NCBI RefSeq assembly: GCF_014699005.1
Contig: NZ_JACWZY010000003.1
Location: forward strand, 248,001-312,000
Origin: Spirosoma profusum
Lineage (GTDB): Bacteria; Bacteroidota; Bacteroidia; Cytophagales; Spirosomataceae
DNA length: 64,000 nt
Direction of reading: 5' to 3'
The notes beneath the pieces were generated by a model. The model was not told where the DNA came from. It worked only from the letters and a program-made list of their open reading frames with translations, and did not search any database. Shown in pieces: positions 1 to 64,000 of the stretch (positions within the stretch are counted from its first letter, which is position 1; every line of letters begins with the position of its first letter). The translations under genes were made by a program, and so were the position numbers.

Positions 1-2
1 AG

Positions 3-182
3 AATCTGGCAGCACTTTGTCAGTCTTGCCACTTTCGCTTAGACCGTAAGGACAACGCCCAACGACGTCGCTATGGCCCCACTGGTCGATTTCACAAACA
101 AATACGAATCAGCTATGAATCGTCCCTAACAGATAATAGTCATCACACAAAACAAATCACAACCCATGAAGGCGCTCATTAA
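3..182 (+). CDS. HNH endonuclease, C-terminal fragment (5' end outside window)
   Basis: An open frame enters from the left edge and ends at TAA 180-182. It encodes about 59 residues. The start of the visible part contains ALCQSCHFRLDRKDN followed by RRRYG, which resembles the C-terminal half of phage HNH nucleases, where a Cys-x-x-Cys-His zinc-binding or catalytic segment is followed by a basic stretch. The N-terminal part is not in the window, so the complete active site cannot be checked. It overlaps the next start codon (166) by 17 nt, which suggests a compact phage early operon. The family assignment rests on this short motif alone. Confidence 0.55.
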   Translation, partial: NLAALCQSCHFRLDRKDNAQRRRYGPTGRFHKQIRISYESSLTDNSHHTKQITTHEGAH

Positions 183-807
183 CCACCTTATCAATAATAA
201 TCTGGAGACGATTGTCAGTCGCTCATTGCGGAACTGCCACTGCCTGGGGCTTCATTCTTTAATGCTGCTGGAATCACCAGGGCAAACGATTCGCCTGTTT
301 TATGCGGCAAAAGGCAATCTAATGTACCGGAATCACCCTCAATTCATCCATGAGGGGCTGACGATCGGCTTTCACCCACATCACTGTAATTTGACCTTAC
401 ACGCTGTTTTGGGAACATTCTGGAACTGGACAGTCCGACAGCCACTGGCTTTCGATCAGGGGGAATACATCAAACTGCGTCAGTACCGCTATCACAGCCA
501 GATTAAGGAGGGTAAACAGGGTTTTGAGCTGATTGACCCTGAATATCCGATGGTAACCCAATCCTTTCAACCGGTTGAGGCAGGGCAATGTCTCGAGTTA
601 GGGCCTAAAATCTTGCACACCGTTGCGTGTAATCCCTTTGACGATACAGCCTGGCTGGTTTTTGAAGGCCGGGAAGATCCCACGTATGAATCATACTGCT
701 TTAGCAATCAGGATCTGGAGCAAAACACGAATACCGATTTGTATCAGCGGATATCAGAATATGAGATAAAGCAAATATTAGCCAAAATTTTGCCACACTT
801 AAGCTGA
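166..807 (+). CDS. hypothetical phage protein, possibly cupin-like
   Basis: A 213-residue protein that I cannot assign to a named family. It has no signal peptide or membrane segment. It is rich in predicted beta structure and has clustered histidines (H70, H72, H73, H79) and a later H151 in LGPKILHTV, followed by WLVFEGRE. That spacing recalls the two metal-binding motifs of small cupin domains, but this is a guess from pattern only. The stop overlaps the ATG at 807 of the DUF1643 gene, so the two are probably translationally coupled. Confidence 0.45.
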   Translation: MKALINHLINNNLETIVSRSLRNCHCLGLHSLMLLESPGQTIRLFYAAKGNLMYRNHPQFIHEGLTIGFHPHHCNLTLHAVLGTFWNWTVRQPLAFDQGEYIKLRQYRYHSQIKEGKQGFELIDPEYPMVTQSFQPVEAGQCLELGPKILHTVACNPFDDTAWLVFEGREDPTYESYCFSNQDLEQNTNTDLYQRISEYEIKQILAKILPHLS

Positions 808-1289
808 TGGAAACACTATTCCCCATTAACAAAGGAGCTTATTTCTCCCTAAACCGGGAATATCGCTTCGCCCTCTGGCGTATCTGGGATGAGTCGAAAC
901 CCCTCCTTTTTTTCATCGGTTTAAATCCGTCGACGGCCGATGGTGAAACGGACGATCCAACGATACGTCGGTGCATTGGCTTCTGTAGGGATTTCGGGTA
1001 CGGTGGCTTTTATATCGGTAATCTATTTGCCTACCGTGCAACGGATCCGTTGACAATGAAACAGCAGACCGATCCGGTTGGCGTGACCAATAACTACTGG
1101 CTGGAAGAGCTACGTCACCGCTGTGAACGAGTGGTGTTTATCTGGGGCGTCCATGGTAGCCATCTGAAACGGGATCAGCAGGTAATAGCTGCTTTCCCTG
1201 ATGCGTATTGCCTGGGCAAAACATCCGGTGGCCATCCCCGCCATCCATTGTATTTACCCCGCCTGACGGGTTTACGAAAATTCAATTAA
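807..1289 (+). CDS. DUF1643 domain protein
   Basis: A 160-residue protein with the DUF1643 signature: FIGLNPSTAD (36-45), DDPTIRRC (49-56) and NLFAYRATDP (72-81), then a HPRHPLYL stretch near the C-terminus. The family is common in phages and mobile elements. Its function is not established; the conserved polar motifs suggest an enzyme acting on a nucleotide or nucleic acid. The gene starts at the last base of the preceding stop and is full length for the family. It lies in the early/accessory block left of the structural genes. Confidence 0.8.
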   Translation: METLFPINKGAYFSLNREYRFALWRIWDESKPLLFFIGLNPSTADGETDDPTIRRCIGFCRDFGYGGFYIGNLFAYRATDPLTMKQQTDPVGVTNNYWLEELRHRCERVVFIWGVHGSHLKRDQQVIAAFPDAYCLGKTSGGHPRHPLYLPRLTGLRKFN

Positions 1290-1297
1290 TCAACCAG

Positions 1298-1897
1298 ATG
1301 GATACTACTGAAACCTTAACACTCAGAGAGGAGGCCCTTAAAAGCGAGTTTACAGCACTGCTGGAAAACTTCAGTGCTGTACTGCTGGACAAGCTCATGG
1401 CGAATGAACGTAAGTATGGGTTTGGTGAAGCCTGGAAAATACCCGACTGGGAAGAGGATCTCCAGCGTGATATGGTAGAGCATATCCAAAAGGGCGATCC
1501 CCGTGATACGGCTATTTACAGCCTGTTTGCCTGGTATCATGGCTGGCGAACTGCTCCAGAGTCAAAACGTGAATCGGGATTTGATAAACTTTTTAAGTGG
1601 GAGGATATGTCCCTATCAACCCTGATGGCTGTATTGGTAAAACATTTCGATTGTGACGATTTTGGAGTGGAGTTTTACTCCCGGCCAAGCGTAGCCTCCC
1701 GCATCTGGATTTTTATAAAATTCAAACTTCCTGAACGCTACAAAGGTAATCGAGAGCGCTATGTATCGGGGTCAACCCTTCCAATTGTCCAACGCCGGCT
1801 GATCGAGTATTTGGACAAAATCCAACTCAGCGAAGGACGTCTCGAACGTAAACGAATCGCTGAAACGAATCAAGACCAGGTGAAGACAGATAGCTGA
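1298..1897 (+). CDS. hypothetical phage protein with KYG...GDPRD motif
   Basis: A 199-residue soluble protein. I chose the ATG at 1298, nine bases after the preceding stop, over an upstream in-frame start at 1208 that would overlap the DUF1643 gene by 82 nt. The N-terminal half has KYGFGEAW (39-46), HIQKGDPRD (62-70) and a WYHGW segment (79-83). A similar arrangement recurs in phage proteins sometimes labelled as MazG-like or DUF550-like nucleotide pyrophosphohydrolases. I recognise the pattern but cannot confirm the catalytic residues, so no function is asserted. Confidence 0.5.
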   Translation: MDTTETLTLREEALKSEFTALLENFSAVLLDKLMANERKYGFGEAWKIPDWEEDLQRDMVEHIQKGDPRDTAIYSLFAWYHGWRTAPESKRESGFDKLFKWEDMSLSTLMAVLVKHFDCDDFGVEFYSRPSVASRIWIFIKFKLPERYKGNRERYVSGSTLPIVQRRLIEYLDKIQLSEGRLERKRIAETNQDQVKTDS

Positions 1898-1930
1898 TCA
1901 ATCCAATTATTAAACCCAATAACTGACATC

Positions 1931-2146
1931 ATGAATAAAAAACAGGCTGAGCAGTTTAATAACATGCTCTCAACTCTAAAGAAAATCGCCAAAGATTACC
2001 AGTCACCTTACGTGCTAAGTAAGAATAGCCAGAAACTGTACGGATTAGATTACGAAGAAGCACTTGAGATGGCTTACGAAAATATTCAGGGCGATGCAGC
2101 CCGTGCCATTCAAGGCGTAAATCCGGTCACTATCGAAGCTGCTTGA
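1931..2146 (+). CDS. small hypothetical phage protein
   Basis: A 71-residue, mostly helical and charged protein with no recognised domain. The upstream region (TTAAACCC...ATAAC) resembles leaders in front of other genes of this prophage. It is followed three bases later by the next small gene, which supports one early transcription unit. No function can be proposed. Confidence 0.5.
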   Translation: MNKKQAEQFNNMLSTLKKIAKDYQSPYVLSKNSQKLYGLDYEEALEMAYENIQGDAARAIQGVNPVTIEAA

Positions 2147-2149
2147 ACT

Positions 2150-2428
2150 ATGATGGAAAACGATCAGAGCAATTTCAGGTGTGAGACGGTGATTGATACG
2201 AAAACCAATCAGAAGGTAGCTAATTTCTGGACGCTCACCCTGTCAGACTGGATGGCGCACCAATTTCAACAGACCGTGTTCCCCTTTCTGAAAATAGGTT
2301 TTAGCCAAATGAGCATCCGAAAGACCGACGATGGCCGCACCCAGTATCAGTTTATGCTGGATGATGAAGCCTCACTGAGAGTCAAGCAGGCGCTGTATGA
2401 TACTGTTAACAAAGACCGACTTAATTAA
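2150..2428 (+). CDS. small hypothetical phage protein
   Basis: A 92-residue protein starting at ATG 2150 (a second in-frame ATG follows at once). It has a central WTLTLSDWMAHQF segment and no signal peptide or membrane helix. Tight spacing with both neighbours suggests co-transcription. Not assignable to a family from sequence. Confidence 0.5.
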   Translation: MMENDQSNFRCETVIDTKTNQKVANFWTLTLSDWMAHQFQQTVFPFLKIGFSQMSIRKTDDGRTQYQFMLDDEASLRVKQALYDTVNKDRLN

Positions 2429-2432
2429 ATCA

Positions 2433-2732
2433 ATGAAATCAGCAATTGGAATCGAATTTGAAAGCCTGATGGTAACCATGACCCGCGACCAGGCCGCTGA
2501 GTTTTACGCCAAATTCCTGCAGGCAGGGCAGGCACCAGAATTTGTATGGCAATTTGTAAACCTGTTGATCATCCATAAGTGGTCGGAAGCAGGGCTGATT
2601 TACATTAAGGAAAAAGCCTGGAAGATTGCTCAAAAGCGGCCTATTCCGCCACCACCTCCGCCCCCACCTAACCGTGTCATTCGTGAAGGTCATGCACCAC
2701 CTGAGCCACCACCGGTAAGAGACAGAAATTAA
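2433..2732 (+). CDS. small hypothetical protein with polyproline tail
   Basis: A 99-residue protein. I prefer the ATG at 2433, four bases after the preceding stop, to an in-frame start at 2397 that overlaps the upstream gene. The first 75 residues look like a compact helical domain. The C-terminal 25 residues hold a run of eight prolines and a second proline cluster (PPEPPP), so the tail is likely extended and could be a linker or ligand. It is the last gene of the leftmost block; about 220 nt without a clear gene follow. Confidence 0.5.
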   Translation: MKSAIGIEFESLMVTMTRDQAAEFYAKFLQAGQAPEFVWQFVNLLIIHKWSEAGLIYIKEKAWKIAQKRPIPPPPPPPPNRVIREGHAPPEPPPVRDRN

Positions 2733-2956
2733 TACACTTTCCCGGCTTTCAGGGATGGCGGTATACTAGTTTACAAAACTGATAGGACTGTAAATTCTTT
2801 CGTAAACGGTAGGTACTGAAAGGCAACATCCTCAATTGTTTAGCTATCCCTTGGAAACGGTATTGAAATTATTGGCAAGTGCCCCAGTGGGCTAATTACC
2901 TACGGATTGTACGCAGAAATTCTTCGTAATTTTCGGTGATACTCTCCGTAACTCTA

Positions 2957-3541
2957 ATGCTTTTCTCGAATCCTGTTCTTTTTGAACTACCAGCCCTGCC
3001 GCGCGTAGCTAAATTTATACGTACCAAGTTACGTGATCCCACAACGGGTACTCCCCAACCCATGCTGCTGGACCCGCAGGCCACCGGGCCGGGTCTGTTT
3101 CTGTGGGCCATGTGTCAGAATCACAAGGAAGCCCTGTTTGCCTGCTGGGCGGAGCGACCTGGCAGTAAGTCGCGTGGCAAGAGCCAACGTATATACTACC
3201 CCGAAAAAGTATATACGGATCGGATCGGCGTGGGTATCAGTGAATTTCACTACACCCGCCATCAGTACCTGCTGAATTACATCGAGTTGGGCGTCTGGCA
3301 CAACTGGGTGGAGTTTATGATGCAAAACGAGCTGGTTCAGTTTTGCGAGCAGGCCCGGGACACCCCGCCTATGAGTCGCATTAAAACCTGGTGCGATCGC
3401 TACGATTTTTCGGAGGATGATTTCTCCGAAGCGGCCCTCAAGCAGATGTACCTACGGTATCGGAAACAGATTGGGGCCAATGGCTTCGCGCCAGAAGTTA
3501 GTTCTACGTTTCAGTTTATCCCCATTCCACTGGCGGCATAA
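2957..3541 (+). CDS. hypothetical phage protein upstream of the late region
   Basis: A 194-residue soluble protein, start at ATG 2957; a GTG at 2936 in the same frame would add seven residues. No family is recognised. The C-terminal third (after RIKTWCDRY) is helical and basic, which could be a DNA-binding region. It is the last gene before the first copy of the 20-mer (3550-3569) and stands apart from the small genes to its left by an uncoded stretch, so it may have its own promoter. Its position and basic C-terminus make it a candidate late-gene regulator, but this is inference from context only. Confidence 0.5.
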   Translation: MLFSNPVLFELPALPRVAKFIRTKLRDPTTGTPQPMLLDPQATGPGLFLWAMCQNHKEALFACWAERPGSKSRGKSQRIYYPEKVYTDRIGVGISEFHYTRHQYLLNYIELGVWHNWVEFMMQNELVQFCEQARDTPPMSRIKTWCDRYDFSEDDFSEAALKQMYLRYRKQIGANGFAPEVSSTFQFIPIPLAA

Positions 3542-3549
3542 CTAGCGAC

Positions 3550-3569
3550 CGTCTCATCGGGTGTCGCGG
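3550..3569 (+). repeat. 20-mer late-region element, copy 1
   Basis: Sequence CGTCTCATCGGGTGTCGCGG. It begins nine bases after the stop of the 2957 gene. A CACCTTCG box occupies positions 21-28 after the 20-mer and the next start codon (ATG 3602) follows exactly 32 nt after it. Identical in all 20 bases to four other copies; flanking bases differ. Confidence 0.9.
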
Positions 3570-3601
3570 AATCAGGCAGCGCCCGTTGCCACCTTCGTTT
3601 C

Positions 3602-4087
3602 ATGACGGACCTGCTCTTCGCCGGTGGTAACAATCCAGCCGGTCACTATCTCATCCGGTGCGTGCCGGTAATCGGGGTGCAAAGCATGCCCGAGCCGGCC
3701 GCCGGTGGTCCGATGGTAGTCAATGGTCCGCCCACGTTTAAATCCGGGTATACCTGGATTAAACTGTATGGCACGGAAGGCACCAAAACCTACGATGAGC
3801 AGCAGCAGGAGGTTGACGATGGTGAGATCTGGAATCTGACCATTTCACTGTTTCTGCCGGGTGATTCAGCCCAGCAGCGTACAGCCCTGGCCCAAATGGT
3901 ACGCCACCGCTTCGTTGTCGAATGCCAGGACAATACCGGCACCTGGCGACGAGTGGGCACCAAAACCCAATCCTTGCAACTCACGTACCGTTTTGGCGTG
4001 GGTGGTCCCATGGGTTCACAGCGGGGAGCCACCCTTACCTTTCAGGGAACCGTGACCGCTCCTCCACCTTTAGTCACTGGTATTTAA
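3602..4087 (+). CDS. hypothetical virion protein
   Basis: A 161-residue protein, beta-rich, with no signal peptide, glycine/proline-rich at both ends. Its start codon lies 32 nt after copy 1 of the 20-mer, so it is the first gene of a late module. A central WNLTISLFLPGDSAQQRTAL segment followed by VRHRFVVECQDNTGTWRRVGT suggests a beta-sandwich structural protein, perhaps a tail or head-tail connector component. I cannot name the family. An intrinsic terminator (4116-4146) follows directly, so it appears to be a single-gene transcription unit. Confidence 0.5.
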   Translation: MTDLLFAGGNNPAGHYLIRCVPVIGVQSMPEPAAGGPMVVNGPPTFKSGYTWIKLYGTEGTKTYDEQQQEVDDGEIWNLTISLFLPGDSAQQRTALAQMVRHRFVVECQDNTGTWRRVGTKTQSLQLTYRFGVGGPMGSQRGATLTFQGTVTAPPPLVTGI

Positions 4088-4115
4088 GCATACATACACG
4101 TTACAGTTTGCCCAG

Positions 4116-4146
4116 ATCCCATCTGCTCTACGGATGGGATTTTTCT
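4116..4146 (+). terminator. intrinsic terminator
   Basis: Perfect 8-bp stem ATCCCATC (4116-4123) / GATGGGAT (4133-4140), 9-nt loop, followed by TTTTCTT. It ends the unit started at 3602. Confidence 0.8.
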
Positions 4147-4176
4147 TAAAAGTAAAGAACAGCCTACTTACTGACG

Positions 4177-4572
4177 ATGAAACCAATCAAAACCAAACCG
4201 ATGCTCTATGCCCATTATTTGGGATTGTTGCAGGAAAAAGCCCGCGAAATGGGTTACAATCTGGTATTGCATGGAAGTCTAAATAGGGACTGTGATTTGA
4301 TCGCTATACCGTGGGTTGACCAGCCCCAGCCGCATCTGGATTTGATACGTGCACTGGATTATATCCTGACAGGGCGGGGGGATGATGCCTACAAGGAGCC
4401 TGAGTATTACCTCTACAGCATTTTGCCCGGTGGCCGTCATTCCTACGTTATTAATATTTATCGGGGCGGCTATCGATCGGATGATAGTTACGTTGAAGAT
4501 CCTCAGTTCTATCTGGATATTTCAGTTACGCCACTCGTCGAACGTATCGTCTCATCGGGTGTCGCGGTGTAA
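4177..4572 (+). CDS. conserved phage protein of unknown function, 3' end formed by the 20-mer
   Basis: A 131-residue protein with LHGSLNRDCDLIAIPW (33-48), a motif found in a widespread family of small phage proteins whose function is unknown; the GS...RDCDLI arrangement resembles a minimal nucleotidyltransferase-like Gly-Ser...Asp-x-Asp pattern. The last residues (IVSSGVAV) are encoded by copy 2 of the 20-mer, read in frame through to the stop at 4570-4572. Either the original C-terminus was replaced by recombination at the repeat, or the element is tolerated as coding sequence. It lies between an upstream terminator and the repeat. Confidence 0.6.
   Translation: MKPIKTKPMLYAHYLGLLQEKAREMGYNLVLHGSLNRDCDLIAIPWVDQPQPHLDLIRALDYILTGRGDDAYKEPEYYLYSILPGGRHSYVINIYRGGYRSDDSYVEDPQFYLDISVTPLVERIVSSGVAV
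4548..4567 (+). repeat. 20-mer late-region element, copy 2 (orphan)
   Basis: Identical 20-mer, here inside the 3' end of the 4177-4572 gene. Unlike the other four copies it is not followed by the TTCG box at positions 25-28, nor by an ATG 32-33 nt downstream. Confidence 0.9.
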
Positions 4573-4675
4573 GGGTATCGATGCGGTTGTTTTGAGGTCA
4601 CTAAACAAAACAATTCCATCATGTAACGCCTAGCCGTATGCTGCCCTATTCTTAATCCTGACCGCCCTGACGCTT

Positions 4676-4942
4676 ATGTGGCTGGCCAACACGGACCATC
4701 CTACTCCCGCTGTCGATCACACGTACCGATCTCGTGAACAAGAATTGAATTGTGGCTACAATCACGTTGAAGGCTACCAACGCAAAACTATATTCCGATT
4801 CCTACGGGCTTATATTATTGCGTTCCGACGTCGTTTAAGCCATGCCAGACAATTCGTACAGGCAGAGCTACAGATTCCTCTCCTGCTCATTCGTCAGGTA
4901 CTGGCCGGCCTATTGTTTGGCCGGGGCCTGCTGCACAGTTAA
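4676..4942 (+). CDS. putative small membrane protein, 5' end possibly degenerate
   Basis: An 88-residue frame from ATG 4676. Just upstream, in the same frame after a TAG at 4631, the sequence would encode AALFLILTALTLMWLANT, a good membrane helix, but no usual start codon is present. At 4621 an ATG is followed immediately by TAA, and a single-base shift after it would join into the helix. The arrangement suggests a small membrane protein whose 5' end has been damaged. The remaining part has basic segments and a hydrophobic stretch near the C-terminus. It sits between copies 2 and 3 of the 20-mer. Not assignable; may be a pseudogene. Confidence 0.3.
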   Translation: MWLANTDHPTPAVDHTYRSREQELNCGYNHVEGYQRKTIFRFLRAYIIAFRRRLSHARQFVQAELQIPLLLIRQVLAGLLFGRGLLHS

Positions 4943-4971
4943 CCCCTTTCTATCCACCCAGTTGCTTCCCT

Positions 4972-5005
4972 AACGAATCCGGTCACATTGGTGACCGGAT
5001 TCGTT
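4972..5005 (+). terminator. strong hairpin before 20-mer copy 3
   Basis: Perfect 15-bp inverted repeat AACGAATCCGGTCAC (4972-4986) / GTGACCGGATTCGTT (4991-5005) with a 4-nt loop, then GTTTAAAAG. It lies nine bases before copy 3 of the 20-mer and probably ends upstream transcription. Confidence 0.65.
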
Positions 5006-5014
5006 GTTTAAAAG

Positions 5015-5034
5015 CGTCTCATCGGGTGTCGCGG
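5015..5034 (+). repeat. 20-mer late-region element, copy 3
   Basis: Identical 20-mer. CTACTTCG occupies positions 21-28 after it and ATG 5067 follows exactly 32 nt after it. Confidence 0.9.
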
Positions 5035-5066
5035 CTGAGCAGGAGCCCCTAAAGCTACTTCGTGCC

Positions 5067-6551
5067 ATGAACCGGAACTTTCGTACCCTCTCCGCCTTTA
5101 TGCGCAGCATGTGGCTCATCGAGCCCACGTTCGCCGAAGCGCACATCCCCTTCATTCAGAGCTACATCGCCGGTGATTTTAATCCCAAAGCCTTTCAGGA
5201 CGATGAAGACGAAGAAAACGAAGAATCTGGCGACGATCGGCTTAGCCGTGTCGGCTATGCTGTCAGCAGTTCAGCCAGCGCCTCTGAGCGTTCCCAAACG
5301 CGCTACGGTTTAGAAGATCCCGAGCTGCCCGATGATTCCATTTTCGTACTGGATATTCGGGGTGCAATCTTCAAGGAAAGCACCTGCTGCTCCATCGGTA
5401 CCGAAGAGTACTGCCAGTTATTGAATCTGGCCTACGCCCACGAAAAAATTATTGGCATTGTCTGCCTGATCGATAGTCCCGGGGGCCAGTTAAGTGGCAC
5501 CCCGACGCTGTACGACGCCATCCGTAACCCCCAGAAACCGACTGTATCGGTAATCAACGAAGGGTTGATGGCGTCGGCAGCGTACTGGCTGGCCTGCGGC
5601 TCCGACGATATCTACGCCACCCAGAAAAGCGACCAGGTCGGATCGATCGGCGTGTACGTGCAATTCGAAGATAATCGGGAGCGCAAAAAGCAGCTGGGTA
5701 TCACGACCCATACGATTTATTCCGATCGCTCTTCGGAGAAGAACCGGCCGTTCCGCGAAGCGCTGGACGGTAACCCTGCTCTGTTACGGGAAGATCTCAA
5801 CCAGGCCGCTGATCTGTTCCGGGAAGCCGTTGAGCAGGGCCGTGGTGCCCGCATCAAACCCGTCAAAAAAGGCGGTCCTGATGTATTTCAGGGCGGTCTG
5901 TTCTACGCCAGTCAGGCCATTGAGCTGGGGCTGATCGACGGGTTTGGCAACCTCGACACGGCCGTCAACCGGGTGGTTGAACTGCACCAGGCCCGTCAGC
6001 AGGAATCTCCTACAACGCCCCTGAATGGTGGCTTTGCCATTACCGAAACACCCGCTGCAGTGGAAACTGTGGCACCGGCTGCACCGGCGCCAGTAGCTGC
6101 TACCGAACCCGAACAACCAGCCGAAGAAATCACCCAACCGGTGGCCGCTATCGATGCTGATCCCCAACCTACGACAACTCAAACCCCAACTAAATCCATG
6201 GCCATTTTTGGATATGTGCAACTGGCTGCGCTGGCAGCTATCAAAGGCACAGCCGCTGAGGCAGTTACTGAAGAACAAACGAATGCCATCAACGCTGAAT
6301 TGGCGTCTGGAGGCTTCAACGTACACGTCATCAGTCAGGCTGACTTTGCTGAAGTGCAAAACCTGCAGGCGCAGCTGACCACCGCTAACGGCACTATCGC
6401 CGAGAAGGACAAAGAAATCGCTCGCCTGGGTAAACAACCCGGTGCCTTCGGTTCGACGGTCGAAAAGACGGAAGAAACGATCACCCCGACGCCGGAAGCA
6501 GCGATCAGCGAAACCGATGCTGAACTGAAGCGGCTGAAAGGCAACGCCTAA
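5067..6551 (+). CDS. S49-family prohead protease with fused scaffold-like C-terminus
   Basis: A 494-residue protein. I chose ATG 5067 because it sits at the conserved 32-nt distance from the 20-mer; an in-frame TTG at 5004 would put the 20-mer inside the gene. The protease domain (about 85-315) shows VCLIDSPGGQ (oxyanion region), MASAAYW with the likely catalytic Ser (about S170), GSIGVY, a lysine in SSEKNRPF that fits the SppA general base, and a final LGLIDGFGN. An Ala/Pro/Glu-rich linker (about 320-375) leads to a C-terminal acidic coiled coil (about 378-494). This matches capsid protease-scaffold fusions that cleave themselves and the capsid precursor. An internal ATG at 6198 could give the scaffold part alone. 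Confidence 0.85.
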   Translation: MNRNFRTLSAFMRSMWLIEPTFAEAHIPFIQSYIAGDFNPKAFQDDEDEENEESGDDRLSRVGYAVSSSASASERSQTRYGLEDPELPDDSIFVLDIRGAIFKESTCCSIGTEEYCQLLNLAYAHEKIIGIVCLIDSPGGQLSGTPTLYDAIRNPQKPTVSVINEGLMASAAYWLACGSDDIYATQKSDQVGSIGVYVQFEDNRERKKQLGITTHTIYSDRSSEKNRPFREALDGNPALLREDLNQAADLFREAVEQGRGARIKPVKKGGPDVFQGGLFYASQAIELGLIDGFGNLDTAVNRVVELHQARQQESPTTPLNGGFAITETPAAVETVAPAAPAPVAATEPEQPAEEITQPVAAIDADPQPTTTQTPTKSMAIFGYVQLAALAAIKGTAAEAVTEEQTNAINAELASGGFNVHVISQADFAEVQNLQAQLTTANGTIAEKDKEIARLGKQPGAFGSTVEKTEETITPTPEAAISETDAELKRLKGNA

Positions 6552-6571
6552 CCCCTCGCCATTCCCATTAC

Positions 6572-6601
6572 TGACCTGCCTGATCACTATCAGGCAGGTC
6601 A
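6572..6601 (+). terminator. hairpin between protease and capsid genes
   Basis: Perfect 13-bp stem TGACCTGCCTGAT (6572-6584) / ATCAGGCAGGTCA (6589-6601) with loop CACT. Only TTT follows, so it may act as a weak terminator or mRNA stabiliser rather than a full stop. Confidence 0.6.
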
Positions 6602-6643
6602 TTTACCCAAACCGTATCTAAACCCTTAACCGCTTCTATCACA

Positions 6644-7729
6644 GTGGCAACACCGCAAAACGACATCACCGCGATTAACAACTATGCGGGTCAGTACGAG
6701 AAAAAAATTCGTACCTCAATCTTCACCGATCTGGACATCGCCAATGACCTGGACCTGATCACCAACCTGACAGCTCCGCGCATCCTGCCTAAATACAAGG
6801 CCAACGATGGCTTTCGTCCCTATGATGTGGACGTAGTGGATCCCGATGGTCAGGCGGGCACGTTCTCCAAGCGGACGATCGTACCGCATACCGGTATGAA
6901 AATCCTGCGGGTTATTCCCGAGGAGCTCCGAAAAACGTATCTCTCTGAACAACTGAAAGCCAACGCCAAGGATTATCCAGGAGGCTTTGCTGAGTATTTC
7001 TGGGAAGAGCAGATAAAAAAACAACGTTCTGAAATCAACGATAATGCGTATCTGGGTGTCAACTCAGAGGACGTTTTGGCGTTTGATTCGGGCGCTACGT
7101 ATGCCGTTGGCGATCGCGTGGTGTTTAACAAATCGTACTATTCCTGCGTGGTCGTTACGACGGCTGGTCAGTCGCCCCAGACCCACCCGGCCAAATGGCT
7201 CAAAGTGAACGCAGGTAGTATCGCCAAAGGGCCAGGTGTTATCATTAAGGAGGTTTACTCCTCGCTGCCATCCCGCAATAAAATTGCGACGGGTACGATG
7301 GACGCCACCAACACCTTCGATAAGGTTACGCAGTTCTACCTGAATCTGCCCGAAGCGATTCGTAACGTAAATGGTATTATTCGCTGCTCACGCGGAGTGT
7401 ATGATAATTACAACATGAGCGCCCTGGCCAAATTTACCAACGGTACCAGCTTCCTGGACGTGGTGAACGGGGCCGGTAAGATCTTTGGTAAAGCCATCAT
7501 CGGTTCGGATGGTAAGTGGATCCTGCAACCCGCCAGCTGGATGTCGGGCAGCAAACGTTTGGTCGTCGACATCGATAAAAACTTAAAGATGGGCACCGAT
7601 CTGACGAGCGACTTTACCGGTATCGGGCCGCTTATTCCGTTTGTGCACGGCTACACCTGCAAAATGCAGGCGATTCTAGCCTACGAAATTGCTGATCTGG
7701 ACGTCCTATTCGTCAACGATCAGGAATAG
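6644..7729 (+). CDS. major capsid protein with inserted carbohydrate-binding-like domain
   Basis: A 361-residue protein directly after the protease-scaffold gene, the standard position for the major capsid protein. It starts with GTG at 6644 after a TAAACCCTTAACC leader. The N- and C-terminal parts fit a Bacteroidota capsid protein (N-terminal NNYAGQYEKKI, later PEAIRNVNGIIRCSRGVYDNY). Residues about 149-188 (DSGATYAVGDRVVFN, then SYYSCVV, AGQSP and PAKWLKV) match the small chitin-binding fold of CBM5/12 type and interrupt the capsid sequence, so they probably form a surface-exposed loop domain. Strong hairpins before (6572-6601) and after (7734-7782) isolate its mRNA, as expected for a highly expressed product. 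Confidence 0.75.
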   Translation: MATPQNDITAINNYAGQYEKKIRTSIFTDLDIANDLDLITNLTAPRILPKYKANDGFRPYDVDVVDPDGQAGTFSKRTIVPHTGMKILRVIPEELRKTYLSEQLKANAKDYPGGFAEYFWEEQIKKQRSEINDNAYLGVNSEDVLAFDSGATYAVGDRVVFNKSYYSCVVVTTAGQSPQTHPAKWLKVNAGSIAKGPGVIIKEVYSSLPSRNKIATGTMDATNTFDKVTQFYLNLPEAIRNVNGIIRCSRGVYDNYNMSALAKFTNGTSFLDVVNGAGKIFGKAIIGSDGKWILQPASWMSGSKRLVVDIDKNLKMGTDLTSDFTGIGPLIPFVHGYTCKMQAILAYEIADLDVLFVNDQE

Positions 7730-7733
7730 TAGA

Positions 7734-7782
7734 TGCAGGTTGGGGGTGATGCTGATCAAATCAGTATCACCCCCAACCTGCA
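7734..7782 (+). terminator. long hairpin after capsid gene
   Basis: A 23-bp stem (7734-7756 with 7760-7782) with a single G-U pair and a 3-nt loop. It begins four bases after the capsid stop and lacks a T tract; it probably protects the capsid mRNA 3' end or reduces downstream expression. Confidence 0.65.
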
Positions 7783-7864
7783 CAATATCACTCATTTATT
7801 TTCTAACGACAACCCTCGGCAGCAATACCTTCCCGGTGATTCTGCCTAAATCCTTAACCCGATC

Positions 7865-8317
7865 ATGGCGGACTTAACCGACGATCAAAAAACGATTGAA
7901 AAGCTGAAAGGCGACCTGGCCACTGTAACCAAGGATCGTGATACAATTAAGGGCCAGCTCGATGCTGTGATCCTGGCTAAAACAGCCGCTGAAGCCAAAG
8001 TCACGGAAGTGACGACCGAGTTGACCAAAACCAAAGGTGAGCTGACTAAAGCGCAGGGTGACTTAACAAAAGCGAACACCGACCTGACGACTGCTGAAAC
8101 TGTTGTATTGGATCTGAAAAAACAACTGGCTGAGAAAGAAGCGGGATCGCCTGCGCTGCCAACGGTGAAAGTGGGTGGCAAAACCTACGAACTGACGTCG
8201 GATTTCTTCTACAATGGCGAAGAGGTAACCTTCAAAAGCCTGGAAGAAAATAAGGCACTGGCTGAGGAGCTGGTGAAAGAAGGCATCGGTAACCTGCGCC
8301 TGGTGGCTAAAAAATAG
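7865..8317 (+). CDS. coiled-coil virion protein
   Basis: A 150-residue protein. Residues 8-95 are a near-continuous heptad coiled coil with internal near-repeats (TELTKTKGELTKAQGDLTKA). A compact C-terminal domain (about 105-148, KVGGKTYELTSDFFYNGEEV) follows. Position directly after the capsid gene suggests a head decoration, head-tail joining or assembly protein. It follows a TAAATCCTTAACC leader similar to that of the capsid gene. No family name can be given. Confidence 0.5.
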   Translation: MADLTDDQKTIEKLKGDLATVTKDRDTIKGQLDAVILAKTAAEAKVTEVTTELTKTKGELTKAQGDLTKANTDLTTAETVVLDLKKQLAEKEAGSPALPTVKVGGKTYELTSDFFYNGEEVTFKSLEENKALAEELVKEGIGNLRLVAKK

Positions 8318-8347
8318 CTGACCCTACGTAACGTAATCCTCCACACC

Positions 8348-8379
8348 GGCAGTGACCGACATCGATGTCGGTCACTGCC
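8348..8379. promoter_or_regulatory. 32-bp perfect palindrome before probable tail tube gene
   Basis: GGCAGTGACCGACATC (8348-8363) is followed immediately by its exact reverse complement (8364-8379). It ends 23 nt before ATG 8403 and has no T tract, so it could be an RNA processing or stability hairpin or a protein-binding site as well as a weak terminator. Confidence 0.6.
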
Positions 8380-8402
8380 CTAATCCTTCCACCTGCCTTA
8401 TC

Positions 8403-8939
8403 ATGGCTACTTACAAAGATTTGCTCGGGCCGGATGGCACCGAAAACAACATGGGAGGAACCCGCCAGTTCTTCCACTTTGCCCCTCACGCGGATATCCT
8501 CACGTTTGGTGCACCGGCTGCTTCGCCGTCGGATCCGGATGATAAGTATAATATCACCATCGCCCACGTAATGAAAAGCGGCAAGAAGTTCAATACGATG
8601 TATTGTACCATCGATACGTCGGAATTAGAGCTTGGCTCCAACGGCGAAATTGATGGGAAGAGCTTCAAACCGACGTTCAAATTCTTCTATCCGGGTTCGA
8701 AAAAGGATGCGATTGCCTTTGCCAACCAGTGCAAAAACGACAAGTTCGTCTTCCTGGTACCACTATCCGATGGCACGATTGTGCAGATCGGCGGTCAGTT
8801 CTTTGTGGCCTACATCACCCCGAATTTCAAAACGGGTGCTACCAGTGGCCGGGGTAAAGGCTGGGAATTCGAGGTGATGGCTTATCAGCCTGAATTCATG
8901 GTCTATACGGCTGCTGTTCCGCTGACACCTGCTGCCTAA
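8403..8939 (+). CDS. probable major tail (tube) protein
   Basis: A 178-residue beta-rich protein. The ATG at 8403 is preferred to an in-frame start at 8352 that lies inside the 32-bp palindrome. It has MATYKDLLGPDG at the N-terminus and a central KPTFKFFYPGSKKDAIAFANQC segment, with no signal peptide. Size, beta content and its place two genes after the capsid fit a siphovirus tail tube subunit, and the strong isolated hairpin in front fits a highly expressed virion protein. Head-tail connector is the alternative. Confidence 0.45.
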   Translation: MATYKDLLGPDGTENNMGGTRQFFHFAPHADILTFGAPAASPSDPDDKYNITIAHVMKSGKKFNTMYCTIDTSELELGSNGEIDGKSFKPTFKFFYPGSKKDAIAFANQCKNDKFVFLVPLSDGTIVQIGGQFFVAYITPNFKTGATSGRGKGWEFEVMAYQPEFMVYTAAVPLTPAA

Positions 8940-8940
8940 G

Positions 8941-9156
8941 ATGCCCAAAGCTAAGACCGGCGAGTCGGCTGCTCCAGGAGTGGCCGCTCGTCCGTTCGAA
9001 GTGGTTAATCTGGAGTTTTCCGACCACATGCCGATTGGCTTTCAGGATCGAACGTATGACCTGGCTAATCTCTCGAACGAGGATGCTGCCTATCTATTGG
9101 GCTTCCCGGATGAATTTCCGTACCTGAAAGCCCTGCCAACCGCTACTAACGACTAA
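8941..9156 (+). CDS. small hypothetical virion-operon protein
   Basis: A 71-residue protein starting one base after the preceding stop, so probably translated with it. It contains VNLEFSDHMPIGFQDRTYDLANLSNEDAAYLLGFPDEFPYLK, ending in an acidic-aromatic segment. A strong intrinsic terminator follows. Not assignable; could be a tail assembly partner of the 8403 product. Confidence 0.5.
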   Translation: MPKAKTGESAAPGVAARPFEVVNLEFSDHMPIGFQDRTYDLANLSNEDAAYLLGFPDEFPYLKALPTATND

Positions 9157-9189
9157 ACCAGGCAACTGGGATTTTGTGAATAAACGGCA

Positions 9190-9220
9190 AAGAAGCCCGG
9201 TTTTGCCGGGCTTCTTTTGT
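9190..9220 (+). terminator. intrinsic terminator
   Basis: Perfect 11-bp stem AAGAAGCCCGG (9190-9200) / CCGGGCTTCTT (9206-9216) with loop TTTTG and a following TTGTTTT. It ends the protease-capsid-tail tube block. Confidence 0.85.
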
Positions 9221-9234
9221 TTTCCACGCTACGT

Positions 9235-9870
9235 ATGACCCATTCCATTACTCAACTCCAGGCCTGGCTCGATCGGCCGGTGTATACCCAGGGCGTCGTC
9301 TTGTACGAATCCCTGCTGGGTGAAGGCTTTCTGTTGACCCTGTTCAAAACGGGTGACGATGCCTACAACCGGGGCAAGTTGCAGGATGCCCTCGAAGCTC
9401 ATCTGGCCCAACTACTCCAGCAGCAGGCCGATCAGAAAGCCGCTTATCCCGATACGTTAAAATCACAGCTCAGCAGCGCTGGTCAGCTGATGGATGAACG
9501 GACACTGTTGAAGGAGCGCCTGCGCGTTCTGTTTAATAGTGGTGTGGGCCAATCCGATGACGCCAAAGCGCTGGCCTTCCGGATCCTGGGCATCACCGAT
9601 CAGCTGGATGCCATTTATGGAGAACAGCATTTCTTTGAGCAGCACGGCTTTCTGCCCGATGCAGCCTCGGCCCAGCTCCCTGAATCGGATACACTGGCGG
9701 ATCTGCTCAAACGACGCAACTCGGTACGTACCTACGTCACCAAATATCAGAAAGAGCTGGCCAATACCTTCGAGCCCGCCCGACGCAAGAAAGTCACCAG
9801 ACGGCTGGAGGGCTTTCTCACTGAACTCCAGCAGCTCAACACCCAAATCGCTCTCCTCAACCCCTCATGA
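9235..9870 (+). CDS. hypothetical protein preceding terminase genes
   Basis: A 211-residue, almost wholly helical protein (Q, L, K and E rich) with likely coiled coils around 45-100 and 160-208. ATG 9235 is used; an upstream in-frame start would fall within the terminator. Its TGA overlaps the ATG of the next gene (ATGA), so it is coupled to the small terminase. No domain recognised. It could be an assembly or packaging accessory protein. Confidence 0.55.
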   Translation: MTHSITQLQAWLDRPVYTQGVVLYESLLGEGFLLTLFKTGDDAYNRGKLQDALEAHLAQLLQQQADQKAAYPDTLKSQLSSAGQLMDERTLLKERLRVLFNSGVGQSDDAKALAFRILGITDQLDAIYGEQHFFEQHGFLPDAASAQLPESDTLADLLKRRNSVRTYVTKYQKELANTFEPARRKKVTRRLEGFLTELQQLNTQIALLNPS

Positions 9871-10490
9871 CTAACGCCCTGACCACCAGCGAAAACGATC
9901 CCTCGCGCTGGGATGACAAATTTGACAGGATCGTGAAGTGGTACAACGATGAACGCGAGGACGATGATCCGCGTAAGGTCAACCTGCATGCCGATCTGGA
10001 AGCCCAGCTCAAACGCTGGACCTGGCTCTATAATAAGATCTGTCTGCCCAAAAACCGCTACAAAACCGACGCCCAGCTCATTCGGCTGCTGGCGAAGGAA
10101 TACCCTGACCTCTCCGAACGTACCTGCCGACGTACCCTGCGCGATATGCGGAGGTTTTACGGTTCAGTGGATCAGCCCGTACTGGCGTTTGAGAAAAAAA
10201 TGCTCATCGCCAGCATCAAGGATACCCTGCGTAAGGCTAAACTGAAAGGCGATCTCAAATCGGCCAGCAGTGCCGAAAAGAACCTGATTGCGGTGCTGGG
10301 CGCTGATCAGCCCGAACAGGCGGTGGAAAACAAGACCATCATCAACGTGATCGGCTTCAATCCCGAGCAGCTCGGTGCGCAGGCCCTGCCTCAGGCGAAA
10401 CTCGACGAGCTGATCGCCCAGATCATGAACGTCGACAAAAAGAAAGCCGACCAACCCTTTGACGATTTCACCGATGTCAGCGACCAATAA
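9867..10490 (+). CDS. probable terminase small subunit
   Basis: A 207-residue protein whose gene overlaps the large terminase start by 17 nt. A helix-turn-helix-like region (about 68-95, AQLIRLLAKEYP...ERTCRRTLRDMRRFYG) follows a basic N-terminal part, and a helical section and acidic C-terminus come after. Small terminases recognise the packaging site and bring DNA to the ATPase-nuclease subunit, and this gene has the expected size and place. The call is from context and the HTH, not from a family-specific motif. Confidence 0.65.
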   Translation: MTNALTTSENDPSRWDDKFDRIVKWYNDEREDDDPRKVNLHADLEAQLKRWTWLYNKICLPKNRYKTDAQLIRLLAKEYPDLSERTCRRTLRDMRRFYGSVDQPVLAFEKKMLIASIKDTLRKAKLKGDLKSASSAEKNLIAVLGADQPEQAVENKTIINVIGFNPEQLGAQALPQAKLDELIAQIMNVDKKKADQPFDDFTDVSDQ

Positions 10491-12228
10491 ATTACCGGAT
10501 CAACTGCTGCTCGATGCCCTGCTGCAGGATGATCTGTCGACGGCCATCCAACTGGCCCACGTCGATCTGGATGCCCAGCGCTTATCCGATGATGTGCAGC
10601 TGGTCCACCGGCATTACAACAAACCGCAGATGCGCTCGATGCTGGTGGGTGCCAACGAGGAATACGCCGTCTGGGGCCGTGGTACCGGTAAATCGGAGGG
10701 GCTGATTGCCCCTCGAAGTTTTCGCAACGTCGAAGTCATGCCCCGGGGCCACGGTTGTTTTGTGGGCGCTACGTACCTGCAACTGCTGGAGCGGACACTG
10801 CCACCGGTGATCAAAGGCTGGGAGCAGATGGGTATGGTCCGTGGTCGTGACTTCTGGATCCGCGAACGCCCCCCTAAAAAGCTCAATATTCCCCAGCCGA
10901 TCGTGGGCCCCGTTACCTCGGATCACTGCATTTTCTTTAAAAACGGAGCCGTGGCCAGTATGGTCTCTCAGGACCGGCCGGGCAGTGCCAACGGGAAAAC
11001 GGTGCACTGGATCATCGGCGACGAAGCCAAATTCCTCGACAAACAAAAGCTCGACAATGAGCTGCTGATGACCAACCGGGGCGACGATCGCTATTTCGGC
11101 GGTATTCCGGAGTTTCACTCCCTGCTGTTCTGTACCGACATGCCCACCACCAAAGCGGCCATGTGGATCCTCGAGCAGGATAAGCGCATGAAAAAGCAGT
11201 CGGAAAACCTGCCCGTTGACCGAATTTCGGCGCTTTTGAGCATTCGGGCGGAAATCTATCAGCTCTACGATTTATTGGTAAAAAAACCCGGCAAACGGGA
11301 CAAGATTCTGGCAGAAATCGCCAAACGGCAAAGCCAGTGGGATGCCATTCGGGCCAATACGATCTATTTCAGTGAGGCCAGTACCCTGGACAACATTCAC
11401 GGCTTTGGGCTAAAAAACATCGCTAAACTGCGCAAGCAGCTACCGACGTTCATTTTCCGGACAGCCATTCTCAATCAGCGACCTTTTTTATCGGAAAATG
11501 CCTTTTATCCGGATCTGGATGAGCACCATTTTACCGATGCCTATGACTATGGGTATATCGATAGCTTTGACTTTGGGAAAGGCCAGTATGAGGATTCTCG
11601 TAAGGATGCCGATGTGGACAAGTGGGCACCCCTGGACGTGGGGGGTGATTACAACTCCAGCATCAACCCTTTCCTGGTTGGTCAGGCACGGGGACGTAAG
11701 TATAGGGTGCTCAATGAGATCTATGTACGGGCACCGCTGAAGCTGAAGGATGCAGCACGTGCGTTCTGTGCGTATTATAAGCATCACCCAACCAAGCGGG
11801 TACGTTACTTCTACGACCATACGACCATCTTTACCAATGCGAGTATGGAGATGAGCTTTGCCGATGACTTTGCTGATGTGTTGAGAGCGGCAGGCTGGGA
11901 GGTGGACATGATCTACCTGGGCCATACGCTTTCGCCCATGCAACGCTATGAGATGTGGGGGCGTTGCCTGACGGGTGGTGATGAGAAGTTCTTCGATGTC
12001 AGCTTCAATCGCAACAACTGTCAGTACGTACGGGTATCGATGCAGCAGACCCAGATCAAGCAGGGGAGCCGTGGCTTTGAGAAAGACAAGGGTGATGAAC
12101 GTAAGCTGGAGCTGGACCAGCGGGAGACGACTCACTTCAGTGATGGGGTGGATACCCTGCTGATCGGCGCTCACCTGGTGCACCAGTTCGAAAGCGCTGA
12201 AGCCTTTGATGCTGTCTTCATTAGTTAG
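10474..12228 (+). CDS. terminase large subunit (packaging ATPase-nuclease)
   Basis: A 584-residue protein starting at ATG 10474, within the end of the small terminase gene. Walker A is GRGTGKS (about 68-74), Walker B is IIGDEA (about 180-185), and the C-terminal RNase H-like nuclease begins with an Asp in LDVGGDYNSS (about 388). It cuts concatemeric DNA and pumps it into the prohead. Length is normal. In most siphoviruses the portal gene follows directly; here about 3.9 kb including an opposite-strand cargo gene intervenes. Confidence 0.9.
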   Translation: MSATNKLPDQLLLDALLQDDLSTAIQLAHVDLDAQRLSDDVQLVHRHYNKPQMRSMLVGANEEYAVWGRGTGKSEGLIAPRSFRNVEVMPRGHGCFVGATYLQLLERTLPPVIKGWEQMGMVRGRDFWIRERPPKKLNIPQPIVGPVTSDHCIFFKNGAVASMVSQDRPGSANGKTVHWIIGDEAKFLDKQKLDNELLMTNRGDDRYFGGIPEFHSLLFCTDMPTTKAAMWILEQDKRMKKQSENLPVDRISALLSIRAEIYQLYDLLVKKPGKRDKILAEIAKRQSQWDAIRANTIYFSEASTLDNIHGFGLKNIAKLRKQLPTFIFRTAILNQRPFLSENAFYPDLDEHHFTDAYDYGYIDSFDFGKGQYEDSRKDADVDKWAPLDVGGDYNSSINPFLVGQARGRKYRVLNEIYVRAPLKLKDAARAFCAYYKHHPTKRVRYFYDHTTIFTNASMEMSFADDFADVLRAAGWEVDMIYLGHTLSPMQRYEMWGRCLTGGDEKFFDVSFNRNNCQYVRVSMQQTQIKQGSRGFEKDKGDERKLELDQRETTHFSDGVDTLLIGAHLVHQFESAEAFDAVFIS

Positions 12229-12620
12229 CCTGCCCAGCTGAGCGTGGTCAACATCGTTGTTACCCATGGAGCCTGCTTGATCAAGCAGGCTCTTTTCATA
12301 TATGGTGCTGTCCCCCTTTTTGCAATTGCATTTTTGCTCAGTGCGTGCCTGGGGGTGAACAGACGGAAACGACTGCGTTTTTCACTTTTTTCAACGATTA
12401 ACTACCTGATTTATAGACTATATTGTGATTTCTGAATGTCAGAAACGTTTAAAAAAGAGAAACGGGCTGAATGTGTCACCCATAGCACCCATTTGGCAAT
12501 CAGGACTTTAGGTGTAAATTTTGCAATTCTGATCCGTTTGCCCCCATTCGTATACCACTCGACTTTTGACAAAATCGACCCTTCTCCGGTCTTTTTTACC
12601 TGTTTTCTCGTAACTGTACA
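12229..12620. other. gene-free stretch after large terminase
   Basis: About 390 nt. It holds the palindromic terminator at 12270-12291; the rest is relatively AT-rich and I see no convincing gene. Short frames here do not show coding character. Confidence 0.5.
12270..12297. terminator. palindromic terminator after terminase
   Basis: Perfect 22-nt palindrome, AGCCTGCTTGA followed by TCAAGCAGGCT (12270-12291), then CTTTTC. It ends plus-strand transcription from the terminase. Confidence 0.7.
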
Positions 12621-12845
12621 ATGGCCTATTTCTGGAATCAATGCATGCCCACCACCGATCAGCTTCATGAACCGCCCAAAGCCATCTATCGGCTGCTGAA
12701 ATCGGGTGAGCTGCTGCAGCCCCGCGATGATGCTTACAATCCGGCTACTGATCAATGGCGATGGGTGATTGTCGTCGACAAAACACTGATCAATACGCCC
12801 TACGACCCTACTGTACTCGGGCCAGTGCGACGGTTTAATAAATGA
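12621..12845 (+). CDS. small hypothetical phage protein
   Basis: A 74-residue protein (or 66 from the internal ATG at 12645). It contains PPKAIYRLLKSGELLQPRDDAYNPATDQWRWV, which looks like a genuine compact domain. It is separated from the terminase by a terminator and lies 15 bp from the end of the convergent cargo gene. Function unknown. Confidence 0.45.
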   Translation: MAYFWNQCMPTTDQLHEPPKAIYRLLKSGELLQPRDDAYNPATDQWRWVIVVDKTLINTPYDPTVLGPVRRFNK

Positions 12846-12860
12846 GTTGGAGAATGTAGC

Positions 12861-15800
12861 TCAACTACCCCCTTTCACCAAAACTTTGTTGTTGCCAGTA
12901 GTATATATAAGTTTCCCACCGGTATATCGTAGCCTGTAGGCTTGTGCGGTCGGGGTCGAAATGGTAACGGTATGACCGGAGTTGATGGTGACAGCTTCAT
13001 AAATACTTGGCTCATGTCCACATGACCAGGTAGCCGCATTTGACCAATTACCCGAAGCAATTGAATGGCATGCGCCAATGACATAGAAATGAGTCGTATC
13101 CGTTACAATCGTGCCATCTGAAGCTTTACCCGATACAATAACCGGCTTCTCCCCTGGAAAACGTCCATCAGCCACAAACGTATAGCTACCAGGCATGCCA
13201 TTCGATCTAGCTGAATAAAGGGTATCGGAATTGTAGCCTACATACGTCCTGACATTAACTACGTCGCTAGCTGAAATAGAAACGGTAATGATTTGACCAT
13301 TAGCGACATATTGTCCCCGAGACGGAGAATTAATATGAAGGGAGCCAGTCATCGCTTTAGTCTTTGCCTGTAAGTTTGTATTGATAACGGGCGGATTTAT
13401 GGTAATTGGATTAAAACCCGATGTACAAAATGATGTACTGGTTGGGCTATTTAGTAAAGCAATCAGTTTGTTAATTACTTCAGGATTGCCAACTGAGCCA
13501 ATATGCATCTGATTGTAGAAAATGGATTTACAGGAACCAGACATACCTCCTAACTGGCTGTTAAAGGCAACTACAAGATCATGATCATCCTGAAAAAGAG
13601 CATTTGGTGTAACATTGTAAAGATCCAGTACCAGTTCGAAAATTTTAGCTTTTGACCGCTTGCCAAACGTATCACTCTGAGTTAATTCCGTAGTGACGAT
13701 GGCATGCGCAGGAACTTTATTGTTAGTACGAGTTGCTCCGTTTAGATCGACCCTGATGGCTGCGCTATTAACTCGTAAATCATCAACGGATCCACCGTCG
13801 CAGGCACCGCCTACAAAGGGCCCTAATGCTTTATTGATAATCACACAGGCATTATAATTAGTATAAGGGTACTGAGTTGAGGTGAGCAGACTAGGCATCG
13901 GTGAGCCTGAATGAGGTGTGTTGACAGTAATCAACTTATGCACATCATCTCGTGATGTAGGTCCTTGTAAATATAAACGACCTAGGATTCCTCCCATGCT
14001 ATGACCGATGTAATCTACTTTACCAGCAGAAATCCCCTCTCTTTCAAGTAGATAGAAAAGTAGATCAATCTGCTCAGGAATTTTAGGCACGTTGACACTA
14101 AATGACCGGTTTGCCGTTTCATGATAATCAACAACGTGTAAAAACCGTGGTTCATACTGTCCCGTAGATAACAAAGTTGACTTTGTCGTGCTGTAGCAAG
14201 ATGCGTCTGACCACAGCCCATGCACCATAAATACGGGTGCTCGGTAAACAGTAATAATAAAGGAAGTAAGTGGGATAGGTGACGTACTGGTTGGAGTAGC
14301 GAATAATCTCACCAGTTGCCCAATACTTTTAGCAGGTCCTTGAATGTAATCAGGATGATTATAACGGGCGATAATACTATCGCGACTTTGAGTGATAACT
14401 GTAAAGCTTCCGGTTTGCGAGACATCGGATCCTGAGGGTTTAAATACAGCCTGACTATAGTCTATCCCTCCTCCGTACATTTTGAATATAGAAGCACTTG
14501 ATCCATCAGCACAAACATTAAGTGACTTTTGAGGGTCAAGATCAATAGCTGTTTGTAATAATTCCCTCCTTGAGAAAGCCGAATTGTTTAAGATTTGATG
14601 AAAGTGTTGAAGCGTGAGTGGCGGTGGGCCCCCTGTTAATTTAACTACCCAAATGTCATTTGATCCATGTCCTCCACTAACATCTCGATTAGAAGAACCT
14701 GTATATCCCGTAGCAATATAGCCCCCATCAGTGGTTTGCTGAATGGAATAGAAAGTTTCATAATTAGTCCCTCCCAGGCATTTCTGCCAAAGGATATTCC
14801 CAGAAGAATTTAATTTAACGATCCAGCAGTCAGTCCCACCATTGTATCCGCTCACATCTCCATTTGATGAACTAGTATAACCTGCTACAATATAACCTCC
14901 ATCGGTTGTCTGTCGTATGGAATAACCTCTATCTCCTAAACTTCCTCCCAGACACTTTTGCCATTGGATCGCTCCAGAAGAGCTTAATCTAACTACCCAA
15001 TTATCATTGCCGCCATGTTTTCCACTTACATCCCCATCGGAAGAACCCGTAAATCCTGAGGTAATATAGCCCCCATCAAAGGTCTGCTGAATAGATAAGA
15101 TTTCGTCATCCGCAGATCCTCCTAAACACTTTTGCCATTGGATACTACCTGCTGGACTTAACTTAACTACCCAACCATCACTATATCCAAATCCATGTTT
15201 ACCACTCACATCTCCGTCAGTAGAATATGCGCTCCCCCCCACAATATAACCTCCGTCAAGTGTCTGCTGAATAAATTCGGCGGACTCTGATCCAGTGCCG
15301 CCCAGACACTTCTGCCACTGTATATTTCCTGAAGAACTTAGTTTGACGACCCAAATATCTCTACTAGGATAGAATGTGTTTTCAACATTAGTACCATGGT
15401 TTCCACTTACATCTCCGTCGTTAGATCTTGTAAAACCCGCCACGATATAGCCTCCGTCTGTAGTCTGTTCAATTGATTGAAATTCTTCAAAATCAGATCC
15501 CCCTAGAAATTTTTGCCATTGAATAACACCGCCTTGGCCGAGTTTAATGACCCATCCATCCGAGTAAACATCATTAGTCGCAGTTGCATGTTTATCGTCG
15601 TCTGTATGACCGGCTACTATATAGCCTCCGTCAGTTGTTTGTTGAATTGAGGTTATAAAATCAAAGTAGTCATTACTCCCCAAGCACGTCTGCCACTGTA
15701 TTCCACCAGCAGCATTTAATTTGACTATCCAAGAATTTAAATCATCATAATTTCCAGTTACATCACCATCTCCTTCATCGGAATTCGTATAACCGGCAAC

Positions 15801-15953
15801 GATATAGCCACCATCGGTTGTCTGCCGAATGCAATAAGCTCTCTCCTCAACACTCCCACCCAAGCACTTTTGCCACTCAATGGTTGGGACTTGGGCAATT
15901 ATAAAAGTTGGTAGTAGTAAAAAATAAAGAAGTGTACAGATAGAACGTAACAT
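12861..15953 (-). CDS. secreted SBBP-repeat / alpha-beta hydrolase protein (cargo gene)
   Basis: A 1030-residue secreted protein with a signal peptide (residues 1-20, ending in IIAQ). Residues about 20-440 hold eight SBBP-type repeats of about 50-60 residues, each with GGYIVAG..S.DGDVSG and W.VKL...G.IQWQKCLGG. A lipase-like alpha/beta hydrolase domain follows (about 575-820): a VHGLW oxyanion motif and GHSMGG nucleophile elbow. The C-terminal part (about 880-1030) looks like an adhesion or cell-surface module and ends without a type IX sorting domain I can recognise. It is transcribed against the late genes and sits between terminase and portal, so it is probably a lysogenic-conversion gene. 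Codon use is more AT-rich than that of its phage neighbours. Confidence 0.7.
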   Translation of the reverse strand: MLRSICTLLYFLLLPTFIIAQVPTIEWQKCLGGSVEERAYCIRQTTDGGYIVAGYTNSDEGDGDVTGNYDDLNSWIVKLNAAGGIQWQTCLGSNDYFDFITSIQQTTDGGYIVAGHTDDDKHATATNDVYSDGWVIKLGQGGVIQWQKFLGGSDFEEFQSIEQTTDGGYIVAGFTRSNDGDVSGNHGTNVENTFYPSRDIWVVKLSSSGNIQWQKCLGGTGSESAEFIQQTLDGGYIVGGSAYSTDGDVSGKHGFGYSDGWVVKLSPAGSIQWQKCLGGSADDEILSIQQTFDGGYITSGFTGSSDGDVSGKHGGNDNWVVRLSSSGAIQWQKCLGGSLGDRGYSIRQTTDGGYIVAGYTSSSNGDVSGYNGGTDCWIVKLNSSGNILWQKCLGGTNYETFYSIQQTTDGGYIATGYTGSSNRDVSGGHGSNDIWVVKLTGGPPPLTLQHFHQILNNSAFSRRELLQTAIDLDPQKSLNVCADGSSASIFKMYGGGIDYSQAVFKPSGSDVSQTGSFTVITQSRDSIIARYNHPDYIQGPAKSIGQLVRLFATPTSTSPIPLTSFIITVYRAPVFMVHGLWSDASCYSTTKSTLLSTGQYEPRFLHVVDYHETANRSFSVNVPKIPEQIDLLFYLLEREGISAGKVDYIGHSMGGILGRLYLQGPTSRDDVHKLITVNTPHSGSPMPSLLTSTQYPYTNYNACVIINKALGPFVGGACDGGSVDDLRVNSAAIRVDLNGATRTNNKVPAHAIVTTELTQSDTFGKRSKAKIFELVLDLYNVTPNALFQDDHDLVVAFNSQLGGMSGSCKSIFYNQMHIGSVGNPEVINKLIALLNSPTSTSFCTSGFNPITINPPVINTNLQAKTKAMTGSLHINSPSRGQYVANGQIITVSISASDVVNVRTYVGYNSDTLYSARSNGMPGSYTFVADGRFPGEKPVIVSGKASDGTIVTDTTHFYVIGACHSIASGNWSNAATWSCGHEPSIYEAVTINSGHTVTISTPTAQAYRLRYTGGKLIYTTGNNKVLVKGGS

Positions 15954-16093
15954 AGAATCAGCGTTTTGTGGATAGATAATTTACCAGTTGTAAAGTACTA
16001 AGTAGGTCAAATTTAGTTGTTTAGCTTGACATTTTGGGCGACTGAGCATAAAATCAAGCACAGCCAAAAAATATTTTTATACTGCTTGGCTGG

Positions 16094-16113
16094 CGTCTCA
16101 TCGGGTGTCGCGG
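16094..16113 (+). repeat. 20-mer late-region element, copy 4
   Basis: Identical 20-mer. CACTTTCG occupies positions 21-28 after it and ATG 16147 follows 33 nt after it. It lies just after the cargo gene's upstream region and starts the portal module. Confidence 0.9.
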
Positions 16114-16146
16114 CCCGACTGCCCACCGGCCAGCACTTTCGCGCCT

Positions 16147-16407
16147 ATGATCAAGGTGGGGGAGATGCTCCAGACAATGCGACAAACCGACGCCCGGGGC
16201 AGAAACCGGGTGTTCGACGTTGTCATTTGTACAGCGAATCACCAGCGCAATACCGGTGGTAAATTCCTCGAACTTCGCAAAGTCAGGCTGCTGACCAAAC
16301 AGCGCCAGTCGCTACGTTTTCTGCTGGTTCAGGCTCCGGGCGTCAAAGACCCGATTCGGCTGCACCTCGATCTGATTCTCTATTTCAACAATCAGGAGGT
16401 GCTATAA
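16147..16407 (+). CDS. small hypothetical head protein
   Basis: An 86-residue protein. ATG 16147 is chosen because it keeps the conserved distance from the 20-mer. The stop overlaps the portal start by one base (TAATG), so the two are coupled. It has a basic central part and ends RLHLDLILYFNNQEVL. Function not identifiable; possibly a portal partner. Confidence 0.55.
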   Translation: MIKVGEMLQTMRQTDARGRNRVFDVVICTANHQRNTGGKFLELRKVRLLTKQRQSLRFLLVQAPGVKDPIRLHLDLILYFNNQEVL

Positions 16408-17822
16408 TGGGCGGAAAGCGCAGCACAGTCCCTTATTACGAGGGTGAATTCTTCGACACAGCCATTCTGGCCAGTGCTGGCATCAGTATTTCGCTGGAAA
16501 CCGATCGCCCGGCTCAGTCACGCTCAGGCGTTCCCAAATCAGGACTTCAGCCAGGTACTACGCCCTCCGTGGCAGTTCCGGATGAGTCGCTCTACGGCCC
16601 CACCATTGATGACGTAATGCCCTGGGGCGATGGTAATGATTTCCCCCAACGGATGGTCGATCTCTACAATCAGGATCCGATTATCCCCCAGACGCTGGGC
16701 AAACTGGCCACCATGATCGTGGGGGGCGGTATTCTCATCGTCGAGGAAGATATCGACGAAAAAGGCCAGAAAGTGTTTCGGGCACCGTCGGGTGATCCGG
16801 CCCTGCTGGCCGAAATCCGGGCGTTCATCGATCACCCCAAATTCTCGCTTTACATGCGGGAAATGGCCAGTGACGTCATTACGTTTTACAACGGCTGGCC
16901 CGAGATGATCATCAGTAAGGATCGCTCGATCATAACCAGTCTGGAACCCCTTAACGGGGAAGAGTGCCGCTGGTGCCGGATGACATCAAAAGGGGAACTA
17001 CCCTACATCTACCTGAGCGCCAACTGGCCCCGCTACACCCCGCTGCTGACGAAGAAAATCAACGTCCTGGATCCCTACCGGCCTGATGCGGTCGAATGGC
17101 TCCGGGAAGCCTCGTTTCATAACTGCGTGTATCCGATCCGTTTTCCAACGCCGGGCAAACGGTATTATTCGCTCCCTCATCACTACTCGATCGTTGAATC
17201 GGGCTGGCTGGACGTCCACCTGGCGATTCCCCAGTTCAAAAAGTTTGTGATGAAAAACCAGATGACGCTCAAATATCACTGGAAAGTCGATAAGGAGTAC
17301 TGGGCACAGACCTATGGGGAGAAATATACCAAAGCGACTCCCGAAGGTAAACGGGCCATCAAGGTCAAGTGGCTTAAGGACATGAACAAAACCCTGACCG
17401 ACGTCAGCCGGGCGGGTAATTCGATCATCACCGACGTCACCTGGGACCAGGTGAACAAAGTCTACAAGGATCACATCACGGTGACCCCTATCACCGACGC
17501 CATGATTGACGGCAAATACATTGAGGATAACCTGGAAGCAGCCGCCAATATCTTTTATGCGTTTGGCGTCGACCCGAGTCAGGTTGGTTTTGCCGGTGGC
17601 GATAAAATGGGCGGCCAATCCGGCGGCTCTGATAAACGCGAAGCCTACCTGATCGCCCTGCAGATGCTGCGTCCCTTCCGGGACATGCTGCTGGAGCCAC
17701 TTCGGTTCGTCTCGATCTATAATGGCTGGAAAGCGGCCATGCCTAAACTGGCCTTTGCCTTTAACGACACCATTCTCACCACCCTCGATACCGGTGCCGG
17801 TACCGCCAAAAAACTGAGCTAA
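16407..17822 (+). CDS. phage portal protein
   Basis: A 471-residue protein with the pattern of Bacteroidota siphovirus portals: an N-terminal variable part, GDGNDFPQRMVDLYNQDPI (about 72-90), WPEMIISKD (about 165), and a C-terminal FGVDPSQVGFAGGDKMGGQSG with following ALQMLRPFRDMLLEPL. The portal forms the dodecameric DNA gate of the capsid vertex. It is coupled to the 16147 gene and followed one base later by the next gene. Length is in the family range. Confidence 0.75.
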   Translation: MGGKRSTVPYYEGEFFDTAILASAGISISLETDRPAQSRSGVPKSGLQPGTTPSVAVPDESLYGPTIDDVMPWGDGNDFPQRMVDLYNQDPIIPQTLGKLATMIVGGGILIVEEDIDEKGQKVFRAPSGDPALLAEIRAFIDHPKFSLYMREMASDVITFYNGWPEMIISKDRSIITSLEPLNGEECRWCRMTSKGELPYIYLSANWPRYTPLLTKKINVLDPYRPDAVEWLREASFHNCVYPIRFPTPGKRYYSLPHHYSIVESGWLDVHLAIPQFKKFVMKNQMTLKYHWKVDKEYWAQTYGEKYTKATPEGKRAIKVKWLKDMNKTLTDVSRAGNSIITDVTWDQVNKVYKDHITVTPITDAMIDGKYIEDNLEAAANIFYAFGVDPSQVGFAGGDKMGGQSGGSDKREAYLIALQMLRPFRDMLLEPLRFVSIYNGWKAAMPKLAFAFNDTILTTLDTGAGTAKKLS

Positions 17823-17823
17823 T

Positions 17824-18768
17824 ATGAAAAGTCTGTTTGACGGTACCACAGATGAGCTGCGCCGGCTGGTTCCGGGCATCGTGGCCAATTTTACCCTAAA
17901 ACCAGCGCTGAAAAGTCAGCTCGATCAATCCGCAGAATCGTTGCTGCCCCGTTTTGTCGGCACTACGATCGCTGATCAGATCACCGAGAGCAGTGAAAGT
18001 TCCGACGCTACGTTGAAAGGGGCGTTTGGACTGGCCCAGCAGGCCATGGCCAAACTGGGTTTTGCAGATTATTTACCCTTTGCTGAAGTGCAGATCGGTG
18101 ATGACGGCATTACCGTTACGGCCGTAGACGGACGCCGGGCTGCTTTCGACTACCAGACCCAGAAACTCGATCGGAGCCTGCGCGAAACGGGCTGGCAGAA
18201 ACTTGATGAACTGCTGCAGCTCATTGCCGCCAACGATGCCAAATTTCCGGGATGGAATACAGCTCCCTATTATCTGGAGCATCAGCAGGCGCTGTTCAAA
18301 ACAGCGCAGGATTTTAGCAAGTCATACCCCATTCAGAATCGCTGGCTCACCTTCTGGGCACTGCGCCCGTTTATTCAGGCGGCTGAGGATGATTTCGGTA
18401 CGTTGAATTTGGATCGTATCGATGCGTTGCCCAACGCGGTGACCGATGAGCAGAAAGCGCCCCTCAAACGGAAGTTATTCCGGGCCATTGCCTACGAGGC
18501 TGTATTATCGGCCATTCCCAACCTGAGTGTCGAGCTGTCGGGTAACAACGTGCAGGTGAATTACGCCAGCCAATATGGCGGTAACGCTACGTATTACACC
18601 CCACCGGGTAAAGACCTGCTGGAGTGGTGGCAGCAGAACCTGCGTACGCAGGCTGATACGTTCTGGCAGGGCTTTGAAAACGCCCTGGCTGCCCTGCTAC
18701 CGACATCCCCATCGGATGACGAAGGGGGTGATCTGTTGGGCGAAGAATCATCCCTGGTCTACATCTAA
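17824..18768 (+). CDS. conserved prophage protein, DUF6712-like
   Basis: A 314-residue soluble protein starting one base after the portal stop. It has a helical N-terminal part, a central YPIQNRWLTFWALRPFIQ, and a C-terminal polar tail. Arrangement right after the portal and overall character recall the DUF6712 proteins of Bacteroidota prophages, whose role is unknown. Likely a head or connector component. I recall the family loosely and cannot confirm it without a profile search. Confidence 0.45.
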   Translation: MKSLFDGTTDELRRLVPGIVANFTLKPALKSQLDQSAESLLPRFVGTTIADQITESSESSDATLKGAFGLAQQAMAKLGFADYLPFAEVQIGDDGITVTAVDGRRAAFDYQTQKLDRSLRETGWQKLDELLQLIAANDAKFPGWNTAPYYLEHQQALFKTAQDFSKSYPIQNRWLTFWALRPFIQAAEDDFGTLNLDRIDALPNAVTDEQKAPLKRKLFRAIAYEAVLSAIPNLSVELSGNNVQVNYASQYGGNATYYTPPGKDLLEWWQQNLRTQADTFWQGFENALAALLPTSPSDDEGGDLLGEESSLVYI

Positions 18769-18781
18769 CCCTACTACTGCT

Positions 18782-19084
18782 ATGAATGACCCTTATAAAG
18801 AAAACGCTATCCTATCAGGAGTAGCGCTGCTCTCCGCCCTGATGCTTCTGCTGGTGATGCAACTGCTCCAGGGCTGCGGTCCTAAAAAGGCAAATCCTCC
18901 GGCCGTTACGACCATTTACGCCGATACGACCCGCACCAGACTGGTGCACCGGGCCGAAGCCTCCAGCGCTGCCATCACCATCATTCACGAACGCACTCAA
19001 AAAACCGTAACTTCTTATGAACGTAGTGTCAAAAAATACGATTCGATCCGGGTGGAACTCCCTGAAATCGTACCTGGTCAGTAG
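18782..19084 (+). CDS. membrane or lipoprotein, spanin-like
   Basis: A 100-residue protein: short polar N-terminus, hydrophobic segment (about 10-30, AILSGVALLSALMLLLVMQ), then LLQGC resembling a lipobox, then a periplasmic part. Its 3' end overlaps the next gene by 68 nt in another frame. Overlapping small envelope genes next to an endolysin are typical of spanin pairs that fuse inner and outer membranes at lysis. Assignment is by architecture only. Confidence 0.5.
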   Translation: MNDPYKENAILSGVALLSALMLLLVMQLLQGCGPKKANPPAVTTIYADTTRTRLVHRAEASSAAITIIHERTQKTVTSYERSVKKYDSIRVELPEIVPGQ

Positions 19085-19667
19085 CCGACTCGGTCAGGCC
19101 GTCGCCTCGCCCAACTTTCTAAAAGTGGTTGTGACGCTGAGCCTGCTGCTGCAGCTGGTCCAGTGTACCCACTGCACCGGCCAATCCGTGCAGGCCATGG
19201 TTAAACAGCAGCCGTTCCCCTACGCCACCGGTGTGGCCATGGATACAGCCACCTATCAGGCTGTCAGAGCTAAATTACAGGCGGCTGATCAACTGAAACG
19301 CGACGCCCGACGGGCGATCGATTCCCTGTTACATGAAGTAAACCTGACCTACAAGGGGCTCCTTGATCAGCAGGCTCTGCGCCAGCATGAATCGACCCGT
19401 TTGAACGAAGCCTTGACACGGATGCAGCTTATCGATACGCAGCTCAGTCAGGCCACTACAAAGCTGAAACAGGCCGAGCAGATCCGCGATGCTGTGCTGC
19501 AGACACTGCCCCGACGCATTCGTAAACAGCTGACCACAGCTTCGCCGGACGTAGTGGCCGAACAGGTGGCTACGTACATAAAAACCCAGCAGCGACGCAA
19601 GTGGAGCTGGGCGAGCGTGAGCCTGACGGGTGGATTTGTGCTGGGCGTTTTAACCGCACTGTTCTGA
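19017..19667 (+). CDS. coiled-coil membrane protein, lysis cassette
   Basis: A 216-residue protein from ATG 19017. It has a hydrophobic segment near 34-50 (LKVVVTLSLLLQLVQC, followed by cysteines), a long coiled coil (about 80-165) and a C-terminal membrane helix (about 196-214, ASVSLTGGFVLGVLTALF). A protein anchored at both ends with a periplasmic coiled coil fits an inner-membrane spanin partner or a signal-anchor component. The stop overlaps the endolysin start (TGATG). The start could be further in. Confidence 0.45.
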   Translation: MNVVSKNTIRSGWNSLKSYLVSSRLGQAVASPNFLKVVVTLSLLLQLVQCTHCTGQSVQAMVKQQPFPYATGVAMDTATYQAVRAKLQAADQLKRDARRAIDSLLHEVNLTYKGLLDQQALRQHESTRLNEALTRMQLIDTQLSQATTKLKQAEQIRDAVLQTLPRRIRKQLTTASPDVVAEQVATYIKTQQRRKWSWASVSLTGGFVLGVLTALF

Positions 19668-20245
19668 TGGTACCGGCACGTCTTACCTCCGCTGACTATC
19701 AGCAGGCGGCTGCGCTGCTCCGCACCGGTGTCGCCGAGATCAAGGCCGTTCGCGATGTGGAGAGTGCGGGCTACGGATTTCTGCCCGATGGCCGCATTCT
19801 GATCCGTTTTGAAGGCCACCGGTTTCGGAAAGAAACGGGACGGATTTACGACAAAAGCCATCCAACGTTGTCGCACCCCTACATGCCCAACTGCCCTCAT
19901 AACAAGGGGCCCGTACATGACTACGCCCGGCTGAAAATCGCCATGGCGCTGAATCCAACGGCCGCTCTTTTATCCACCTCCTGGGGACTGTTTCAGGTGA
20001 TGGGTGACGAGTTCTGGCGGTGTGGCTTCAAGGATGTACACACCTTCGTCGATGATCTTAAAAAAGGCGAAAAGCAGCATTTACTGGCTGCCTCAAAGTT
20101 CATCATCAGCAAGAAACTCGACGATGAGCTGCGCGATCACGAATGGGACGGTTTTGCGTATGGTTACAACGGTGAACACTACCGCGATAACAAATATCAA
20201 CTCAAACTGGCCCTGCGCTTCGCTTTTCACGTTAAAAACCCCTAA
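19667..20245 (+). CDS. endolysin, N-acetylmuramidase
   Basis: A 192-residue protein, start at ATG 19667 overlapping the preceding stop. It matches the phage N-acetylmuramidase family (DUF3380/PF11860): RDVESAGYGFLP with a probable catalytic Glu (about E32), FEGHRF (about 48-53), and TSWGLFQVMG (about 104-113). It cleaves the glycan backbone of peptidoglycan for host lysis. No signal peptide, so a holin is required; the next gene is a candidate. It is full length for the domain and has no extra cell-wall binding module. Confidence 0.85.
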   Translation: MVPARLTSADYQQAAALLRTGVAEIKAVRDVESAGYGFLPDGRILIRFEGHRFRKETGRIYDKSHPTLSHPYMPNCPHNKGPVHDYARLKIAMALNPTAALLSTSWGLFQVMGDEFWRCGFKDVHTFVDDLKKGEKQHLLAASKFIISKKLDDELRDHEWDGFAYGYNGEHYRDNKYQLKLALRFAFHVKNP

Positions 20246-20277
20246 TCATTTTCACGCTTGTAAACCCGTAACCCCCC

Positions 20278-20613
20278 ATGGACCTGACCACCATTGGCAA
20301 TGATTTATTGAAATTCTCCCCGCTGGCCTTCGTGCTGGCCGTCGCCGTGTACGTACTCTGGAAAAAACTGGAGGTAAAGGATACCGATCTGAAGGACACC
20401 ATGAAAGCCCACGATGCTGACCGGAAGGAAACGCAGGAAAAGCTCACCCAGGTGCTGGCGCAGAATTCGGCTTCGCACGTGCAGTTATCGGAATCGGTTA
20501 ATAATTTGACCAAGGCTACCAACGAATCCCGTTCTGAAATCGGTGGCCGGTTATCAGCCCTGGAAAGTCAGACAAAACTCAATCGATCTGTCCGCAAACA
20601 GGCAATAGGCTAA
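20278..20613 (+). CDS. holin-like protein with coiled coil
   Basis: A 111-residue protein with one membrane helix (about 14-29, SPLAFVLAVAVYVLW) and a cytoplasmic-looking coiled coil (about 35-105). This shape matches XhlA/BhlA-type holins. It follows the muramidase and precedes the next gene by no spacer. The leader has GTAAACCCGTAACC, similar to those before the capsid and 7865 genes. Function inferred from shape and place. Confidence 0.55.
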   Translation: MDLTTIGNDLLKFSPLAFVLAVAVYVLWKKLEVKDTDLKDTMKAHDADRKETQEKLTQVLAQNSASHVQLSESVNNLTKATNESRSEIGGRLSALESQTKLNRSVRKQAIG

Positions 20614-21501
20614 ATGACCGACTTTCAGTTGCGCATCGGCAAACGAACGTATCCCTTCAGTGGCCCCTCGGCCTGGTCGGAGCTGACAGCCCACCAGGCC
20701 GTGAGTCTCTGGCGATTTCGGAGCCTGGTGAGTGATCAGCCCGCCAGCCTGTTTCCAGTACTCATGCTGCTGTATGGCATGGGCAGACGGCAGCTGCGCT
20801 GGCTGTTTGACGCCCGTTTTCTTCAGCGAAAACGAGTAAGGGCGGATCAGCAAACGGAATGTCTGGCGCTGGGTCAGGCCCTGATCGATACGGTGAACTG
20901 GGTGGGGGAAACCCTGCCCACGGATGCGTTTGTCGTGCCGCATTTCCGGCTGTTTGACTTTCAGTTCGGCAGCTGGCGCGTGTTACGTAGTCGTATTTTC
21001 CACCGCAGGCGGTATTATTCACCGGCTGAAGGGCTGGGTAACTTGACGTTCGGCGAATTTATGTACGCTGATCAGGCCCATAAGGTGGGCAATCTGGCCC
21101 GACTATCGGCTATTCTCTACCGGAGGACCGGTAAACTGGCCTCTCTGGATGATGTTCGTCAGCCGTTTGACTCACGCCGGCTGGATCGTGATCAACATTA
21201 TTTTCAGCAACTGGATCCGGCCCTGTTACACCTGATCGGCGCTCAGTATGAAGCCTGTCTGCGGTCGCTGCAGCGTCATTTTTCACTCGTTTTTTCCGTT
21301 GCTGACGAAGCGACGGCCAAATCCAAAGGGACTGATTCGGCCGGCTGGCTGGATGTAGCCATTAATATGGCCAAACTCGACCCAACCAAAGTGCCCCAGA
21401 TCGAGCAGCAGAATCTGTATCTGGTCTTGAAAGTACTCAACGAAGGCATTCGCCAGGCCGAGGAATTGGAAGAGCAACTGGATAAAATGAAGCGTAAATA
21501 A
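20614..21501 (+). CDS. conserved hypothetical prophage protein
   Basis: A 295-residue basic protein starting immediately after the holin-like gene. It contains PVLMLLYGMGRRQLRWLFDARFL and LGNLTFGEFMYADQAHK. Helical C-terminus with a short coiled coil (about 265-295). It has no recognised domain. Position between the lysis cassette and the first tail gene suggests a head-tail connector or tail assembly role. Confidence 0.45.
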   Translation: MTDFQLRIGKRTYPFSGPSAWSELTAHQAVSLWRFRSLVSDQPASLFPVLMLLYGMGRRQLRWLFDARFLQRKRVRADQQTECLALGQALIDTVNWVGETLPTDAFVVPHFRLFDFQFGSWRVLRSRIFHRRRYYSPAEGLGNLTFGEFMYADQAHKVGNLARLSAILYRRTGKLASLDDVRQPFDSRRLDRDQHYFQQLDPALLHLIGAQYEACLRSLQRHFSLVFSVADEATAKSKGTDSAGWLDVAINMAKLDPTKVPQIEQQNLYLVLKVLNEGIRQAEELEEQLDKMKRK

Positions 21502-21504
21502 CTC

Positions 21505-22008
21505 ATGACTGAGCAGCAGTATATCGACTATTTTGAGGGGCTGGCCACTCGCCACAAAGCCATTCTGCACAACGCCGAAACGCACAAATCCTTTTTTGTG
21601 GTGCACGACGATAACCTGACGGAGGTAGAAACGGCCGTGCGCAATAGCTTGAGTCTGCCTGCACTTTTGCTCGATCAGTACTTCGACGAGGAAGATACCG
21701 AGCACGATAACAACCGGCTCCGGGTGCTGGGTGGGCTGAGCATTATTTGTAAAACCGAAGCCGGTAATACCCAAAGTTTTCGGGAAGCCCGTCAGGAAGC
21801 CCGTCGGATTGCACGGAGGATTCTCAACAAAGTGCGAAAGGATTGCCGATACGGGGGTGCCCTCTTCGATCAGAACGTCATGATCTCGTTTCAGGCCCAG
21901 GGCGAACCCACGCCCATTATCGGGGGATCGGCAACCGGCTGGGGCTATGCCTTTACCTTACTGAAGCCCATGACCGTCGCCATCGATGGCGATGACTGGC
22001 TGGAGTAG
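21505..22008 (+). CDS. hypothetical protein, possible tail terminator or connector
   Basis: A 167-residue protein three bases after the previous stop. N-terminal and C-terminal halves alternate beta and helix, with FREARQEARRIARRILNKVRKDCR (helix) in the middle and QNVMISFQAQGEP later. That pattern is seen in phage neck and tail terminator proteins, but no specific motif is present. It is the last gene before copy 5 of the 20-mer. Confidence 0.4.
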   Translation: MTEQQYIDYFEGLATRHKAILHNAETHKSFFVVHDDNLTEVETAVRNSLSLPALLLDQYFDEEDTEHDNNRLRVLGGLSIICKTEAGNTQSFREARQEARRIARRILNKVRKDCRYGGALFDQNVMISFQAQGEPTPIIGGSATGWGYAFTLLKPMTVAIDGDDWLE

Positions 22009-22015
22009 GCTGGTT

Positions 22016-22035
22016 CGTCTCATCGGGTGTCGCGG
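22016..22035 (+). repeat. 20-mer late-region element, copy 5
   Basis: Identical 20-mer beginning eight bases after the stop of the 21505 gene. CATTTTCG occupies positions 21-28 after it and ATG 22069 follows 33 nt after it. Confidence 0.9.
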
Positions 22036-22068
22036 CCATGCTGACCCCTGGCGGGCATTTTCGCCCCC

Positions 22069-25000
22069 ATGCCCGTTACGTTATTTACCACTCCCGACGA
22101 GTTTGCCCTGACGCGTGGTGGCCGGATGCTCTACGAGTTTTCGGGCAGCGGTCGCTACGAAACGTTGGGCGTTAAAGCGGTGAGTGGCATCGGCTTCGGT
22201 GGCGCTGTTCCCGATGGCACGGCCATCACCTTGAAGTGGAACAATAAATCCCACACCATCACCGCCAAAACCAGCCCCGTTCTCGATTCGGAATTTCCGG
22301 CGGGTGACGGCTCCATTGCCTACGCCGATAGCCTGGTCCCCTTTTTTAAGAGCTACTTTCCGTTTCGGGAGGATTTTACCATCGACCGCCAGGAGCTGGG
22401 TGGTTTTCACTTCATCAATTTCACGGCCAAAAAGCCCGGACCCGCCTACGATATCAAGCCCATTACGCCGGGCAATATCGCCTCTCCCTATTACTTCTTT
22501 GGTAATCCAACCCCTGGCGCGGATCCCCGCTTACGGACGCAGTACTCGGTTTACGTAGAACTGTATCTGCAGAAAACAGGTACCGCTGGCACCGATCTGG
22601 ATGCCGATTACGAGCGGATCTATGCCTTTCCCATCGAAACCGATGCGGGGGGGAATGCCCAGTTCGATGCGGGCAGTGTCCTGCATGCTCATCTGAGTGC
22701 CGACTGGCCCAGCTGGAGCCTGTTTACCCCCTGTCTGGCTGAAAACTCGGCCCGTAAGTATTACATCGCCTACGGAGAAGCCTTTGGAGCCCCCCTGCAG
22801 ATTGGTCGGCTGACCAATGGTGAGCTCTATCAGGCGTACCTGGGCGGAGCCGACTACCTCTCCCGGAGTGATACGGGGTTTAACCTGGGCATTTTCAAGG
22901 ATATCGCCACACCGGCGGGTGATCGGGCTCTGCGCTACGGAGCCACCACCCGGTACGTTCGAGCGGATGAGCCGCAGTTTTTAACGTTTCTCAATTTTCG
23001 GACCAATCAGACGGGCACCAGGCTCCGTATCATTCGCACATACGACAACAATGAGACGGAGGATCTGACGAGTGGCCTGGCGACGGATGACGTACTGAAA
23101 GGCCAGAAAATCACCTATGCCGTTGGTCCTACGCAGCTGCTGGTCACCGAGAACCTGCCCACTGGCCGTAGCCTGGTGGACTATACGGTTCAATGGCTGA
23201 ATGGTAACGAGGATCCAATCAGTGAGGCGTACCGCTTTATCCTCAATTACGATTACCAGCCCTACACCCGCTACTTTATTTACCTGAGTAGCCTGGGCGT
23301 ACCGGAATCACTCTGTACGAGTGGCAAAGGCTCAGCGGAACTGAACCGGTTTTATGAGCAGGCCGAACGCTACCTGCCTGCCAACTATGCCATCAAGGAT
23401 GGCCAGTTCGTCGATTATGACATCGCCCTGCAGGACAGCTTCGAGGTAACGACCGGCTTTCGGTCGGAGTCGGAGCTGCGCATCTGGCGGGATTTTTACC
23501 GTTCACCCGAACGCTACCTGTTTGAGCAGGGGCTGCTGATCGGCAATAGCCGCATCAAACCGATCGGTATCACCACCAAACCCATCAAACTGGCCAAGGA
23601 TGGGGATACCTTATTTGCGCACAAGTTTGAATTTGTCTATCTGTACAAGGATGAATTCTACAGCGAAGAGCAGGAACCAGCCGGAGCACTGCCCCCCCTG
23701 AATTTTGTTCCCGCTGGCAATAGCACCGTCGTTATTGGAAACCCGACCATCGTTCGTTCGATCGACGATACGGTACCCAATGCGGTTCGGGATCTGACCA
23801 CGAACCTGATTAACAACTTCAAGCAAGCAGTTGCCTGGGGCAATCACGCGCTGGCGGGTTACCTGACCGAAAGCAGCGTGTCGGCGCTGTTTCGCCGGAA
23901 GGACCAGCCCATTACCTACGCTGAGCTGGAGGGCACGCCACCCACGCCCACGCTTGATTTAGTGGTTGGGCAAAATGGAATTACGGATAAAACCGTTCAG
24001 GTAGGCCAACTGCGTATTCCCGATGACTCACCGTCGACCGTGATGGACGGCTGGGCAGGATTCGTACGCATCGGTAACGTACTAAAACTGGCTCCCATCG
24101 ACGCCAAGTCGCTGGTGATGAAGCTGGTCAATGCCATCACCAACAATGGGGATATCAGGGCCATTTTCACCCAGGTGCTGCCCCAGAAACTCTCGGATCT
24201 GATTGAGCTGGTCTCTACCTTACCCATCCTGCTGAAAGGCGATGCGACCAATTTCACCCGCATCATTTCCCGCACCTCGTCGGCGCTGGCTGGCCTGACC
24301 ATCAACACCGATGACAATTTCGAGCTGCTGGGCTTTATCGGCCGGTTTTTCGGCAATGCCATCGGCATGCAGGGGCCGCAGGGCCGCACCTTCAAACTCG
24401 TAGGGGATGGTACCGCCGTTACCGACGTAATCGCGCTGCAGGCGACGGGTACCGACATTCTGGCCCATGCCTACGTCCTGTCGGAACTGGAAAATGGGAG
24501 TGAGCCGACAGGCTTCTTTTTCCCAAAACCCATTGGCAATGGCCTCTTTAAGTTAGTTCTGGCCGATCCGGCTACCGTAACCCGCGCGCTGATTGACTAC
24601 CTGCCAGCTAGTAATGGCAGTGGTGGCAGTCAGGTGCGTCAGACCAGGTTGATGGGCTGCGCACCGGTGCCCAAACTGCCCCAGAAGAAGCAACGCATCA
24701 CCCTGGCGCAGGCCAGCTTCGACGCCGATCAGGCCCATAACATTCAGGTGCCAGGCGGTTCCATCACCTGGTCACTCCGCGATCCCGACGGCAAACCAGT
24801 GGGCGATATTCTGGACATGAGCTTTCCGGATGCGGGTCACTTTCGGCCCAGCATTCCCGCTGGCAGTCTGATGACCAAGGCCGACTTTGTGGGCTATAAA
24901 CTGTATCTGGAGCTCGACGAAGAAGACTTTGGCGACGTGCCGGGCTGGCCAGGTGCGGGTACTTACAACGCATTTATTCGGGGGATTGTCGATCCGTCGA

Positions 25001-26853
25001 CGGGTCAGCTGATCGAAGATAATTTCGGCGATCCCATTCTGTACTATTCACCCATGGACTGGGTCGAGCGGGGCTATGACCCCAGCGAAGTGCAGATCCG
25101 GGACTGGAAGCAGTACCTGCTGCCCCAATCAACTATATCCGATGAATGCCTGCCCAATAGCAATCCGCCCCCACCGCCCGGCTACCCAACCTGGATACGG
25201 TCGACCCTGAATCCACCTACCTCACCGGCTAATAGCTACTTTGACATCACCCTGTTCTGGGATGAGTATGGTACACCGGCAGCGGGTAAACAGGTGGCCG
25301 GTATCGATCATCTGGATCTGCCGCCCTGGATGACCTACAGCACCGATGCACCCAGTCGCAGCAGCCGCATTTTTGGTAAACCCGATACGTTGATTCCGAC
25401 CGGTATCACCTCGTTTTCGGTGACGATGGCGCTCAATCAGAATGATGGGCTGTTCACGCCAAGAAAATTCATTCAGACCGTGGTACCGGCCCAGCTGCAG
25501 GTGCACGCCATTTACAATACGGTGACCAATGCCATCGACGTGTACGTGGGTGTGGACGGCACTGGCTTTCCCAAGATTCAGCTCTACGATGCCCCGTTTG
25601 TCTACGGTAATCGGGAAGAGAAAAGCATGCCCCGCATCACCATGGTGGTGTTGTCTGCTAAAAATTACTTTTTCAAATATTCCTACGGCGGCATCATCAC
25701 CGGCAAATACGTACCCAAGATCACCTGGCTCAACCAGGTGGTCTACGTCGTGATTCCCGTTAACGAGAATGCCAACCTGAATACAGCGCTGTCGCTCTCG
25801 TTGAACCCACCGACCATTCAGACCAACTTTGGTCAGGAGCCGGGCGAGGTGGAGCTGCTGCCGGCAAATCAGAAACCCATCGTCATTACGCCCTGGCCTG
25901 ATCAGGTCTTTACCCAGATTTCTACCGTTCGCCGGTTTGCCTATAATCCGGCCCTGGTGTTCTCTGATCCGGACGGCGATCCGCTGGAGTATGAATTTTT
26001 GGGCCTGTCGAGCGGAGCTTCAGTGCCCGACAATATGTACTGGGATGAAGCCGCTGGCGAGTTTGTTCTACCCGCCAATTTCGTGGGAGCGGCCGGTTTG
26101 ATGTTTGAGGCCAAAGATCCATCGGGCGAAATTGCCCGGAGTGCCTTTTTACTGTTGGTGAGTGCGGCTGTGCCCACCAACCATGCGCCCGTATTGGTCA
26201 ATCCGATTGCCGATATCGTGCGGGCCCGCAGTGCCTCGGCGCAGAACGTCACCATCCCAACCAATACGTTCAGCGATCCCGACTCGGGTGATACCATTAC
26301 GCTCACGGCCAAACTGAAAAATGGCAACCCCTTGCCAGCTGGCTGGAGCTTCACGGGTAACACCCTTACCTATCCTCTCCAGTTTGCTGGCGTACAGGAA
26401 ATCGCCATTACGGCTACCGATTCGCACGGGCTCAGTGTGAGTGATGATTTTAAAATCACGGTCGTGACGCCCCAACTGCTAAAAATTGGCTGGTTCGCCA
26501 ATTCGAGAGGGTCGGGCGGCAGCTTCGACAGCATTGGCGTGGCCACCAAGCTTTCTGTGGTGCCCTTCACCTACAAAGTGTACCTGGAGAGCGAAACCGT
26601 GCGGGGCACCCTGGAGCTCTACGCCACAGTCAACCAGGCCGCTGCCACCAACGTAACGGTCGGTGGTGTGCTGAGTGATTACAACTCAGTGCCCATCGGG
26701 GCCAACGGTACCCGCATCTGGCGCGATAAAAACTACCAGATCAAAATCGAAATACTCGTCGGTACCACGCTCGTCGACACGCAAACCTTCACCCTTGGAC
26801 TGGATGCCAATACGGCCATTGCCAGCCTGATCAACGTCTATACGGCCCCCTAA
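22069..26853 (+). CDS. giant tail protein with C-terminal Ig/cadherin-like domains
   Basis: A 1594-residue protein, first gene of the tail module after copy 5 of the 20-mer. Residues 1-560 are beta-rich with a repeated FEVTTGF/RSESELRIW region, and a middle part (about 560-850) resembles a tail fibre shaft. Two bacterial Ig- or cadherin-like domains near the C-terminus (about 1265-1365 and 1370-1470) carry the FSDPDGDPLEYEF and FSDPDSGDTITLTA calcium-site-like motifs and end with TATDSHG. Such domains typically bind cell-surface glycans. No signal peptide. Probably a host-contacting fibre or baseplate protein. Confidence 0.6.
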   Translation: MPVTLFTTPDEFALTRGGRMLYEFSGSGRYETLGVKAVSGIGFGGAVPDGTAITLKWNNKSHTITAKTSPVLDSEFPAGDGSIAYADSLVPFFKSYFPFREDFTIDRQELGGFHFINFTAKKPGPAYDIKPITPGNIASPYYFFGNPTPGADPRLRTQYSVYVELYLQKTGTAGTDLDADYERIYAFPIETDAGGNAQFDAGSVLHAHLSADWPSWSLFTPCLAENSARKYYIAYGEAFGAPLQIGRLTNGELYQAYLGGADYLSRSDTGFNLGIFKDIATPAGDRALRYGATTRYVRADEPQFLTFLNFRTNQTGTRLRIIRTYDNNETEDLTSGLATDDVLKGQKITYAVGPTQLLVTENLPTGRSLVDYTVQWLNGNEDPISEAYRFILNYDYQPYTRYFIYLSSLGVPESLCTSGKGSAELNRFYEQAERYLPANYAIKDGQFVDYDIALQDSFEVTTGFRSESELRIWRDFYRSPERYLFEQGLLIGNSRIKPIGITTKPIKLAKDGDTLFAHKFEFVYLYKDEFYSEEQEPAGALPPLNFVPAGNSTVVIGNPTIVRSIDDTVPNAVRDLTTNLINNFKQAVAWGNHALAGYLTESSVSALFRRKDQPITYAELEGTPPTPTLDLVVGQNGITDKTVQVGQLRIPDDSPSTVMDGWAGFVRIGNVLKLAPIDAKSLVMKLVNAITNNGDIRAIFTQVLPQKLSDLIELVSTLPILLKGDATNFTRIISRTSSALAGLTINTDDNFELLGFIGRFFGNAIGMQGPQGRTFKLVGDGTAVTDVIALQATGTDILAHAYVLSELENGSEPTGFFFPKPIGNGLFKLVLADPATVTRALIDYLPASNGSGGSQVRQTRLMGCAPVPKLPQKKQRITLAQASFDADQAHNIQVPGGSITWSLRDPDGKPVGDILDMSFPDAGHFRPSIPAGSLMTKADFVGYKLYLELDEEDFGDVPGWPGAGTYNAFIRGIVDPSTGQLIEDNFGDPILYYSPMDWVERGYDPSEVQIRDWKQYLLPQSTISDECLPNSNPPPPPGYPTWIRSTLNPPTSPANSYFDITLFWDEYGTPAAGKQVAGIDHLDLPPWMTYSTDAPSRSSRIFGKPDTLIPTGITSFSVTMALNQNDGLFTPRKFIQTVVPAQLQVHAIYNTVTNAIDVYVGVDGTGFPKIQLYDAPFVYGNREEKSMPRITMVVLSAKNYFFKYSYGGIITGKYVPKITWLNQVVYVVIPVNENANLNTALSLSLNPPTIQTNFGQEPGEVELLPANQKPIVITPWPDQVFTQISTVRRFAYNPALVFSDPDGDPLEYEFLGLSSGASVPDNMYWDEAAGEFVLPANFVGAAGLMFEAKDPSGEIARSAFLLLVSAAVPTNHAPVLVNPIADIVRARSASAQNVTIPTNTFSDPDSGDTITLTAKLKNGNPLPAGWSFTGNTLTYPLQFAGVQEIAITATDSHGLSVSDDFKITVVTPQLLKIGWFANSRGSGGSFDSIGVATKLSVVPFTYKVYLESETVRGTLELYATVNQAAATNVTVGGVLSDYNSVPIGANGTRIWRDKNYQIKIEILVGTTLVDTQTFTLGLDANTAIASLINVYTAP

Positions 26854-26855
26854 CC

Positions 26856-27122
26856 ATGACTGCTAAAAACGCAATAATCGAAATCAATGTGGATGGTCAG
26901 GTACAGGGCCACCTGCTGAAAGACCTGCTGAAAATCGCGCTCGGCGTGATGAGCGAACAGGACATCGAGGAGGTGCTCCAGCTGCTGCTGGCCAAAGCGC
27001 CCGTTTCGCCCAAACCGGTGCTCGATGCCCCCACCAAACAGCCTGATAAAGCGCTGGAAGGCCCACAGCCTGACCCGTATGCCGACCAGAACGACTTTGA
27101 CTTTAATGCCTACCTACTGTAA
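26856..27122 (+). CDS. small hypothetical tail-operon protein
   Basis: An 88-residue acidic protein. The first half (IIEINVDGQVQGHLLKDLLKIALGVMSEQDIEEVLQLLL) is helical and hydrophobic-amphipathic, and the second half is proline-rich. The stop overlaps the next start by one base. Possibly a chaperone or adaptor for the large fibre proteins on either side. Confidence 0.5.
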   Translation: MTAKNAIIEINVDGQVQGHLLKDLLKIALGVMSEQDIEEVLQLLLAKAPVSPKPVLDAPTKQPDKALEGPQPDPYADQNDFDFNAYLL

Positions 27123-30100
27123 TGAAATCTAGACTCTTGTTTTTATTGCTACTGATTCCCCAGCTGATCTGGGGCCAGAGCAGCATCACTTCGGGGATCG
27201 GCTATCCCCAGTATTTTGAAACCAAGCCCAGTGGCGAGGTTATTTATTACCGCGTTCAGCGGGACTATGGTCAGTACCCGGCTCCGGCCAATAATGCCCA
27301 GTTCGAAGCCTACGTGCAGGGCTGCGTCGATTGCAAAGTGCCGCGCGTGGCTCCCATCGCCTGGGCGGGGAACGTCCGGATTACCTACCTGGCTGACTCG
27401 GCCAGAATCGAGGTCGAAAGTTCGGCCACCGTCGATGTGCAGCTCAGCTTCAACCGCTACGATGACAGCACGCTGATCGGTCGCAACAATGACGGTGTGC
27501 TGCTGCAGAACGGTACGTTCTACGGCTCGGGTAATAACAACAAAGTAGGCTACGGCAAAGTCTGGAAATTCGGTAAACGCTTCGGCGTGGGCGGCATCAA
27601 ACCGTTCGTTCCCTTAAAGCTGATCTTTAAGAATGTAGCGACGGGTTCCACCTACACGCACGTGGTCACACCGGTTCCCCGGGCTGCTCAATCGGTGCTG
27701 TTTCTGGCGGCTGGCAACAGCTCGCCCCCCAGCAACAACGGTGGCCCTTCGTGGTTCAGCGCCCGCTACACCTATGTAACAGCAACCGCCAAACTTGACA
27801 TTGAAGGCAGTGGCGAGGAGGGAGTACAACTCCAGATCGAGCGCGTCGATGGGCAGGCGATGGCGCTGGCCAATACCGATAATCCAGTTTTATCGTCGGG
27901 TGTTTATTACGGCTACGGTGGCCTTTCTGGCCAGGGCAACTACAACAAACAGTGGTCATTTGCCAGGCGTGGTGATGGTTCGGGTGGTGTGCCCAGCGTA
28001 CCCCTCAAACTGAGCTTCAAACGAAGCAATGGCACGGTGTATAGTGTCGTCTTTACGCCTACCCAGGTAACCCGTCAGCAACTCTTCAACGCATCGACGG
28101 GCACAACGACCTGCGATTTCGCCATTTCAACCGGCCCCCAAAGTGTTCAGTGCGGAGCCGGTATGACGCTGACTGCTTCGGTGTCCGGTGCTGATGCCAG
28201 TGGACTCACCTTCAGCTGGGTCGGTAACGGCTTTAGTGGCAGTGGCCAGTCGGTCCAGACCACGGCACCCTCGGCCAACGGTACGTATGCCTACGTAGTC
28301 ACGGCCAGCAAGTCGGGCTGTGAGCCTAAATCGGCCAATGCGGTCGTCAACGTAACGGGTTGCGGTCAGGCGATTTCCTATAATAATATTCTGGTACTGG
28401 GTAACTCGATTACCCACCACGGTCCTCTGGCGCCGAATGCCCTGTTTCCGGGCCATCCGGGCTGGCGCGGTGGTCTGGCTGACTGGGGCATGGATGCCAG
28501 TGCGCCCGAGAAAGATTACTTCCATATTCTGGGCGGCTATTTCAAGCAGTTGAATCCGAGCGCCCAGGTCAAGGAACTGGCCAATTTCACCTGGTCCGGT
28601 GGCAATATCTCGGTGGCCGATGGGCCGTACTGGGAGCAGAACTACTGGCGTTTGCAGTGGCCGGGTGGACTCGACTACCTCAACAACGTAGCTGCCTTCG
28701 GGGCGGATATCATTGTCTGGCGGCTGGGCGAAAACGTTGGCGATGATTCCCAGAATTTTATCGCCCATGGGAAAGCTTTAATCAACAAGCTTAAAAAGCC
28801 CACCACCAAGGTCATTATTACGGGCTCGACCTGGTACGGCTTTGGTAACCAGACGAGCGTTACGGCGAAGCTCCAGCAGCTGGCCAATGAAGAAGGTTAC
28901 GTCTACGTCGATCTCTCCAACATTCCTGGTGCCCGGGCTGGTTACGAGAATCACCCCACGGATGCGGCCATGCAGGTCATTGCTGACCGGATCTGGGCGG
29001 CTGTGCCCAAAGGTACTACTGGTGGCAATACGGTGGCCACCATGGCCGGTGGCTACGGCGAAGGCAGTCTGACGAGCCTGATGGCCTATGCGCCGTTTGT
29101 GCCGACTAACAACCAGATTTCGAGCTGGCCCCAGGGCAATACGACCCAGTACATCGAAAAAGATGGCATCAAGTTCGGGATCCTTAAGTCAGTTGGTGGA
29201 TCCATTTCCCACCTGTCGATCAACGGCGGTGAGAACCTGATCAATACCAACAGCACACCCGATCACCCGAGTGTGTTCGAGGGTGTAGTCAATCCACCGG
29301 ATGTGGGTCGTAGTGGTGGTATATCGATCTATGCCATTCCCCGTAAAATGTATCTGGAGGCTGGCCAGAGCACGGCCAACTGTCCGACGGGCGACGTGGG
29401 CTGGAACCTGGTACAGGGCGGCTCCCACTGGCAGCAGCACTCTAAGATCCATTTCTTTGAAAAACGTACGGTGCAGGGACTGGGGGAGGTATTGTATACC
29501 AAAACCCAGCCGTATCAGTGGGGACTTAATGACGTCATCGGCCAGAGCTACTTTCACAGCTGGTACTGGCTGGAAGGAACGGGGGTGAATACCCACGTCA
29601 AATTCCACTACATCATTGAGCTCAACCGGCCCGATAATCAAAAGCAGCACCGGGAATCCGCCCAGGAGCTTCCCTTTATTTATACGATTGCCACCAAATA
29701 TCACTACCACATTTACAAGGGCAATAATCCCGGTACAGGTGGTAGTCTGACCGAAATTACTCCGCCCCATCCGTCTCAGAACAGTATACCCCAGTACCAG
29801 GAAGATACCGGAGCGTTTACGACCTCGGAGCCCTGGATCGGCTCCACCGGCGACGATGGCGTGGGGGTGTTTTTGGTGACGCCCTGGAACTCGCGTTTTC
29901 ACGGCAAGCAGTTTCTGGGTCGCACGGGCAATGAGTTTTCGGGCTCCTCGAGCTACATCAATTCGGCTCCCTTAATCAACTTCGATCAGGAGGGCGTGTA
30001 CGCCTATACGGGCAGTATTTACGCGGGGTCGATGGGCAATTTCCGCAACTTCTACAATTCGACCAGCTTCCCCAAAATGAATTTTGACTTCACCTTTAGT

Positions 30101-30562
30101 GGAGGCAAAATGTGCGGCTGGGCGGCTTCGTCTTCGCCGGGTCAGCTGATCAACAATCAGTTTGTGTGGAACATTGGCCACAAACGGGCCGAAGATAATG
30201 AATCCGGTCATGGCCGTTTGCGCAGTCCGTTTGGTAGCTGGAAAAGCGCTGATCTGAATAATATCTACATCAAAGGCGTCTGGTCGACTAACGTCCGCGA
30301 AATCCGGCTCGACTGGCAGAAAGCCGGGCAAACTGACTCCCAAACCGAAAGCCAGTACCGCCACATTACCGTCAATGGTACCGGATCGATGCAGACGATT
30401 GTGGTGAACATGGCGGGGTATACCTCGCCCACCGGTGGCACCTGGGATAACAGCATCATCACCAACATTTCCATTACCTCCAAGAAGTATCCCGAGAATC
30501 CGATCTACATCGGCAACGAGACGTTCACACCGGCCTACATCGGCACGATTAACCCCAATTAA
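27122..30562 (+). CDS. secreted multidomain protein with SGNH hydrolase domain
   Basis: A 1146-residue protein with a typical Bacteroidota signal peptide (1-19, LLFLLLLIPQLIWGQ). Two related beta domains (about 60-190 and 200-320, both with GSGNN/GQGNYNK and PLKL.F motifs) are followed by an Ig/PKD-like domain (about 330-415). A GDSL/SGNH domain (about 418-640) follows: LVLGNSITHHG with the likely nucleophile Ser, WRLGENVGD and a HPTDAAM motif containing the Asp/His region. The remaining 500 residues are beta-rich. Such enzymes deacetylate or cut surface glycans. A signal peptide is unexpected for a virion protein. Confidence 0.6.
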   Translation: MKSRLLFLLLLIPQLIWGQSSITSGIGYPQYFETKPSGEVIYYRVQRDYGQYPAPANNAQFEAYVQGCVDCKVPRVAPIAWAGNVRITYLADSARIEVESSATVDVQLSFNRYDDSTLIGRNNDGVLLQNGTFYGSGNNNKVGYGKVWKFGKRFGVGGIKPFVPLKLIFKNVATGSTYTHVVTPVPRAAQSVLFLAAGNSSPPSNNGGPSWFSARYTYVTATAKLDIEGSGEEGVQLQIERVDGQAMALANTDNPVLSSGVYYGYGGLSGQGNYNKQWSFARRGDGSGGVPSVPLKLSFKRSNGTVYSVVFTPTQVTRQQLFNASTGTTTCDFAISTGPQSVQCGAGMTLTASVSGADASGLTFSWVGNGFSGSGQSVQTTAPSANGTYAYVVTASKSGCEPKSANAVVNVTGCGQAISYNNILVLGNSITHHGPLAPNALFPGHPGWRGGLADWGMDASAPEKDYFHILGGYFKQLNPSAQVKELANFTWSGGNISVADGPYWEQNYWRLQWPGGLDYLNNVAAFGADIIVWRLGENVGDDSQNFIAHGKALINKLKKPTTKVIITGSTWYGFGNQTSVTAKLQQLANEEGYVYVDLSNIPGARAGYENHPTDAAMQVIADRIWAAVPKGTTGGNTVATMAGGYGEGSLTSLMAYAPFVPTNNQISSWPQGNTTQYIEKDGIKFGILKSVGGSISHLSINGGENLINTNSTPDHPSVFEGVVNPPDVGRSGGISIYAIPRKMYLEAGQSTANCPTGDVGWNLVQGGSHWQQHSKIHFFEKRTVQGLGEVLYTKTQPYQWGLNDVIGQSYFHSWYWLEGTGVNTHVKFHYIIELNRPDNQKQHRESAQELPFIYTIATKYHYHIYKGNNPGTGGSLTEITPPHPSQNSIPQYQEDTGAFTTSEPWIGSTGDDGVGVFLVTPWNSRFHGKQFLGRTGNEFSGSSSYINSAPLINFDQEGVYAYTGSIYAGSMGNFRNFYNSTSFPKMNFDFTFSGGKMCGWAASSSPGQLINNQFVWNIGHKRAEDNESGHGRLRSPFGSWKSADLNNIYIKGVWSTNVREIRLDWQKAGQTDSQTESQYRHITVNGTGSMQTIVVNMAGYTSPTGGTWDNSIITNISITSKKYPENPIYIGNETFTPAYIGTINPN

Positions 30563-30565
30563 CCC

Positions 30566-33184
30566 ATGCGATTCATTCTGATCCTCTTGTTTTTCCTGAG
30601 TAGCCTGGTGGGACTGGCGCAGACGAACCGGCTCGGTTCGCTGCCCAACCCGCCCCCAGGTCAGTTCACCATAGGCATGGGTACGGATGGTATTCTGAAG
30701 TACAAACTGAATAACCAGACCGATTTGCCGTTTAAGATCGATCCCCGCTACAACAACCTGCCCATAGCCCAGACGGTCTCGGGCGTGCGCAGCCTCTCAC
30801 TGACCAAAGCCAACTCACCGGCTGTTATCAACACGTTCGAGGGCCGCAAGTCGGGTACCTGGGTACTCCAGGCCGATGACGATTCGACATCCGACAACGG
30901 GTTTACTTTCCTGAGAACGGCCAATGGCGTGGGTTACCTCAAGCTGCTTGGCCCCTACGTAACGCCCTACGATTTCGGCGCTAAAGGGGGGAATAACGAC
31001 GATACAACGCCGATGGCGCTGGTGCTGGATCACTGCAAAAAAACGGGTGTTACGCTGCTGCTCACTACCGTTTTCAAGACGACAAGCCCGATCTCGGTCA
31101 GTCTGGCCAATACGACCGGGGTGCTGGCGCTGGGCGGCAACCGACTGAGCATCATCGGCACCGGGCAAAGCTCCAGTGGCATTCGCTACGGTGGTCCCCC
31201 GAATACGACCTGTCTGAGCCTGCTCGGCACGGCGGACGACATGCTCAACCTGGAAGGCTTTCGCATATTCCCCACCGACGTAACGGCCAAAAACACCGAT
31301 GGCTTGTTCGTTCAGAAGCTGGCGAACCCCACCATATCGCGGATTTCGGTTTCCTACATGCGTACCGGCATGACGCTGATCGACGTAGGGGAAGGTATAG
31401 TCGAAAAGTGCCTCTTTGACTGGAACAAACAGGGCTCATACATTACGGTGGGGGCGTTGGGCGTGGCTCCCAACGGGATTAAATTCCTGTCCTGCGCGTG
31501 GAATTCCAACTCTAACTATGGCGTATTTGTCGAAAACGGCTGCACCAACACCTTCGACGCCTGCCGGTTTTTAAGTAATGGCTGGGACGCCTCGGCTCCT
31601 AACCGAAATGCCGTTCTGATCTGGTTTGCGTCCTTTAACGGGGCGGTGTCCGTGATATTAACCGGCTGCTACCTGGAGAACAACCGGGGGCCTCACACCG
31701 TGCACATTCAGGTGGCTCAGGAAAACGCATTAGGCTCCCAGGGCGGCTCGACGGTGCTGATTGGCAACACCTTCAATCGGTTCGGCGTAACGGGAATGAG
31801 CGACGTGGTGAATGACGTTTATTTCGACCCGGTGAATCTGACCTCATCAGGTCCGGTGCATTCGGTAACCATGCTCGGTAATACGTTTGTGGGGTACTAC
31901 TCTTACGCAGCGGACGCGGCCAAAAAGCGTGTCGTTTTCGCCCCCGGTGGCAATGCCTACAGCAATTACGTGGTAGCCGACAACAACTACTACCAGTATC
32001 CGGAAGAAGCGCCGACCGCCAACTTCACCCACAAGTGGCTGACGACGTCCCTGTTTACTACCTTCACCACCGCCCAGACTGCAATCGATGTGGCCCAGAA
32101 TAATGCCATTGGCAATAATTCCACGGCTATTGCCGCCAATACCAGTAGCCTAACAACGGTCAATGCAAAGGTAACGTCCCTGAGCGCCGACGTGGCGACC
32201 AATACATCGGCTATAGCTGGTAAACTCGCTATCGCCACCTTTACCAGCTATTCAGCCCTTACAGCGGCACTGATCGCTGACCGGGTGACAGCCAGTACGT
32301 ACACGAGTTATACGGCATTGGTCGCCTCGCAACTGGCGGGTAAACTGGATATCAGTACGTTTTCAACGTATTCAGCGGCCACGGCCTCGCTCATCGCGGA
32401 TAAAGTAGCCATTAGTACCTATAGCTCGTATACGGCTGGGGTGGCCGCTTCGCTGTCTTCAAAGCTGGATATCAGTGTGTACAATTCCTACACATCTGCC
32501 ATGGCCACCACGATATCGGGTAAGCTCGATATTAGTGTGTACAGTAGTTATACAGCCGCTACAGCGATAACCCTGGCGGGTAAACTCACCGCTGCTGGCG
32601 GGAGTGGTTCAAACAATACGTTTGCAACGCCAACCAGCACCGGTACGGCCACCTTTACCGGTAAAATCCTGCGACCCTATTACAACCCGACAGACAACGT
32701 GGTGAAAGCTGGTCAGTTTGGGGTGCAGCCTCATGGCGCGGGTAATACGACACTAACCTGGAATGCGCACCATGACGGAACGAACTGGGTCCGGGATTCA
32801 GCGGGGACGGCGGGGTTACTTCAAAAACTGGATAGTGAGTTGGGGCTCATTCAGACCGTTGCTGGAACGGCGGGGTTAGCGTCCGGAGCATTGAACAATA
32901 ACCGACACGTGAAATGGATGCTGGACGGGTCGATGTACCTGGGTACTATATCCTCAGCACCAGGTAGCACGAGCGGCTATAAATGGGGTTTTGATAATAC
33001 CACTGGCAACACTACTCAGACCGGGACCGCTACCGCCATACAGTACCGATTATCGGCACTCAACACGGCACCGGCCTCTGCCACTGATACCGGCACGGTA
33101 GGCGAGATACGCGTGACGGCTGGATTCATTTACGTGTGTGTAGCGGCCAATACGTGGGTTCGTTCGGCCCTTTCAACCTGGTAA
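30566..33184 (+). CDS. tail spike-like beta-helix protein with 20-residue repeats
   Basis: An 872-residue protein with a signal peptide (1-19, ILLFFLSSLVGLAQ). Near residue 134 YDFGAKGGNNDDT is the motif that opens pectate-lyase-type right-handed beta-helices, which extend to about 480. Six 20-residue repeats follow (nt 32228-32587, units such as DISTFSTYSAATASLIADKV), probably a trimeric shaft. The C-terminal part (about 690-872) resembles a fibre tip. Beta-helix depolymerases degrade surface polysaccharide. It starts four bases after the previous stop. Confidence 0.65.
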   Translation: MRFILILLFFLSSLVGLAQTNRLGSLPNPPPGQFTIGMGTDGILKYKLNNQTDLPFKIDPRYNNLPIAQTVSGVRSLSLTKANSPAVINTFEGRKSGTWVLQADDDSTSDNGFTFLRTANGVGYLKLLGPYVTPYDFGAKGGNNDDTTPMALVLDHCKKTGVTLLLTTVFKTTSPISVSLANTTGVLALGGNRLSIIGTGQSSSGIRYGGPPNTTCLSLLGTADDMLNLEGFRIFPTDVTAKNTDGLFVQKLANPTISRISVSYMRTGMTLIDVGEGIVEKCLFDWNKQGSYITVGALGVAPNGIKFLSCAWNSNSNYGVFVENGCTNTFDACRFLSNGWDASAPNRNAVLIWFASFNGAVSVILTGCYLENNRGPHTVHIQVAQENALGSQGGSTVLIGNTFNRFGVTGMSDVVNDVYFDPVNLTSSGPVHSVTMLGNTFVGYYSYAADAAKKRVVFAPGGNAYSNYVVADNNYYQYPEEAPTANFTHKWLTTSLFTTFTTAQTAIDVAQNNAIGNNSTAIAANTSSLTTVNAKVTSLSADVATNTSAIAGKLAIATFTSYSALTAALIADRVTASTYTSYTALVASQLAGKLDISTFSTYSAATASLIADKVAISTYSSYTAGVAASLSSKLDISVYNSYTSAMATTISGKLDISVYSSYTAATAITLAGKLTAAGGSGSNNTFATPTSTGTATFTGKILRPYYNPTDNVVKAGQFGVQPHGAGNTTLTWNAHHDGTNWVRDSAGTAGLLQKLDSELGLIQTVAGTAGLASGALNNNRHVKWMLDGSMYLGTISSAPGSTSGYKWGFDNTTGNTTQTGTATAIQYRLSALNTAPASATDTGTVGEIRVTAGFIYVCVAANTWVRSALSTW
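32228..32587 (+). repeat. six 60-bp coding repeats in tail spike gene
   Basis: Six in-frame units of 20 codons with consensus (D/A)IS.Y.SYTAA.A..LA.KL. DNA identity between units is partial, so the repeat is old or under coding selection. Confidence 0.75.
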
Positions 33185-33188
33185 GTTT

Positions 33189-35237
33189 ATGATTGCCATC
33201 ACCAACGATAACGGCCTCACCTTACAGCTGTCACCGGGTCAGAATCTGGTCACCGAGCAGGCAACCTCGTGGCTGAGTGATGACGAACTGCCGGGTGAAT
33301 TCAGTTACCCAATCGATGCCCCACTCAACGATAACAACAAACGGTTCGTCGAACACAGCTACCGACCTGATGCTGCGCAGCCACGTTCGGAAATGGCCGT
33401 AACCGTGCGCATGCAGGGGGTACTTTACCGACGGGCTACGTTCAATTTCCGCGTCGAGGGGGGTAAACTCAATGGGTTTTTAAAGATCGATGCCAGCGAG
33501 TTTTACGATAAAATTCGGAAGATGAGCCTGCTGGAAGCCCTGCCCGATTCGATCAATCTGGGCGATAGTCTAACCAAGCCCCTGGCCGCTCAACTCGAAA
33601 CCATTGCCAAACTGCCACCCAGTTACTTTCCCTGCACGTTCTTTCCTATTCGGAACCCGGCGTTTCTGGAGGAGTCGTTTGGCTCCGACAAACTGCCCAC
33701 CTTCGTCCGCAATGATTACGTCAATGCCTGGGAAAAGCGTCCGGATGGCAGTATAGGTTTCATGGTCGACTCGCCGACCAAATCCGGCTATCTGATCTGT
33801 CCGCAGTTTTACCTTTCCTACGTACTCGAGCGCATCATGACGCTGGCGGGTTATACCATCGAATCCGACTGGCTATCCAATCCCGAAACCCAGCGGCTGG
33901 TGGTCGAGAACCTGACGGCTATGAACGTCTTTACGCCCAATGTACTCGTTCCCAGCACCCTGTTAGGCCACCGAATTACGGCGGGTCAGTGCCTGCCCGA
34001 CATGAGCGTCAGCGATTTTCTGAAGGCGATCAAAGGGCGTTACGGACTGATGTTCAGTTACAACGCCAATTCCCGGGTCTGCACCATCGCCCAGTTCAAA
34101 CGGACGGTGGCTCTGGGACCGGCCATCGACCTGACGCCCTATCAGGTGGGAGCCTATTCGACCGGCGAGCGGGAAAATAAGGGCTATACCATCAGGGAAT
34201 TCATCGATGAGCAGGACGAGCTCTACAAAGACGAACAGGGGCGAACCATTGGGCAATCGGTCGAAATCATTGGAAAAGGAACTCTAGACATCGTCCTGAG
34301 AGTCGGCACCAGTCAGCTGGCCTATGAACCCTCGCGTCTGTCCACCGGCGCTTTCTGGTTAATTTCAACAGTACGTCAGGCCGGCAACGTGCTCGATGCC
34401 AGCTACAGCGCGTCCGATCGCTATCCGGACAAAGAGGGGAAACGACGGAGTACCATTGGCCTGAAGCTACTGAGCTACCGGGGCATGACCACCGATAGTA
34501 AAAACAATGCGTATCCACTGGGAACGCCGGATATCCGCAACGGCCAGCAACAGGTCGTAGGCCAGGAGTCACTGGGCTTATCGGGTCAGAACGGTGCCTG
34601 GCAGAAAGCGCTGCGGGACTATTACTATTTTAGGGATCAAACCCTGCCGATCGTGCAGAACCTGTTACTACCGGTGGGCGTACTGGCGCAGTTGCCCCTG
34701 TATCGGTCGGTGAGCCTGACGCTGGATGATTTCATCCTGCGCAGCTATCTCATCAAACAGATACGGGCTGAAATGCCGGGCCTGTCCGGTCTGGCCAAGG
34801 TTCGCCTGGAAGCGCTGAGCCTGCCACCCGGGCTGGATCTGTCCGCTGGCGTTGAAACGCCACTCGTCTGGCTTGAATTAATACAGGCTCAGTCTGGCGA
34901 AGGCAGCTATAAGGATGAAGCCGCGCAGACCGATGGACTCTACGTAACAACATCGTTAACCATTAAAGCCTGGACTACGGCCACTCGTACCCAGGCGATA
35001 CCGGTTACGAATCTGCCGGTGACCATCCGACTCAAAAAGACGTACAATTCCACGACCAATGACCCACCCCAGCCTTACAAAGAGTATGTGCTCCAATATT
35101 TGGCCAACGGAAGTGTCTCGGTCATTGAGCCAGCCCTGCTAACGTTCCGCCTGTTTCAGAAGACGGGCCAACCCGAGGATTATTATGATCAGACGGCCGC
35201 ACTTGACCCGGGTGATGGTTATAATATCATTGCGTGA
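33189..35237 (+). CDS. tail hub or baseplate protein
   Basis: A 682-residue soluble protein without signal peptide. It opens with ITNDNGLTLQLSPG and a DELPGEFSYPIDAPLND segment, followed by a beta-barrel-like region (about 60-130). This arrangement is common to Bacteroidota prophage proteins near the tail fibre genes and fits a distal tail or tail-associated hub protein. Its stop overlaps the next start (TGATG). The family name is not certain. Confidence 0.5.
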   Translation: MIAITNDNGLTLQLSPGQNLVTEQATSWLSDDELPGEFSYPIDAPLNDNNKRFVEHSYRPDAAQPRSEMAVTVRMQGVLYRRATFNFRVEGGKLNGFLKIDASEFYDKIRKMSLLEALPDSINLGDSLTKPLAAQLETIAKLPPSYFPCTFFPIRNPAFLEESFGSDKLPTFVRNDYVNAWEKRPDGSIGFMVDSPTKSGYLICPQFYLSYVLERIMTLAGYTIESDWLSNPETQRLVVENLTAMNVFTPNVLVPSTLLGHRITAGQCLPDMSVSDFLKAIKGRYGLMFSYNANSRVCTIAQFKRTVALGPAIDLTPYQVGAYSTGERENKGYTIREFIDEQDELYKDEQGRTIGQSVEIIGKGTLDIVLRVGTSQLAYEPSRLSTGAFWLISTVRQAGNVLDASYSASDRYPDKEGKRRSTIGLKLLSYRGMTTDSKNNAYPLGTPDIRNGQQQVVGQESLGLSGQNGAWQKALRDYYYFRDQTLPIVQNLLLPVGVLAQLPLYRSVSLTLDDFILRSYLIKQIRAEMPGLSGLAKVRLEALSLPPGLDLSAGVETPLVWLELIQAQSGEGSYKDEAAQTDGLYVTTSLTIKAWTTATRTQAIPVTNLPVTIRLKKTYNSTTNDPPQPYKEYVLQYLANGSVSVIEPALLTFRLFQKTGQPEDYYDQTAALDPGDGYNIIA

Positions 35238-35719
35238 TGACCAATTACAGCCAGCTTGATATCAACCAGCGCATCAACCTGAAAGGACTGGTGGAAGCCT
35301 GGTCGAGTATCACCATCGAGCGGATGCAGAAGCAGATCGATCAGAAGGTCTATGGCCGACGTCGGCCGCGATCGCGTAAACGTAGCCTGGTGCGGACAGG
35401 TAAACTCCGCTCGGACTGGCGTAAACGGCTCTACGTCGACCGGGCCAACGGCGGCATTAAGGGCATGCAACTGAGTTTTATGCTCTATGGCCGTTTCGAC
35501 GATATGGGTGTAGGCAAGGGCACGACGTATGCCCTGAGCAAATACCAGCGGGTGCGTAAAAACGGGGAAACCATGACCCGAAAACCTTCCCGCTGGTACT
35601 CGAAAGAAAAAGCTCATCAGGTGCACCGGTTACGGGAGCTGATGGCCCGCTATTACGTCAATATCACGCTCGCAGCGCTGGAAAATTACCTAACCGACGC
35701 GGTAACCGTGCACGTTTAA
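35237..35719 (+). CDS. basic tail completion-like protein
   Basis: A 160-residue basic protein; ATG 35237 overlaps the previous stop (a GTG at 35234 would add one residue). It has a strongly basic stretch RRRPRSRKRSLVRTGKLRSDWRKR (about 40-64) with the RTGKLR motif seen in HK97 gp10-like or phage neck/tail completion proteins. Position just before the tape measure gene agrees with that. Confidence 0.5.
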   Translation: MTNYSQLDINQRINLKGLVEAWSSITIERMQKQIDQKVYGRRRPRSRKRSLVRTGKLRSDWRKRLYVDRANGGIKGMQLSFMLYGRFDDMGVGKGTTYALSKYQRVRKNGETMTRKPSRWYSKEKAHQVHRLRELMARYYVNITLAALENYLTDAVTVHV

Positions 35720-35761
35720 TTCACAAAATGACCAGTTGGCTGGGACAACACAGTTGAACCC

Positions 35762-38700
35762 ATGCCAAAAACACAGAACGACCGCGCCGTCATTGACTTG
35801 GTGATCAATGGCCAGCAGGCCAATACCAGCCTGAAGGAAATCAGCCTGGCGGCTACTAACACCCGCTCCGCCCTTTACAAAATGAAGGAGACGGATCCGG
35901 GCTATAAAGACAAGCTGAAGGAGTTACAGGCGTTATTGGCTGCCCAGCGGCAGATGACGGCCAATATTAACACGACAGCCAGTGCCTGGAGTAAATTCAA
36001 ACAGCAGGCGTCCAGCGTAGCCGCTGGCGTAGTGGGCGGTAACGTCATCTCCATGGGGCTGCAGGCGATTCCCGGCGCTATTTCGGCCGTTGTTGAAAAA
36101 TACCGGGTATTTGATGCCGCCAGCAAGGAACTGTCAGCCGTCACAGGTATGACGGGCGCTGACCTGGAATACCTCAACAAAACAGCCGCCAGTACTGGCC
36201 CAACGTTCGGCAAATCAGGCGCCGACATGCTGGAGGCTTACAAGTTGATGGCCTCCGCCAAACCGGAACTGCTTTCGCAAAAGGAGCTGCTCACCCAGAC
36301 CACCGAAGCGGCCATTACGCTCGCCCAGGCGGGTAAGATCGATCTGGCGCAGGCTACCCAGGTGACAGCCGAATCATTGAACCAGTTCGGTGAAGGTGCT
36401 GATCAGGCCAACCGGTTCATCAATGTGATTGCCGCCGGTGCCAAGGAAGGCTCCGCCGAAATCGCCGACATGGGTGTTGCCCTGAAGAACTCGGGTACCG
36501 TAGCCGCTGCTCAGGGCGTTTCCTTCGAGCAGACCAACGCAGCCCTGCAAAGCATGTCGACCATCGCCCTCAAAGGTGGTGAAGCCGGTACGCAGTTACG
36601 GAACGTGCTGCTGACACTTGGATCAGGTTCAGATGCCACCAACCCCAAGGTCGTCGGACTGGAAAAAGCGCTGGAGAACCTGGGCAAGAAGAACATGAGC
36701 ACCGCCGAAATGACTAAACTATTCGGTAAGGAAAACATCACGGCCGCTCAGCACATGATCACCCATCGGAATGAGATTGCCGAACTGACCAAAAAAGTAT
36801 CGGGTACCCAAGAAGCCTTCACCCAGGCCAAAACCAACAATGAAAGTCTGGATCATCAACTGGAGGTATTCTGGGCGAGGGTTGAAGGGCTGGCCATCAT
36901 CCTGGGCACGAAGCTGGTACCGGTGTTCACTAAAGTAGTAGAGGGAGCTACCTGGCTAACTAAAGTCCTTACAGGCGGATTGACTCCGGCTTCTGAAAAA
37001 GCTACCCAAGCGTTCAACGATCAGAACAGCAAAGTTCGTGACCTCACCCGTAACCTGACGCCATTACTTGATCGACACGATGCCCTAAAGAAAAAATCTG
37101 TACTCACTAAAGATGAGCAGGCTGAACTAAAAACCATTATTGGACAGGTTGCTAGTATTGTCCCCACAGCCGTCACCGAGTTTGATAAATACGGCAAGGC
37201 TCTGGATGTCAATACAGAAAAAGCACAGGAGTTCATTAAGATGCAGAAGGCGCTTCTTAAATATACCTATCGAGAAGGCATCGCCACTACAACTGCCGAA
37301 TTAAAAGATAAGACAGCTGAGCGGGATGCATTAGTCCGCAAAATGAATTCCAAGACTACTACCGAATGGGTCAACGTTGACCGGGGCGGTATGGAGGTTC
37401 GTCGTAAACTGACGGATAAGGAACTGAAGCAAATGCAGACTAAGGTTGATGAACTCAACGCAAAGATTGATGAACTTAATACCACCAAAGCCGCAATGAC
37501 GGGTGAATATCCGAAAAGTGATTCATCTGGTAAGCCTACCGCTACCCCTACTACGCCACCCAAGGTTGATGGTTTGGGCGGTGGTCAGGGTGGCGGCTTG
37601 AGTGATGAAGAAAAGAAGAAACGTGAGGCCAAAATCACCGCCAATCATGAAGCTCAGCTGGCCATCGAAAAGATGGACATGGAGGCTATTAAGAATGAAA
37701 AGCAGCGTGAAATCGCTAAAGCGGAATTTGAAGCCAATCAGGAGAAAGAACGTGCCAGAAAATCTCAGGCGACAGCAGCGCTAAAAGCTAAATGGATAAA
37801 GGGTATCGAAGATCGACTTGTGGTGGATAAACTGACCATTAATGAGAAGTATGCTGATAAGGATAAGGAGTTATTAGAAAAACAGCAGAAAGAAGTCTTT
37901 GACCATGCCGAAAAAGAGCTGGAGCTTAAAAAGCGAATGGCCGAATACGAAATTGAACTGGCTATTTCTAGTGGGAAAATTACCAAGCAACAGGGCGAAG
38001 AGGCCAAGCTGAAAGCCGAGCAGACGTATCTATCGGCCAAACAGCTACTGACCGAAGCCTACTACAAAAAACAGGCGGAGCAAAATCAGCAATCGACGAC
38101 TAATACTGAGGCTCAGAATAAAAAGGCAGCTATTCGACTCAAACAAATTGAGATTGATAAACAAACCGACTTGCTGGCAATTCAGGCACAGGGAGCCAAT
38201 AATCAGGCTAAGGTTGGTGAACTCAATCAGGATAAAATTGAGAAAGCGCTTAAAGATGACCTTCGGGACATCGAAAATGAACGGCAAAAATCGCTGAATG
38301 AGATTCAGAAGAAAGCGAAAGCGGGGCTACTTTCTCCCACAGCAGCCCGTAACGCCGAAATTGAAGTCGAGCAAAAGTTCCTGATGGCTCGCCGTCAAAT
38401 CTATGAAGATTACTATAGCCTTATGGCTCGTATGGGTAATCTGTCAGCAGAGCAAATTAAGGATATTGAGCGCGAGAAAAACCGGGCGTTGCTGGATATG
38501 GACAATCAACTGATGCAGGCCCAGCAGACCCAATACGAAGGCAAATTGGGGAACCTTAAAAAGTACATGGACAATATGGACATGTACATTCAGCAGGGTG
38601 CTGATGCCTTAAAAACATTATTTGAGCCTAATAAGCAAATACTGGACCTGTCTCCTCTGCTGGGTGAACTAGATAAGTTGCAGCAAAAAACGAATCTCAG

Positions 38701-39472
38701 CTCGTCCGAACAGGAGCGAATGAAAAACATCATCACTCAGATTGGTAGTGTCATGCCTAACGTAGTGACCCAGACCAATCAGTACGGCGAAGCAATTGGG
38801 ATCAATACGGGTGCCGTTCGGGATGAGGTAGCGGCTCAGAAAAGTCGGGCCAAAACTATGCACGCCATTATGGTAGCGCAGTCAGCCTGGGCAGCCGCCA
38901 TGGCCACCGTGGAATTCGGGCAGTCGATCATGCACATCTGGGCGACAGCTCCCAATCCACTGACGGCCATCGGTTTTTCCGCTTTGGCTACAGCCACTTA
39001 TTTAAGCACGCTGGCCAAAATCAAAAAGGAGACGTTTGATGCGCCTAAATTTGCCGACGGTGGTTTTACGAATGCGCCGGGTGGTTACGTTGACGGCCCT
39101 ACTCTGTTTCAAATGGGCAATCGTCGGTTCATTGCTGGTGAAGCAGGGCGAGAATTTGTTGTTTCCAACTCGGCCCTGCAACAGCCGGTAGTGGCGAACT
39201 TCGCCCGGATGCTGGACGTAGCGCAAAAATCAGGAAACTACTCGATGCTGAATACGGGCGTCTCTGCCGCTGCTTCGCCTGGCACGTCGATGGGTGCAGG
39301 TATGGCCTCAACTGGAATGAATCAGGAGTTAGCAATGGCCACCTTGCGGCAACTGCAACTCATTCAACAATCGCTTGATAACTATGCAGCCAAACCGGTA
39401 GTCCAGGATTACTTTGCCTGGGAGCGGAATAAAGAAGAGGTTGACTACATTCGTCAGGCGACAAAAGGATAA
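35762..39472 (+). CDS. tail tape measure protein
   Basis: A 1236-residue protein, largely helical. A PhageMin_Tail/TP901-like core (about 110-400) has GADLEYLNKTAASTGPTFGKSGADM, VALKNSGTVAAAQGVSF and LQSMSTIALKGGEAGTQLRN. Long charged coiled coils follow (about 470-950) and hydrophobic segments (about 1037-1085, HAIMVAQSAWAAAMATVEF and PLTAIGFSALATATYL). It sets tail length (about 1.5 angstrom per residue) and probably helps DNA entry. It is the last late gene and is followed by a strong hairpin. Confidence 0.85.
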   Translation: MPKTQNDRAVIDLVINGQQANTSLKEISLAATNTRSALYKMKETDPGYKDKLKELQALLAAQRQMTANINTTASAWSKFKQQASSVAAGVVGGNVISMGLQAIPGAISAVVEKYRVFDAASKELSAVTGMTGADLEYLNKTAASTGPTFGKSGADMLEAYKLMASAKPELLSQKELLTQTTEAAITLAQAGKIDLAQATQVTAESLNQFGEGADQANRFINVIAAGAKEGSAEIADMGVALKNSGTVAAAQGVSFEQTNAALQSMSTIALKGGEAGTQLRNVLLTLGSGSDATNPKVVGLEKALENLGKKNMSTAEMTKLFGKENITAAQHMITHRNEIAELTKKVSGTQEAFTQAKTNNESLDHQLEVFWARVEGLAIILGTKLVPVFTKVVEGATWLTKVLTGGLTPASEKATQAFNDQNSKVRDLTRNLTPLLDRHDALKKKSVLTKDEQAELKTIIGQVASIVPTAVTEFDKYGKALDVNTEKAQEFIKMQKALLKYTYREGIATTTAELKDKTAERDALVRKMNSKTTTEWVNVDRGGMEVRRKLTDKELKQMQTKVDELNAKIDELNTTKAAMTGEYPKSDSSGKPTATPTTPPKVDGLGGGQGGGLSDEEKKKREAKITANHEAQLAIEKMDMEAIKNEKQREIAKAEFEANQEKERARKSQATAALKAKWIKGIEDRLVVDKLTINEKYADKDKELLEKQQKEVFDHAEKELELKKRMAEYEIELAISSGKITKQQGEEAKLKAEQTYLSAKQLLTEAYYKKQAEQNQQSTTNTEAQNKKAAIRLKQIEIDKQTDLLAIQAQGANNQAKVGELNQDKIEKALKDDLRDIENERQKSLNEIQKKAKAGLLSPTAARNAEIEVEQKFLMARRQIYEDYYSLMARMGNLSAEQIKDIEREKNRALLDMDNQLMQAQQTQYEGKLGNLKKYMDNMDMYIQQGADALKTLFEPNKQILDLSPLLGELDKLQQKTNLSSSEQERMKNIITQIGSVMPNVVTQTNQYGEAIGINTGAVRDEVAAQKSRAKTMHAIMVAQSAWAAAMATVEFGQSIMHIWATAPNPLTAIGFSALATATYLSTLAKIKKETFDAPKFADGGFTNAPGGYVDGPTLFQMGNRRFIAGEAGREFVVSNSALQQPVVANFARMLDVAQKSGNYSMLNTGVSAAASPGTSMGAGMASTGMNQELAMATLRQLQLIQQSLDNYAAKPVVQDYFAWERNKEEVDYIRQATKG

Positions 39473-39478
39473 ATATTC

Positions 39479-39510
39479 AGTGAGGTATCCGAATGAACGG
39501 ATACCTCACT
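39479..39510. terminator. hairpin between convergent genes
   Basis: 13-bp stem AGTGAGGTATCCG (39479-39491) / CGGATACCTCACT (39498-39510). It separates the tape measure gene from the minus-strand lipoprotein gene. Confidence 0.7.
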
Positions 39511-39516
39511 AGTTAG

Positions 39517-40200
39517 CTAAAAATAGCGGGGAACATCCTTTTTACCTTTAGATTTTTTGAAGGGTGCCTTTTCCTTTTTAGGTGCCTTTTCTCGTGGCTC
39601 CGTATTACGCTCCTTACCTGGCTCAAAAAGCATGATCGTTCCTTTTCGGAAAGCCCGAAAGTATTCAACAGGCACGTACCAATCGACAGGCAGAATATCA
39701 GATTGGTTGGTACTTACTTTGTTGATACGTACTGCACTAACTACATCCTGTTGAAGGAGCTGGGCGGTTTGCGGGTTGATTTTGGCCGATAACACCAACG
39801 CTCCGCCAATTGTATGATAGGATTTTGTTACTGGTAGATCAACAATAACGTCCTGATTATCCTTTGGGGAAAACTTTAGTTGCATCAGAGCCTCTTCGGG
39901 TACATCGTACGCTTTTTCAGGGTAAAACCGCGCCCAGCTCAGTACCGTATCTCCCTCACTGATCGTAAGCGTCATGATATGATTGCTGGACAACGCGCCC
40001 ATTGTGGAGGGTGGCCGGTAATAATACGTATTCGCGGAGGCTAACGCTTCTAGAATTAGCCAGCTCTGGGAAGATCCTACGTACATAACCCGCGAACGAA
40101 CGCCTGTAAACGGATCGCGGGTATTTCGTACGTAGGGAGCAACGGTGGCACAGCTAACCAGTAAGCCAGCCAGGGCAAGCAGGGTAAATAGTTTTTTCAT
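39517..40200 (-). CDS. prophage lipoprotein (lysogenic conversion candidate)
   Basis: A 227-residue protein with a lipobox (LLALAGLLVSC, Cys 17), so probably anchored in the envelope. The mature part is mixed alpha-beta, with a Lys-rich C-terminal tail (about 195-225, repeated KAPKKEKAP-like stretch). It is transcribed against the late genes from the boundary of the lysogeny region. Surface lipoproteins in prophages often block superinfection or alter the host surface, but no domain supports that here. Confidence 0.55.
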   Translation of the reverse strand: MKKLFTLLALAGLLVSCATVAPYVRNTRDPFTGVRSRVMYVGSSQSWLILEALASANTYYYRPPSTMGALSSNHIMTLTISEGDTVLSWARFYPEKAYDVPEEALMQLKFSPKDNQDVIVDLPVTKSYHTIGGALVLSAKINPQTAQLLQQDVVSAVRINKVSTNQSDILPVDWYVPVEYFRAFRKGTIMLFEPGKERNTEPREKAPKKEKAPFKKSKGKKDVPRYF

Positions 40201-40300
40201 AAAAAAGAGGAAGGTAATGTAACCCTAAAACTAATTCAAAAACTTAATTAGTTAATTACTGCTGATTTAGTATATATTAATCGGTTGGTTATTTTTACAT

Positions 40301-40337
40301 AAAAAAGTGCCAATACGGCTTGTATTGGCACTTTTTT
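40301..40337. terminator. bidirectional intrinsic terminator
   Basis: A 16-bp stem AAAAAAGTGCCAATAC (40301-40316) / GTATTGGCACTTTTTT (40322-40337) with A and T runs at its ends, usable in both directions. It separates the lipoprotein gene from the following early-type genes. Confidence 0.85.
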
Positions 40338-40379
40338 AGTTTTATATTGTACTGTAATTCAATGAGTTACAAAGAAAAT

Positions 40380-40420
40380 GCCCCGACGCTAGAACTTTCT
40401 CAGGGCAATAGCGAAGGGGC
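40380..40420 (+). promoter_or_regulatory. hairpin leader before 40449 gene
   Basis: GCCCC (40380-40384) and CGCTA (40387-40391) pair with TAGCG (40409-40413) and GGGGC (40416-40420), leaving a GA/AA internal loop and a 17-nt terminal loop. It lies 28 nt before ATG 40449 and has no T tract, so it may be a leader structure rather than a terminator. Confidence 0.5.
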
Positions 40421-40448
40421 GGTGTAAACAATTTAACCCTAAAGTCTA

Positions 40449-40760
40449 ATGTCTACGGAGCAAAACTACGTGGGTGGGGGAAACTATGCAATACCCCTCA
40501 CAACAGGCCAGCCCTTTCGCGGCCACTCTTACCGAATGCAAACGTATCTAGTCGTTTCTGACATCGCCCGGTTAACGGGTGAAGATGAATCCAAAGTCTG
40601 GAAACGGGTTTATCAACAAGTCAATGCGATGTATGCAGTCAATCTGCACAGTTTCCCACGAGGGCGGAATGAATCGCTACTTCGGGTAGCTGAACGGCAT
40701 GACGTACTGGATAAGGTGTATGCTGTTGCCTATGTCGAGCGATTGCAATATCAGGAATGA
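40449..40760 (+). CDS. hypothetical protein, possible regulator
   Basis: A 103-residue protein with a helical part YLVVSDIARLTGEDESKVWKRVYQQVNAMY (about 33-62) that could be a helix-turn-helix. No recognised family. It is followed by a perfect palindromic terminator (40763-40809), so it forms its own unit. Location next to the antirepressor-like gene suggests a regulatory role in the lysis-lysogeny region. Confidence 0.45.
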   Translation: MSTEQNYVGGGNYAIPLTTGQPFRGHSYRMQTYLVVSDIARLTGEDESKVWKRVYQQVNAMYAVNLHSFPRGRNESLLRVAERHDVLDKVYAVAYVERLQYQE

Positions 40761-40762
40761 AA

Positions 40763-40809
40763 TTTTGCCGATCTAAATACGGGATTATCCCGTATTTAGA
40801 TCGGCAAAA
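40763..40809. terminator. palindromic terminator
   Basis: Perfect 23-bp inverted repeat (40763-40785 and 40787-40809) flanked by TTTT and AAAA, just after the 40449-40760 gene. Confidence 0.85.
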
Positions 40810-40813
40810 CAAT

Positions 40814-40848
40814 CAGACAATTTTCTATATTTACCAGACAATTTTCTA
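40814..40848 (+). repeat. 14-bp direct repeat, possible operator
   Basis: CAGACAATTTTCTA occurs at 40814-40827 and again at 40835-40848, 21 bp apart (two helical turns), directly before ATG 40852. Confidence 0.65.
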
Positions 40849-40851
40849 ATC

Positions 40852-40980
40852 ATGAAAGATTTACTTCGTTACCTCATTTTTGAGATCGACCCAATGTATC
40901 TGAAGTGCTTTTTACTGGGGTTACAGGTGGCAACGGTTTGCTATCTCGTAATTTTTCCGCTTCTAAGAGCGCTATTTTAA
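40852..40980 (+). CDS. small membrane protein
   Basis: A 42-residue frame MKDLLRYLIFEID... with a predicted membrane helix (about 17-38, YLKCFLLGLQVATVCYLVIFPL). It follows the 14-bp direct repeats and a TATATTTA box. Its 3' half overlaps the minus-strand gene 40874-41419 by 107 nt in antisense. Real translation is uncertain; the upstream repeats are the main support. Confidence 0.3.
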   Translation: MKDLLRYLIFEIDPMYLKCFLLGLQVATVCYLVIFPLLRALF

Positions 40981-41419
40981 GCGCTTTAATCTCAATACTA
41001 ACGGAGTCTATTGCAACCTTAACGTCCTTCATGTCTGTGTTGAGTGAAGTCCCCCAGTAAAGAACACAGAGGGTACCTATCCCAGTAACATAGGTAACTG
41101 CCCGGTCAATTACTTTCCCCGAGGAAGTCCAGAATTGATTTCTCCGAAGCTTACGGGCTTCTGTTACCCGCTGATTATGTAGCTCCAGATACATATCGTG
41201 CATACCTACTTTTTTTCCAAGTGGTGTCAGCAACAACTGACCATATTGCAATTGGTCAGAAGTCGCATAGCCCTCGAATTCAAGCCGCTTCAAAATTTCT
41301 TTTACCTCCTCTACCGTTGGATCTAAGTCATCCAGCAGGTTCGTAACATGAATAACATGCTGTAACTTATACTGCGCCAGCCGGTGTAAGACAATAGCTG
41401 TCTTTTCTTCGATAGTCAT
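40874..41419 (-). CDS. winged-helix-like membrane-anchored protein
   Basis: A 181-residue protein; ATG 41419 is chosen because a terminator hairpin (41443-41469) occupies the upstream part of the longer frame. Residues 1-75 look like a winged helix (EEVKEILKRLEFEGYATSDQL, LLLTPLGKKVG), followed by a basic segment, a membrane helix (about 109-126, AVTYVTGIGTLCVLYWGT) and a C-terminal coiled coil (about 130-160). A one-pass DNA-binding or sensor protein is possible. Unknown family. Confidence 0.5.
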   Translation of the reverse strand: MTIEEKTAIVLHRLAQYKLQHVIHVTNLLDDLDPTVEEVKEILKRLEFEGYATSDQLQYGQLLLTPLGKKVGMHDMYLELHNQRVTEARKLRRNQFWTSSGKVIDRAVTYVTGIGTLCVLYWGTSLNTDMKDVKVAIDSVSIEIKALKIALLEAEKLRDSKPLPPVTPVKSTSDTLGRSQK

Positions 41420-41442
41420 ATTTAGGTGTCGTAAACGTAATA

Positions 41443-41469
41443 CGGCCCGGTACATCCAGTACCGGGCCG
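41443..41469 (-). terminator. terminator of the RHH-like gene
   Basis: An 11-bp GC-rich stem CGGCCCGGTAC (41443-41453) / GTACCGGGCCG (41459-41469) lying between the two minus-strand genes. It ends 21 bp after the RHH-like gene. Confidence 0.65.
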
Positions 41470-41490
41470 CTTTATTTATATGTCAGAAAC

Positions 41491-41637
41491 CTATTTAGCT
41501 ACCGCTTGCTTCAGCAATTGAATATATAACTCCCTAAGGTTGACCTTTTCTCCGTTACGTTGTTTCTCAATCTGCATCTCCTTTATGAGCAGGTGTATAT
41601 CATTCGGTACATCTAAATAAATCTTGGTCGTTTCCAT
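41491..41637 (-). CDS. small ribbon-helix-helix-like protein
   Basis: A 48-residue protein starting METTKIYLDVPNDIHLLIKEM. The short beta strand (KIYLDV) followed by two helices with the second ending LRELYIQLLKQA is the shape of ribbon-helix-helix (Arc/CopG/MetJ) repressors. It is divergent from the antirepressor-like gene 41739 and shares an intergenic region with perfectly placed inverted repeats, so it may repress both. Family inferred from size and pattern. Confidence 0.55.
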   Translation of the reverse strand: METTKIYLDVPNDIHLLIKEMQIEKQRNGEKVNLRELYIQLLKQAVAK

Positions 41638-41650
41638 GTTTGATGATTTT

Positions 41651-41717
41651 TGTCACAAATAAAATATTTATGACTAATGATTGCAATTTATTTTTTCACG
41701 TATTTATATTTGTGACA
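41651..41717. promoter_or_regulatory. divergent promoters with inverted-repeat operators
   Basis: Rightward: TTG 41681-41683, 21 nt, TATATTTG 41705-41712 (perfect TAnnTTTG). Leftward: TTG on the minus strand at 41684-41686, 20 nt, TTTATTTG at 41656-41663 (one mismatch). The two -35-like elements form the palindrome TTGCAA. Inverted repeats TGTCACAAATA (41651-41661) and TATTTGTGACA (41707-41717) cover both -7 boxes. Confidence 0.7.
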
Positions 41718-41738
41718 TAAATCATAAATATCAATTAT

Positions 41739-42317
41739 ATGACAGAAACGATAAAATTTCACGATGCTGTATTGTTTGGAGAACAGGTCGGCGATGAGGT
41801 GTTTGTACCAGTTCGACCAATTTGTGAGAGCATCGGTGTACATACCGACAAGCAGATATCTCGCTTAAAAAGTGACTCAATTATCTCTCGTGAGCATACC
41901 GAGCGGTACGTTCACGACGCTTCTGGAAGGCGGCAAAAGATGTTTTGTATACCGTTGCGGTATGTTCACGGATGGCTTTTTAGTATTCCCGACAACCTAG
42001 TTAAGCCAGAAGTCCGCCCTCGCCTGCTACTATTCAAAAAGGAATGTTACGACGTATTATATGAGCACTTCTTTGGTAATGCCCGGATAGCTCGTCTGGA
42101 TGCCGAACGGGAACATGGTCTTATCGCCCGTAATAAGGAAATCAATAAGCTGGTTCGGGATTTAATGGCTGAGCAGGCCACTAATAAAATCGAGCTGCAA
42201 ACGATCCTGAACCGACGGGCGATTACCTACCGTTTGGAGCCGATTCACGATGGAGCGGAGAAGGAATATGAGAAACGGAAGTTTCTAGGCCAGCAACTTA
42301 AAATCGCCGATACGTAG
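41739..42317 (+). CDS. phage antirepressor N-terminal domain protein (P22_AR_N-like)
   Basis: A 192-residue protein. Residues 1-115 fit the P22 antirepressor N-terminal domain: IKFHDAVLFGEQVGDEVFVPVRPICESIGV, then FCIPLRYVHGWLFSIPDNLVKPEVRPRLLLFKKECYDVLYEHFF. The C-terminal half is a helical segment with a coiled coil (about 120-165). Such proteins inactivate phage repressors or act in alternative regulatory roles. It has its own promoter (see 41651-41717) and is followed by two hairpins. Confidence 0.8.
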   Translation: MTETIKFHDAVLFGEQVGDEVFVPVRPICESIGVHTDKQISRLKSDSIISREHTERYVHDASGRRQKMFCIPLRYVHGWLFSIPDNLVKPEVRPRLLLFKKECYDVLYEHFFGNARIARLDAEREHGLIARNKEINKLVRDLMAEQATNKIELQTILNRRAITYRLEPIHDGAEKEYEKRKFLGQQLKIADT

Positions 42318-42322
42318 AGCTT

Positions 42323-42379
42323 ATTCCGGGATAATCCCGGAATGAAACGAAAACCCCGACAGGTAGCAACTGTCGGGGT
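42323..42379 (+). terminator. tandem hairpins after the antirepressor gene
   Basis: First ATTCCGGGAT (42323-42332) / ATCCCGGAAT (42334-42343); second ACCCCGACAG (42353-42362) / CTGTCGGGGT (42370-42379). No long T tract follows, so strength is uncertain. Confidence 0.6.
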
Positions 42380-42444
42380 CAGATTTCCGTATTGCCCTCC
42401 CTCCTTAAGAAAAGACATTACAATAATTCTAAGTCACCAAAGAT

Positions 42445-42738
42445 ATGCCTAATTCAGTAAAACCCAACAAGATACCCGAGTACATGATCATTGAAAATCC
42501 ATATTCCGGAAAAATGGTCAATGTATTGCCTCTGTTCGAGTTAATGAGCGAAGACGCTCTAAACGATGGCCCCCAGAGCATCATTGAGAAAATTCAGGAA
42601 GTGCATGACTTCTTAAGCACTTCAGTACCCAAAATTAGAGGATGTCAAGTGGCTGTAGATGAATGGGCACAAGCCAACTACTGGCTGGTGAAGATGCGCA
42701 AGACCCTTGAGAACATGAACGAATTTTCAATTCGGTAG
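42445..42738 (+). CDS. hypothetical phage protein
   Basis: A 97-residue protein starting MPNSVKPNKIPEYMI, followed by a helical C-terminus (about 35-95). No domain recognised. It lies alone between the antirepressor hairpins and the toxin-antitoxin promoter. Confidence 0.5.
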   Translation: MPNSVKPNKIPEYMIIENPYSGKMVNVLPLFELMSEDALNDGPQSIIEKIQEVHDFLSTSVPKIRGCQVAVDEWAQANYWLVKMRKTLENMNEFSIR

Positions 42739-42849
42739 TTGACATCATTTCAGTCGATTAAGAATAGATCTTATTAACTGTGTGGATTATATAATTCGGA
42801 TAACCAGCTCAAGTTTTGGGCTGGTTATTTTTATTTTTTACTAAAATAG

Positions 42850-42880
42850 TTGCATAAGTGCCAAATGTCACTTACATTTG
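42850..42880 (+). promoter_or_regulatory. promoter of the RES-Xre operon with operator
   Basis: TTG 42850-42852, 20 nt, TACATTTG 42873-42880 (perfect TAnnTTTG). Inverted repeats AAGTG (42856-42860) / CACTT (42869-42873) and CAAATG (42862-42867) / CATTTG (42875-42880) lie between and over the boxes, consistent with autoregulation. Confidence 0.75.
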
Positions 42881-42905
42881 TAATGTAATTATTATAATTA
42901 AAGCC

Positions 42906-43796
42906 ATGGAAGTCGTAAAGAGCTCAGAATTAATTAAACGCCTTTATCGGTTGATAAGCATACAAGAAAAAGAGCTCCTCCGCATTTCCGAATTAAGAGA
43001 CCGATTGGCTGGCATACCTTCTGAGCAGGAAGCTCAGGCAGACCATCTGGGATATTTTCCCCATAGCCATTTTACCATTTGGGAAGTTATTAAGTATTTA
43101 GATTCTAATACAACGAACGGTACTTACTCATTTGATAAAAACTTTATTGATCAGCTTGATAAACTTCTACTCAAGCAACTTGATGAACGCCTTGAGCTTT
43201 ATAGTAGCTACCTGGGTATATTACAGACCTTACTTGATACGTCTCCGTATAAATCATTAGGCACTCTTGAGGCAGCTCGTGAATTTATTCGCCAGCAGGT
43301 AATTGAGTTGAAGAAACTGGTCACCAGACTTAATCGTGACCAGATTACCATATCACTTGAGGCGGTGTCAATACCTGCTCCGCCTGCACTTCCTACTACT
43401 TTTATTAAAGACAATAAAATACCAGCACCTGACGACGAAGAACCTAAGCGCGTGAATGAGCGTCTACCGCTTTCGATGGCTGAGGAGGTTGCCGATCTGC
43501 TTGATCTGATGGACAAGGAGATGGCCACCGTCCTAACAATTTCGATCCGGACGTATCACCGCTTAAAGTTGAACGGTCTGCTGAATCCAGTAGCCTCCGA
43601 ACGCCTGATGATGCTCAAAGAGTTGGCAACATTTGGTCTGGAGGTATTCGAGAACCAGCACAGTTTCAATCAGTGGCTACGTCTTCCTTTGCGCGAGCTT
43701 GGAAATATAACTCCGCTTAACGCGCTGAATACTGCCACTGGATTCAATCAGGTTAAAACGATTCTGGAGCGAATTGAGTACGGCGTATATGGATAG
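42906..43796 (+). CDS. Xre/ParS-type antitoxin with N-terminal extension
   Basis: A 296-residue protein; ATG 42906 is used because the alternative GTG at 42858 lies within the promoter. Residues about 193-296 are the ParS-like core: SMAEEVADLLDLMDKEMATVLTISIRTYHRLK (HTH part), then ERLMMLKELATFGLEVFENQHSFNQWLRLPLRELGNITPLNAL, the toxin-binding MbcA/ParS/Xre (DUF2384) domain. Usual antitoxins of this family are about 130-160 residues, so the N-terminal 190 residues (helical, with charged coils and a proline-rich linker) are extra. It neutralises the RES toxin encoded 26 bp downstream. Confidence 0.8.
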   Translation: MEVVKSSELIKRLYRLISIQEKELLRISELRDRLAGIPSEQEAQADHLGYFPHSHFTIWEVIKYLDSNTTNGTYSFDKNFIDQLDKLLLKQLDERLELYSSYLGILQTLLDTSPYKSLGTLEAAREFIRQQVIELKKLVTRLNRDQITISLEAVSIPAPPALPTTFIKDNKIPAPDDEEPKRVNERLPLSMAEEVADLLDLMDKEMATVLTISIRTYHRLKLNGLLNPVASERLMMLKELATFGLEVFENQHSFNQWLRLPLRELGNITPLNALNTATGFNQVKTILERIEYGVYG

Positions 43797-43822
43797 CGTT
43801 AAGCTTAGACTAGACTCAGTCG

Positions 43823-44284
43823 ATGCTTCTCGTATATAGATTACAAAAACCCAAATACAACCCATTTACATTAAAAGGCGAAGGAGCCAGCATTGCGGGC
43901 GGACGCTGGAATGATAGAGGAGTCCCCTTAGTGTATGCCTCTTATTCCAGTTCTTTAGCTATTCTGGAGACGCTGGTACACAGTCCACAGCGATCACTAT
44001 TGGCCACGACAGCCTTTAACTTTGTGGAATTACTTGTTCCAGAAGAGTGCATTCATGAATTTGTCCTTCCTGATTTACCAGTCGGCTGGGATACCGACCC
44101 AGATCCATTCGCTGCCAGGGAGTTTTTAGCAACCTATCTTGAGCCAGGTAATTCGCTTGCTTTCAGCGTGCCATCGGTGATTAATCCCCTTGAACGTAAC
44201 CTGTTGATTAATCCGCGACATCCACATATCGACCTGGTTAAAATGGGCCAGTTTATTTCGTATAAGTTCGATAGTCGATTATAA
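43823..44284 (+). CDS. RES-domain toxin
   Basis: A 153-residue protein with the RES signature: R6 (VYRLQ), GGRWN (26-30), Y38 and S40 (PLVYAS), E49 (ILETL). RES toxins break down NAD+ by glycohydrolase or phosphorolytic action and cause growth arrest. It is full length for the family and directly downstream of its Xre-type antitoxin, sharing one promoter. In a prophage it may stabilise the element or act in abortive infection. Confidence 0.9.
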   Translation: MLLVYRLQKPKYNPFTLKGEGASIAGGRWNDRGVPLVYASYSSSLAILETLVHSPQRSLLATTAFNFVELLVPEECIHEFVLPDLPVGWDTDPDPFAAREFLATYLEPGNSLAFSVPSVINPLERNLLINPRHPHIDLVKMGQFISYKFDSRL

Positions 44285-44305
44285 ATCACAGGGTAGCCGA
44301 AGCAA

Positions 44306-45589
44306 TCACATAGCCTCCAGTATATCCTCCCAGCGAGTCGTGTAATGGGGTGACAGGTATTTTTGCTGATAAGGCCATTCTGGATTGTACATCTGGGAGG
44401 CTAGCCGGAGTTTATCCTGGCCAAATCGCTTATTGACCTTATCAACAACACCGGCCAGCTTAATCAGCCGTTCGTCGGGGCCTTCCACGAACACGCCCTT
44501 CTGCCGGTAGCTTTCAGGAACCAGATCGGTAAGCAGAATGCCCACTTTCTGATATTGATAGCCCGTTTTATAAATGGCTTTCAGGCCCGTAAGTGCGTAA
44601 CCCAGCAGTTCCGGCGTCGCACTGGTGGGATGTGGCAAATTCAGGGTGATGCTATTACTGTACTGCTTGGCGGCTAACCCATTGCCCGGCGTTTTTCGGT
44701 ATTTACTGGTACGTAAGGATATAGTCACTGCTCCGGCGAGTTGATCACTCCGGCGTAGTTTCATTCCTACCCGGGTGAGGTGAGACGTTAAGGCATCGGC
44801 GATGGTATCCAGATCGGGAATCACCGTGCCAAAGCCTGGCTCGGAACCGATTGATTTTTTAGGGGGCGGTGTTACCTCCAGTAATTTACAGGGCATTCCC
44901 CGCAACTCGTGTACGAGACGCAGCCCGTTTACGGTCATAATCTGCCGAATCCAGTCATCATTGGTATCTCGCAGTTGAGCCGCCGTACGTATGTTTTCCC
45001 GCTTGAGCCGGGCGGCTGACTGATGCCCAACGCCCCACAGATCTTCGACCGGAAAATTAGCCAGGGCGTCCTCGATCTGCTGGGGTGTTTCCAGTACACA
45101 CACGCCGTTCAGTTCCGAACGTTTCTTCGCCAGTTTATTGGCCACTTTAGCCAGTGTTTTCGTCGGGGCAATCCCAACGCCAACCGGTATCCGTAGCCAT
45201 TGATCGATTTTCGTCCGGATGTCCTGCCCTAATCCCTGATAGGTTGGATACAGACCCCAGAAATTCTCCAGTTGCAAAAAGGCTTCATCGATGCTGTACA
45301 CCTCCACATCGGGCACGAAGTTGGTCAATAGACTCATTAACCGGCTGGACATATCGCCGTAGAGGGGAAAGTTCGACGAAAATACGACAATGCCGTGCTG
45401 TTGGCGCAGTTCCTTGGTTTCAAAAAAGGGTTGCCCCATTTTGATGCCCAGCGCTTTGGCTTCGTTCGAACGGGCAATCACATTGCCATCCCGATTACTG
45501 AGAACAATAACCGGTACCCCTTCCAGATCAGGCCGAAAGGCCCGGTGGCAGCTTACGTAAAAGTTATTCCCATCGACTAATCCGTACAT
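44306..45589 (-). CDS. umuC: Y-family DNA polymerase, UmuC-like
   Basis: A 427-residue protein; ATG 45589 is chosen over a TTG three bases earlier. YGLVDGNNFYVSC (metal site with D6) and YSIDEAFL (about 98-105; D101, E102) are the catalytic motifs of Y-family translesion polymerases. GVGIAPTKTLAKVANKLAKK (fingers/thumb) and the C-terminal little-finger domain are also present. Full length for UmuC. No UmuD-like gene is next to it: the divergent neighbour is a 115-residue protein without the self-cleavage Ser-Lys pattern. Involved in SOS-type error-prone synthesis. Confidence 0.85.
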   Translation of the reverse strand: MYGLVDGNNFYVSCHRAFRPDLEGVPVIVLSNRDGNVIARSNEAKALGIKMGQPFFETKELRQQHGIVVFSSNFPLYGDMSSRLMSLLTNFVPDVEVYSIDEAFLQLENFWGLYPTYQGLGQDIRTKIDQWLRIPVGVGIAPTKTLAKVANKLAKKRSELNGVCVLETPQQIEDALANFPVEDLWGVGHQSAARLKRENIRTAAQLRDTNDDWIRQIMTVNGLRLVHELRGMPCKLLEVTPPPKKSIGSEPGFGTVIPDLDTIADALTSHLTRVGMKLRRSDQLAGAVTISLRTSKYRKTPGNGLAAKQYSNSITLNLPHPTSATPELLGYALTGLKAIYKTGYQYQKVGILLTDLVPESYRQKGVFVEGPDERLIKLAGVVDKVNKRFGQDKLRLASQMYNPEWPYQQKYLSPHYTTRWEDILEAM

Positions 45590-45709
45590 CAAATGGCAGT
45601 TTTAGGTCCAAACTGATTTAGAACTGCTATAATATATTTTTGCTATATATGTTGCAAGTAAAACATATAATTCGGTAACTTTTGGGTGAAATTCTTAACC
45701 AGATAGCCC

Positions 45710-46057
45710 ATGCAGCAGTACCTTCGCTTCCAGCGTTACGACGATCCGTCGCGCCAGATCACCACCCAGATTCATCCCGACATTTCCATTGATGAGGTGC
45801 ACGGTTTCGCCTATGCCAGCCCCATTAAAGTCGGCGATGATGACACGCCTGTCGAGGATTGGCCAATCTATTTTATTGGCAACATACCCCAGATATCCGA
45901 AATGGAAGATCCAAACATACCGGGTCGAAAAGCCCTATTGCTGGAGGTGTTTCTGATCCGGCAGGAGGAATGGGAGCTGTTTATGATCCCCGAATCGATA
46001 CACTACATTCAGGAGATGGAAAAGCTGGTGGATCGAAAAAGCCTTTCGTTAAACTAA
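45710..46057 (+). CDS. hypothetical protein divergent from umuC
   Basis: A 115-residue acidic protein starting at ATG 45710, with GFAYASPIKVGDDDTPVEDWPIYFIGN and a C-terminal helix IHYIQEMEKLV. No recognised family. The 120-bp region between it and the polymerase gene probably holds both promoters. A strong terminator (46061-46092) follows. Confidence 0.5.
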   Translation: MQQYLRFQRYDDPSRQITTQIHPDISIDEVHGFAYASPIKVGDDDTPVEDWPIYFIGNIPQISEMEDPNIPGRKALLLEVFLIRQEEWELFMIPESIHYIQEMEKLVDRKSLSLN

Positions 46058-46060
46058 ACT

Positions 46061-46092
46061 AAAAATCCCCGGAGCAGCTCCGGGGATTTTTT
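46061..46092. terminator. bidirectional intrinsic terminator
   Basis: A 14-bp stem AAAAATCCCCGGAG (46061-46074) / CTCCGGGGATTTTT (46078-46091) between convergent genes 45710-46057 and 46091-46465. Confidence 0.9.
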
Positions 46093-46465
46093 ATAGGTGC
46101 TCAAAAAAGGGCAATTGTTTTAACCAGGAAAAGCGTCGTCGGGAGACGATCAGACGGTGGCCGGTCGTTAAACATACCTCCCCTTGTTTTCCATAGCTGT
46201 CAATTTGAGCTATAAACCGTCGATTCACTAAGTAGTGCCGATGGATTCGAAGAAAATAAGTTGGTGGTAGTTGATCCTCGAAGCATTTGAGCGTGTAGGC
46301 CACCAAAAAGGGTTGGGCCATCACTGTATGCAACCAGGTATAATTTGCCGAACCCTCCAGATAAATAATATGGGTCAATGGCAGCCACGCCCGACCATCA
46401 GGGGTATAAATGCGCAAAGGTGGGTAAGATTCCAGTTGATTGTCAAACGGTAGTGCTGTAAACAT
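46091..46465 (-). CDS. LytTR-domain transcription regulator, single domain
   Basis: A 124-residue protein that is essentially one LytTR DNA-binding domain: IIYLEGSANYTWLHTV (about 33-48), TLKCFEDQLP (about 58-67), YFLRIHRHYLVN (about 70-81) and a C-terminal RRRFSWLKQL. There is no receiver domain, so it is not a classic response regulator. LytTR proteins bind direct repeats; three 13-nt-spaced GTTCA motifs lie about 130 bp upstream in the intergenic region. Confidence 0.85.
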   Translation of the reverse strand: MFTALPFDNQLESYPPLRIYTPDGRAWLPLTHIIYLEGSANYTWLHTVMAQPFLVAYTLKCFEDQLPPTYFLRIHRHYLVNRRFIAQIDSYGKQGEVCLTTGHRLIVSRRRFSWLKQLPFFEHL

Positions 46466-46590
46466 CGGTCAGATTAAGAGGCTATGTAGTCAGGGGCAAA
46501 AACTAAGCCAGACCGCGCGTTCAGTAAAACGGCCGTCAAATTGGACGATTTCCGGCCGCAGCCCGACTCCGCCTAAACCTCTTTTTTGCC

Positions 46591-46621
46591 GTTCATTTAA
46601 TCGGTTCACTTATTAAGTTCA
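46591..46621 (+). repeat. three GTTCA direct repeats, period 13
   Basis: GTTCA at 46591-46595, 46604-46608 and 46617-46621, exactly 13 nt apart, in the region between the LytTR gene and the 46667 gene. Each partly matches the LytTR half-site pattern. Confidence 0.55.
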
Positions 46622-46666
46622 ATGAATGCGTATATTGTAGATGATTAATTGAACGATTTCCGACCT

Positions 46667-46951
46667 ATGGCCTATAGATTCTTGGAGGCAAGCCACCTAT
46701 TTACTAAAAAGGAGTCAAACGATATAAGCCAGCAGGCTGAAAACTACCGGACTTCTCATGTAGTGGCTTTCTACATGCGGGAGCTAGACAGCATCACTAT
46801 GAAAGCTGGAGAGGAAATAATCTACAGTCAGCCTTACGGACTATTCATGCCTAACGTTGATAGTCCTTTTTACTCAGCGTGGAGTGAGGTCTATAATGAT
46901 ATGGTTCACTACCGGAAAGAGACATTCCCTTTATTGCAATTCAGCTATTGA
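46667..46951 (+). CDS. hypothetical accessory protein
   Basis: A 94-residue protein; ATG 46667 is used (TTG at 46649 is in frame). It contains YMRELDSITMKAGEEIIYSQPYGLFMPNVDSPFYSAWSEVYNDMV. No signal peptide or domain recognised. It begins a run of four small, AT-rich genes that lead into the serine recombinase gene. Confidence 0.45.
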   Translation: MAYRFLEASHLFTKKESNDISQQAENYRTSHVVAFYMRELDSITMKAGEEIIYSQPYGLFMPNVDSPFYSAWSEVYNDMVHYRKETFPLLQFSY

Positions 46952-46952
46952 A

Positions 46953-47153
46953 ATGAGTGATACTCCAAACGATAAACCAAGTCCGGAAGAATTGGAAAGA
47001 CAGGCACGAGAATTCGATGCAGAGTTGTTTCGATTTACTGGTCGCTATCATGTCTCGGTACCAATCCAATTCACGTATGTGAACCCTAAGTTCGACAGTT
47101 GGGATGATGCCTTTGAGTTTATGCAAACAGGACAACGCTCAAAATTCAATTAA
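46953..47153 (+). CDS. small hypothetical protein
   Basis: A 66-residue protein, ATG 46953, one base after the preceding stop. Acidic N-terminus with PSPEELERQAREFDAELFRFTGRY and a WDDAFEFMQTGQ C-terminus. Probably co-transcribed with its neighbours. Unknown. Confidence 0.4.
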   Translation: MSDTPNDKPSPEELERQAREFDAELFRFTGRYHVSVPIQFTYVNPKFDSWDDAFEFMQTGQRSKFN

Positions 47154-47163
47154 GCGTACTATC

Positions 47164-47385
47164 ATGGATATAATTGATCACCTTTTAGAAGGTGGCCACG
47201 AGCCGGAAAGCAAAGAAGGTCAATTTGATCTATCAAAAGGTGAGGGAAACGTAGGAAACGTTATACTTACTCAGTATAGTGATGGCGGTTTTAAGATCGG
47301 ATCGCTTACGTTACAGCGCGAAGATCTGATTGAGTTAATCGATTTTGTTAAAGCCATAGATACCGCTTTAGATCATGGCAAGTGA
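47164..47385 (+). CDS. small hypothetical protein
   Basis: A 73-residue acidic protein, ATG 47164. It has a glycine-rich middle and a C-terminal helix LIELIDFVKAIDTAL. Its 3' end overlaps the next gene by 11 nt. Unknown. Confidence 0.45.
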   Translation: MDIIDHLLEGGHEPESKEGQFDLSKGEGNVGNVILTQYSDGGFKIGSLTLQREDLIELIDFVKAIDTALDHGK

Positions 47386-47647
47386 GAAATACACCCTGGA
47401 ACATTTTACTGGTAAACTCATGAAAAGTAGACTATGCTGGATTGTTGGCGTTGATGCCGATACTTGGAAACTTCGGGCAGCACGTTGTACACGTCAGGAA
47501 GCTAAACGGGATGAGGTTGAAATATTTGAAACCTATGAAGCGGCTGACAGTGCAGCTAAATATCAGCAATCGATTCGGGATCATCACGAACAAGAGCGGA
47601 TTGAACGTGCATTGATTTACAATGAACCAGGGGATTATATGCTATGA
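47375..47647 (+). CDS. hypothetical protein coupled to serine recombinase
   Basis: A 90-residue charged protein whose stop overlaps the recombinase start (ATGCTATGA), indicating translational coupling. Helical C-terminus rich in E, Q and R (about 60-80). Might be an accessory factor of the recombinase; no family recognised. Confidence 0.45.
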   Translation: MASEKYTLEHFTGKLMKSRLCWIVGVDADTWKLRAARCTRQEAKRDEVEIFETYEAADSAAKYQQSIRDHHEQERIERALIYNEPGDYML

Positions 47648-48258
47648 ATATTGGCTACGCACGGGTATCTACCCAGGATCAGAATTTATCCCTCCAGCTC
47701 GATGCGCTGAAGTCGGCAGGTTGTGACAAGATTTATCAGGAAAAAGCGAGTGGCGCCAAGGCTGATCGACCGGAGCTTACCCGTTTACTCGAGCACGTGC
47801 GCGAGGGTGATACGATTGTGATCTGGAAACTCGACCGGCTCGGCCGATCGCTGCCCAACCTAGTGGAGCTGGTGACCAGTCTGCAGGCCCGGGGCGTTGG
47901 CCTGGTTACCTTGAACGGCCCGATCGATACGACCACCGCCCAGGGTAAATTCACCTTTCAAATATTTGCCGTTTTAGCTGAATACGAGCGGGAGCTGATC
48001 CGGGAACGTACCAAGGCAGGCCTTGCCTCTGCCCGGCGTCAGGGGAAAAAGCTGGGCCGGAAGGAAGGACTATCGGAAGAAGCTGAAAAAACCGCCCGGG
48101 TGGCTGAAAGTATGTATCGGGAAAATGTGTATTCGGTGCAGGAGATTGCTAAACGGCTGACTATTTCGAAGACTACGCTGTATAAATATCTTAAGCATCG
48201 AGGTATAAATATTGGCAATGACGTATTTCGTATACTTGACTCAGGAGCAGTTCAATAA
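47644..48258 (+). CDS. serine recombinase (resolvase/invertase family)
   Basis: A 204-residue protein. The catalytic domain has YARVSTQDQ with nucleophile S9, DTIVIWKLDRLGRSL (about 56-70, catalytic arginines) and RERTKAGLASARRQGKKLGRKEG. The C-terminal DNA-binding HTH is YSVQEIAKRLTISKTTLYKYLKHRG (about 161-185). Hin/Gin-like invertases and Tn3-type resolvases share this layout. Full length. I found no inverted crossover sites next to it, so its target is unknown; it does not look like part of an intact transposon. Confidence 0.85.
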   Translation: MNIGYARVSTQDQNLSLQLDALKSAGCDKIYQEKASGAKADRPELTRLLEHVREGDTIVIWKLDRLGRSLPNLVELVTSLQARGVGLVTLNGPIDTTTAQGKFTFQIFAVLAEYERELIRERTKAGLASARRQGKKLGRKEGLSEEAEKTARVAESMYRENVYSVQEIAKRLTISKTTLYKYLKHRGINIGNDVFRILDSGAVQ

Positions 48259-48313
48259 TGCTTTATAGGTATTTAGGGGTAATGGGGAGTAAAATCAATT
48301 GATTAATAATAGA

Positions 48314-49222
48314 ATGGCACAAAAGTGGCACGAGAAAGCGTCGGTTCAGGCAACAATAGTAAACGCTTTGATTGGAGTATTACCCGCCACTGCAATAGCA
48401 GCAGTGGCAATCTATTATCAAATACAATTAGGGGACGATCAAATAGCATTGACTAAACAAATTGCTAATCAGCAAGCGGTAAACGATAGTGCTGATACAA
48501 GGCGATCTGATCAAAAATATTCAAATGATAGTTTACAGGCAGTAAAACAACTCGAATTCACAAAGTCAGCAGTTGAGCAGCAAAACGAAAAATATTATAA
48601 TGACAGCATGTTAGCTGTTAAACAGATGGATTTAAATAAACTCCAATTTGAATTAGCTAAGCTGAAACGAAATGATGACATTAAATTAAACGCTCGGCTT
48701 GAGCAAATCAGTAAAAATAACTTAGCAGTCTCTGAAGGGCAGTATTCAATCCAGAAAATAGAGCGTGCAGCTAAGTCTGTTAGTGATATTGTCGAGTTTG
48801 GCAAAGTTCAACAGATTATGGGAGATATAAATCGCACTCTACAAAATACTTACGTCGCTAACTACATAGGTCCTAATTGTTGGTCAAGGAAAATTATATC
48901 TTTATTAGGAAGCAATTTAAACAATCCTGCACTTCAAGAAAATGAGCCGTTATTGAACAAATGGTTAGCCGTTATGGAAAAGATTGAAGAACAGCAAAAT
49001 AATTTATCTATACGTATATTCTATGAAAATATAAAAGGCGACAGCGCATTTATCGTGAATACTTTAGATAAGAAAATTGGTATTAATACTGTAGCCCAAG
49101 ATGAATTAGTTCAGCCACTCAATCGTGCTGGTAATCTTTTCGGAAGTAGTTTTAATTATTATCGAAATGAATTAATAAGGCGAACAGAAAATTACAGAAA
49201 TTTGGTGAATAGCATGAGGTAA
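48314..49222 (+). CDS. AT-rich membrane-anchored coiled-coil protein
   Basis: A 302-residue protein, ATG 48314 (TTG at 48299 in frame). One N-terminal membrane helix (about 11-33, ATIVNALIGVLPATAIAAVAIYY), then a long coiled coil (about 45-140) rich in K, Q, N and D, then a C-terminal helical domain (about 150-302). Strongly AT-rich compared with the structural genes, a sign of recent acquisition. Location among accessory genes near the integrase suggests a phage exclusion or defence role, without domain support. Confidence 0.5.
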   Translation: MAQKWHEKASVQATIVNALIGVLPATAIAAVAIYYQIQLGDDQIALTKQIANQQAVNDSADTRRSDQKYSNDSLQAVKQLEFTKSAVEQQNEKYYNDSMLAVKQMDLNKLQFELAKLKRNDDIKLNARLEQISKNNLAVSEGQYSIQKIERAAKSVSDIVEFGKVQQIMGDINRTLQNTYVANYIGPNCWSRKIISLLGSNLNNPALQENEPLLNKWLAVMEKIEEQQNNLSIRIFYENIKGDSAFIVNTLDKKIGINTVAQDELVQPLNRAGNLFGSSFNYYRNELIRRTENYRNLVNSMR

Positions 49223-49302
49223 TTTCAATCGACTATTTAGTTCCTAAATAAACTATTTAGTGGTTGATTTAAGCCCAAGATAAATACCTTTCATCCTTTC
49301 CG

Positions 49303-49512
49303 TCATTGCTCCTCAGCCGCCCAGATTGGTATATGGTTTTTGTCGGCGTTGTCTAAATACGTTTCCAGTATTTCGTAATTCTGACAACGGTACCAGAGAA
49401 TCATGATATCAGTAAAGGAGAACGTTTTGCCCTCCCGGAGCAAATTGACCACGCCCATGTTAGGGACTCGGGGCTCAATTTCAGATTCCATCAATTTACG
49501 ATTATCGGCCAT
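49303..49512 (-). CDS. small hypothetical protein
   Basis: A 69-residue protein, MADNRKLMESEIEPRVPNMGVV, ending with DNADKNHIPIWAAEEQ. Transcribed divergently from the structured RNA, whose promoter lies just upstream. No recognised domain. Confidence 0.45.
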   Translation of the reverse strand: MADNRKLMESEIEPRVPNMGVVNLLREGKTFSFTDIMILWYRCQNYEILETYLDNADKNHIPIWAAEEQ

Positions 49513-49543
49513 TTTCTTGCCCAGCCAAATGGCTTTTTTTGCG

Positions 49544-49551
49544 TAATTTTG
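49544..49551 (+). promoter_or_regulatory. -7 box of the structured RNA
   Basis: TAATTTTG (49544-49551) is a perfect TAnnTTTG box; a TTG at 49517-49519 stands 24 nt upstream, a little further than usual. An inverted repeat GCGTAAT (49541-49547) / ATTACGC (49569-49575) overlaps it. The predicted start is close to the first base of the RNA stem. Confidence 0.55.
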
Positions 49552-49555
49552 CCTC

Positions 49556-49754
49556 GCTAAGATTAATTATTACGCTCAACGGAGGATGGTGCCGCCTTAC
49601 TGGTCGAGTAGGCGGTGCTGTCCCCCGTCTCTGTGTCTATAATGGACCAGAGAGAGCACTCCGTTGAGCGGATAATCTTAGCAGCGGGTCAGGCAGCACC
49701 CCCTTTTCGGTACAATATATACGAGTTTACCTGGCCACTTCAGCCGGGTTTTTT
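49556..49754 (+). ncRNA. candidate structured RNA with three-way junction and terminator
   Basis: Stem 1: GCTAAGATTA (49556-49565) with TAATCTTAGC (49673-49682). Stem 2: CGCTCAACGGAG (49573-49584) with CTCCGTTGAGCG (49659-49670). Between them, hairpin A pairs 49589-49601 with 49607-49618 (11-12 bp, one bulge, loop GGTCG) and hairpin B pairs 49628-49637 with 49645-49653 (nine bp, one bulge). A terminator (49730-49754) ends the unit. All stems are visible directly in the sequence. No RNA family is recognised. It encodes no clear protein. Confidence 0.65.
49730..49754 (+). terminator. intrinsic terminator of the structured RNA
   Basis: CCTGGC (49730-49735) pairs with GCCGGG (49743-49748, one G-U pair), loop CACTTCA, followed by six T. 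Confidence 0.75.
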
Positions 49755-49789
49755 CGTTTCCGGGCCACACGATCATTCCTCAGAAAATA

Positions 49790-49850
49790 GTGCCGGCACG
49801 ACTTGCGTGTGCCGGTACGAAGTGCGTGGTTTGTCTCAAGCAAAACGCAC
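49790..49850 (+). promoter_or_regulatory. tandem leader hairpins before 49857 gene
   Basis: GTGCCGGCAC (49790-49799) pairs with GTGCCGGTAC (49809-49818). GTGCGT..TTTG (49822-49833) pairs with CAAAACGCAC (49841-49850). The second ends seven bases before ATG 49857 and may affect translation. Confidence 0.55.
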
Positions 49851-49856
49851 AAAAAC

Positions 49857-50054
49857 ATGACCGCCCATACCATTTTAGCCACCCGCAGCCTACGTATGGA
49901 ATACAGCCAGATCAGCCTGGCCAACAGCTACATCAGCCGGTGCGACTCCCCTTCCAAATGGGCAATTGTTTTAGGCGATAACGGCCGGTTCTGGGTACTT
50001 TCCAACCGCGACGCCAGCATCTTAGTAAAAGCAGGTTTTGAATACGCCAACTAA
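49857..50054 (+). CDS. small hypothetical protein
   Basis: A 65-residue protein, ATG 49857 just after two hairpins: MTAHTILATRSLRMEYSQIS. It has a C-terminal WAIVLGDNGRFWVLSNRDASILVKAGFEYAN with beta character. Followed by another small gene; likely one operon. Unknown. Confidence 0.5.
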   Translation: MTAHTILATRSLRMEYSQISLANSYISRCDSPSKWAIVLGDNGRFWVLSNRDASILVKAGFEYAN

Positions 50055-50061
50055 TACCACC

Positions 50062-50238
50062 ATGATCCAGTTAGACGCTACAATTAACCAACTCCAACCA
50101 AGTCAGGAAATCGAAATCAGCCGCACCGAAACCGCTTACTGTACAGCAGAGCGGTCTGGTGACGGCAAAACGTTACGCTTCATCCGCTACACCGAAAACG
50201 GTAAAACGTGGCGGGTTTTTAAGCAAAGCAGGTTATAA
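50062..50238 (+). CDS. small hypothetical protein
   Basis: A 58-residue protein, ATG 50062. It contains QEIEISRTETAYCTAERSGDGKTLRFIRYTENGKTWRVFKQ, a compact beta-rich domain. Seven bases after the preceding stop. Unknown. Confidence 0.5.
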   Translation: MIQLDATINQLQPSQEIEISRTETAYCTAERSGDGKTLRFIRYTENGKTWRVFKQSRL

Positions 50239-50304
50239 TCTACTATATTTTAGCCAGATATTTCTGAATACTGGCAATGTGCAGGTAGAAGTCATCACCT
50301 TAAT

Positions 50305-51870
50305 TTAACCACTTGATTTGCCGTGTTTACGGAAGGCTTGGACGAGTTGATAGCCAAAATAAGCAATAAATATCCGGCTAATACCCTCCCAGAACCGTGC
50401 CCACCCAGGTACTTTAACTTTTTCAATTAATAAATCATCACTAAGTAACTGCTCAGCAACGTAGTCTGCTTTATGGATGGGATTGAGGAATTCTAAATAG
50501 TAAGTGCATAACGAACTAAAACGTTCGAATGACTTTTCATCTAACAAAGCTGGCCAAAAGCCTAGGGACCAGCAGTAGAATGTATAGAATACTGCGCCTA
50601 CAAATAGGGTCATTCCTAATCCCCTTTGCCAGCTTTGGCCATAATTAGTGGATATCTTACTAAGCCCAAGATTGAGCTTTTCCCAAAAATCATCCCAATT
50701 ACTCCACGACAGCGTTTGCTGATAAGCCTGCATTTCTTTGGCATAATATCGATTGGCTTCAACCTTATCACCCCTGGCTTCATATATTTTTTTGATCTGG
50801 CTATAACCTAACTGATGCTGATGATAGTTCAAGTGATTTAGAGCTAATTCCGTAGTAATTTTTCTAGGCATTCTGGTTCCAGTAACGAAAACTTCGGTAA
50901 TTTTTGAACTATTAAAGTCTAAATCAAAGCTGGATAGATCGCAGTTGATGAAAGTTGTTTTACCAATATCGCTGTTTATTATTTTTAAGCTAGGTTTACT
51001 AATTTTATCATCTACTATTTCTTCCGTTGAGGAATTAAAGGTGTGGAGATAATTTTTAAATGTACATCCTGTAAAGAGAATTGTTCCAAAGTTTAATACA
51101 TCGATAAATGCTAGTTCATTAACCTCCGTATATATACGAATGAAAGAGTCTTTAAAAATAGTGTGCTTGATATGAAGTGAATTTATAATTACACTGTTTG
51201 GTATAGAGATTAAAGTCTTTTCCTTCAGGTTCCGGATACCCAAAATATTGATAAAACTATCTGCAACAGATATATAATCTTTGAATATCCCTCCCTCAAT
51301 TTGAAAAGAATCTGCCACTCTTATATTTTGAAGCGAAAAAACTTTGTTATATGCCCCTCCAGAAATTAATAAATTGGCAAAGCTACTGTCTGAAATATAA
51401 AAATTTTCTATAAAAGTTCCTCCTGTAATTTCGGCATGTTTCTTAAACACACTGTGAGAAATAAAGAATTTTCCGTCAAACGTTCCTCCCGCAATCACAA
51501 ATCCATCATTAAATTTACAATAAGAGGTACTGAATGTTCCATTAAAAACACCGTCTGGAATTGAGAATTGTCCCTCAAACGTACTATTTGAAATAGAAAT
51601 ATGTTGTTTTAATTTTATTCCAAAAAACGTAATACCTTCCCTAAATAAACAATTCCAAATAGATAAAAAATCTGAGGTGATAATATTACCATCGAGAGTA
51701 ACATGGTCTAGTATCTCAACATCTTTTATTTTTATATTATATTGTCCATTTGGGGCTATTTCATAAAAGTCGGTATATCGACTTGTATTCGTTACTTTAA
51801 TAATGTCAATTAACTCACTAGCCCGAAGTGGAACTAGCGGAGTTGATGTGGGTGTCGGTGTAGAATTCAT
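50305..51870 (-). CDS. beta-helix (pentapeptide-like) membrane protein, defence candidate
   Basis: A 521-residue protein. Residues about 40-330 form an imperfect right-handed beta-helix with repeated F/S-x-x-x-F-G-G-type rungs (GGTFDGKFFISHSVF, GGTFIENFYISDSSF), like pentapeptide-repeat proteins. A charged helical linker (about 345-395, RGDKVEANRYYAKEMQAYQ) and a two-helix membrane part (about 415-440 and 485-505) follow, resembling the pore or anchor of ion-channel-linked pentapeptide proteins. AT-rich and located between accessory genes and the integrase, the usual position of prophage defence genes. No assay-based function known to me. Confidence 0.55.
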   Translation of the reverse strand: MNSTPTPTSTPLVPLRASELIDIIKVTNTSRYTDFYEIAPNGQYNIKIKDVEILDHVTLDGNIITSDFLSIWNCLFREGITFFGIKLKQHISISNSTFEGQFSIPDGVFNGTFSTSYCKFNDGFVIAGGTFDGKFFISHSVFKKHAEITGGTFIENFYISDSSFANLLISGGAYNKVFSLQNIRVADSFQIEGGIFKDYISVADSFINILGIRNLKEKTLISIPNSVIINSLHIKHTIFKDSFIRIYTEVNELAFIDVLNFGTILFTGCTFKNYLHTFNSSTEEIVDDKISKPSLKIINSDIGKTTFINCDLSSFDLDFNSSKITEVFVTGTRMPRKITTELALNHLNYHQHQLGYSQIKKIYEARGDKVEANRYYAKEMQAYQQTLSWSNWDDFWEKLNLGLSKISTNYGQSWQRGLGMTLFVGAVFYTFYCWSLGFWPALLDEKSFERFSSLCTYYLEFLNPIHKADYVAEQLLSDDLLIEKVKVPGWARFWEGISRIFIAYFGYQLVQAFRKHGKSSG

Positions 51871-52140
51871 AATTGAACTAGAATAGATTATGTAGATCCA
51901 AGGTAGTTATAAATAAACGTACCTAACAGTTGAAGGAAACCAATTTTTTAAGGACAATACTATAGTTGCTCTAGCTTAAGAATGTCATAACCCATTGCAG
52001 AGGATCTTTATCTTGCTCCATCTTATCATCTTGTCCTTGCTACTCCTCTGACTTTGTTTTAATCATAGTTGGTATAGAGTTTATAGAATATTGGTACTTT
52101 TATTTCTTCGTTTAGACACAAGAGTGTATGGATTATTAGA
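51871..52140. other. AT-rich gene-free stretch before integrase
   Basis: About 270 nt with no credible gene or strong hairpin. It lies between the 3' end of the integrase gene and the start of the beta-helix gene, so it probably carries only the latter's promoter. Confidence 0.5.
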
Positions 52141-53376
52141 CTAAAATTCCGGGAAATCCTGAATCTGGGTATGCCGGACGATAATGCCCAGATCCCGCAA
52201 ATAATCTTCGGTCTGCGCGGCCGTTGAGTGCCGGCAGTGTTGTTGAATCAATCGAATATTTTGGGTTGTACTCCAGAGCGCAATCACGCCGGTGTGTTTC
52301 CAGCTGTACATATCATACTTACCCTTCCAGCCTAGTTTCGCCAAGATCCTGACGTGATGCTGATAAAAGTAGTCGGGGCCCACTGGTTCGCTACCTGGTA
52401 CACCCTGGTGGGTAAATACGTAAAAATGGGGTGGATACGTCCGTAGTTTGTACTGCTCGATGAGCGCCTGTAGGGGAGGAGGGATTTCAATGTATGCCCC
52501 CTCGTTATCTTTGGCCTCCTCTGCATTGACGTAAATCGTATCGGCTTTGATATCGCCCACCCGGATCAGGCGCAGCTCCTGACGCGGCCGAAAGAACGTA
52601 TAGAACATGAACTGAACGAACAGCAGCAGATTCGTTTCGTTTTCCTTTCGGCAGATCTCCTTAAAGGTTTCCCGCTGCTCATCAGTAAACGCCGTGTGTT
52701 TATTGGTGTGGGTAGTTTTATCCTGAATATCGTCGAAGGGATTCACGATGGCCAGCTTGCCGGGCCGGTTGATCCGTTTGAGCCAATGCCGGTAAAACAT
52801 ACCGACGTTATCTTTGGCGTTGTTATGGCCCCGATTGGTCAGCCCGTATTTTAAAATCACCTGGTCTAGAAAATGCAGGGCGTCGCCATGGTGAAAGTTC
52901 GCCAGTGTTACGTTCTTCAGCCCGGGCGTATCGAGCAGGTACTGTTTGAACAGGCGCAGGCTGGAACGGTACGTACGCCACGAGTTGACCGAAGTGGTTT
53001 TCTGCTTATAGGCCAGATACAGATCGATCGCCTGCCGGATCATGGTATGGCCACCCACCTGATCAGCCTGGTCCCGGACGAGGACCTCCGGCGCTTTGGC
53101 CTGTGGATCCACGCAGGCACCCGCTTTAAGCTTCTGTTTGATCAGCCCGACAACCTCGCGGCCATCCTTCAGCCGATCGGCGACGGTGTCGCCTTTCAGC
53201 ACTACCCGTTTCCGTTTTATCTTCTGCTCACGCTCCGAGTAAATGCCATACTCGACCACCCACTGTTTGGTGAGGTCATTGTCCTCCGGTTTGGAGATAA
53301 ATGGCTCTTTAAACGGGTATTTCACGGGCGATGGCGTGATCTGTTTATTGAGAAAAAGTTGCCATTTTCTTGCCAT
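52141..53376 (-). CDS. tyrosine-type phage integrase
   Basis: A 411-residue protein; ATG 53376 is used because the longer frame would run through the tRNA gene. An N-terminal arm-binding region, a core-binding domain (about 110-210) and a C-terminal catalytic domain with FFRPRQELRL (Arg near 263-265), YSWKHTGVIAL (H361), CRHSTAAQTEDY (H383, Tyr 392) are visible. It integrates the phage at the tRNA-Leu gene whose 3' end is only 60 bp away. Full length for Bacteroidota phage integrases. Confidence 0.9.
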   Translation of the reverse strand: MARKWQLFLNKQITPSPVKYPFKEPFISKPEDNDLTKQWVVEYGIYSEREQKIKRKRVVLKGDTVADRLKDGREVVGLIKQKLKAGACVDPQAKAPEVLVRDQADQVGGHTMIRQAIDLYLAYKQKTTSVNSWRTYRSSLRLFKQYLLDTPGLKNVTLANFHHGDALHFLDQVILKYGLTNRGHNNAKDNVGMFYRHWLKRINRPGKLAIVNPFDDIQDKTTHTNKHTAFTDEQRETFKEICRKENETNLLLFVQFMFYTFFRPRQELRLIRVGDIKADTIYVNAEEAKDNEGAYIEIPPPLQALIEQYKLRTYPPHFYVFTHQGVPGSEPVGPDYFYQHHVRILAKLGWKGKYDMYSWKHTGVIALWSTTQNIRLIQQHCRHSTAAQTEDYLRDLGIIVRHTQIQDFPEF

Positions 53377-53389
53377 TATCGAAGCTATG

Positions 53390-53429
53390 ACAAGAAAACA
53401 GCCTGTAAGTACTTGACTTACAGGCTGTT
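53390..53429 (-). terminator. terminator of the tRNA-Leu gene
   Basis: 14-bp stem AACAGCCTGTAAGT (53397-53410) / ACTTACAGGCTGTT (53416-53429). On the minus strand it is followed by TTTTCTTG. It lies seven bp past the tRNA 3' end and before the integrase gene, so it may be part of the attachment region. Confidence 0.75.
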
Positions 53430-53435
53430 GCAAAG

Positions 53436-53519
53436 TGCCGAAGGCGAGACTCGAACTCGCATGTCCGTAAAGACACACGCCCCTGAAACGTGCGTGTCTA
53501 CCAATTTCACCACTTCGGC
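53436..53519 (-). tRNA. tRNA-Leu (anticodon CAG)
   Basis: The minus strand gives an 84-nt cloverleaf: acceptor GCCGAAG pairs with CTTCGGC, D-loop GGTGAAATTGGTAGAC, anticodon stem CACGT/GCGTG with loop TTCAGGG (anticodon CAG), long variable arm GTCTTTACGGAC, and T-loop GTTCGAGTC. CCA is not encoded (CAC follows). The gene is intact, so the attachment site lies at or past its 3' end. Confidence 0.9.
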
Positions 53520-53543
53520 AGTACGTTCCCCGTATTGGGATGG

Positions 53544-53575
53544 CAAAGATACGAGCCGCTACGTTCTTTTTGCAA
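53544..53575 (-). promoter_or_regulatory. promoter of the tRNA-Leu gene
   Basis: On the minus strand TTG (53573-53575), 21 nt, TATCTTTG (53544-53551), a perfect Bacteroidota-type promoter ending about 25 bp before the tRNA. Confidence 0.75.
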
Positions 53576-53601
53576 GAAAATCAGCTAAAAAATTTATACG
53601 G

Positions 53602-54939
53602 TTATCGACTAAAGGCTAATCGCTCACCAGCCTTGTTGGTTAAAAATTGCCCATTTTTATAAACCAACTCACCCGATACAATCGTATGTGTTACCGAATT
53701 CTTAAACGTATGCCCTTCTAACGGCGACCAACCACACTGATAAAGAATATTTTGCTTCGAAACGACAGTTGACTGCGTGGAATCAACGAGAACCAAATCA
53801 GCCCAATGGCCTTCCCGAACGTAACCACGGCGGTCAATCTGGAAGCAATCGGCAGGGGCGTGGCACATTTTTCGAACAACTGTTTCCAGAGAAAGCCTAC
53901 CCTGATTCACAAACTCAAGCATCAGCAGCAGTGGATGTTGTACCAATGGCAAACCAGACGGAGCCTGCCAGTAATTCTGCTGCTTTTCGGCCCAAGTATG
54001 AGGGGCGTGGTCTGTAGCAATAATGTCCAAGCGGTCATCCATCAGGGCCGCCATCAGCGCTTTTTTGTGATGCCGAGCTTTGATGGCCGGATTACACTTT
54101 ATCTGATTACCCAACGTAGCGTAATCGTCGCTATCGAACCAGAGGTGGTGAACGCAAACTTCAGCCGTGATACGTTTCTCCGTAAGTGGCAATTGATTAG
54201 TAAATAGAGCCAGTTCGTCAGCCGTAGAAATATGCAATACGTGTAAACGAGCATTGTGTTGCCGGGCCAGCGCCACGGCCAGTGACGATGATTTCAGACA
54301 AGCTTCCTCGTTACGTATCAGTGGGTGCAGGGCTGCGGTAGCCGAATCACCATACTCGATTTTGTAGCGTTCGGTATTGCTACGTATAGTAGCCTCATCT
54401 TCACAGTGCGTAGCAATGAGCATCGGACTTTGTCGAAATAAGGCATCCAGAACGCGCTCATTGTCAACCAGCATATTACCTGTTGATGAACCCATAAAAA
54501 CCTTGATACCGCAAACGGTTTTTGGGTCGGTACGTAGCACTTCGTCGATATTATCGTTCGACGCACCCATAAAAAACGAATAATTTGCCAGCGATCGTTG
54601 GGCCGCAATCGCGTATTTATCGGCAAGTAATTCCTGCGTCAGTGCATTCGGCACAGTGTTGGGCATTTCCATGAAGCTGGTAACCCCACCCGCTACGGCG
54701 GCTCGCGATTCAGAATGGATAGTAGCTTTATGCGTCAGCCCAGGCTCCCGAAAATGAACCTGATCGTCAATAACGCCTGGTAATACGTACTGACCGTCAG
54801 CGTCGATAATCTGATTTATGTCTTTATCCGAAAGCCCCGATTTGATTTGCGAAATGAAGCCGTTTTCGATCAATATGTCCGCTTCGGTAATTTGCCCTTC
54901 GTTGATGATACGGGCATTACGAACCAGGAGTTTACGCAT
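53602..54939 (-). CDS. pyrC: dihydroorotase (type I)
   Basis: A 445-residue protein, ATG 54939. It catalyses the reversible cyclisation of N-carbamoyl-aspartate to dihydroorotate in pyrimidine synthesis. DDQVHFREPG (58-67) holds two metal-binding His/Arg residues, GIKVFMGSS holds the likely carboxylated Lys (about 152), ATHCEDE and LHVLHIS supply two more His ligands, and ATDHAPH (about 315) holds the catalytic Asp. The HFREPG motif places it in the larger type I group. Ordinary host gene immediately outside the prophage. Confidence 0.9.
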   Translation of the reverse strand: MRKLLVRNARIINEGQITEADILIENGFISQIKSGLSDKDINQIIDADGQYVLPGVIDDQVHFREPGLTHKATIHSESRAAVAGGVTSFMEMPNTVPNALTQELLADKYAIAAQRSLANYSFFMGASNDNIDEVLRTDPKTVCGIKVFMGSSTGNMLVDNERVLDALFRQSPMLIATHCEDEATIRSNTERYKIEYGDSATAALHPLIRNEEACLKSSSLAVALARQHNARLHVLHISTADELALFTNQLPLTEKRITAEVCVHHLWFDSDDYATLGNQIKCNPAIKARHHKKALMAALMDDRLDIIATDHAPHTWAEKQQNYWQAPSGLPLVQHPLLLMLEFVNQGRLSLETVVRKMCHAPADCFQIDRRGYVREGHWADLVLVDSTQSTVVSKQNILYQCGWSPLEGHTFKNSVTHTIVSGELVYKNGQFLTNKAGERLAFSR

Positions 54940-55296
54940 GTGCTGGAATCCAAAAATTTTGATCTGCATAATTGGCTCTTCTTTCGTTTGATTCCAAATT
55001 ATAAATCTTCAAATAATCAGGAGTTACTATTTTACGATCTGGAAGATGTTTAAAAGGCAGGAGTCAACTGTATGAATAGAGTCAAATTTGCCTAAAAAAT
55101 CCTTCAGTAAAATGTAGCAAGTCCGCTATTTTCGGCTCTCGTTGCTCAGGCAATACGTATTCCGGAAATTTGAGGTATGCTATTACGCAGTCTTTTGGTT
55201 CGAATGATTGGTCAGAATAGTAGCCATGTTACCTTTAAAGAAATTACGAACCCGAGGTTTCTTCAACGTACCGTTTCCAGCCAGCGCTCAAAACCT
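54940..55296. other. intergenic region between pyrC and LysR gene
   Basis: About 357 nt between divergent genes. No gene, RNA or strong hairpin is seen; it should hold both promoters. LysR regulators commonly bind such regions, but I cannot identify the site. Confidence 0.5.
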
Positions 55297-56199
55297 ATGC
55301 TCGACTTCCGCCTGAATGTCTTTTACACTGTTGCCAAACGACTCAGCTTCACCAAAGCAGCTGCGGAATTATACGTAACACAGCCTGCCGTAACCAAACA
55401 CATTCAGGAACTGGAGCATCATTTCGGTACGGCTCTTTTCGACCGTCGAGGGAACCAGATTAGCCTGACAGCGGCCGGAAGCGTATTGCTACGTCACGCC
55501 GAAAGTATTATGGCAACGTATCGTCAACTGGAATTCGACATGAACGCGCTGAAAGGCGAGTCGCGCGGTACGTTACGTGTAGGAGCCAGCACCACGGTGG
55601 CGCAGTACGTTATTCCGCCCGTATTGGCACGTTTTCATGAACAATCGGCCGACGTATCGATTTCGCTCCTGAGTGGCAATACCGAACAGATTGAGCAACA
55701 ATTACTTAATGACGATATTGATTTAGGATTGGTGGAAGGGCGGACCCATCACAGCGATATTCGCTACACGCCGTTTGTGAAAGACGAACTCGTGCTCATC
55801 TGCCGCCCCGACCACCCGCTTGCCGACCGCGATGAGATTACGCTGGACGAACTAAAAACCATTCCGATCGTACTTCGAGAGCGCGGCTCTGGCTCACTCG
55901 AAGTCATTGAACACGCGCTACGTGGCGTTGGGCTACGTCTTACGGATTTGACTGTCGAAATGCAGTTAGGCAGTACCGAAACCATCAAATCATATCTTAG
56001 CAGTTCACGCTGTATGGCTTTCGTATCGGTCTTTGCCGTTCAGCATGAATTACGCGCCGGTACTTTGAAAATTCTTGATGTACAGGGGCTTACCATCGAA
56101 CGGGATTTGTACTCCATTCAGCTTCAAGGCGTTAGCGAAGGCTTAGCCGATACGTTCATGCGTTTCGCCCGTCAGCAGTGGCGGAGAACGGATGCATAG
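55297..56199 (+). CDS. LysR-family transcription regulator
   Basis: A 300-residue protein, ATG 55297 giving the standard start MLDFRLNVFYTVAKRLSFTKAAAELYVTQPAVTKHIQELE (winged helix-turn-helix, 1-60). A periplasmic-binding-protein-like effector domain (about 88-295) follows, with LRVGASTTVAQYVIPPVLARF. Full length. Its target is not clear; a 24-bp inverted repeat follows it. Confidence 0.9.
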   Translation: MLDFRLNVFYTVAKRLSFTKAAAELYVTQPAVTKHIQELEHHFGTALFDRRGNQISLTAAGSVLLRHAESIMATYRQLEFDMNALKGESRGTLRVGASTTVAQYVIPPVLARFHEQSADVSISLLSGNTEQIEQQLLNDDIDLGLVEGRTHHSDIRYTPFVKDELVLICRPDHPLADRDEITLDELKTIPIVLRERGSGSLEVIEHALRGVGLRLTDLTVEMQLGSTETIKSYLSSSRCMAFVSVFAVQHELRAGTLKILDVQGLTIERDLYSIQLQGVSEGLADTFMRFARQQWRRTDA

Positions 56200-56205
56200 G
56201 GGCAT

Positions 56206-56276
56206 GGGGCATAGGGGAAAGGGCATAGGGTGTAAAGTTCCCGTGTGATGTGCCCTATGCCCTTTCCCCTATGCCC
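56206..56276. repeat. GGGCATAGGG inverted repeat
   Basis: Perfect 24-bp arms (56207-56230 and 56253-56276) made of GGGCATAGGG-type units, with a 22-nt loop. It could act as a terminator between the convergent genes. A related CCCCATGCCCTATGCC stretch occurs at about 57382-57397 inside the 56276-58027 gene. Confidence 0.7.
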
Positions 56277-58027
56277 TATGCTACTTTGTACAACCAGATG
56301 CGCCAGAAACTCGTGGGGTCGTCAAATACTTTTTCGAGGTGAAGTTGGTTTTCGGTAGCGTTACGTATCGGAACAGCTGAGATAACGTATTGCCCGTTTA
56401 AAGCAGCTAACGCTTTGGTGTTGATTTGCAGATGATTAAGCGAACGATTTTGTGTTTTTCCGAACATATAATTCATTCCCAATTCTGCCGTATAAAGGTA
56501 AACCCGACAGGCGTAGGCGTCGTAATACGTCCTCATTTCCGCACGACCTTTCGCTAGTTCAGGCGCGATGATTTGCCGAAAGGCATGTTTATAAGCCAGC
56601 AGGTAATTATTCTGATACCCATCAAGTGTATAGAACCCATTGTAAATCGCAACAGCCGGATGCATCCCAATGCTAATGACTCGGTATGCCGATTGAGGTT
56701 GCCCAATATAATCCCGAATCTGCCCAAATAAATGAGGAGAATAGAACGCCTGATAAGACGGAAATTTCTCGTTCTGTGGTGAGCCAGTTAGCTTTCTGAC
56801 GTTCGCGATAAATTCTTTGTTGGCTGCCAGTATAACGACCAGCTGAACCCCCAGAAACAGGCCATTTAAATAACTCCTGGGGCCAAACTCCCGAAGCGCG
56901 ACGGCTAACAACAGCAGCCAGAGCAGGGGTAATAAAAAATAAAACCGATCGAACTGAAACGATTGCAGAAGGCTACCTTTACTCATCCAGACGGCCGGAA
57001 ACCGGTAAAATCCGTTGATCAGGCAAATAATTCCAATACTTATCAGCAGTGCCGCCAGTTGCCAAAAATGCTTCGTATTACGTCGAAAATAGGCTAGCAG
57101 ACCCGACAACGTAGCAACCAGAACAATCCAGACCGTAATGAAAGCGCCCGCATGGTACTGGCTCTGAACAAACAAGTGATAACTTTTGCGCAGACTTTCC
57201 GCCACTGTAATCGGCATGAGCCGTGCATAGTCATACTCCGTTCGATGCGAAACATAAGTTCGTGCCAGAAACGAATAAATCATCTGCCACTCGCATACTA
57301 CGTAAAGACTACTCAGCAAAACCAGCCCGCCGAAATACGTCCAGTTGAATCGCCCGAAACCCTTTCTTTCTAGGGCCCAAACCCCATGCCCTATGCCAAT
57401 CACCCCCAGCGCAACGCAGATGAAAAGCCCGGCCCAGACAAAAAATGAATAAAACGGAAAGAGACTAATAATAAGCCAGTCGGTCCAGCGGGCCTGATAC
57501 GTTAGCAGATTCAAAAACGCGAATAACAGCAGTGGCTGACCGCTTACTGATACGCCATGAACCGTATAAAAAGGTATTAGCGCAAATAAGAAAGCAATTG
57601 AAACCCGAACGAACGCCCAGTCCGGTTCGGGAAGAACGTAGCGTTTGAGCAATACGTACATTCCCATCAACCCGACACTATGAATCACACTAAAATTGAC
57701 AACCTGTGCTACGTAGGGCGGCATCAGCCAGAACGACAACACTTCCAGATTCAGGCCCGAACGTAGTGCCGCTCGTGGAATGCCTTTGAACGGCCCACCA
57801 CTCATTACGTTCGGAATCACCGTATTGAGATCAAAATCGAAGGCGGTGCGCGTAATTTTCAGTAGGTGCAGATACAGAAAATCGCTGTCCAGATTGTCGT
57901 GGATTGTTACGTATGCATCTTCGCCAAGCAGGATAAAAGGGAGAATATATAACCCCAAAAGCCCTGTTGCAATGAGCAAATAGGTTCTATCAGCGTTGCG
58001 GGAAAGCTTTTTTAGTGAATCAGACGG
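56276..58027 (-). CDS. DUF6044 family multi-pass membrane protein
   Basis: A 583-residue membrane protein. I take the start at MPSDSLKK (58027); nine upstream bases also encode an in-frame start. About ten to twelve membrane helices are evident, an early HDNLDSDF motif after helix 1 (about 40-50), and a soluble C-terminal part (about 430-583). This layout matches the DUF6044 family of Bacteroidota, of unknown function but reminiscent of polysaccharide-related or glycosyltransferase-like membrane proteins. Full length. Confidence 0.75.
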   Translation of the reverse strand, partial: PSDSLKKLSRNADRTYLLIATGLLGLYILPFILLGEDAYVTIHDNLDSDFLYLHLLKITRTAFDFDLNTVIPNVMSGGPFKGIPRAALRSGLNLEVLSFWLMPPYVAQVVNFSVIHSVGLMGMYVLLKRYVLPEPDWAFVRVSIAFLFALIPFYTVHGVSVSGQPLLLFAFLNLLTYQARWTDWLIISLFPFYSFFVWAGLFICVALGVIGIGHGVWALERKGFGRFNWTYFGGLVLLSSLYVVCEWQMIYSFLARTYVSHRTEYDYARLMPITVAESLRKSYHLFVQSQYHAGAFITVWIVLVATLSGLLAYFRRNTKHFWQLAALLISIGIICLINGFYRFPAVWMSKGSLLQSFQFDRFYFLLPLLWLLLLAVALREFGPRSYLNGLFLGVQLVVILAANKEFIANVRKLTGSPQNEKFPSYQAFYSPHLFGQIRDYIGQPQSAYRVISIGMHPAVAIYNGFYTLDGYQNNYLLAYKHAFRQIIAPELAKGRAEMRTYYDAYACRVYLYTAELGMNYMFGKTQNRSLNHLQINTKALAALNGQYVISAVPIRNATENQLHLEKVFDDPTSFWRIWLYKVA

Positions 58028-58158
58028 CATATACAACCAGACCTTACAGATTTCCAGAATCCATAAAGTCCGCGAAAGTAGTCAAATTCGATCAATTGGC
58101 CGGAACGATAAAGGCCCATGCATTTTTCGTATTTTTACCGTCCAGACTTAACATTATC

Positions 58159-59682
58159 ATGCAAACCCTCACTGCCACTACGTTCTTCACCGGGTTGACT
58201 CTCATATTGTTTGGAGTCCAGGCGCAGAATCGACCTACTAAATCCACCCCAAAACTGCCCGAGTTTTCCATGAGCCGGGCCGACGTAGAAGCTCATACGC
58301 GCTTCCTGGCATCCGACGAATTACAGGGTCGCCGTACCGGAGAACCGGGGAACTGGGTTGCTGCCCGCTACATTGCTGAGCGGTTCCGACAACTGGGCCT
58401 GAAACCTGCTATCACTACTGAAAATCAATTGGGTTATTTTCAGCGTGTTGAGTTAGAAAAAGTGAAAGCCGCTACGTCGGCCTCAATGCTTATTGGCAAA
58501 GACACGCTGAAGTTGGGCAAAGATTTGATCGTTATGGCGGGCGAACCTACCGACGTAGCGGGTGAAGTTATCTACGTGGGCTATGGCCTGACTAACGGTG
58601 ACGATGGCTATAAAGGACGAGATGTAAAAGGACGTATCGTAGTGGCACAAGGTGGTTCGCCGGAAGCTAAAGGCCCTGGTGAAATCTTTCGGGCATCGGC
58701 GGAAAAACGAAAACTGGCTGCCGAAAAAGGCGCCACTGCTCTGATTGAACTTTACAGTGAATCGATTCCGTGGGGCATGGTCAATCAGTATTTTACCAAG
58801 GAACAGGTAGCCCTTTCTGCTTCGGACGGACGTAGTAAACCCGTTTTGCATCTTTGGCTCAACAACGCCAACAATCAGTATAAACAAATGAAAGAGGCTG
58901 GTCAAACCGTTACGTTACGTAGCTCGGGCCGACCAGCCACGGCAGTATCATCGGCCAACGTAGCGGGTATCATCGAAGGCACCGACCCCAAACTGAAAAA
59001 TGAATACGTAGTGCTCTCGGCTCACTTCGACCACGTAGGCGTTGGCAGACAGGGTGGCAGTTATCAACCCGATGATAGTATTTTCAATGGTGCACGCGAT
59101 AATGCCATCGGTACGGTAGCTCTATTGGAAGCCGCCAAAGCGTTGTCGCAACAGCGCCCCAAACGGTCGATTCTGGTGCTGGCCCTGACGGGTGAAGAAG
59201 TTGGGATGTTGGGAAGCCGTTATTATGCCGAACATCCACTGGTTCCACTGAAACAAACCATTTTTGATTTAAACACCGATGGCGCAGGCTACAGCGATAC
59301 TACGATTGTGTCGGTTATTGGACTGGAACGTACCGGTGCCAAAGCCGAAATTGAAGCCGGCGCCAAAGCGTTTGGCTTGAGCGTATTTGCCGATCCTGTG
59401 CCCGAACAAGGGCTTTTTGACCGTTCTGACAATGTGAGCTTTGCCGCGAAAGGAATTCCCGCACCTGATTTTGCACCGGGTCTCAGGTCGTTCGATGGAG
59501 AAATCGCCAAATATTACCATCAGGCTATCGACAACCCTGAATCGCTGAATTTCAATTACGTATTACGATTCTGTCAGGCGTATACCCACTCAGCCCGCCT
59601 GATTGCCGACCGGCCTACGCGCCCGCAGTGGTCGCCCGGCGATAAATACGAAGCCGCCGGGAAAGCGCTTTACGGACAGTAG
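58159..59682 (+). CDS. secreted M28-family metallopeptidase
   Basis: A 507-residue protein; ATG 58159 gives a signal peptide (1-22, TLILFGVQAQ). Residues about 130-260 resemble a PA domain (DVAGEVIYVGYGL, KGRIVVAQGG), followed by a zinc peptidase domain with VLSAHFDHVG, GARDNAIGTVALLEAAKAL, TGEEVGMLGSRYYAEHP, FDLNTDGAGY and YYHQAID. Those are the metal ligands and catalytic Glu of M28 aminopeptidases. Probably acts in the periplasm or outside the cell. Confidence 0.9.
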   Translation: MQTLTATTFFTGLTLILFGVQAQNRPTKSTPKLPEFSMSRADVEAHTRFLASDELQGRRTGEPGNWVAARYIAERFRQLGLKPAITTENQLGYFQRVELEKVKAATSASMLIGKDTLKLGKDLIVMAGEPTDVAGEVIYVGYGLTNGDDGYKGRDVKGRIVVAQGGSPEAKGPGEIFRASAEKRKLAAEKGATALIELYSESIPWGMVNQYFTKEQVALSASDGRSKPVLHLWLNNANNQYKQMKEAGQTVTLRSSGRPATAVSSANVAGIIEGTDPKLKNEYVVLSAHFDHVGVGRQGGSYQPDDSIFNGARDNAIGTVALLEAAKALSQQRPKRSILVLALTGEEVGMLGSRYYAEHPLVPLKQTIFDLNTDGAGYSDTTIVSVIGLERTGAKAEIEAGAKAFGLSVFADPVPEQGLFDRSDNVSFAAKGIPAPDFAPGLRSFDGEIAKYYHQAIDNPESLNFNYVLRFCQAYTHSARLIADRPTRPQWSPGDKYEAAGKALYGQ

Positions 59683-59808
59683 TAAAGTTTTCGGAAATGT
59701 GCTTTTATCTAGGTAGCCGACCAGTCAACCCCGATTAGAACCGCCCGGACGTATCGGCAAACTAAATCAGGTACTCTGGCGTTAACTAACTATCAACAAT
59801 ACGCTGAC

Positions 59809-60042
59809 ATGTTACTCAAATATCTGTTTATCATCACGCTGATTATTTTGTTTGTACCGCCTGTACGTCGGTTTGTGTTTTACCTGCTCGTCGGTCGGAA
59901 ACTGGTGAAAGAGCAACAACGTAACGGCAATGTTCGCGACGCGCGTCGCGAAGGTGATATACGGGTAGATAACCGCCCCAAAAAAGATCGTAATACAAGC
60001 TTTGGGGACGGAGAGTATGTTGACTACGAAGAAGTGAAGTGA
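59809..60042 (+). CDS. DUF4834 family protein
   Basis: A 77-residue protein with an N-terminal membrane helix (about 3-26, LKYLFIITLIILFVPPVRRFVFYLL) and a charged tail ending YVDYEEVK. This matches the DUF4834 family, frequent in Bacteroidota, function unknown. Followed by REP-like hairpins and a terminator. Confidence 0.8.
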   Translation: MLLKYLFIITLIILFVPPVRRFVFYLLVGRKLVKEQQRNGNVRDARREGDIRVDNRPKKDRNTSFGDGEYVDYEEVK

Positions 60043-60049
60043 TTGTAAG

Positions 60050-60099
60050 GCGGACATCTTGTCCGCATAGTCACGTTATATACAGTGCGGACAAGATGT
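60050..60099. repeat. GCGGACA-type REP-like pair
   Basis: GCGGACA-TCT-TGTCCGC (60050-60066) and, 18 nt later, GCGGACA-AGA-TGTCC (60086-60099), an inverted pair that also forms a larger hairpin. Confidence 0.7.
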
Positions 60100-60108
60100 C
60101 CACGTAAT

Positions 60109-60145
60109 ACCAGCCGTTAAATTTTTAGCGGCTGGTTTATTTTTG
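60109..60145. terminator. intrinsic terminator
   Basis: ACCAGCCG (60109-60116) / CGGCTGGT (60129-60136), extended by an A-T part, then TTATTTTTG. It separates the convergent genes. Confidence 0.8.
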
Positions 60146-60562
60146 GGTTGTATCGACTTCGCGCTTGTATTTCACGGCTAAGCCCTTCATAATGTAGCCA
60201 TTGTCGGTTATGGATGTGTAGTACGTGTATTTTACATCAACCAGGGCATCGGCACCGAGTTTTTTCGCTTGCATCGTGAGCCGAGCCAGCATTAAATCCT
60301 TCTGTTCCATGTCGTTGCCCCGATCAATCATTCGGCGGTCGGCCGACTGGTGATTTTTCAGCGGCACCTCCCCCTTTACTTCCAAATCCTGCAATGGTTC
60401 GAATGGACGATCGGGCCGTTGGTTGTCATAAAACACATCGACCGGGTAATTACGCTTGTTACGCAGATACACAACAGGCTGAAAACAACTTACTAATCCC
60501 GCTAGACATAGTAGCGACAGCAATCCTTTTCTTATTAATTGATGGTAAAAAGACTTATTCAT
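60137..60562 (-). CDS. lipoprotein with YbjQ-like C-terminal region
   Basis: A 141-residue protein with a lipobox near residues 21-26 (LAGLVSC). The mature part contains LARLTMQAKKLGADALVDVKYTYY, a pattern seen in YbjQ/heavy-metal-associated or DUF4156-type envelope proteins. Its start overlaps the end of purN by eight bp, so they form an operon. The function is unknown. Confidence 0.6.
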   Translation of the reverse strand: MNKSFYHQLIRKGLLSLLCLAGLVSCFQPVVYLRNKRNYPVDVFYDNQRPDRPFEPLQDLEVKGEVPLKNHQSADRRMIDRGNDMEQKDLMLARLTMQAKKLGADALVDVKYTYYTSITDNGYIMKGLAVKYKREVDTTQK

Positions 60563-61163
60563 GTTTTAGTTTTAGTACGTCAGCCACTATTTTCGGGTAA
60601 TGCGTATGTTCAAGCATCTGTACATTGCGTGCTACGTCCTCGGGCGTGTCCGATGGCAAAACCGGGCAACTGGCCTGAAAAATGATCTGCCCTTCGTCGT
60701 AATGCTCATTAACGTAGTGAATTGTAATACCCGATTCAGTTTCGCCAGCCGCTACTACCGCTTTGTGAACGTAGTGCCCGTACATACCCTTTCCGCCAAA
60801 TTTAGGCAGAAGAGCCGGATGAATATTAACGATTTTATTCGGGAATGCACGTACCAGTTCGGCTGGCATCAGCCACATAAAACCAGCCAGCACAATCAAG
60901 TCAACGTTCTGATTCAAAAGAAGTTGCGTGATCTGACTGGTTTCGTAGAACGTAGTACGATCGAATAATAAGACAGGAATGTGCATCCGTCTGGCCCGCT
61001 CGATAACACCAGCTTTCGGATTGTTCGAAACAATCAGTGATACGTCGACTTGCGTATTATCGGCAAAATAAAGGGCAATTTTTTCCGCATTCGAGCCCGA
61101 ACCAGAAGCAAACAGAACGATACGTTTCAAATGAATAGTTGTTAGTCGATAGTCAACAGTCAT
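60555..61163 (-). CDS. purN: phosphoribosylglycinamide formyltransferase
   Basis: A 202-residue protein. LFASGSGSNAEKIA, NIHPALLPKFGG (catalytic Asn-x-His) and HYDEGQIIF (catalytic Asp) identify it; it transfers formyl from 10-formyl-THF to GAR in purine synthesis. The start is uncertain: ATG 61163 falls inside a repeat element (61138-61205), and a TTG at 61130 would start right before the KRIVLFASG strand. Length with either start is normal. Confidence 0.9.
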   Translation of the reverse strand: MTVDYRLTTIHLKRIVLFASGSGSNAEKIALYFADNTQVDVSLIVSNNPKAGVIERARRMHIPVLLFDRTTFYETSQITQLLLNQNVDLIVLAGFMWLMPAELVRAFPNKIVNIHPALLPKFGGKGMYGHYVHKAVVAAGETESGITIHYVNEHYDEGQIIFQASCPVLPSDTPEDVARNVQMLEHTHYPKIVADVLKLKHE

Positions 61164-61205
61164 TAGTCAATAGTATTCTGATGACTATTGACTAACGACT
61201 ATCAA
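61138..61205. repeat. TAGTC-type inverted repeat element
   Basis: GTTAGTCGATAGTC and TTAGTCAATAGT on one side mirror ACTATTGACTAA and CGACTATC on the other, around a short centre. It sits at the start of purN and in front of the ABC ATPase gene. Confidence 0.6.
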
Positions 61206-61254
61206 GCCAAAATTACAACTTTTGCCTATTTTTGTGGATACTCGCCTGAATACG

Positions 61255-61881
61255 ATGCTGGCAACCAACCAACTTACGTTTGCATACAGCCCTGAAAAAC
61301 AGTTTACGTTTCCCGACGTACGCTGCGACAACCGCGAAGCCCTGCTGATTCTGGGAAGTTCGGGGAAGGGTAAAACCACCTTTCTGCATTTGCTGGCGCT
61401 ACTGCTGAAGCCTAAAAGCGGCTCCGTAGTTATCGACCAGACCGATTTGACGAAACTCAGCGCGGCCCAAACAGCAGCATTTCGCGCTCAGCACGTTGGG
61501 ATCATTTATCAGAAACCTCACTTTGTGAGTTCGGTTTCGGTGCTTGATAATTTGCTGATGGCGAATTATTTAGCGAAAAAACCACAGGATAGAAATCGCG
61601 CTCGCGATCTGGCAAATCAACTGGGTTTTAGCGATCATCTGAATAAAAAAACAAACGAACTCAGTCAGGGAGAGCAGCAACGTGTCAGTATCGCTCGGGC
61701 CGTGATGAATCAGCCCGGTGTTATTCTGGCCGACGAACCAACCTCCAGCCTCGACGATATGAACACAGATCGCGTTGTGCAACTGCTACGTGATCAGTCG
61801 GAGCAGATCGGCGCCAGCCTGATTGTTGTGACCCACGACCAGCGATTGAAAGATGCCTTCCAGAATCGGGTAGAATTGTAA
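61255..61881 (+). CDS. ABC transporter ATP-binding protein
   Basis: A 208-residue protein; ATG 61255 is preferred over TTG 61222. Walker A GSSGKGKTT, Q-loop YQKPH, signature LSQGEQQR, Walker B VILADEPTSSLD and switch His VVTHD are all present. It resembles LolD/FtsE-like export ATPases but no permease gene is adjacent. The next gene begins 21 bases later. Confidence 0.9.
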   Translation: MLATNQLTFAYSPEKQFTFPDVRCDNREALLILGSSGKGKTTFLHLLALLLKPKSGSVVIDQTDLTKLSAAQTAAFRAQHVGIIYQKPHFVSSVSVLDNLLMANYLAKKPQDRNRARDLANQLGFSDHLNKKTNELSQGEQQRVSIARAVMNQPGVILADEPTSSLDDMNTDRVVQLLRDQSEQIGASLIVVTHDQRLKDAFQNRVEL

Positions 61882-61902
61882 CGTATCACTCCATCACCAA
61901 AC

Positions 61903-62610
61903 ATGCGTAAACTGTTACTCCTCTTCATTTTATTGCCCTTCCTGACCGTAGCCCAGAATCGGAAGAAAAAAGATTATCTGGTTACACTCAACACCGAATA
62001 CGGCCCCTTGCGGCTCGTTCTGTACGATCAGACGCCGAAGCATAAGGAAAACTTTATCAAACTGGTCGACCAGAAATTCTACGATAGTTTGCTTTTTCAC
62101 CGCATCATTCCGCTGTTCATGATTCAGGGGGGCGACCCGAATTCTAAAAAAAGCAAAGACGGTGAACCGCTTGGTAATGGCGATATTGGTTATAAAGTAC
62201 CGGCTGAAATTGTGCCGAATCTGTTCCATAAGAAAGGCGCTCTAGCCGCAGCTCGCGATAATAATCCTGAAAAAGCGTCGAGTGGTTGCCAGTTCTACGT
62301 AGTGCAGGGGCGTGTATGGACGGCCGATGAATTGCAGAAACAAATTGAACGCGGTCAGGCGAGAGGTGCCAGCGGGCGCGTATTTACCGATGAACAGAAA
62401 AAGGTCTATCAAACACTGGGCGGTGCGCCACACTTAGATGGAAATTACACCGTTTTTGGCGAAGTAATTGACGGAATCGCCGTTGTGGATAGCATTGCCA
62501 AACAACCACGTAACGAAATGGATCGCCCAAATAAAAACGTTCGAATAAGTATGACCGGCGATTGGGTGAAGAAAAAGAAAATCACAAAACAGTATAAATA
62601 CCAGTATTAA
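61903..62610 (+). CDS. secreted cyclophilin-type peptidyl-prolyl isomerase
   Basis: A 235-residue protein with signal peptide (1-18, LLLFILLPFLTVAQ). Cyclophilin motifs include FHRIIPLFMIQGGDP, SSGCQFYVV and YTVFGEVIDG. A loop of about 40 residues (about 145-180, ELQKQIERGQARGASGR) is inserted. It catalyses prolyl cis-trans isomerisation in the periplasm. Full length. Confidence 0.9.
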   Translation: MRKLLLLFILLPFLTVAQNRKKKDYLVTLNTEYGPLRLVLYDQTPKHKENFIKLVDQKFYDSLLFHRIIPLFMIQGGDPNSKKSKDGEPLGNGDIGYKVPAEIVPNLFHKKGALAAARDNNPEKASSGCQFYVVQGRVWTADELQKQIERGQARGASGRVFTDEQKKVYQTLGGAPHLDGNYTVFGEVIDGIAVVDSIAKQPRNEMDRPNKNVRISMTGDWVKKKKITKQYKYQY

Positions 62611-62694
62611 ACATGAGGTATTGAATCGGAGAATAGTCAATTATACGTACATGAGCTCTCCTGATATCTTGATTCTACTGCTAGCTTCTCACTT

Positions 62695-63609
62695 ATGAAA
62701 AAACGCATTCTGATTACAGGCGCTAATGGCTTGCTGGGCCAAAAACTGGTCGATTTATTAACCAAACAACCTGACATTGACTTAATTGCCACCGCGCGGG
62801 GCGATAACCGTCTGCCTTACACAGATGGCTATACGTATCGGTCGATGGATATTACCGACCGTCAACAAGTGCTCGACGTAATCGGCGACGTAGCACCCGA
62901 CGCAGTTATCCACGGCGCGGCCATGACCGATGTGGATAAGTGTGAAACCCAGAAGGATGCCTGCTGGGCGCAAAACGTCCATGCCGTTGAATACATCGTG
63001 GAAGCCTGCCAAAATACAGGAGCGTTTCTGGTACACGTATCAACCGACTTTATTTTCGATGGTTCGGCTGGCCCTTATGACGAGACGGCTGAGCCAAATC
63101 CGATCAGTTTTTACGGTTGGAGCAAGCAGGCCGGCGAATCGGTAGTGCGGCATTCGGATATAAAATGGGCCATCGCCCGCACGGTGCTTGTCTATGGCAT
63201 TGCCCACGACATGAGCCGCAGCAACATTATTCTCTGGGTGAAAAAATCGCTCGAAGATGGCAAAAATATTAAAGTCGTTACGGATCAGTGGCGCAGCCCC
63301 ACACTAGCCGAAGATTTGGCGATAGGATGTTACCTGATTGCTGATAAACAGGCGGAAGGCGTTTTCAATATTTCGGGAAAAGAGGTTTTGACACCTTACG
63401 AAATGGCCATCAAAACCGCCGATTATTTCAGCCTCGACAAATCGCTTATCGCCCAAGCCGACGCTTCTACGTTCACGCAGGTCGCCCGCCGACCACCGCG
63501 AACCGGCTTTATTCTGGACAAAGCCCGCACGGTGCTTGGTTATGATCCGCATTCGTTCGACGAAGGAATCGCGGTGCTGGCTGGCCAGTTGAAGCCACAG
63601 ACCATATGA
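62695..63609 (+). CDS. RmlD-like sugar-nucleotide reductase (SDR)
   Basis: A 304-residue protein. GANGLLGQK binds NAD(P), YGWSK is the SDR catalytic Tyr-Lys, and HGAAMTDVDKCE (about 75-86) is typical of dTDP-4-dehydrorhamnose reductase relatives. Substrate cannot be determined; no other rhamnose genes are present nearby. Stop overlaps the next start (ATGA). Confidence 0.85.
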   Translation: MKKRILITGANGLLGQKLVDLLTKQPDIDLIATARGDNRLPYTDGYTYRSMDITDRQQVLDVIGDVAPDAVIHGAAMTDVDKCETQKDACWAQNVHAVEYIVEACQNTGAFLVHVSTDFIFDGSAGPYDETAEPNPISFYGWSKQAGESVVRHSDIKWAIARTVLVYGIAHDMSRSNIILWVKKSLEDGKNIKVVTDQWRSPTLAEDLAIGCYLIADKQAEGVFNISGKEVLTPYEMAIKTADYFSLDKSLIAQADASTFTQVARRPPRTGFILDKARTVLGYDPHSFDEGIAVLAGQLKPQTI

Positions 63610-63995
63610 GTCAGGTGAAAATTTATGGAGAACGTCTGAACTTGCTTCCAATTCGGGAGCAACTTTCAGACGTTATTCATTCGTGCGTGGTCGATGCACT
63701 ACAGTTTCCGCCAAACAAACGGGCCCACCGATTTTTCTGTCTCGAACCCGAAGATTTCTTCCGGCCCGCCACAGCTTCCGACCGCTACGTTATTCTGGAG
63801 TTTATCATGATGGAAGGACGTAGCATCGACACAAAAAAGAAGTTTATTCATCTTCTCTACGAACGTATCAGTACGCAGTTGAATCTGCCCGTAACCGATC
63901 TGGAAATCTGCATTCTGGAGAGCCCGGCGCATAATTGGGGATTCCGGGGCATGACTGGCGACGAAATCACGCTGAATTACAACGTCAACGTCTGA
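63606..63995 (+). CDS. tautomerase-like protein
   Basis: A 129-residue protein coupled to the reductase gene by an ATGA overlap. DLEICILESPAHNWGFRGMTGDEI is a tautomerase/MIF-superfamily pattern. The catalytic Pro1 would follow the start in classic members; here residue 2 is Ser, so either it acts differently or belongs to a variant group. Full length; ends near the right edge of the window. Confidence 0.75.
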   Translation: MSQVKIYGERLNLLPIREQLSDVIHSCVVDALQFPPNKRAHRFFCLEPEDFFRPATASDRYVILEFIMMEGRSIDTKKKFIHLLYERISTQLNLPVTDLEICILESPAHNWGFRGMTGDEITLNYNVNV

Positions 63996-64000
63996 CCAGC

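Follow-up and report, generated by a model that had tools for sequence, protein, structure and literature searches.

Results

The 20-mer and its five copies

The analysed window is a stretch of 64,000 nucleotides of the Spirosoma profusum genome. The 20-mer CGTCTCATCGGGTGTCGCGG was found in it five times without mismatch, always on the plus strand, and no sixth copy was detected in the window when up to 3 mismatches were allowed. No match was obtained in any of 100 dinucleotide shuffles. The five copies stand before late gene blocks of a prophage (Table 1), which also encodes a CI/S24-type repressor. The first-pass annotation had listed five identical 20-mers on the plus strand, and the renewed search returned the same positions. 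It had also described TTCG and an ATG after copies 1, 3, 4 and 5, which were recovered by search, with the TTCG as part of the box at offset 21–28 after each copy. Homologues in genome G004 align from residue 1 and support the starts at 16147 and 22069.

For copy 2 no box had been listed. This had to be corrected, as TGTTTTGA is present at the same offset as the other boxes and TTGTTTTG one base earlier. The copy overlaps the 3' end of a mechanically called open reading frame, and the first ATG opening at least 50 codons follows 80 nt past the box. A palindrome, TTGTTTTG-N11-CAAAACAA, has this box as its left arm.

In the host genome outside the window four matches to the 20-mer with 2–3 mismatches were found (C4, C11 and twice in C25). 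Three of the four were inspected, and both the box and the ATG were missing from these offsets. These three sit in mutually similar stretches.

Table 1. Coordinates of the 20-mer copies, the boxes and the adjoining genes in the window.
Feature	Position	Strand	Evidence
Late regulator candidate, 194 aa; 9 nt between its end and copy 1	2957..3541	+	
Copy 1 of the upstream element (-52 to -33 predicted)	3550..3569	+	motif search
-7-like box CACCTTCG, copy 1; ATG 3602 is 4 nt downstream	3590..3597	+	
First gene past copy 1, 161 aa; protein cluster includes 8352-8939	3602..4087	+	
Element copy 2, within 3' end of ORF 4177-4572; predicted promoter with leader	4548..4567	+	
Copy 2 box, TGTTTTGA at standard offset, TTGTTTTG one base earlier	4587..4595	+	
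88-aa ORF, first of at least 50 codons past copy 2	4676..4942	+	
Element copy 3, directly 3' of an inverted repeat (repeat seen by eye)	5015..5034	+	
Box CTACTTCG, copy 3; ATG 5067	5055..5062	+	
S49 head maturation protease, opens the head block	5067..6551	+	
Element copy 4	16094..16113	+	motif search
Box CACTTTCG, copy 4; ATG 16147 is 5 nt downstream	16134..16141	+	
86-aa small protein, first gene of the portal block	16147..16407	+	G004 homologue from residue 1
Portal protein	16407..17822	+	weak PHROG match; 29% identity to annotated Leef_1 portal
Element copy 5	22016..22035	+	motif search
Box CATTTTCG, copy 5; ATG 22069	22056..22063	+	
1594-aa large protein, first gene of the block with tape measure protein 35762-39472	22069..26853	+	

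Elements of the same layout in related prophages

At homologous places, related prophages carry a repeated element of their own of about 20 bases, followed by a box similar to the -7 element of Bacteroidota. The distance from a TGTC-like core to the box was exactly 24 bases at 71 sites in 18 prophages. All 71 lie on the plus strand, and no minus-strand site of element plus box was found in the 18 prophages. Related prophages were where the first-pass annotation had proposed to look for element, box and ATG together, and this search produced the 71 sites. The sequence of the 20-mer is specific to the phage, and what is shared is the TGTC-like core and the spacing.

Box positions 5–6 read TT at 68 of the 71 sites; in the 63 sites that were aligned first, T was present at position 5 in 61 and at position 6 in all 63. 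The form [TC]AnnTT[TC]G accounted for 29 of the 71 boxes. Since the exact TAnnTTTG was found in only one of the 71, the -7-like box is, judged by its sequence, a drifted or derived form of that consensus. In seven other relatives the boxes at homologous places mostly start with TA, e.g. TAATTTTG, TAAGTTTG and TAGTTTCG. The loose pattern used for these relatives also gave scattered extra matches, some on the minus strand, which were taken as chance; its counts comprise only pairs at homologous places. Across the 63 aligned sites the sequence of the 24-nt spacer was unconserved outside the element and no conserved -33 TTTG was present. One group has CTGTTTT there, inside its own element.

Prophages of one host differ in their elements. 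The three of G004 (a, b and c) are distinct yet related, the two of G020 have little in common past TGTC and the two of G083 look unrelated. Such differences within a single host point to a reader encoded by the phage. Among the 32 regions compared, a set drawn up without the distant relatives L082–L085 and with early-region DNA for part of the regions, no element was found in four (G015, G208 (C30), G145 and G201).

The TGTCCTTT form recurred in IMG/VR with the same spacing, as seen by DNA pattern search alone. At least 120 stretches were obtained at the right spacing, 12 with the spacing shortened by 4 and 24 with it lengthened by 4, while the control of the ATG distance gave 47. Relatives of the prophage proteins were encoded at 65 of the 120 listed loci, some of which come from one contig and are not all independent, as against 0 of 12 and 1 of 24 in the two spacing controls. 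The pattern was drawn up after the named phages had been viewed, and the controls alter only spacing or ATG distance. In a sample of 395 genomes from the whole phylum, the strict pattern gave 2 matches and its shifted control 3, so that no excess was seen.

Distance between box and start codon

An ATG opening at least 50 codons was found 4–5 nt past the box at 38 of the 71 sites, against a background of 0.0112 per position (1.1%), and the base before this close ATG was C or T in all 38. Widening the range to 3–8 nt brought the number to 48 of 71. The close ATG is thus not kept throughout: at 23 sites the start codon lies more than 12 nt away (17–207 nt). These 23 sites would not give leaderless mRNAs. 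The TT was kept in all of them, an argument for a box that serves transcription rather than translation.

In Flavobacterium johnsoniae the -7 element is reported to extend from T-12 to G-5, with the start following after 4 or 5 nt (PMC6847099). As the gap between box and ATG equals this distance, the mRNAs from copies 1, 3, 4 and 5 are probably leaderless, a reading based on spacing and sequence. According to published host transcript maps, leaderless mRNAs are uncommon in Bacteroidota: about 3.7% of the 5' UTRs of Bacteroides thetaiotaomicron are shorter than 10 nt (PMC7366714) and 87% of the leaders of F. johnsoniae are longer than 10 nt (PMC6847099). We also considered that the promoters are real and that the transcripts begin several bases before or after the ATG, giving short leaders. 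The distance from box to start varies among bacteria, and the figure of 4–5 nt stems from another class of Bacteroidota. Against this, the published Flavobacterium distance agrees with the 4–5 nt gap, and a pyrimidine precedes the A in 38 of 38 sites, and we regard short leaders as an unlikely outcome.

The 194-aa candidate reader of the 20-mer

The best candidate for the reader of the 20-mer is the 194-aa protein encoded just before copy 1. It belongs to no Pfam or PHROG family, and its predicted structure had no significant match among solved structures. Its family was the most widespread one upstream of the first late site, with 17 of 32 regions; the next family reached 9. In 13 of the 19 prophages with both gene and element the 3' end of the candidate gene lies at most 110 nt from a site. 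For comparison, 43 of 582 plus-strand ORF ends lie within this distance, a background that includes 12 of the 13 candidate cases. In four of the 19 a site begins 74–125 nt before the candidate gene. The gene was not beside a site in six of the 19, among them G167 with a weak match. No candidate match was found near the element of G004a, and the element of G148 sits at a contig start. The set of 19 leaves out matches in G112, G123, G130, G201, G202, G208, G145 and G015, genomes with no assigned element, as well as the other contigs of G148.

In Mantel tests the element varied with the candidate at a rho of 0.77 and with eight structural or late proteins at 0.68–0.80; co-variation does not single out the candidate. 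Partial correlations, calculated without a significance test, leaned to the candidate (0.33–0.45 vs 0.20–0.36 reversed). Candidate matches were present in only 3 of the 120 listed IMG/VR loci, which are at most 15 kb long.

The same promoters could be served by another phage reader, either a diverged sigma factor contacting both 20-mer and box or a different early protein. Within 400 kb of G000, the regions upstream of host genes were enriched in TAnnTTTG (27 vs 12.7 in shuffled sequence and 11 on the reverse strand) and not in CAnnTTCG (3 vs 5.5 shuffled). The box is thus changed relative to the form enriched in the host, which makes a changed sigma factor possible, and for one member of the candidate family PHROG gave a weak match to a sigma factor (E 0.14). 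On the other hand, the boxes of the relatives are closer to the host consensus, and none of the 54 Sigma70_r2 matches of the genome fell in the prophage part of C33; the two on C33 precede copy 1 by over 30 kb, the left border of the prophage being unmapped. A LytTR domain was found in the prophage as well. Judged by position, only a few related prophages have LytTR matches nearby, and LytTR genes occurred in 26 of 26 genomes searched. We give this alternative a small share of the probability. The diverged sigma factor could be the 194-aa protein itself, and the early protein could be, for example, the LytTR-domain protein L017:15335-15679.

Discussion

We consider it likely that the five copies serve the prophage as late promoters, each with a weakened -7 box and with a phage-encoded DNA-binding protein at the 20-mer. 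The first-pass annotation had suggested leaderless mRNAs from late promoters with a -7 box and, over the -35 region, a site for an activator or a phage sigma factor, and the recurrence and the 24-base spacing support this reading. In our model the host RNA polymerase would recognise the weakened box, while the phage protein, bound at about -52 to -33, would stand in for the -33 contact. Each phage would have altered its protein and its 20-mer jointly and would hence turn on its own late operons. At copies 1, 3, 4 and 5 transcription would begin at or within one base of the A of the ATG, giving a leaderless mRNA, and copy 2 would give an mRNA with a leader. With less certainty we propose that the reader is an activator rather than a sigma factor, and that it is the 194-aa protein, whose gene directly precedes the first of the late promoters. 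The site preceding the candidate gene in some relatives may provide positive feedback.

It is very unlikely that 20-mer and box form a translational or mRNA-structure element, such as leader RNA or a translation operator, transcribed from upstream. The 48 of 71 sites lying 3–8 nt from a start codon would fit such an element, whereas the TT kept at start codons 17–207 nt away, the unconserved spacer and the overlap of several sites with the 3' end of the preceding gene speak against it; Rfam gave five matches in window positions 3000–23000, none at gathering score, with one overlapping the element (copy 3). Least probable of all, and hardly credible, are promoters of a phage-encoded single-subunit RNA polymerase, which identical one-strand repeats before late operons do resemble, but in which, to our knowledge, a host-type -7 box of its own at a constant distance, as seen here, does not occur; Pfam found no polymerase domain in the scanned part of the early ORFs. 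PF00940 had no match in G000, nor in any of 14 control genomes, so this search carries no weight either way.

Mor of phage Mu binds a dyad from -51 to -36, centred at -43.5, which lies upstream of the -35 region and overlaps it, Pm is without a -35 hexamer, and the related activators Mor and C show no cross-activation (PMC4287176, PMC4461284). As in the middle and late promoters of Mu, one activator-type site would be common to several late operons here, and the 20-mer, with a centre at about -42.5 given the predicted start, would lie near the Mor site. The Mor and C sites are dyads, whereas the elements described here gave partial direct-repeat scores with no common period. They further differ from Mu in the sigma factor and the -7 box, in the strict 24-nt spacing and in a predicted +1 that falls on the start codon, and seven members of the candidate family had no Pfam match to the Mor family at E <= 1.

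Promoters of sigma-ABfr have a -33 TTTG and a -7 TAnnTTTG, as described in two studies (PMC6847099, PMC7366714). The proposed late promoters have the same type of box at an equal distance to the predicted start; they differ in that a conserved -33 TTTG is replaced by a phage-specific element and in that the box has drifted, in the window to CACCTTCG, CTACTTCG, CACTTTCG, CATTTTCG and TTGTTTTG. In the middle promoters of T4 the MotA box likewise stands in for the -35 element that a host sigma promoter would have. The MotA box differs in being short and near -30; it requires the co-activator AsiA.

Beyond this prophage, we lean only slightly towards a phylum-wide class of late promoters in Bacteroidota phages, with a rewritten upstream half, a fixed -7 half and 24-nt spacing, a new activator family of unrecognised fold and systematically leaderless late mRNAs. 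In the open-access literature, with few subscription journals covered, no described late-promoter system for these phages was found. For this group of Bacteroidota phages the sites would amount to a simple promoter code, and late expression would probably be switched on by a protein family that is so far uncharacterised. The elements, rewritten from phage to phage, would represent natural protein–DNA recognition pairs, three different ones in the single host genome G004. If leaderless, the late mRNAs would allow leaderless translation to be studied in a natural setting, in bacteria that do without Shine-Dalgarno signals.

A comparable arrangement was seen in the Polaribacter phage Leef_1 (MT732473, Helgolandviridae), which has a homologous portal. 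At several of its operons a TGTCCTTTT-type element is followed at 24 nt by a box-like sequence; the element reads TGTCCTTTTTT and is not the Spirosoma-type 20-mer. Among the literature listed under the phage name no description of it as a promoter was seen. The candidate regulator has a homologue there, Leef1_39 (probability 97 in hhalign), which occupies the same place on the map. Foldseek with the candidate returned A0A8E5EBJ1 (157 aa, E 4e-5), which we take to be Leef1_39 by its length.

Copies of the element in the window and the surrounding prophage

The first-pass annotation had described five identical 20-mers, four of them followed by a TTCG box and an ATG, as probable phage late promoters, possibly leaderless. 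The five copies of the 20-mer CGTCTCATCGGGTGTCGCGG were recovered at 3550, 4548, 5015, 16094 and 22016, on the plus strand only, and the boxes and start codons downstream were located where that annotation had placed them. Allowing up to 3 mismatches revealed no further copy in the window, and none of 100 shuffled sequences gave a match. The host genome comprises 8.7 Mb in 81 contigs, and the window corresponds to C33:248001-312000. The late half of the prophage lies inside the window and the early half upstream of it.

Features of the prophage around the five copies (window positions unless a fetched locus, L017, is named)
Feature	Position	Location and remarks
CI-like repressor with S24 peptidase domain		early half, upstream of the window
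DnaG-type primase		early half, upstream of the window
Stand-alone protein with LytTR DNA-binding domain	L017:15335-15679 (window -4665 to -4321)	early region
Protein with PAPS-reductase domain	L017:17198-18439	early region
Smaller genes, function not assigned		after copies 1 and 2
S49 head maturation protease	5067-6551	opens the head block after copy 3
1030-aa ORF	12861-15953, minus strand	between head and portal blocks; lipase/PGAP1-type Pfam matches; possibly cargo
Small gene, then portal protein	16407-17822 (portal)	after copy 4
Endolysin	19601-20245	farther downstream of copy 4, beyond the portal
Tape measure protein	35762-39472	within the block after copy 5

Related prophages carry elements of their own

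The exact 20-mer was absent from the viral contigs searched, and at up to 2 mismatches G004 was the only other genome containing it among 36 of the genus (own genome included). There it occurs twice with 2 mismatches, before homologues of the genes at 16147 and 22069, whose products align from residue 1 in both cases. Looking for the 20-mer in homologous prophages had been proposed in the first-pass annotation, and both G004 copies retain the TTCG box and the ATG.

With the portal protein as query, relatives were detected in 64 of the 222 genomes of the bacterial family. For comparison we fetched 34 loci, 20 further stretches and three for G004, and assembled a set of 32 regions including that of the window. 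An exact-repeat search revealed that many of these regions possess a repeated element of their own at two shared positions approx. 6 kb apart, for example GGCCGTCACCGAGGTTGTCGCGG in one prophage of G020 (G020a), GGTCGCCTGATGTCCTGTTTT in G170 and G174, GATTGATTGTTGTCCTGT in G014 and CAGTTCTGACCTGTTT in G146. Seven further regions (G112, G123, G130, G202, G201b, G208b and G218) each contain two matches to the pattern, and in six of the seven these are situated at the two homologous places; TAATTTTG and TAAGTTTG are examples of their boxes. The repeated elements of G083b, G191 and G198 lack TGTC and stand at a fixed offset from the box. No element was found in 4 of the 32 regions (G015, G208 on contig C30, G145 and G201).

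Element and box keep a fixed spacing, often with a close start codon

The repeated element, not the box, was the criterion for selecting sites. When 63 sites from 16 prophages were aligned on the TGTC-like core, the distance from core to box was 24 bases, the majority form of the box was C-A-A-T-T-T-(C/T)-G, and its positions 5 and 6 were T in 61 and 63 of the sites, respectively. Two more prophages brought the set to 71 sites in 18 prophages, none of them on the opposite strand. The TT at positions 5 and 6 of the box was kept in 68/71, [TC]AnnTT[TC]G was present in 29/71 and the exact TAnnTTTG in 1/71. At 38 of the 71 sites an ATG that opens a frame of 50 codons or more began exactly 4 or 5 bases from the end of the box, compared with 1.1% for any position in the same DNA; an ATG at 3-8 bases was found at 48. 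At the other 23 sites the ATG lay 17-207 bases after the box, and all 23 kept the TT.

Where no ATG is close, the box sometimes falls inside a palindrome (window 4587-4613, and prophage positions 14125 in G151 and 30742 in G170) of up to 44 bp, different in sequence each time. Such palindromes, possibly operators, were counted at 6/23 sites without a close ATG and 5/48 of the putatively leaderless sites, a small excess.

A promoter with a probable start at the ATG

At the 38 sites with the 4-5 base spacing the base before the ATG was C in 28 and T in 10, a pyrimidine in 38/38, as expected for a start-site purine with a pyrimidine in front of it. According to PMC6847099, the -7 element TANNTTTG of Flavobacterium johnsoniae runs from T-12 to G-5, leaving 4 or 5 nt before the start. 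Where the ATG is 4 nt from a phage box, counting from its A puts the box at the same -12 to -5. On this indirect evidence a promoter is strongly indicated, and the late mRNAs from sites with the close ATG are probably leaderless, with the predicted start at the ATG.

To compare with host promoters we used 400 kb of the host, in which 200 genes have 60 nt or more of upstream sequence. TAnnTTTG was enriched upstream of these genes (27, compared with 12.7 in shuffled sequence and 11 on the reverse strand), and CAnnTTCG was not (3 vs 5.5). Of the 27 host matches, 2 were within 9 nt of the ATG. The phage boxes are thus off-consensus for the host and much nearer the start codon. A plain promoter of the primary sigma factor (sigma-ABfr) was set aside because the -33 element is absent.

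The arrangement resembles the design of phage Mu, in which several late operons depend on one activator whose site lies just upstream of and overlapping the -35 region. The Mor dyad is located at -51 to -36 (PMC4287176) and C acts at four late promoters (PMC4461284). Assignment to Mor/C was set aside, as the candidate regulator has no match to that family. Leaderlessness by itself is not new for phages, as phage transcripts are remarked to be often leaderless in a paper on AR9 (PMC5312081). Searches of the open-access literature on late promoters of Bacteroidota phages, and on leaderless late promoters in general, gave no description of this arrangement. We consider the recurrent promoter class, with its new candidate activator family, to be real.

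A phage-encoded candidate for the reader of the element

Three prophages of this kind reside in G004, two in G020 and two in G083, each keeping its own element intact internally. Within G004 the three elements are variants related to one another; the pair in G020 has little in common besides TGTC, and the pair in G083 appears unrelated. Since elements differ between prophages of one host and host factors are common to all, the phage is the expected source of specificity.

When all ORFs were clustered, the family of the 194-aa product of 2957-3541 stood out, 17 of the 32 regions having a member before the first late site (9 for the next such family). A profile search found it in 35 of the 222 genomes. 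Its named homologues come from Spirosoma, Fibrivirga and Fibrella, which makes a Spirosoma the most likely host. Among 19 prophages in which both gene and element are known, a site lies within 110 nt of the candidate gene's 3' end in 13; in the same regions, 43 of 582 plus-strand ORFs of at least 100 aa have a site that near, and 12 of the candidate's 13 are among these 43. In 4/19 the gene has a site beginning 74-125 nt upstream of it, and in 6/19 the gene is not beside a site.

The candidate has no Pfam or PHROG family. Its AlphaFold model is confident (mean pLDDT 86.9) and gave no significant PDB match; structure comparison yielded one significant match, to an uncharacterised protein of Polaribacter phage Leef_1. 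At the corresponding map position Leef_1 encodes a protein that aligned with the family profile at an hhalign probability of 97. A Mantel test did not tell the candidate (rho 0.77) apart from structural or late proteins (0.68-0.80); partial correlations leaned toward the candidate, their significance not being assessed. It is plausible that this protein reads the late elements.

In another genus, an TGTCCTTTTTTTA element and box precede the candidate regulator match at three loci (L154, L156 and L161, from G216, G213 and G215), as if the regulator activated its own gene. G148 contains 12 matches to the regulator, mostly on separate contigs and two with an internal stop; this host may carry a number of related prophages or phage-plasmids.

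Occurrence beyond the family

In Leef_1 the gene for the regulator-like protein lies between primase region and protease, and several operons carry TGTCCTTTT-type elements, 24 bases upstream of box-like sequences. A phage labelled Microcystis phage has three copies of TTAAYACGCTGTCCTT; a box-like sequence comes at that distance after each copy, with an ATG 3-5 nt on. Two such places were seen in Cellulophaga phage Ingeline_1, and about one each in Bacteroides phage BT-TP2 and a faecal phage; two other phages inspected had no convincing element and box.

From the named phages we wrote the pattern TGTCCTTT, 20 N, TANNTTTG, 4-5 N, ATG. A strict search of 395 sampled genomes of the phylum gave no excess (2 vs 3 for a shifted control), thus the strict form is rare. 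In IMG/VR the pattern matched at least 120 stretches, compared with 12 and 24 when the box was moved by -4 and +4 and 47 when the ATG was moved to 9-10. In the 120 loci listed, 106 of 123 matches start a reading frame of 50 codons or more. The genome_contigs scan gave at least 119 stretches; the 80 listed comprise 62 with Bacteroidota names and 18 with other names or none.

Relatives of the portal, adaptor, terminase-region, protease, endolysin or regulator proteins of this phage were encoded at 65 of the 120 IMG/VR loci listed, at 0/12 and 1/24 loci of the spacing controls, at 19 of 45 newly numbered ATG-control loci and at 16 of the 80 genome loci listed. The regulator itself was encoded at 3/120 listed, 0/12, 0/24, 1/45 and 2/80 listed, respectively. 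All six of these regulator-encoding loci have a TGTCC-type element downstream of the regulator; its distance from the regulator's open frame is 29, 110, 116, 479, 505 and 1293 nt. Microcystis phage Mea-Yong924-1 (MZ447863, locus L168) combines a portal related to this group with promoters of this type, and its cyanobacterial host label may be wrong.
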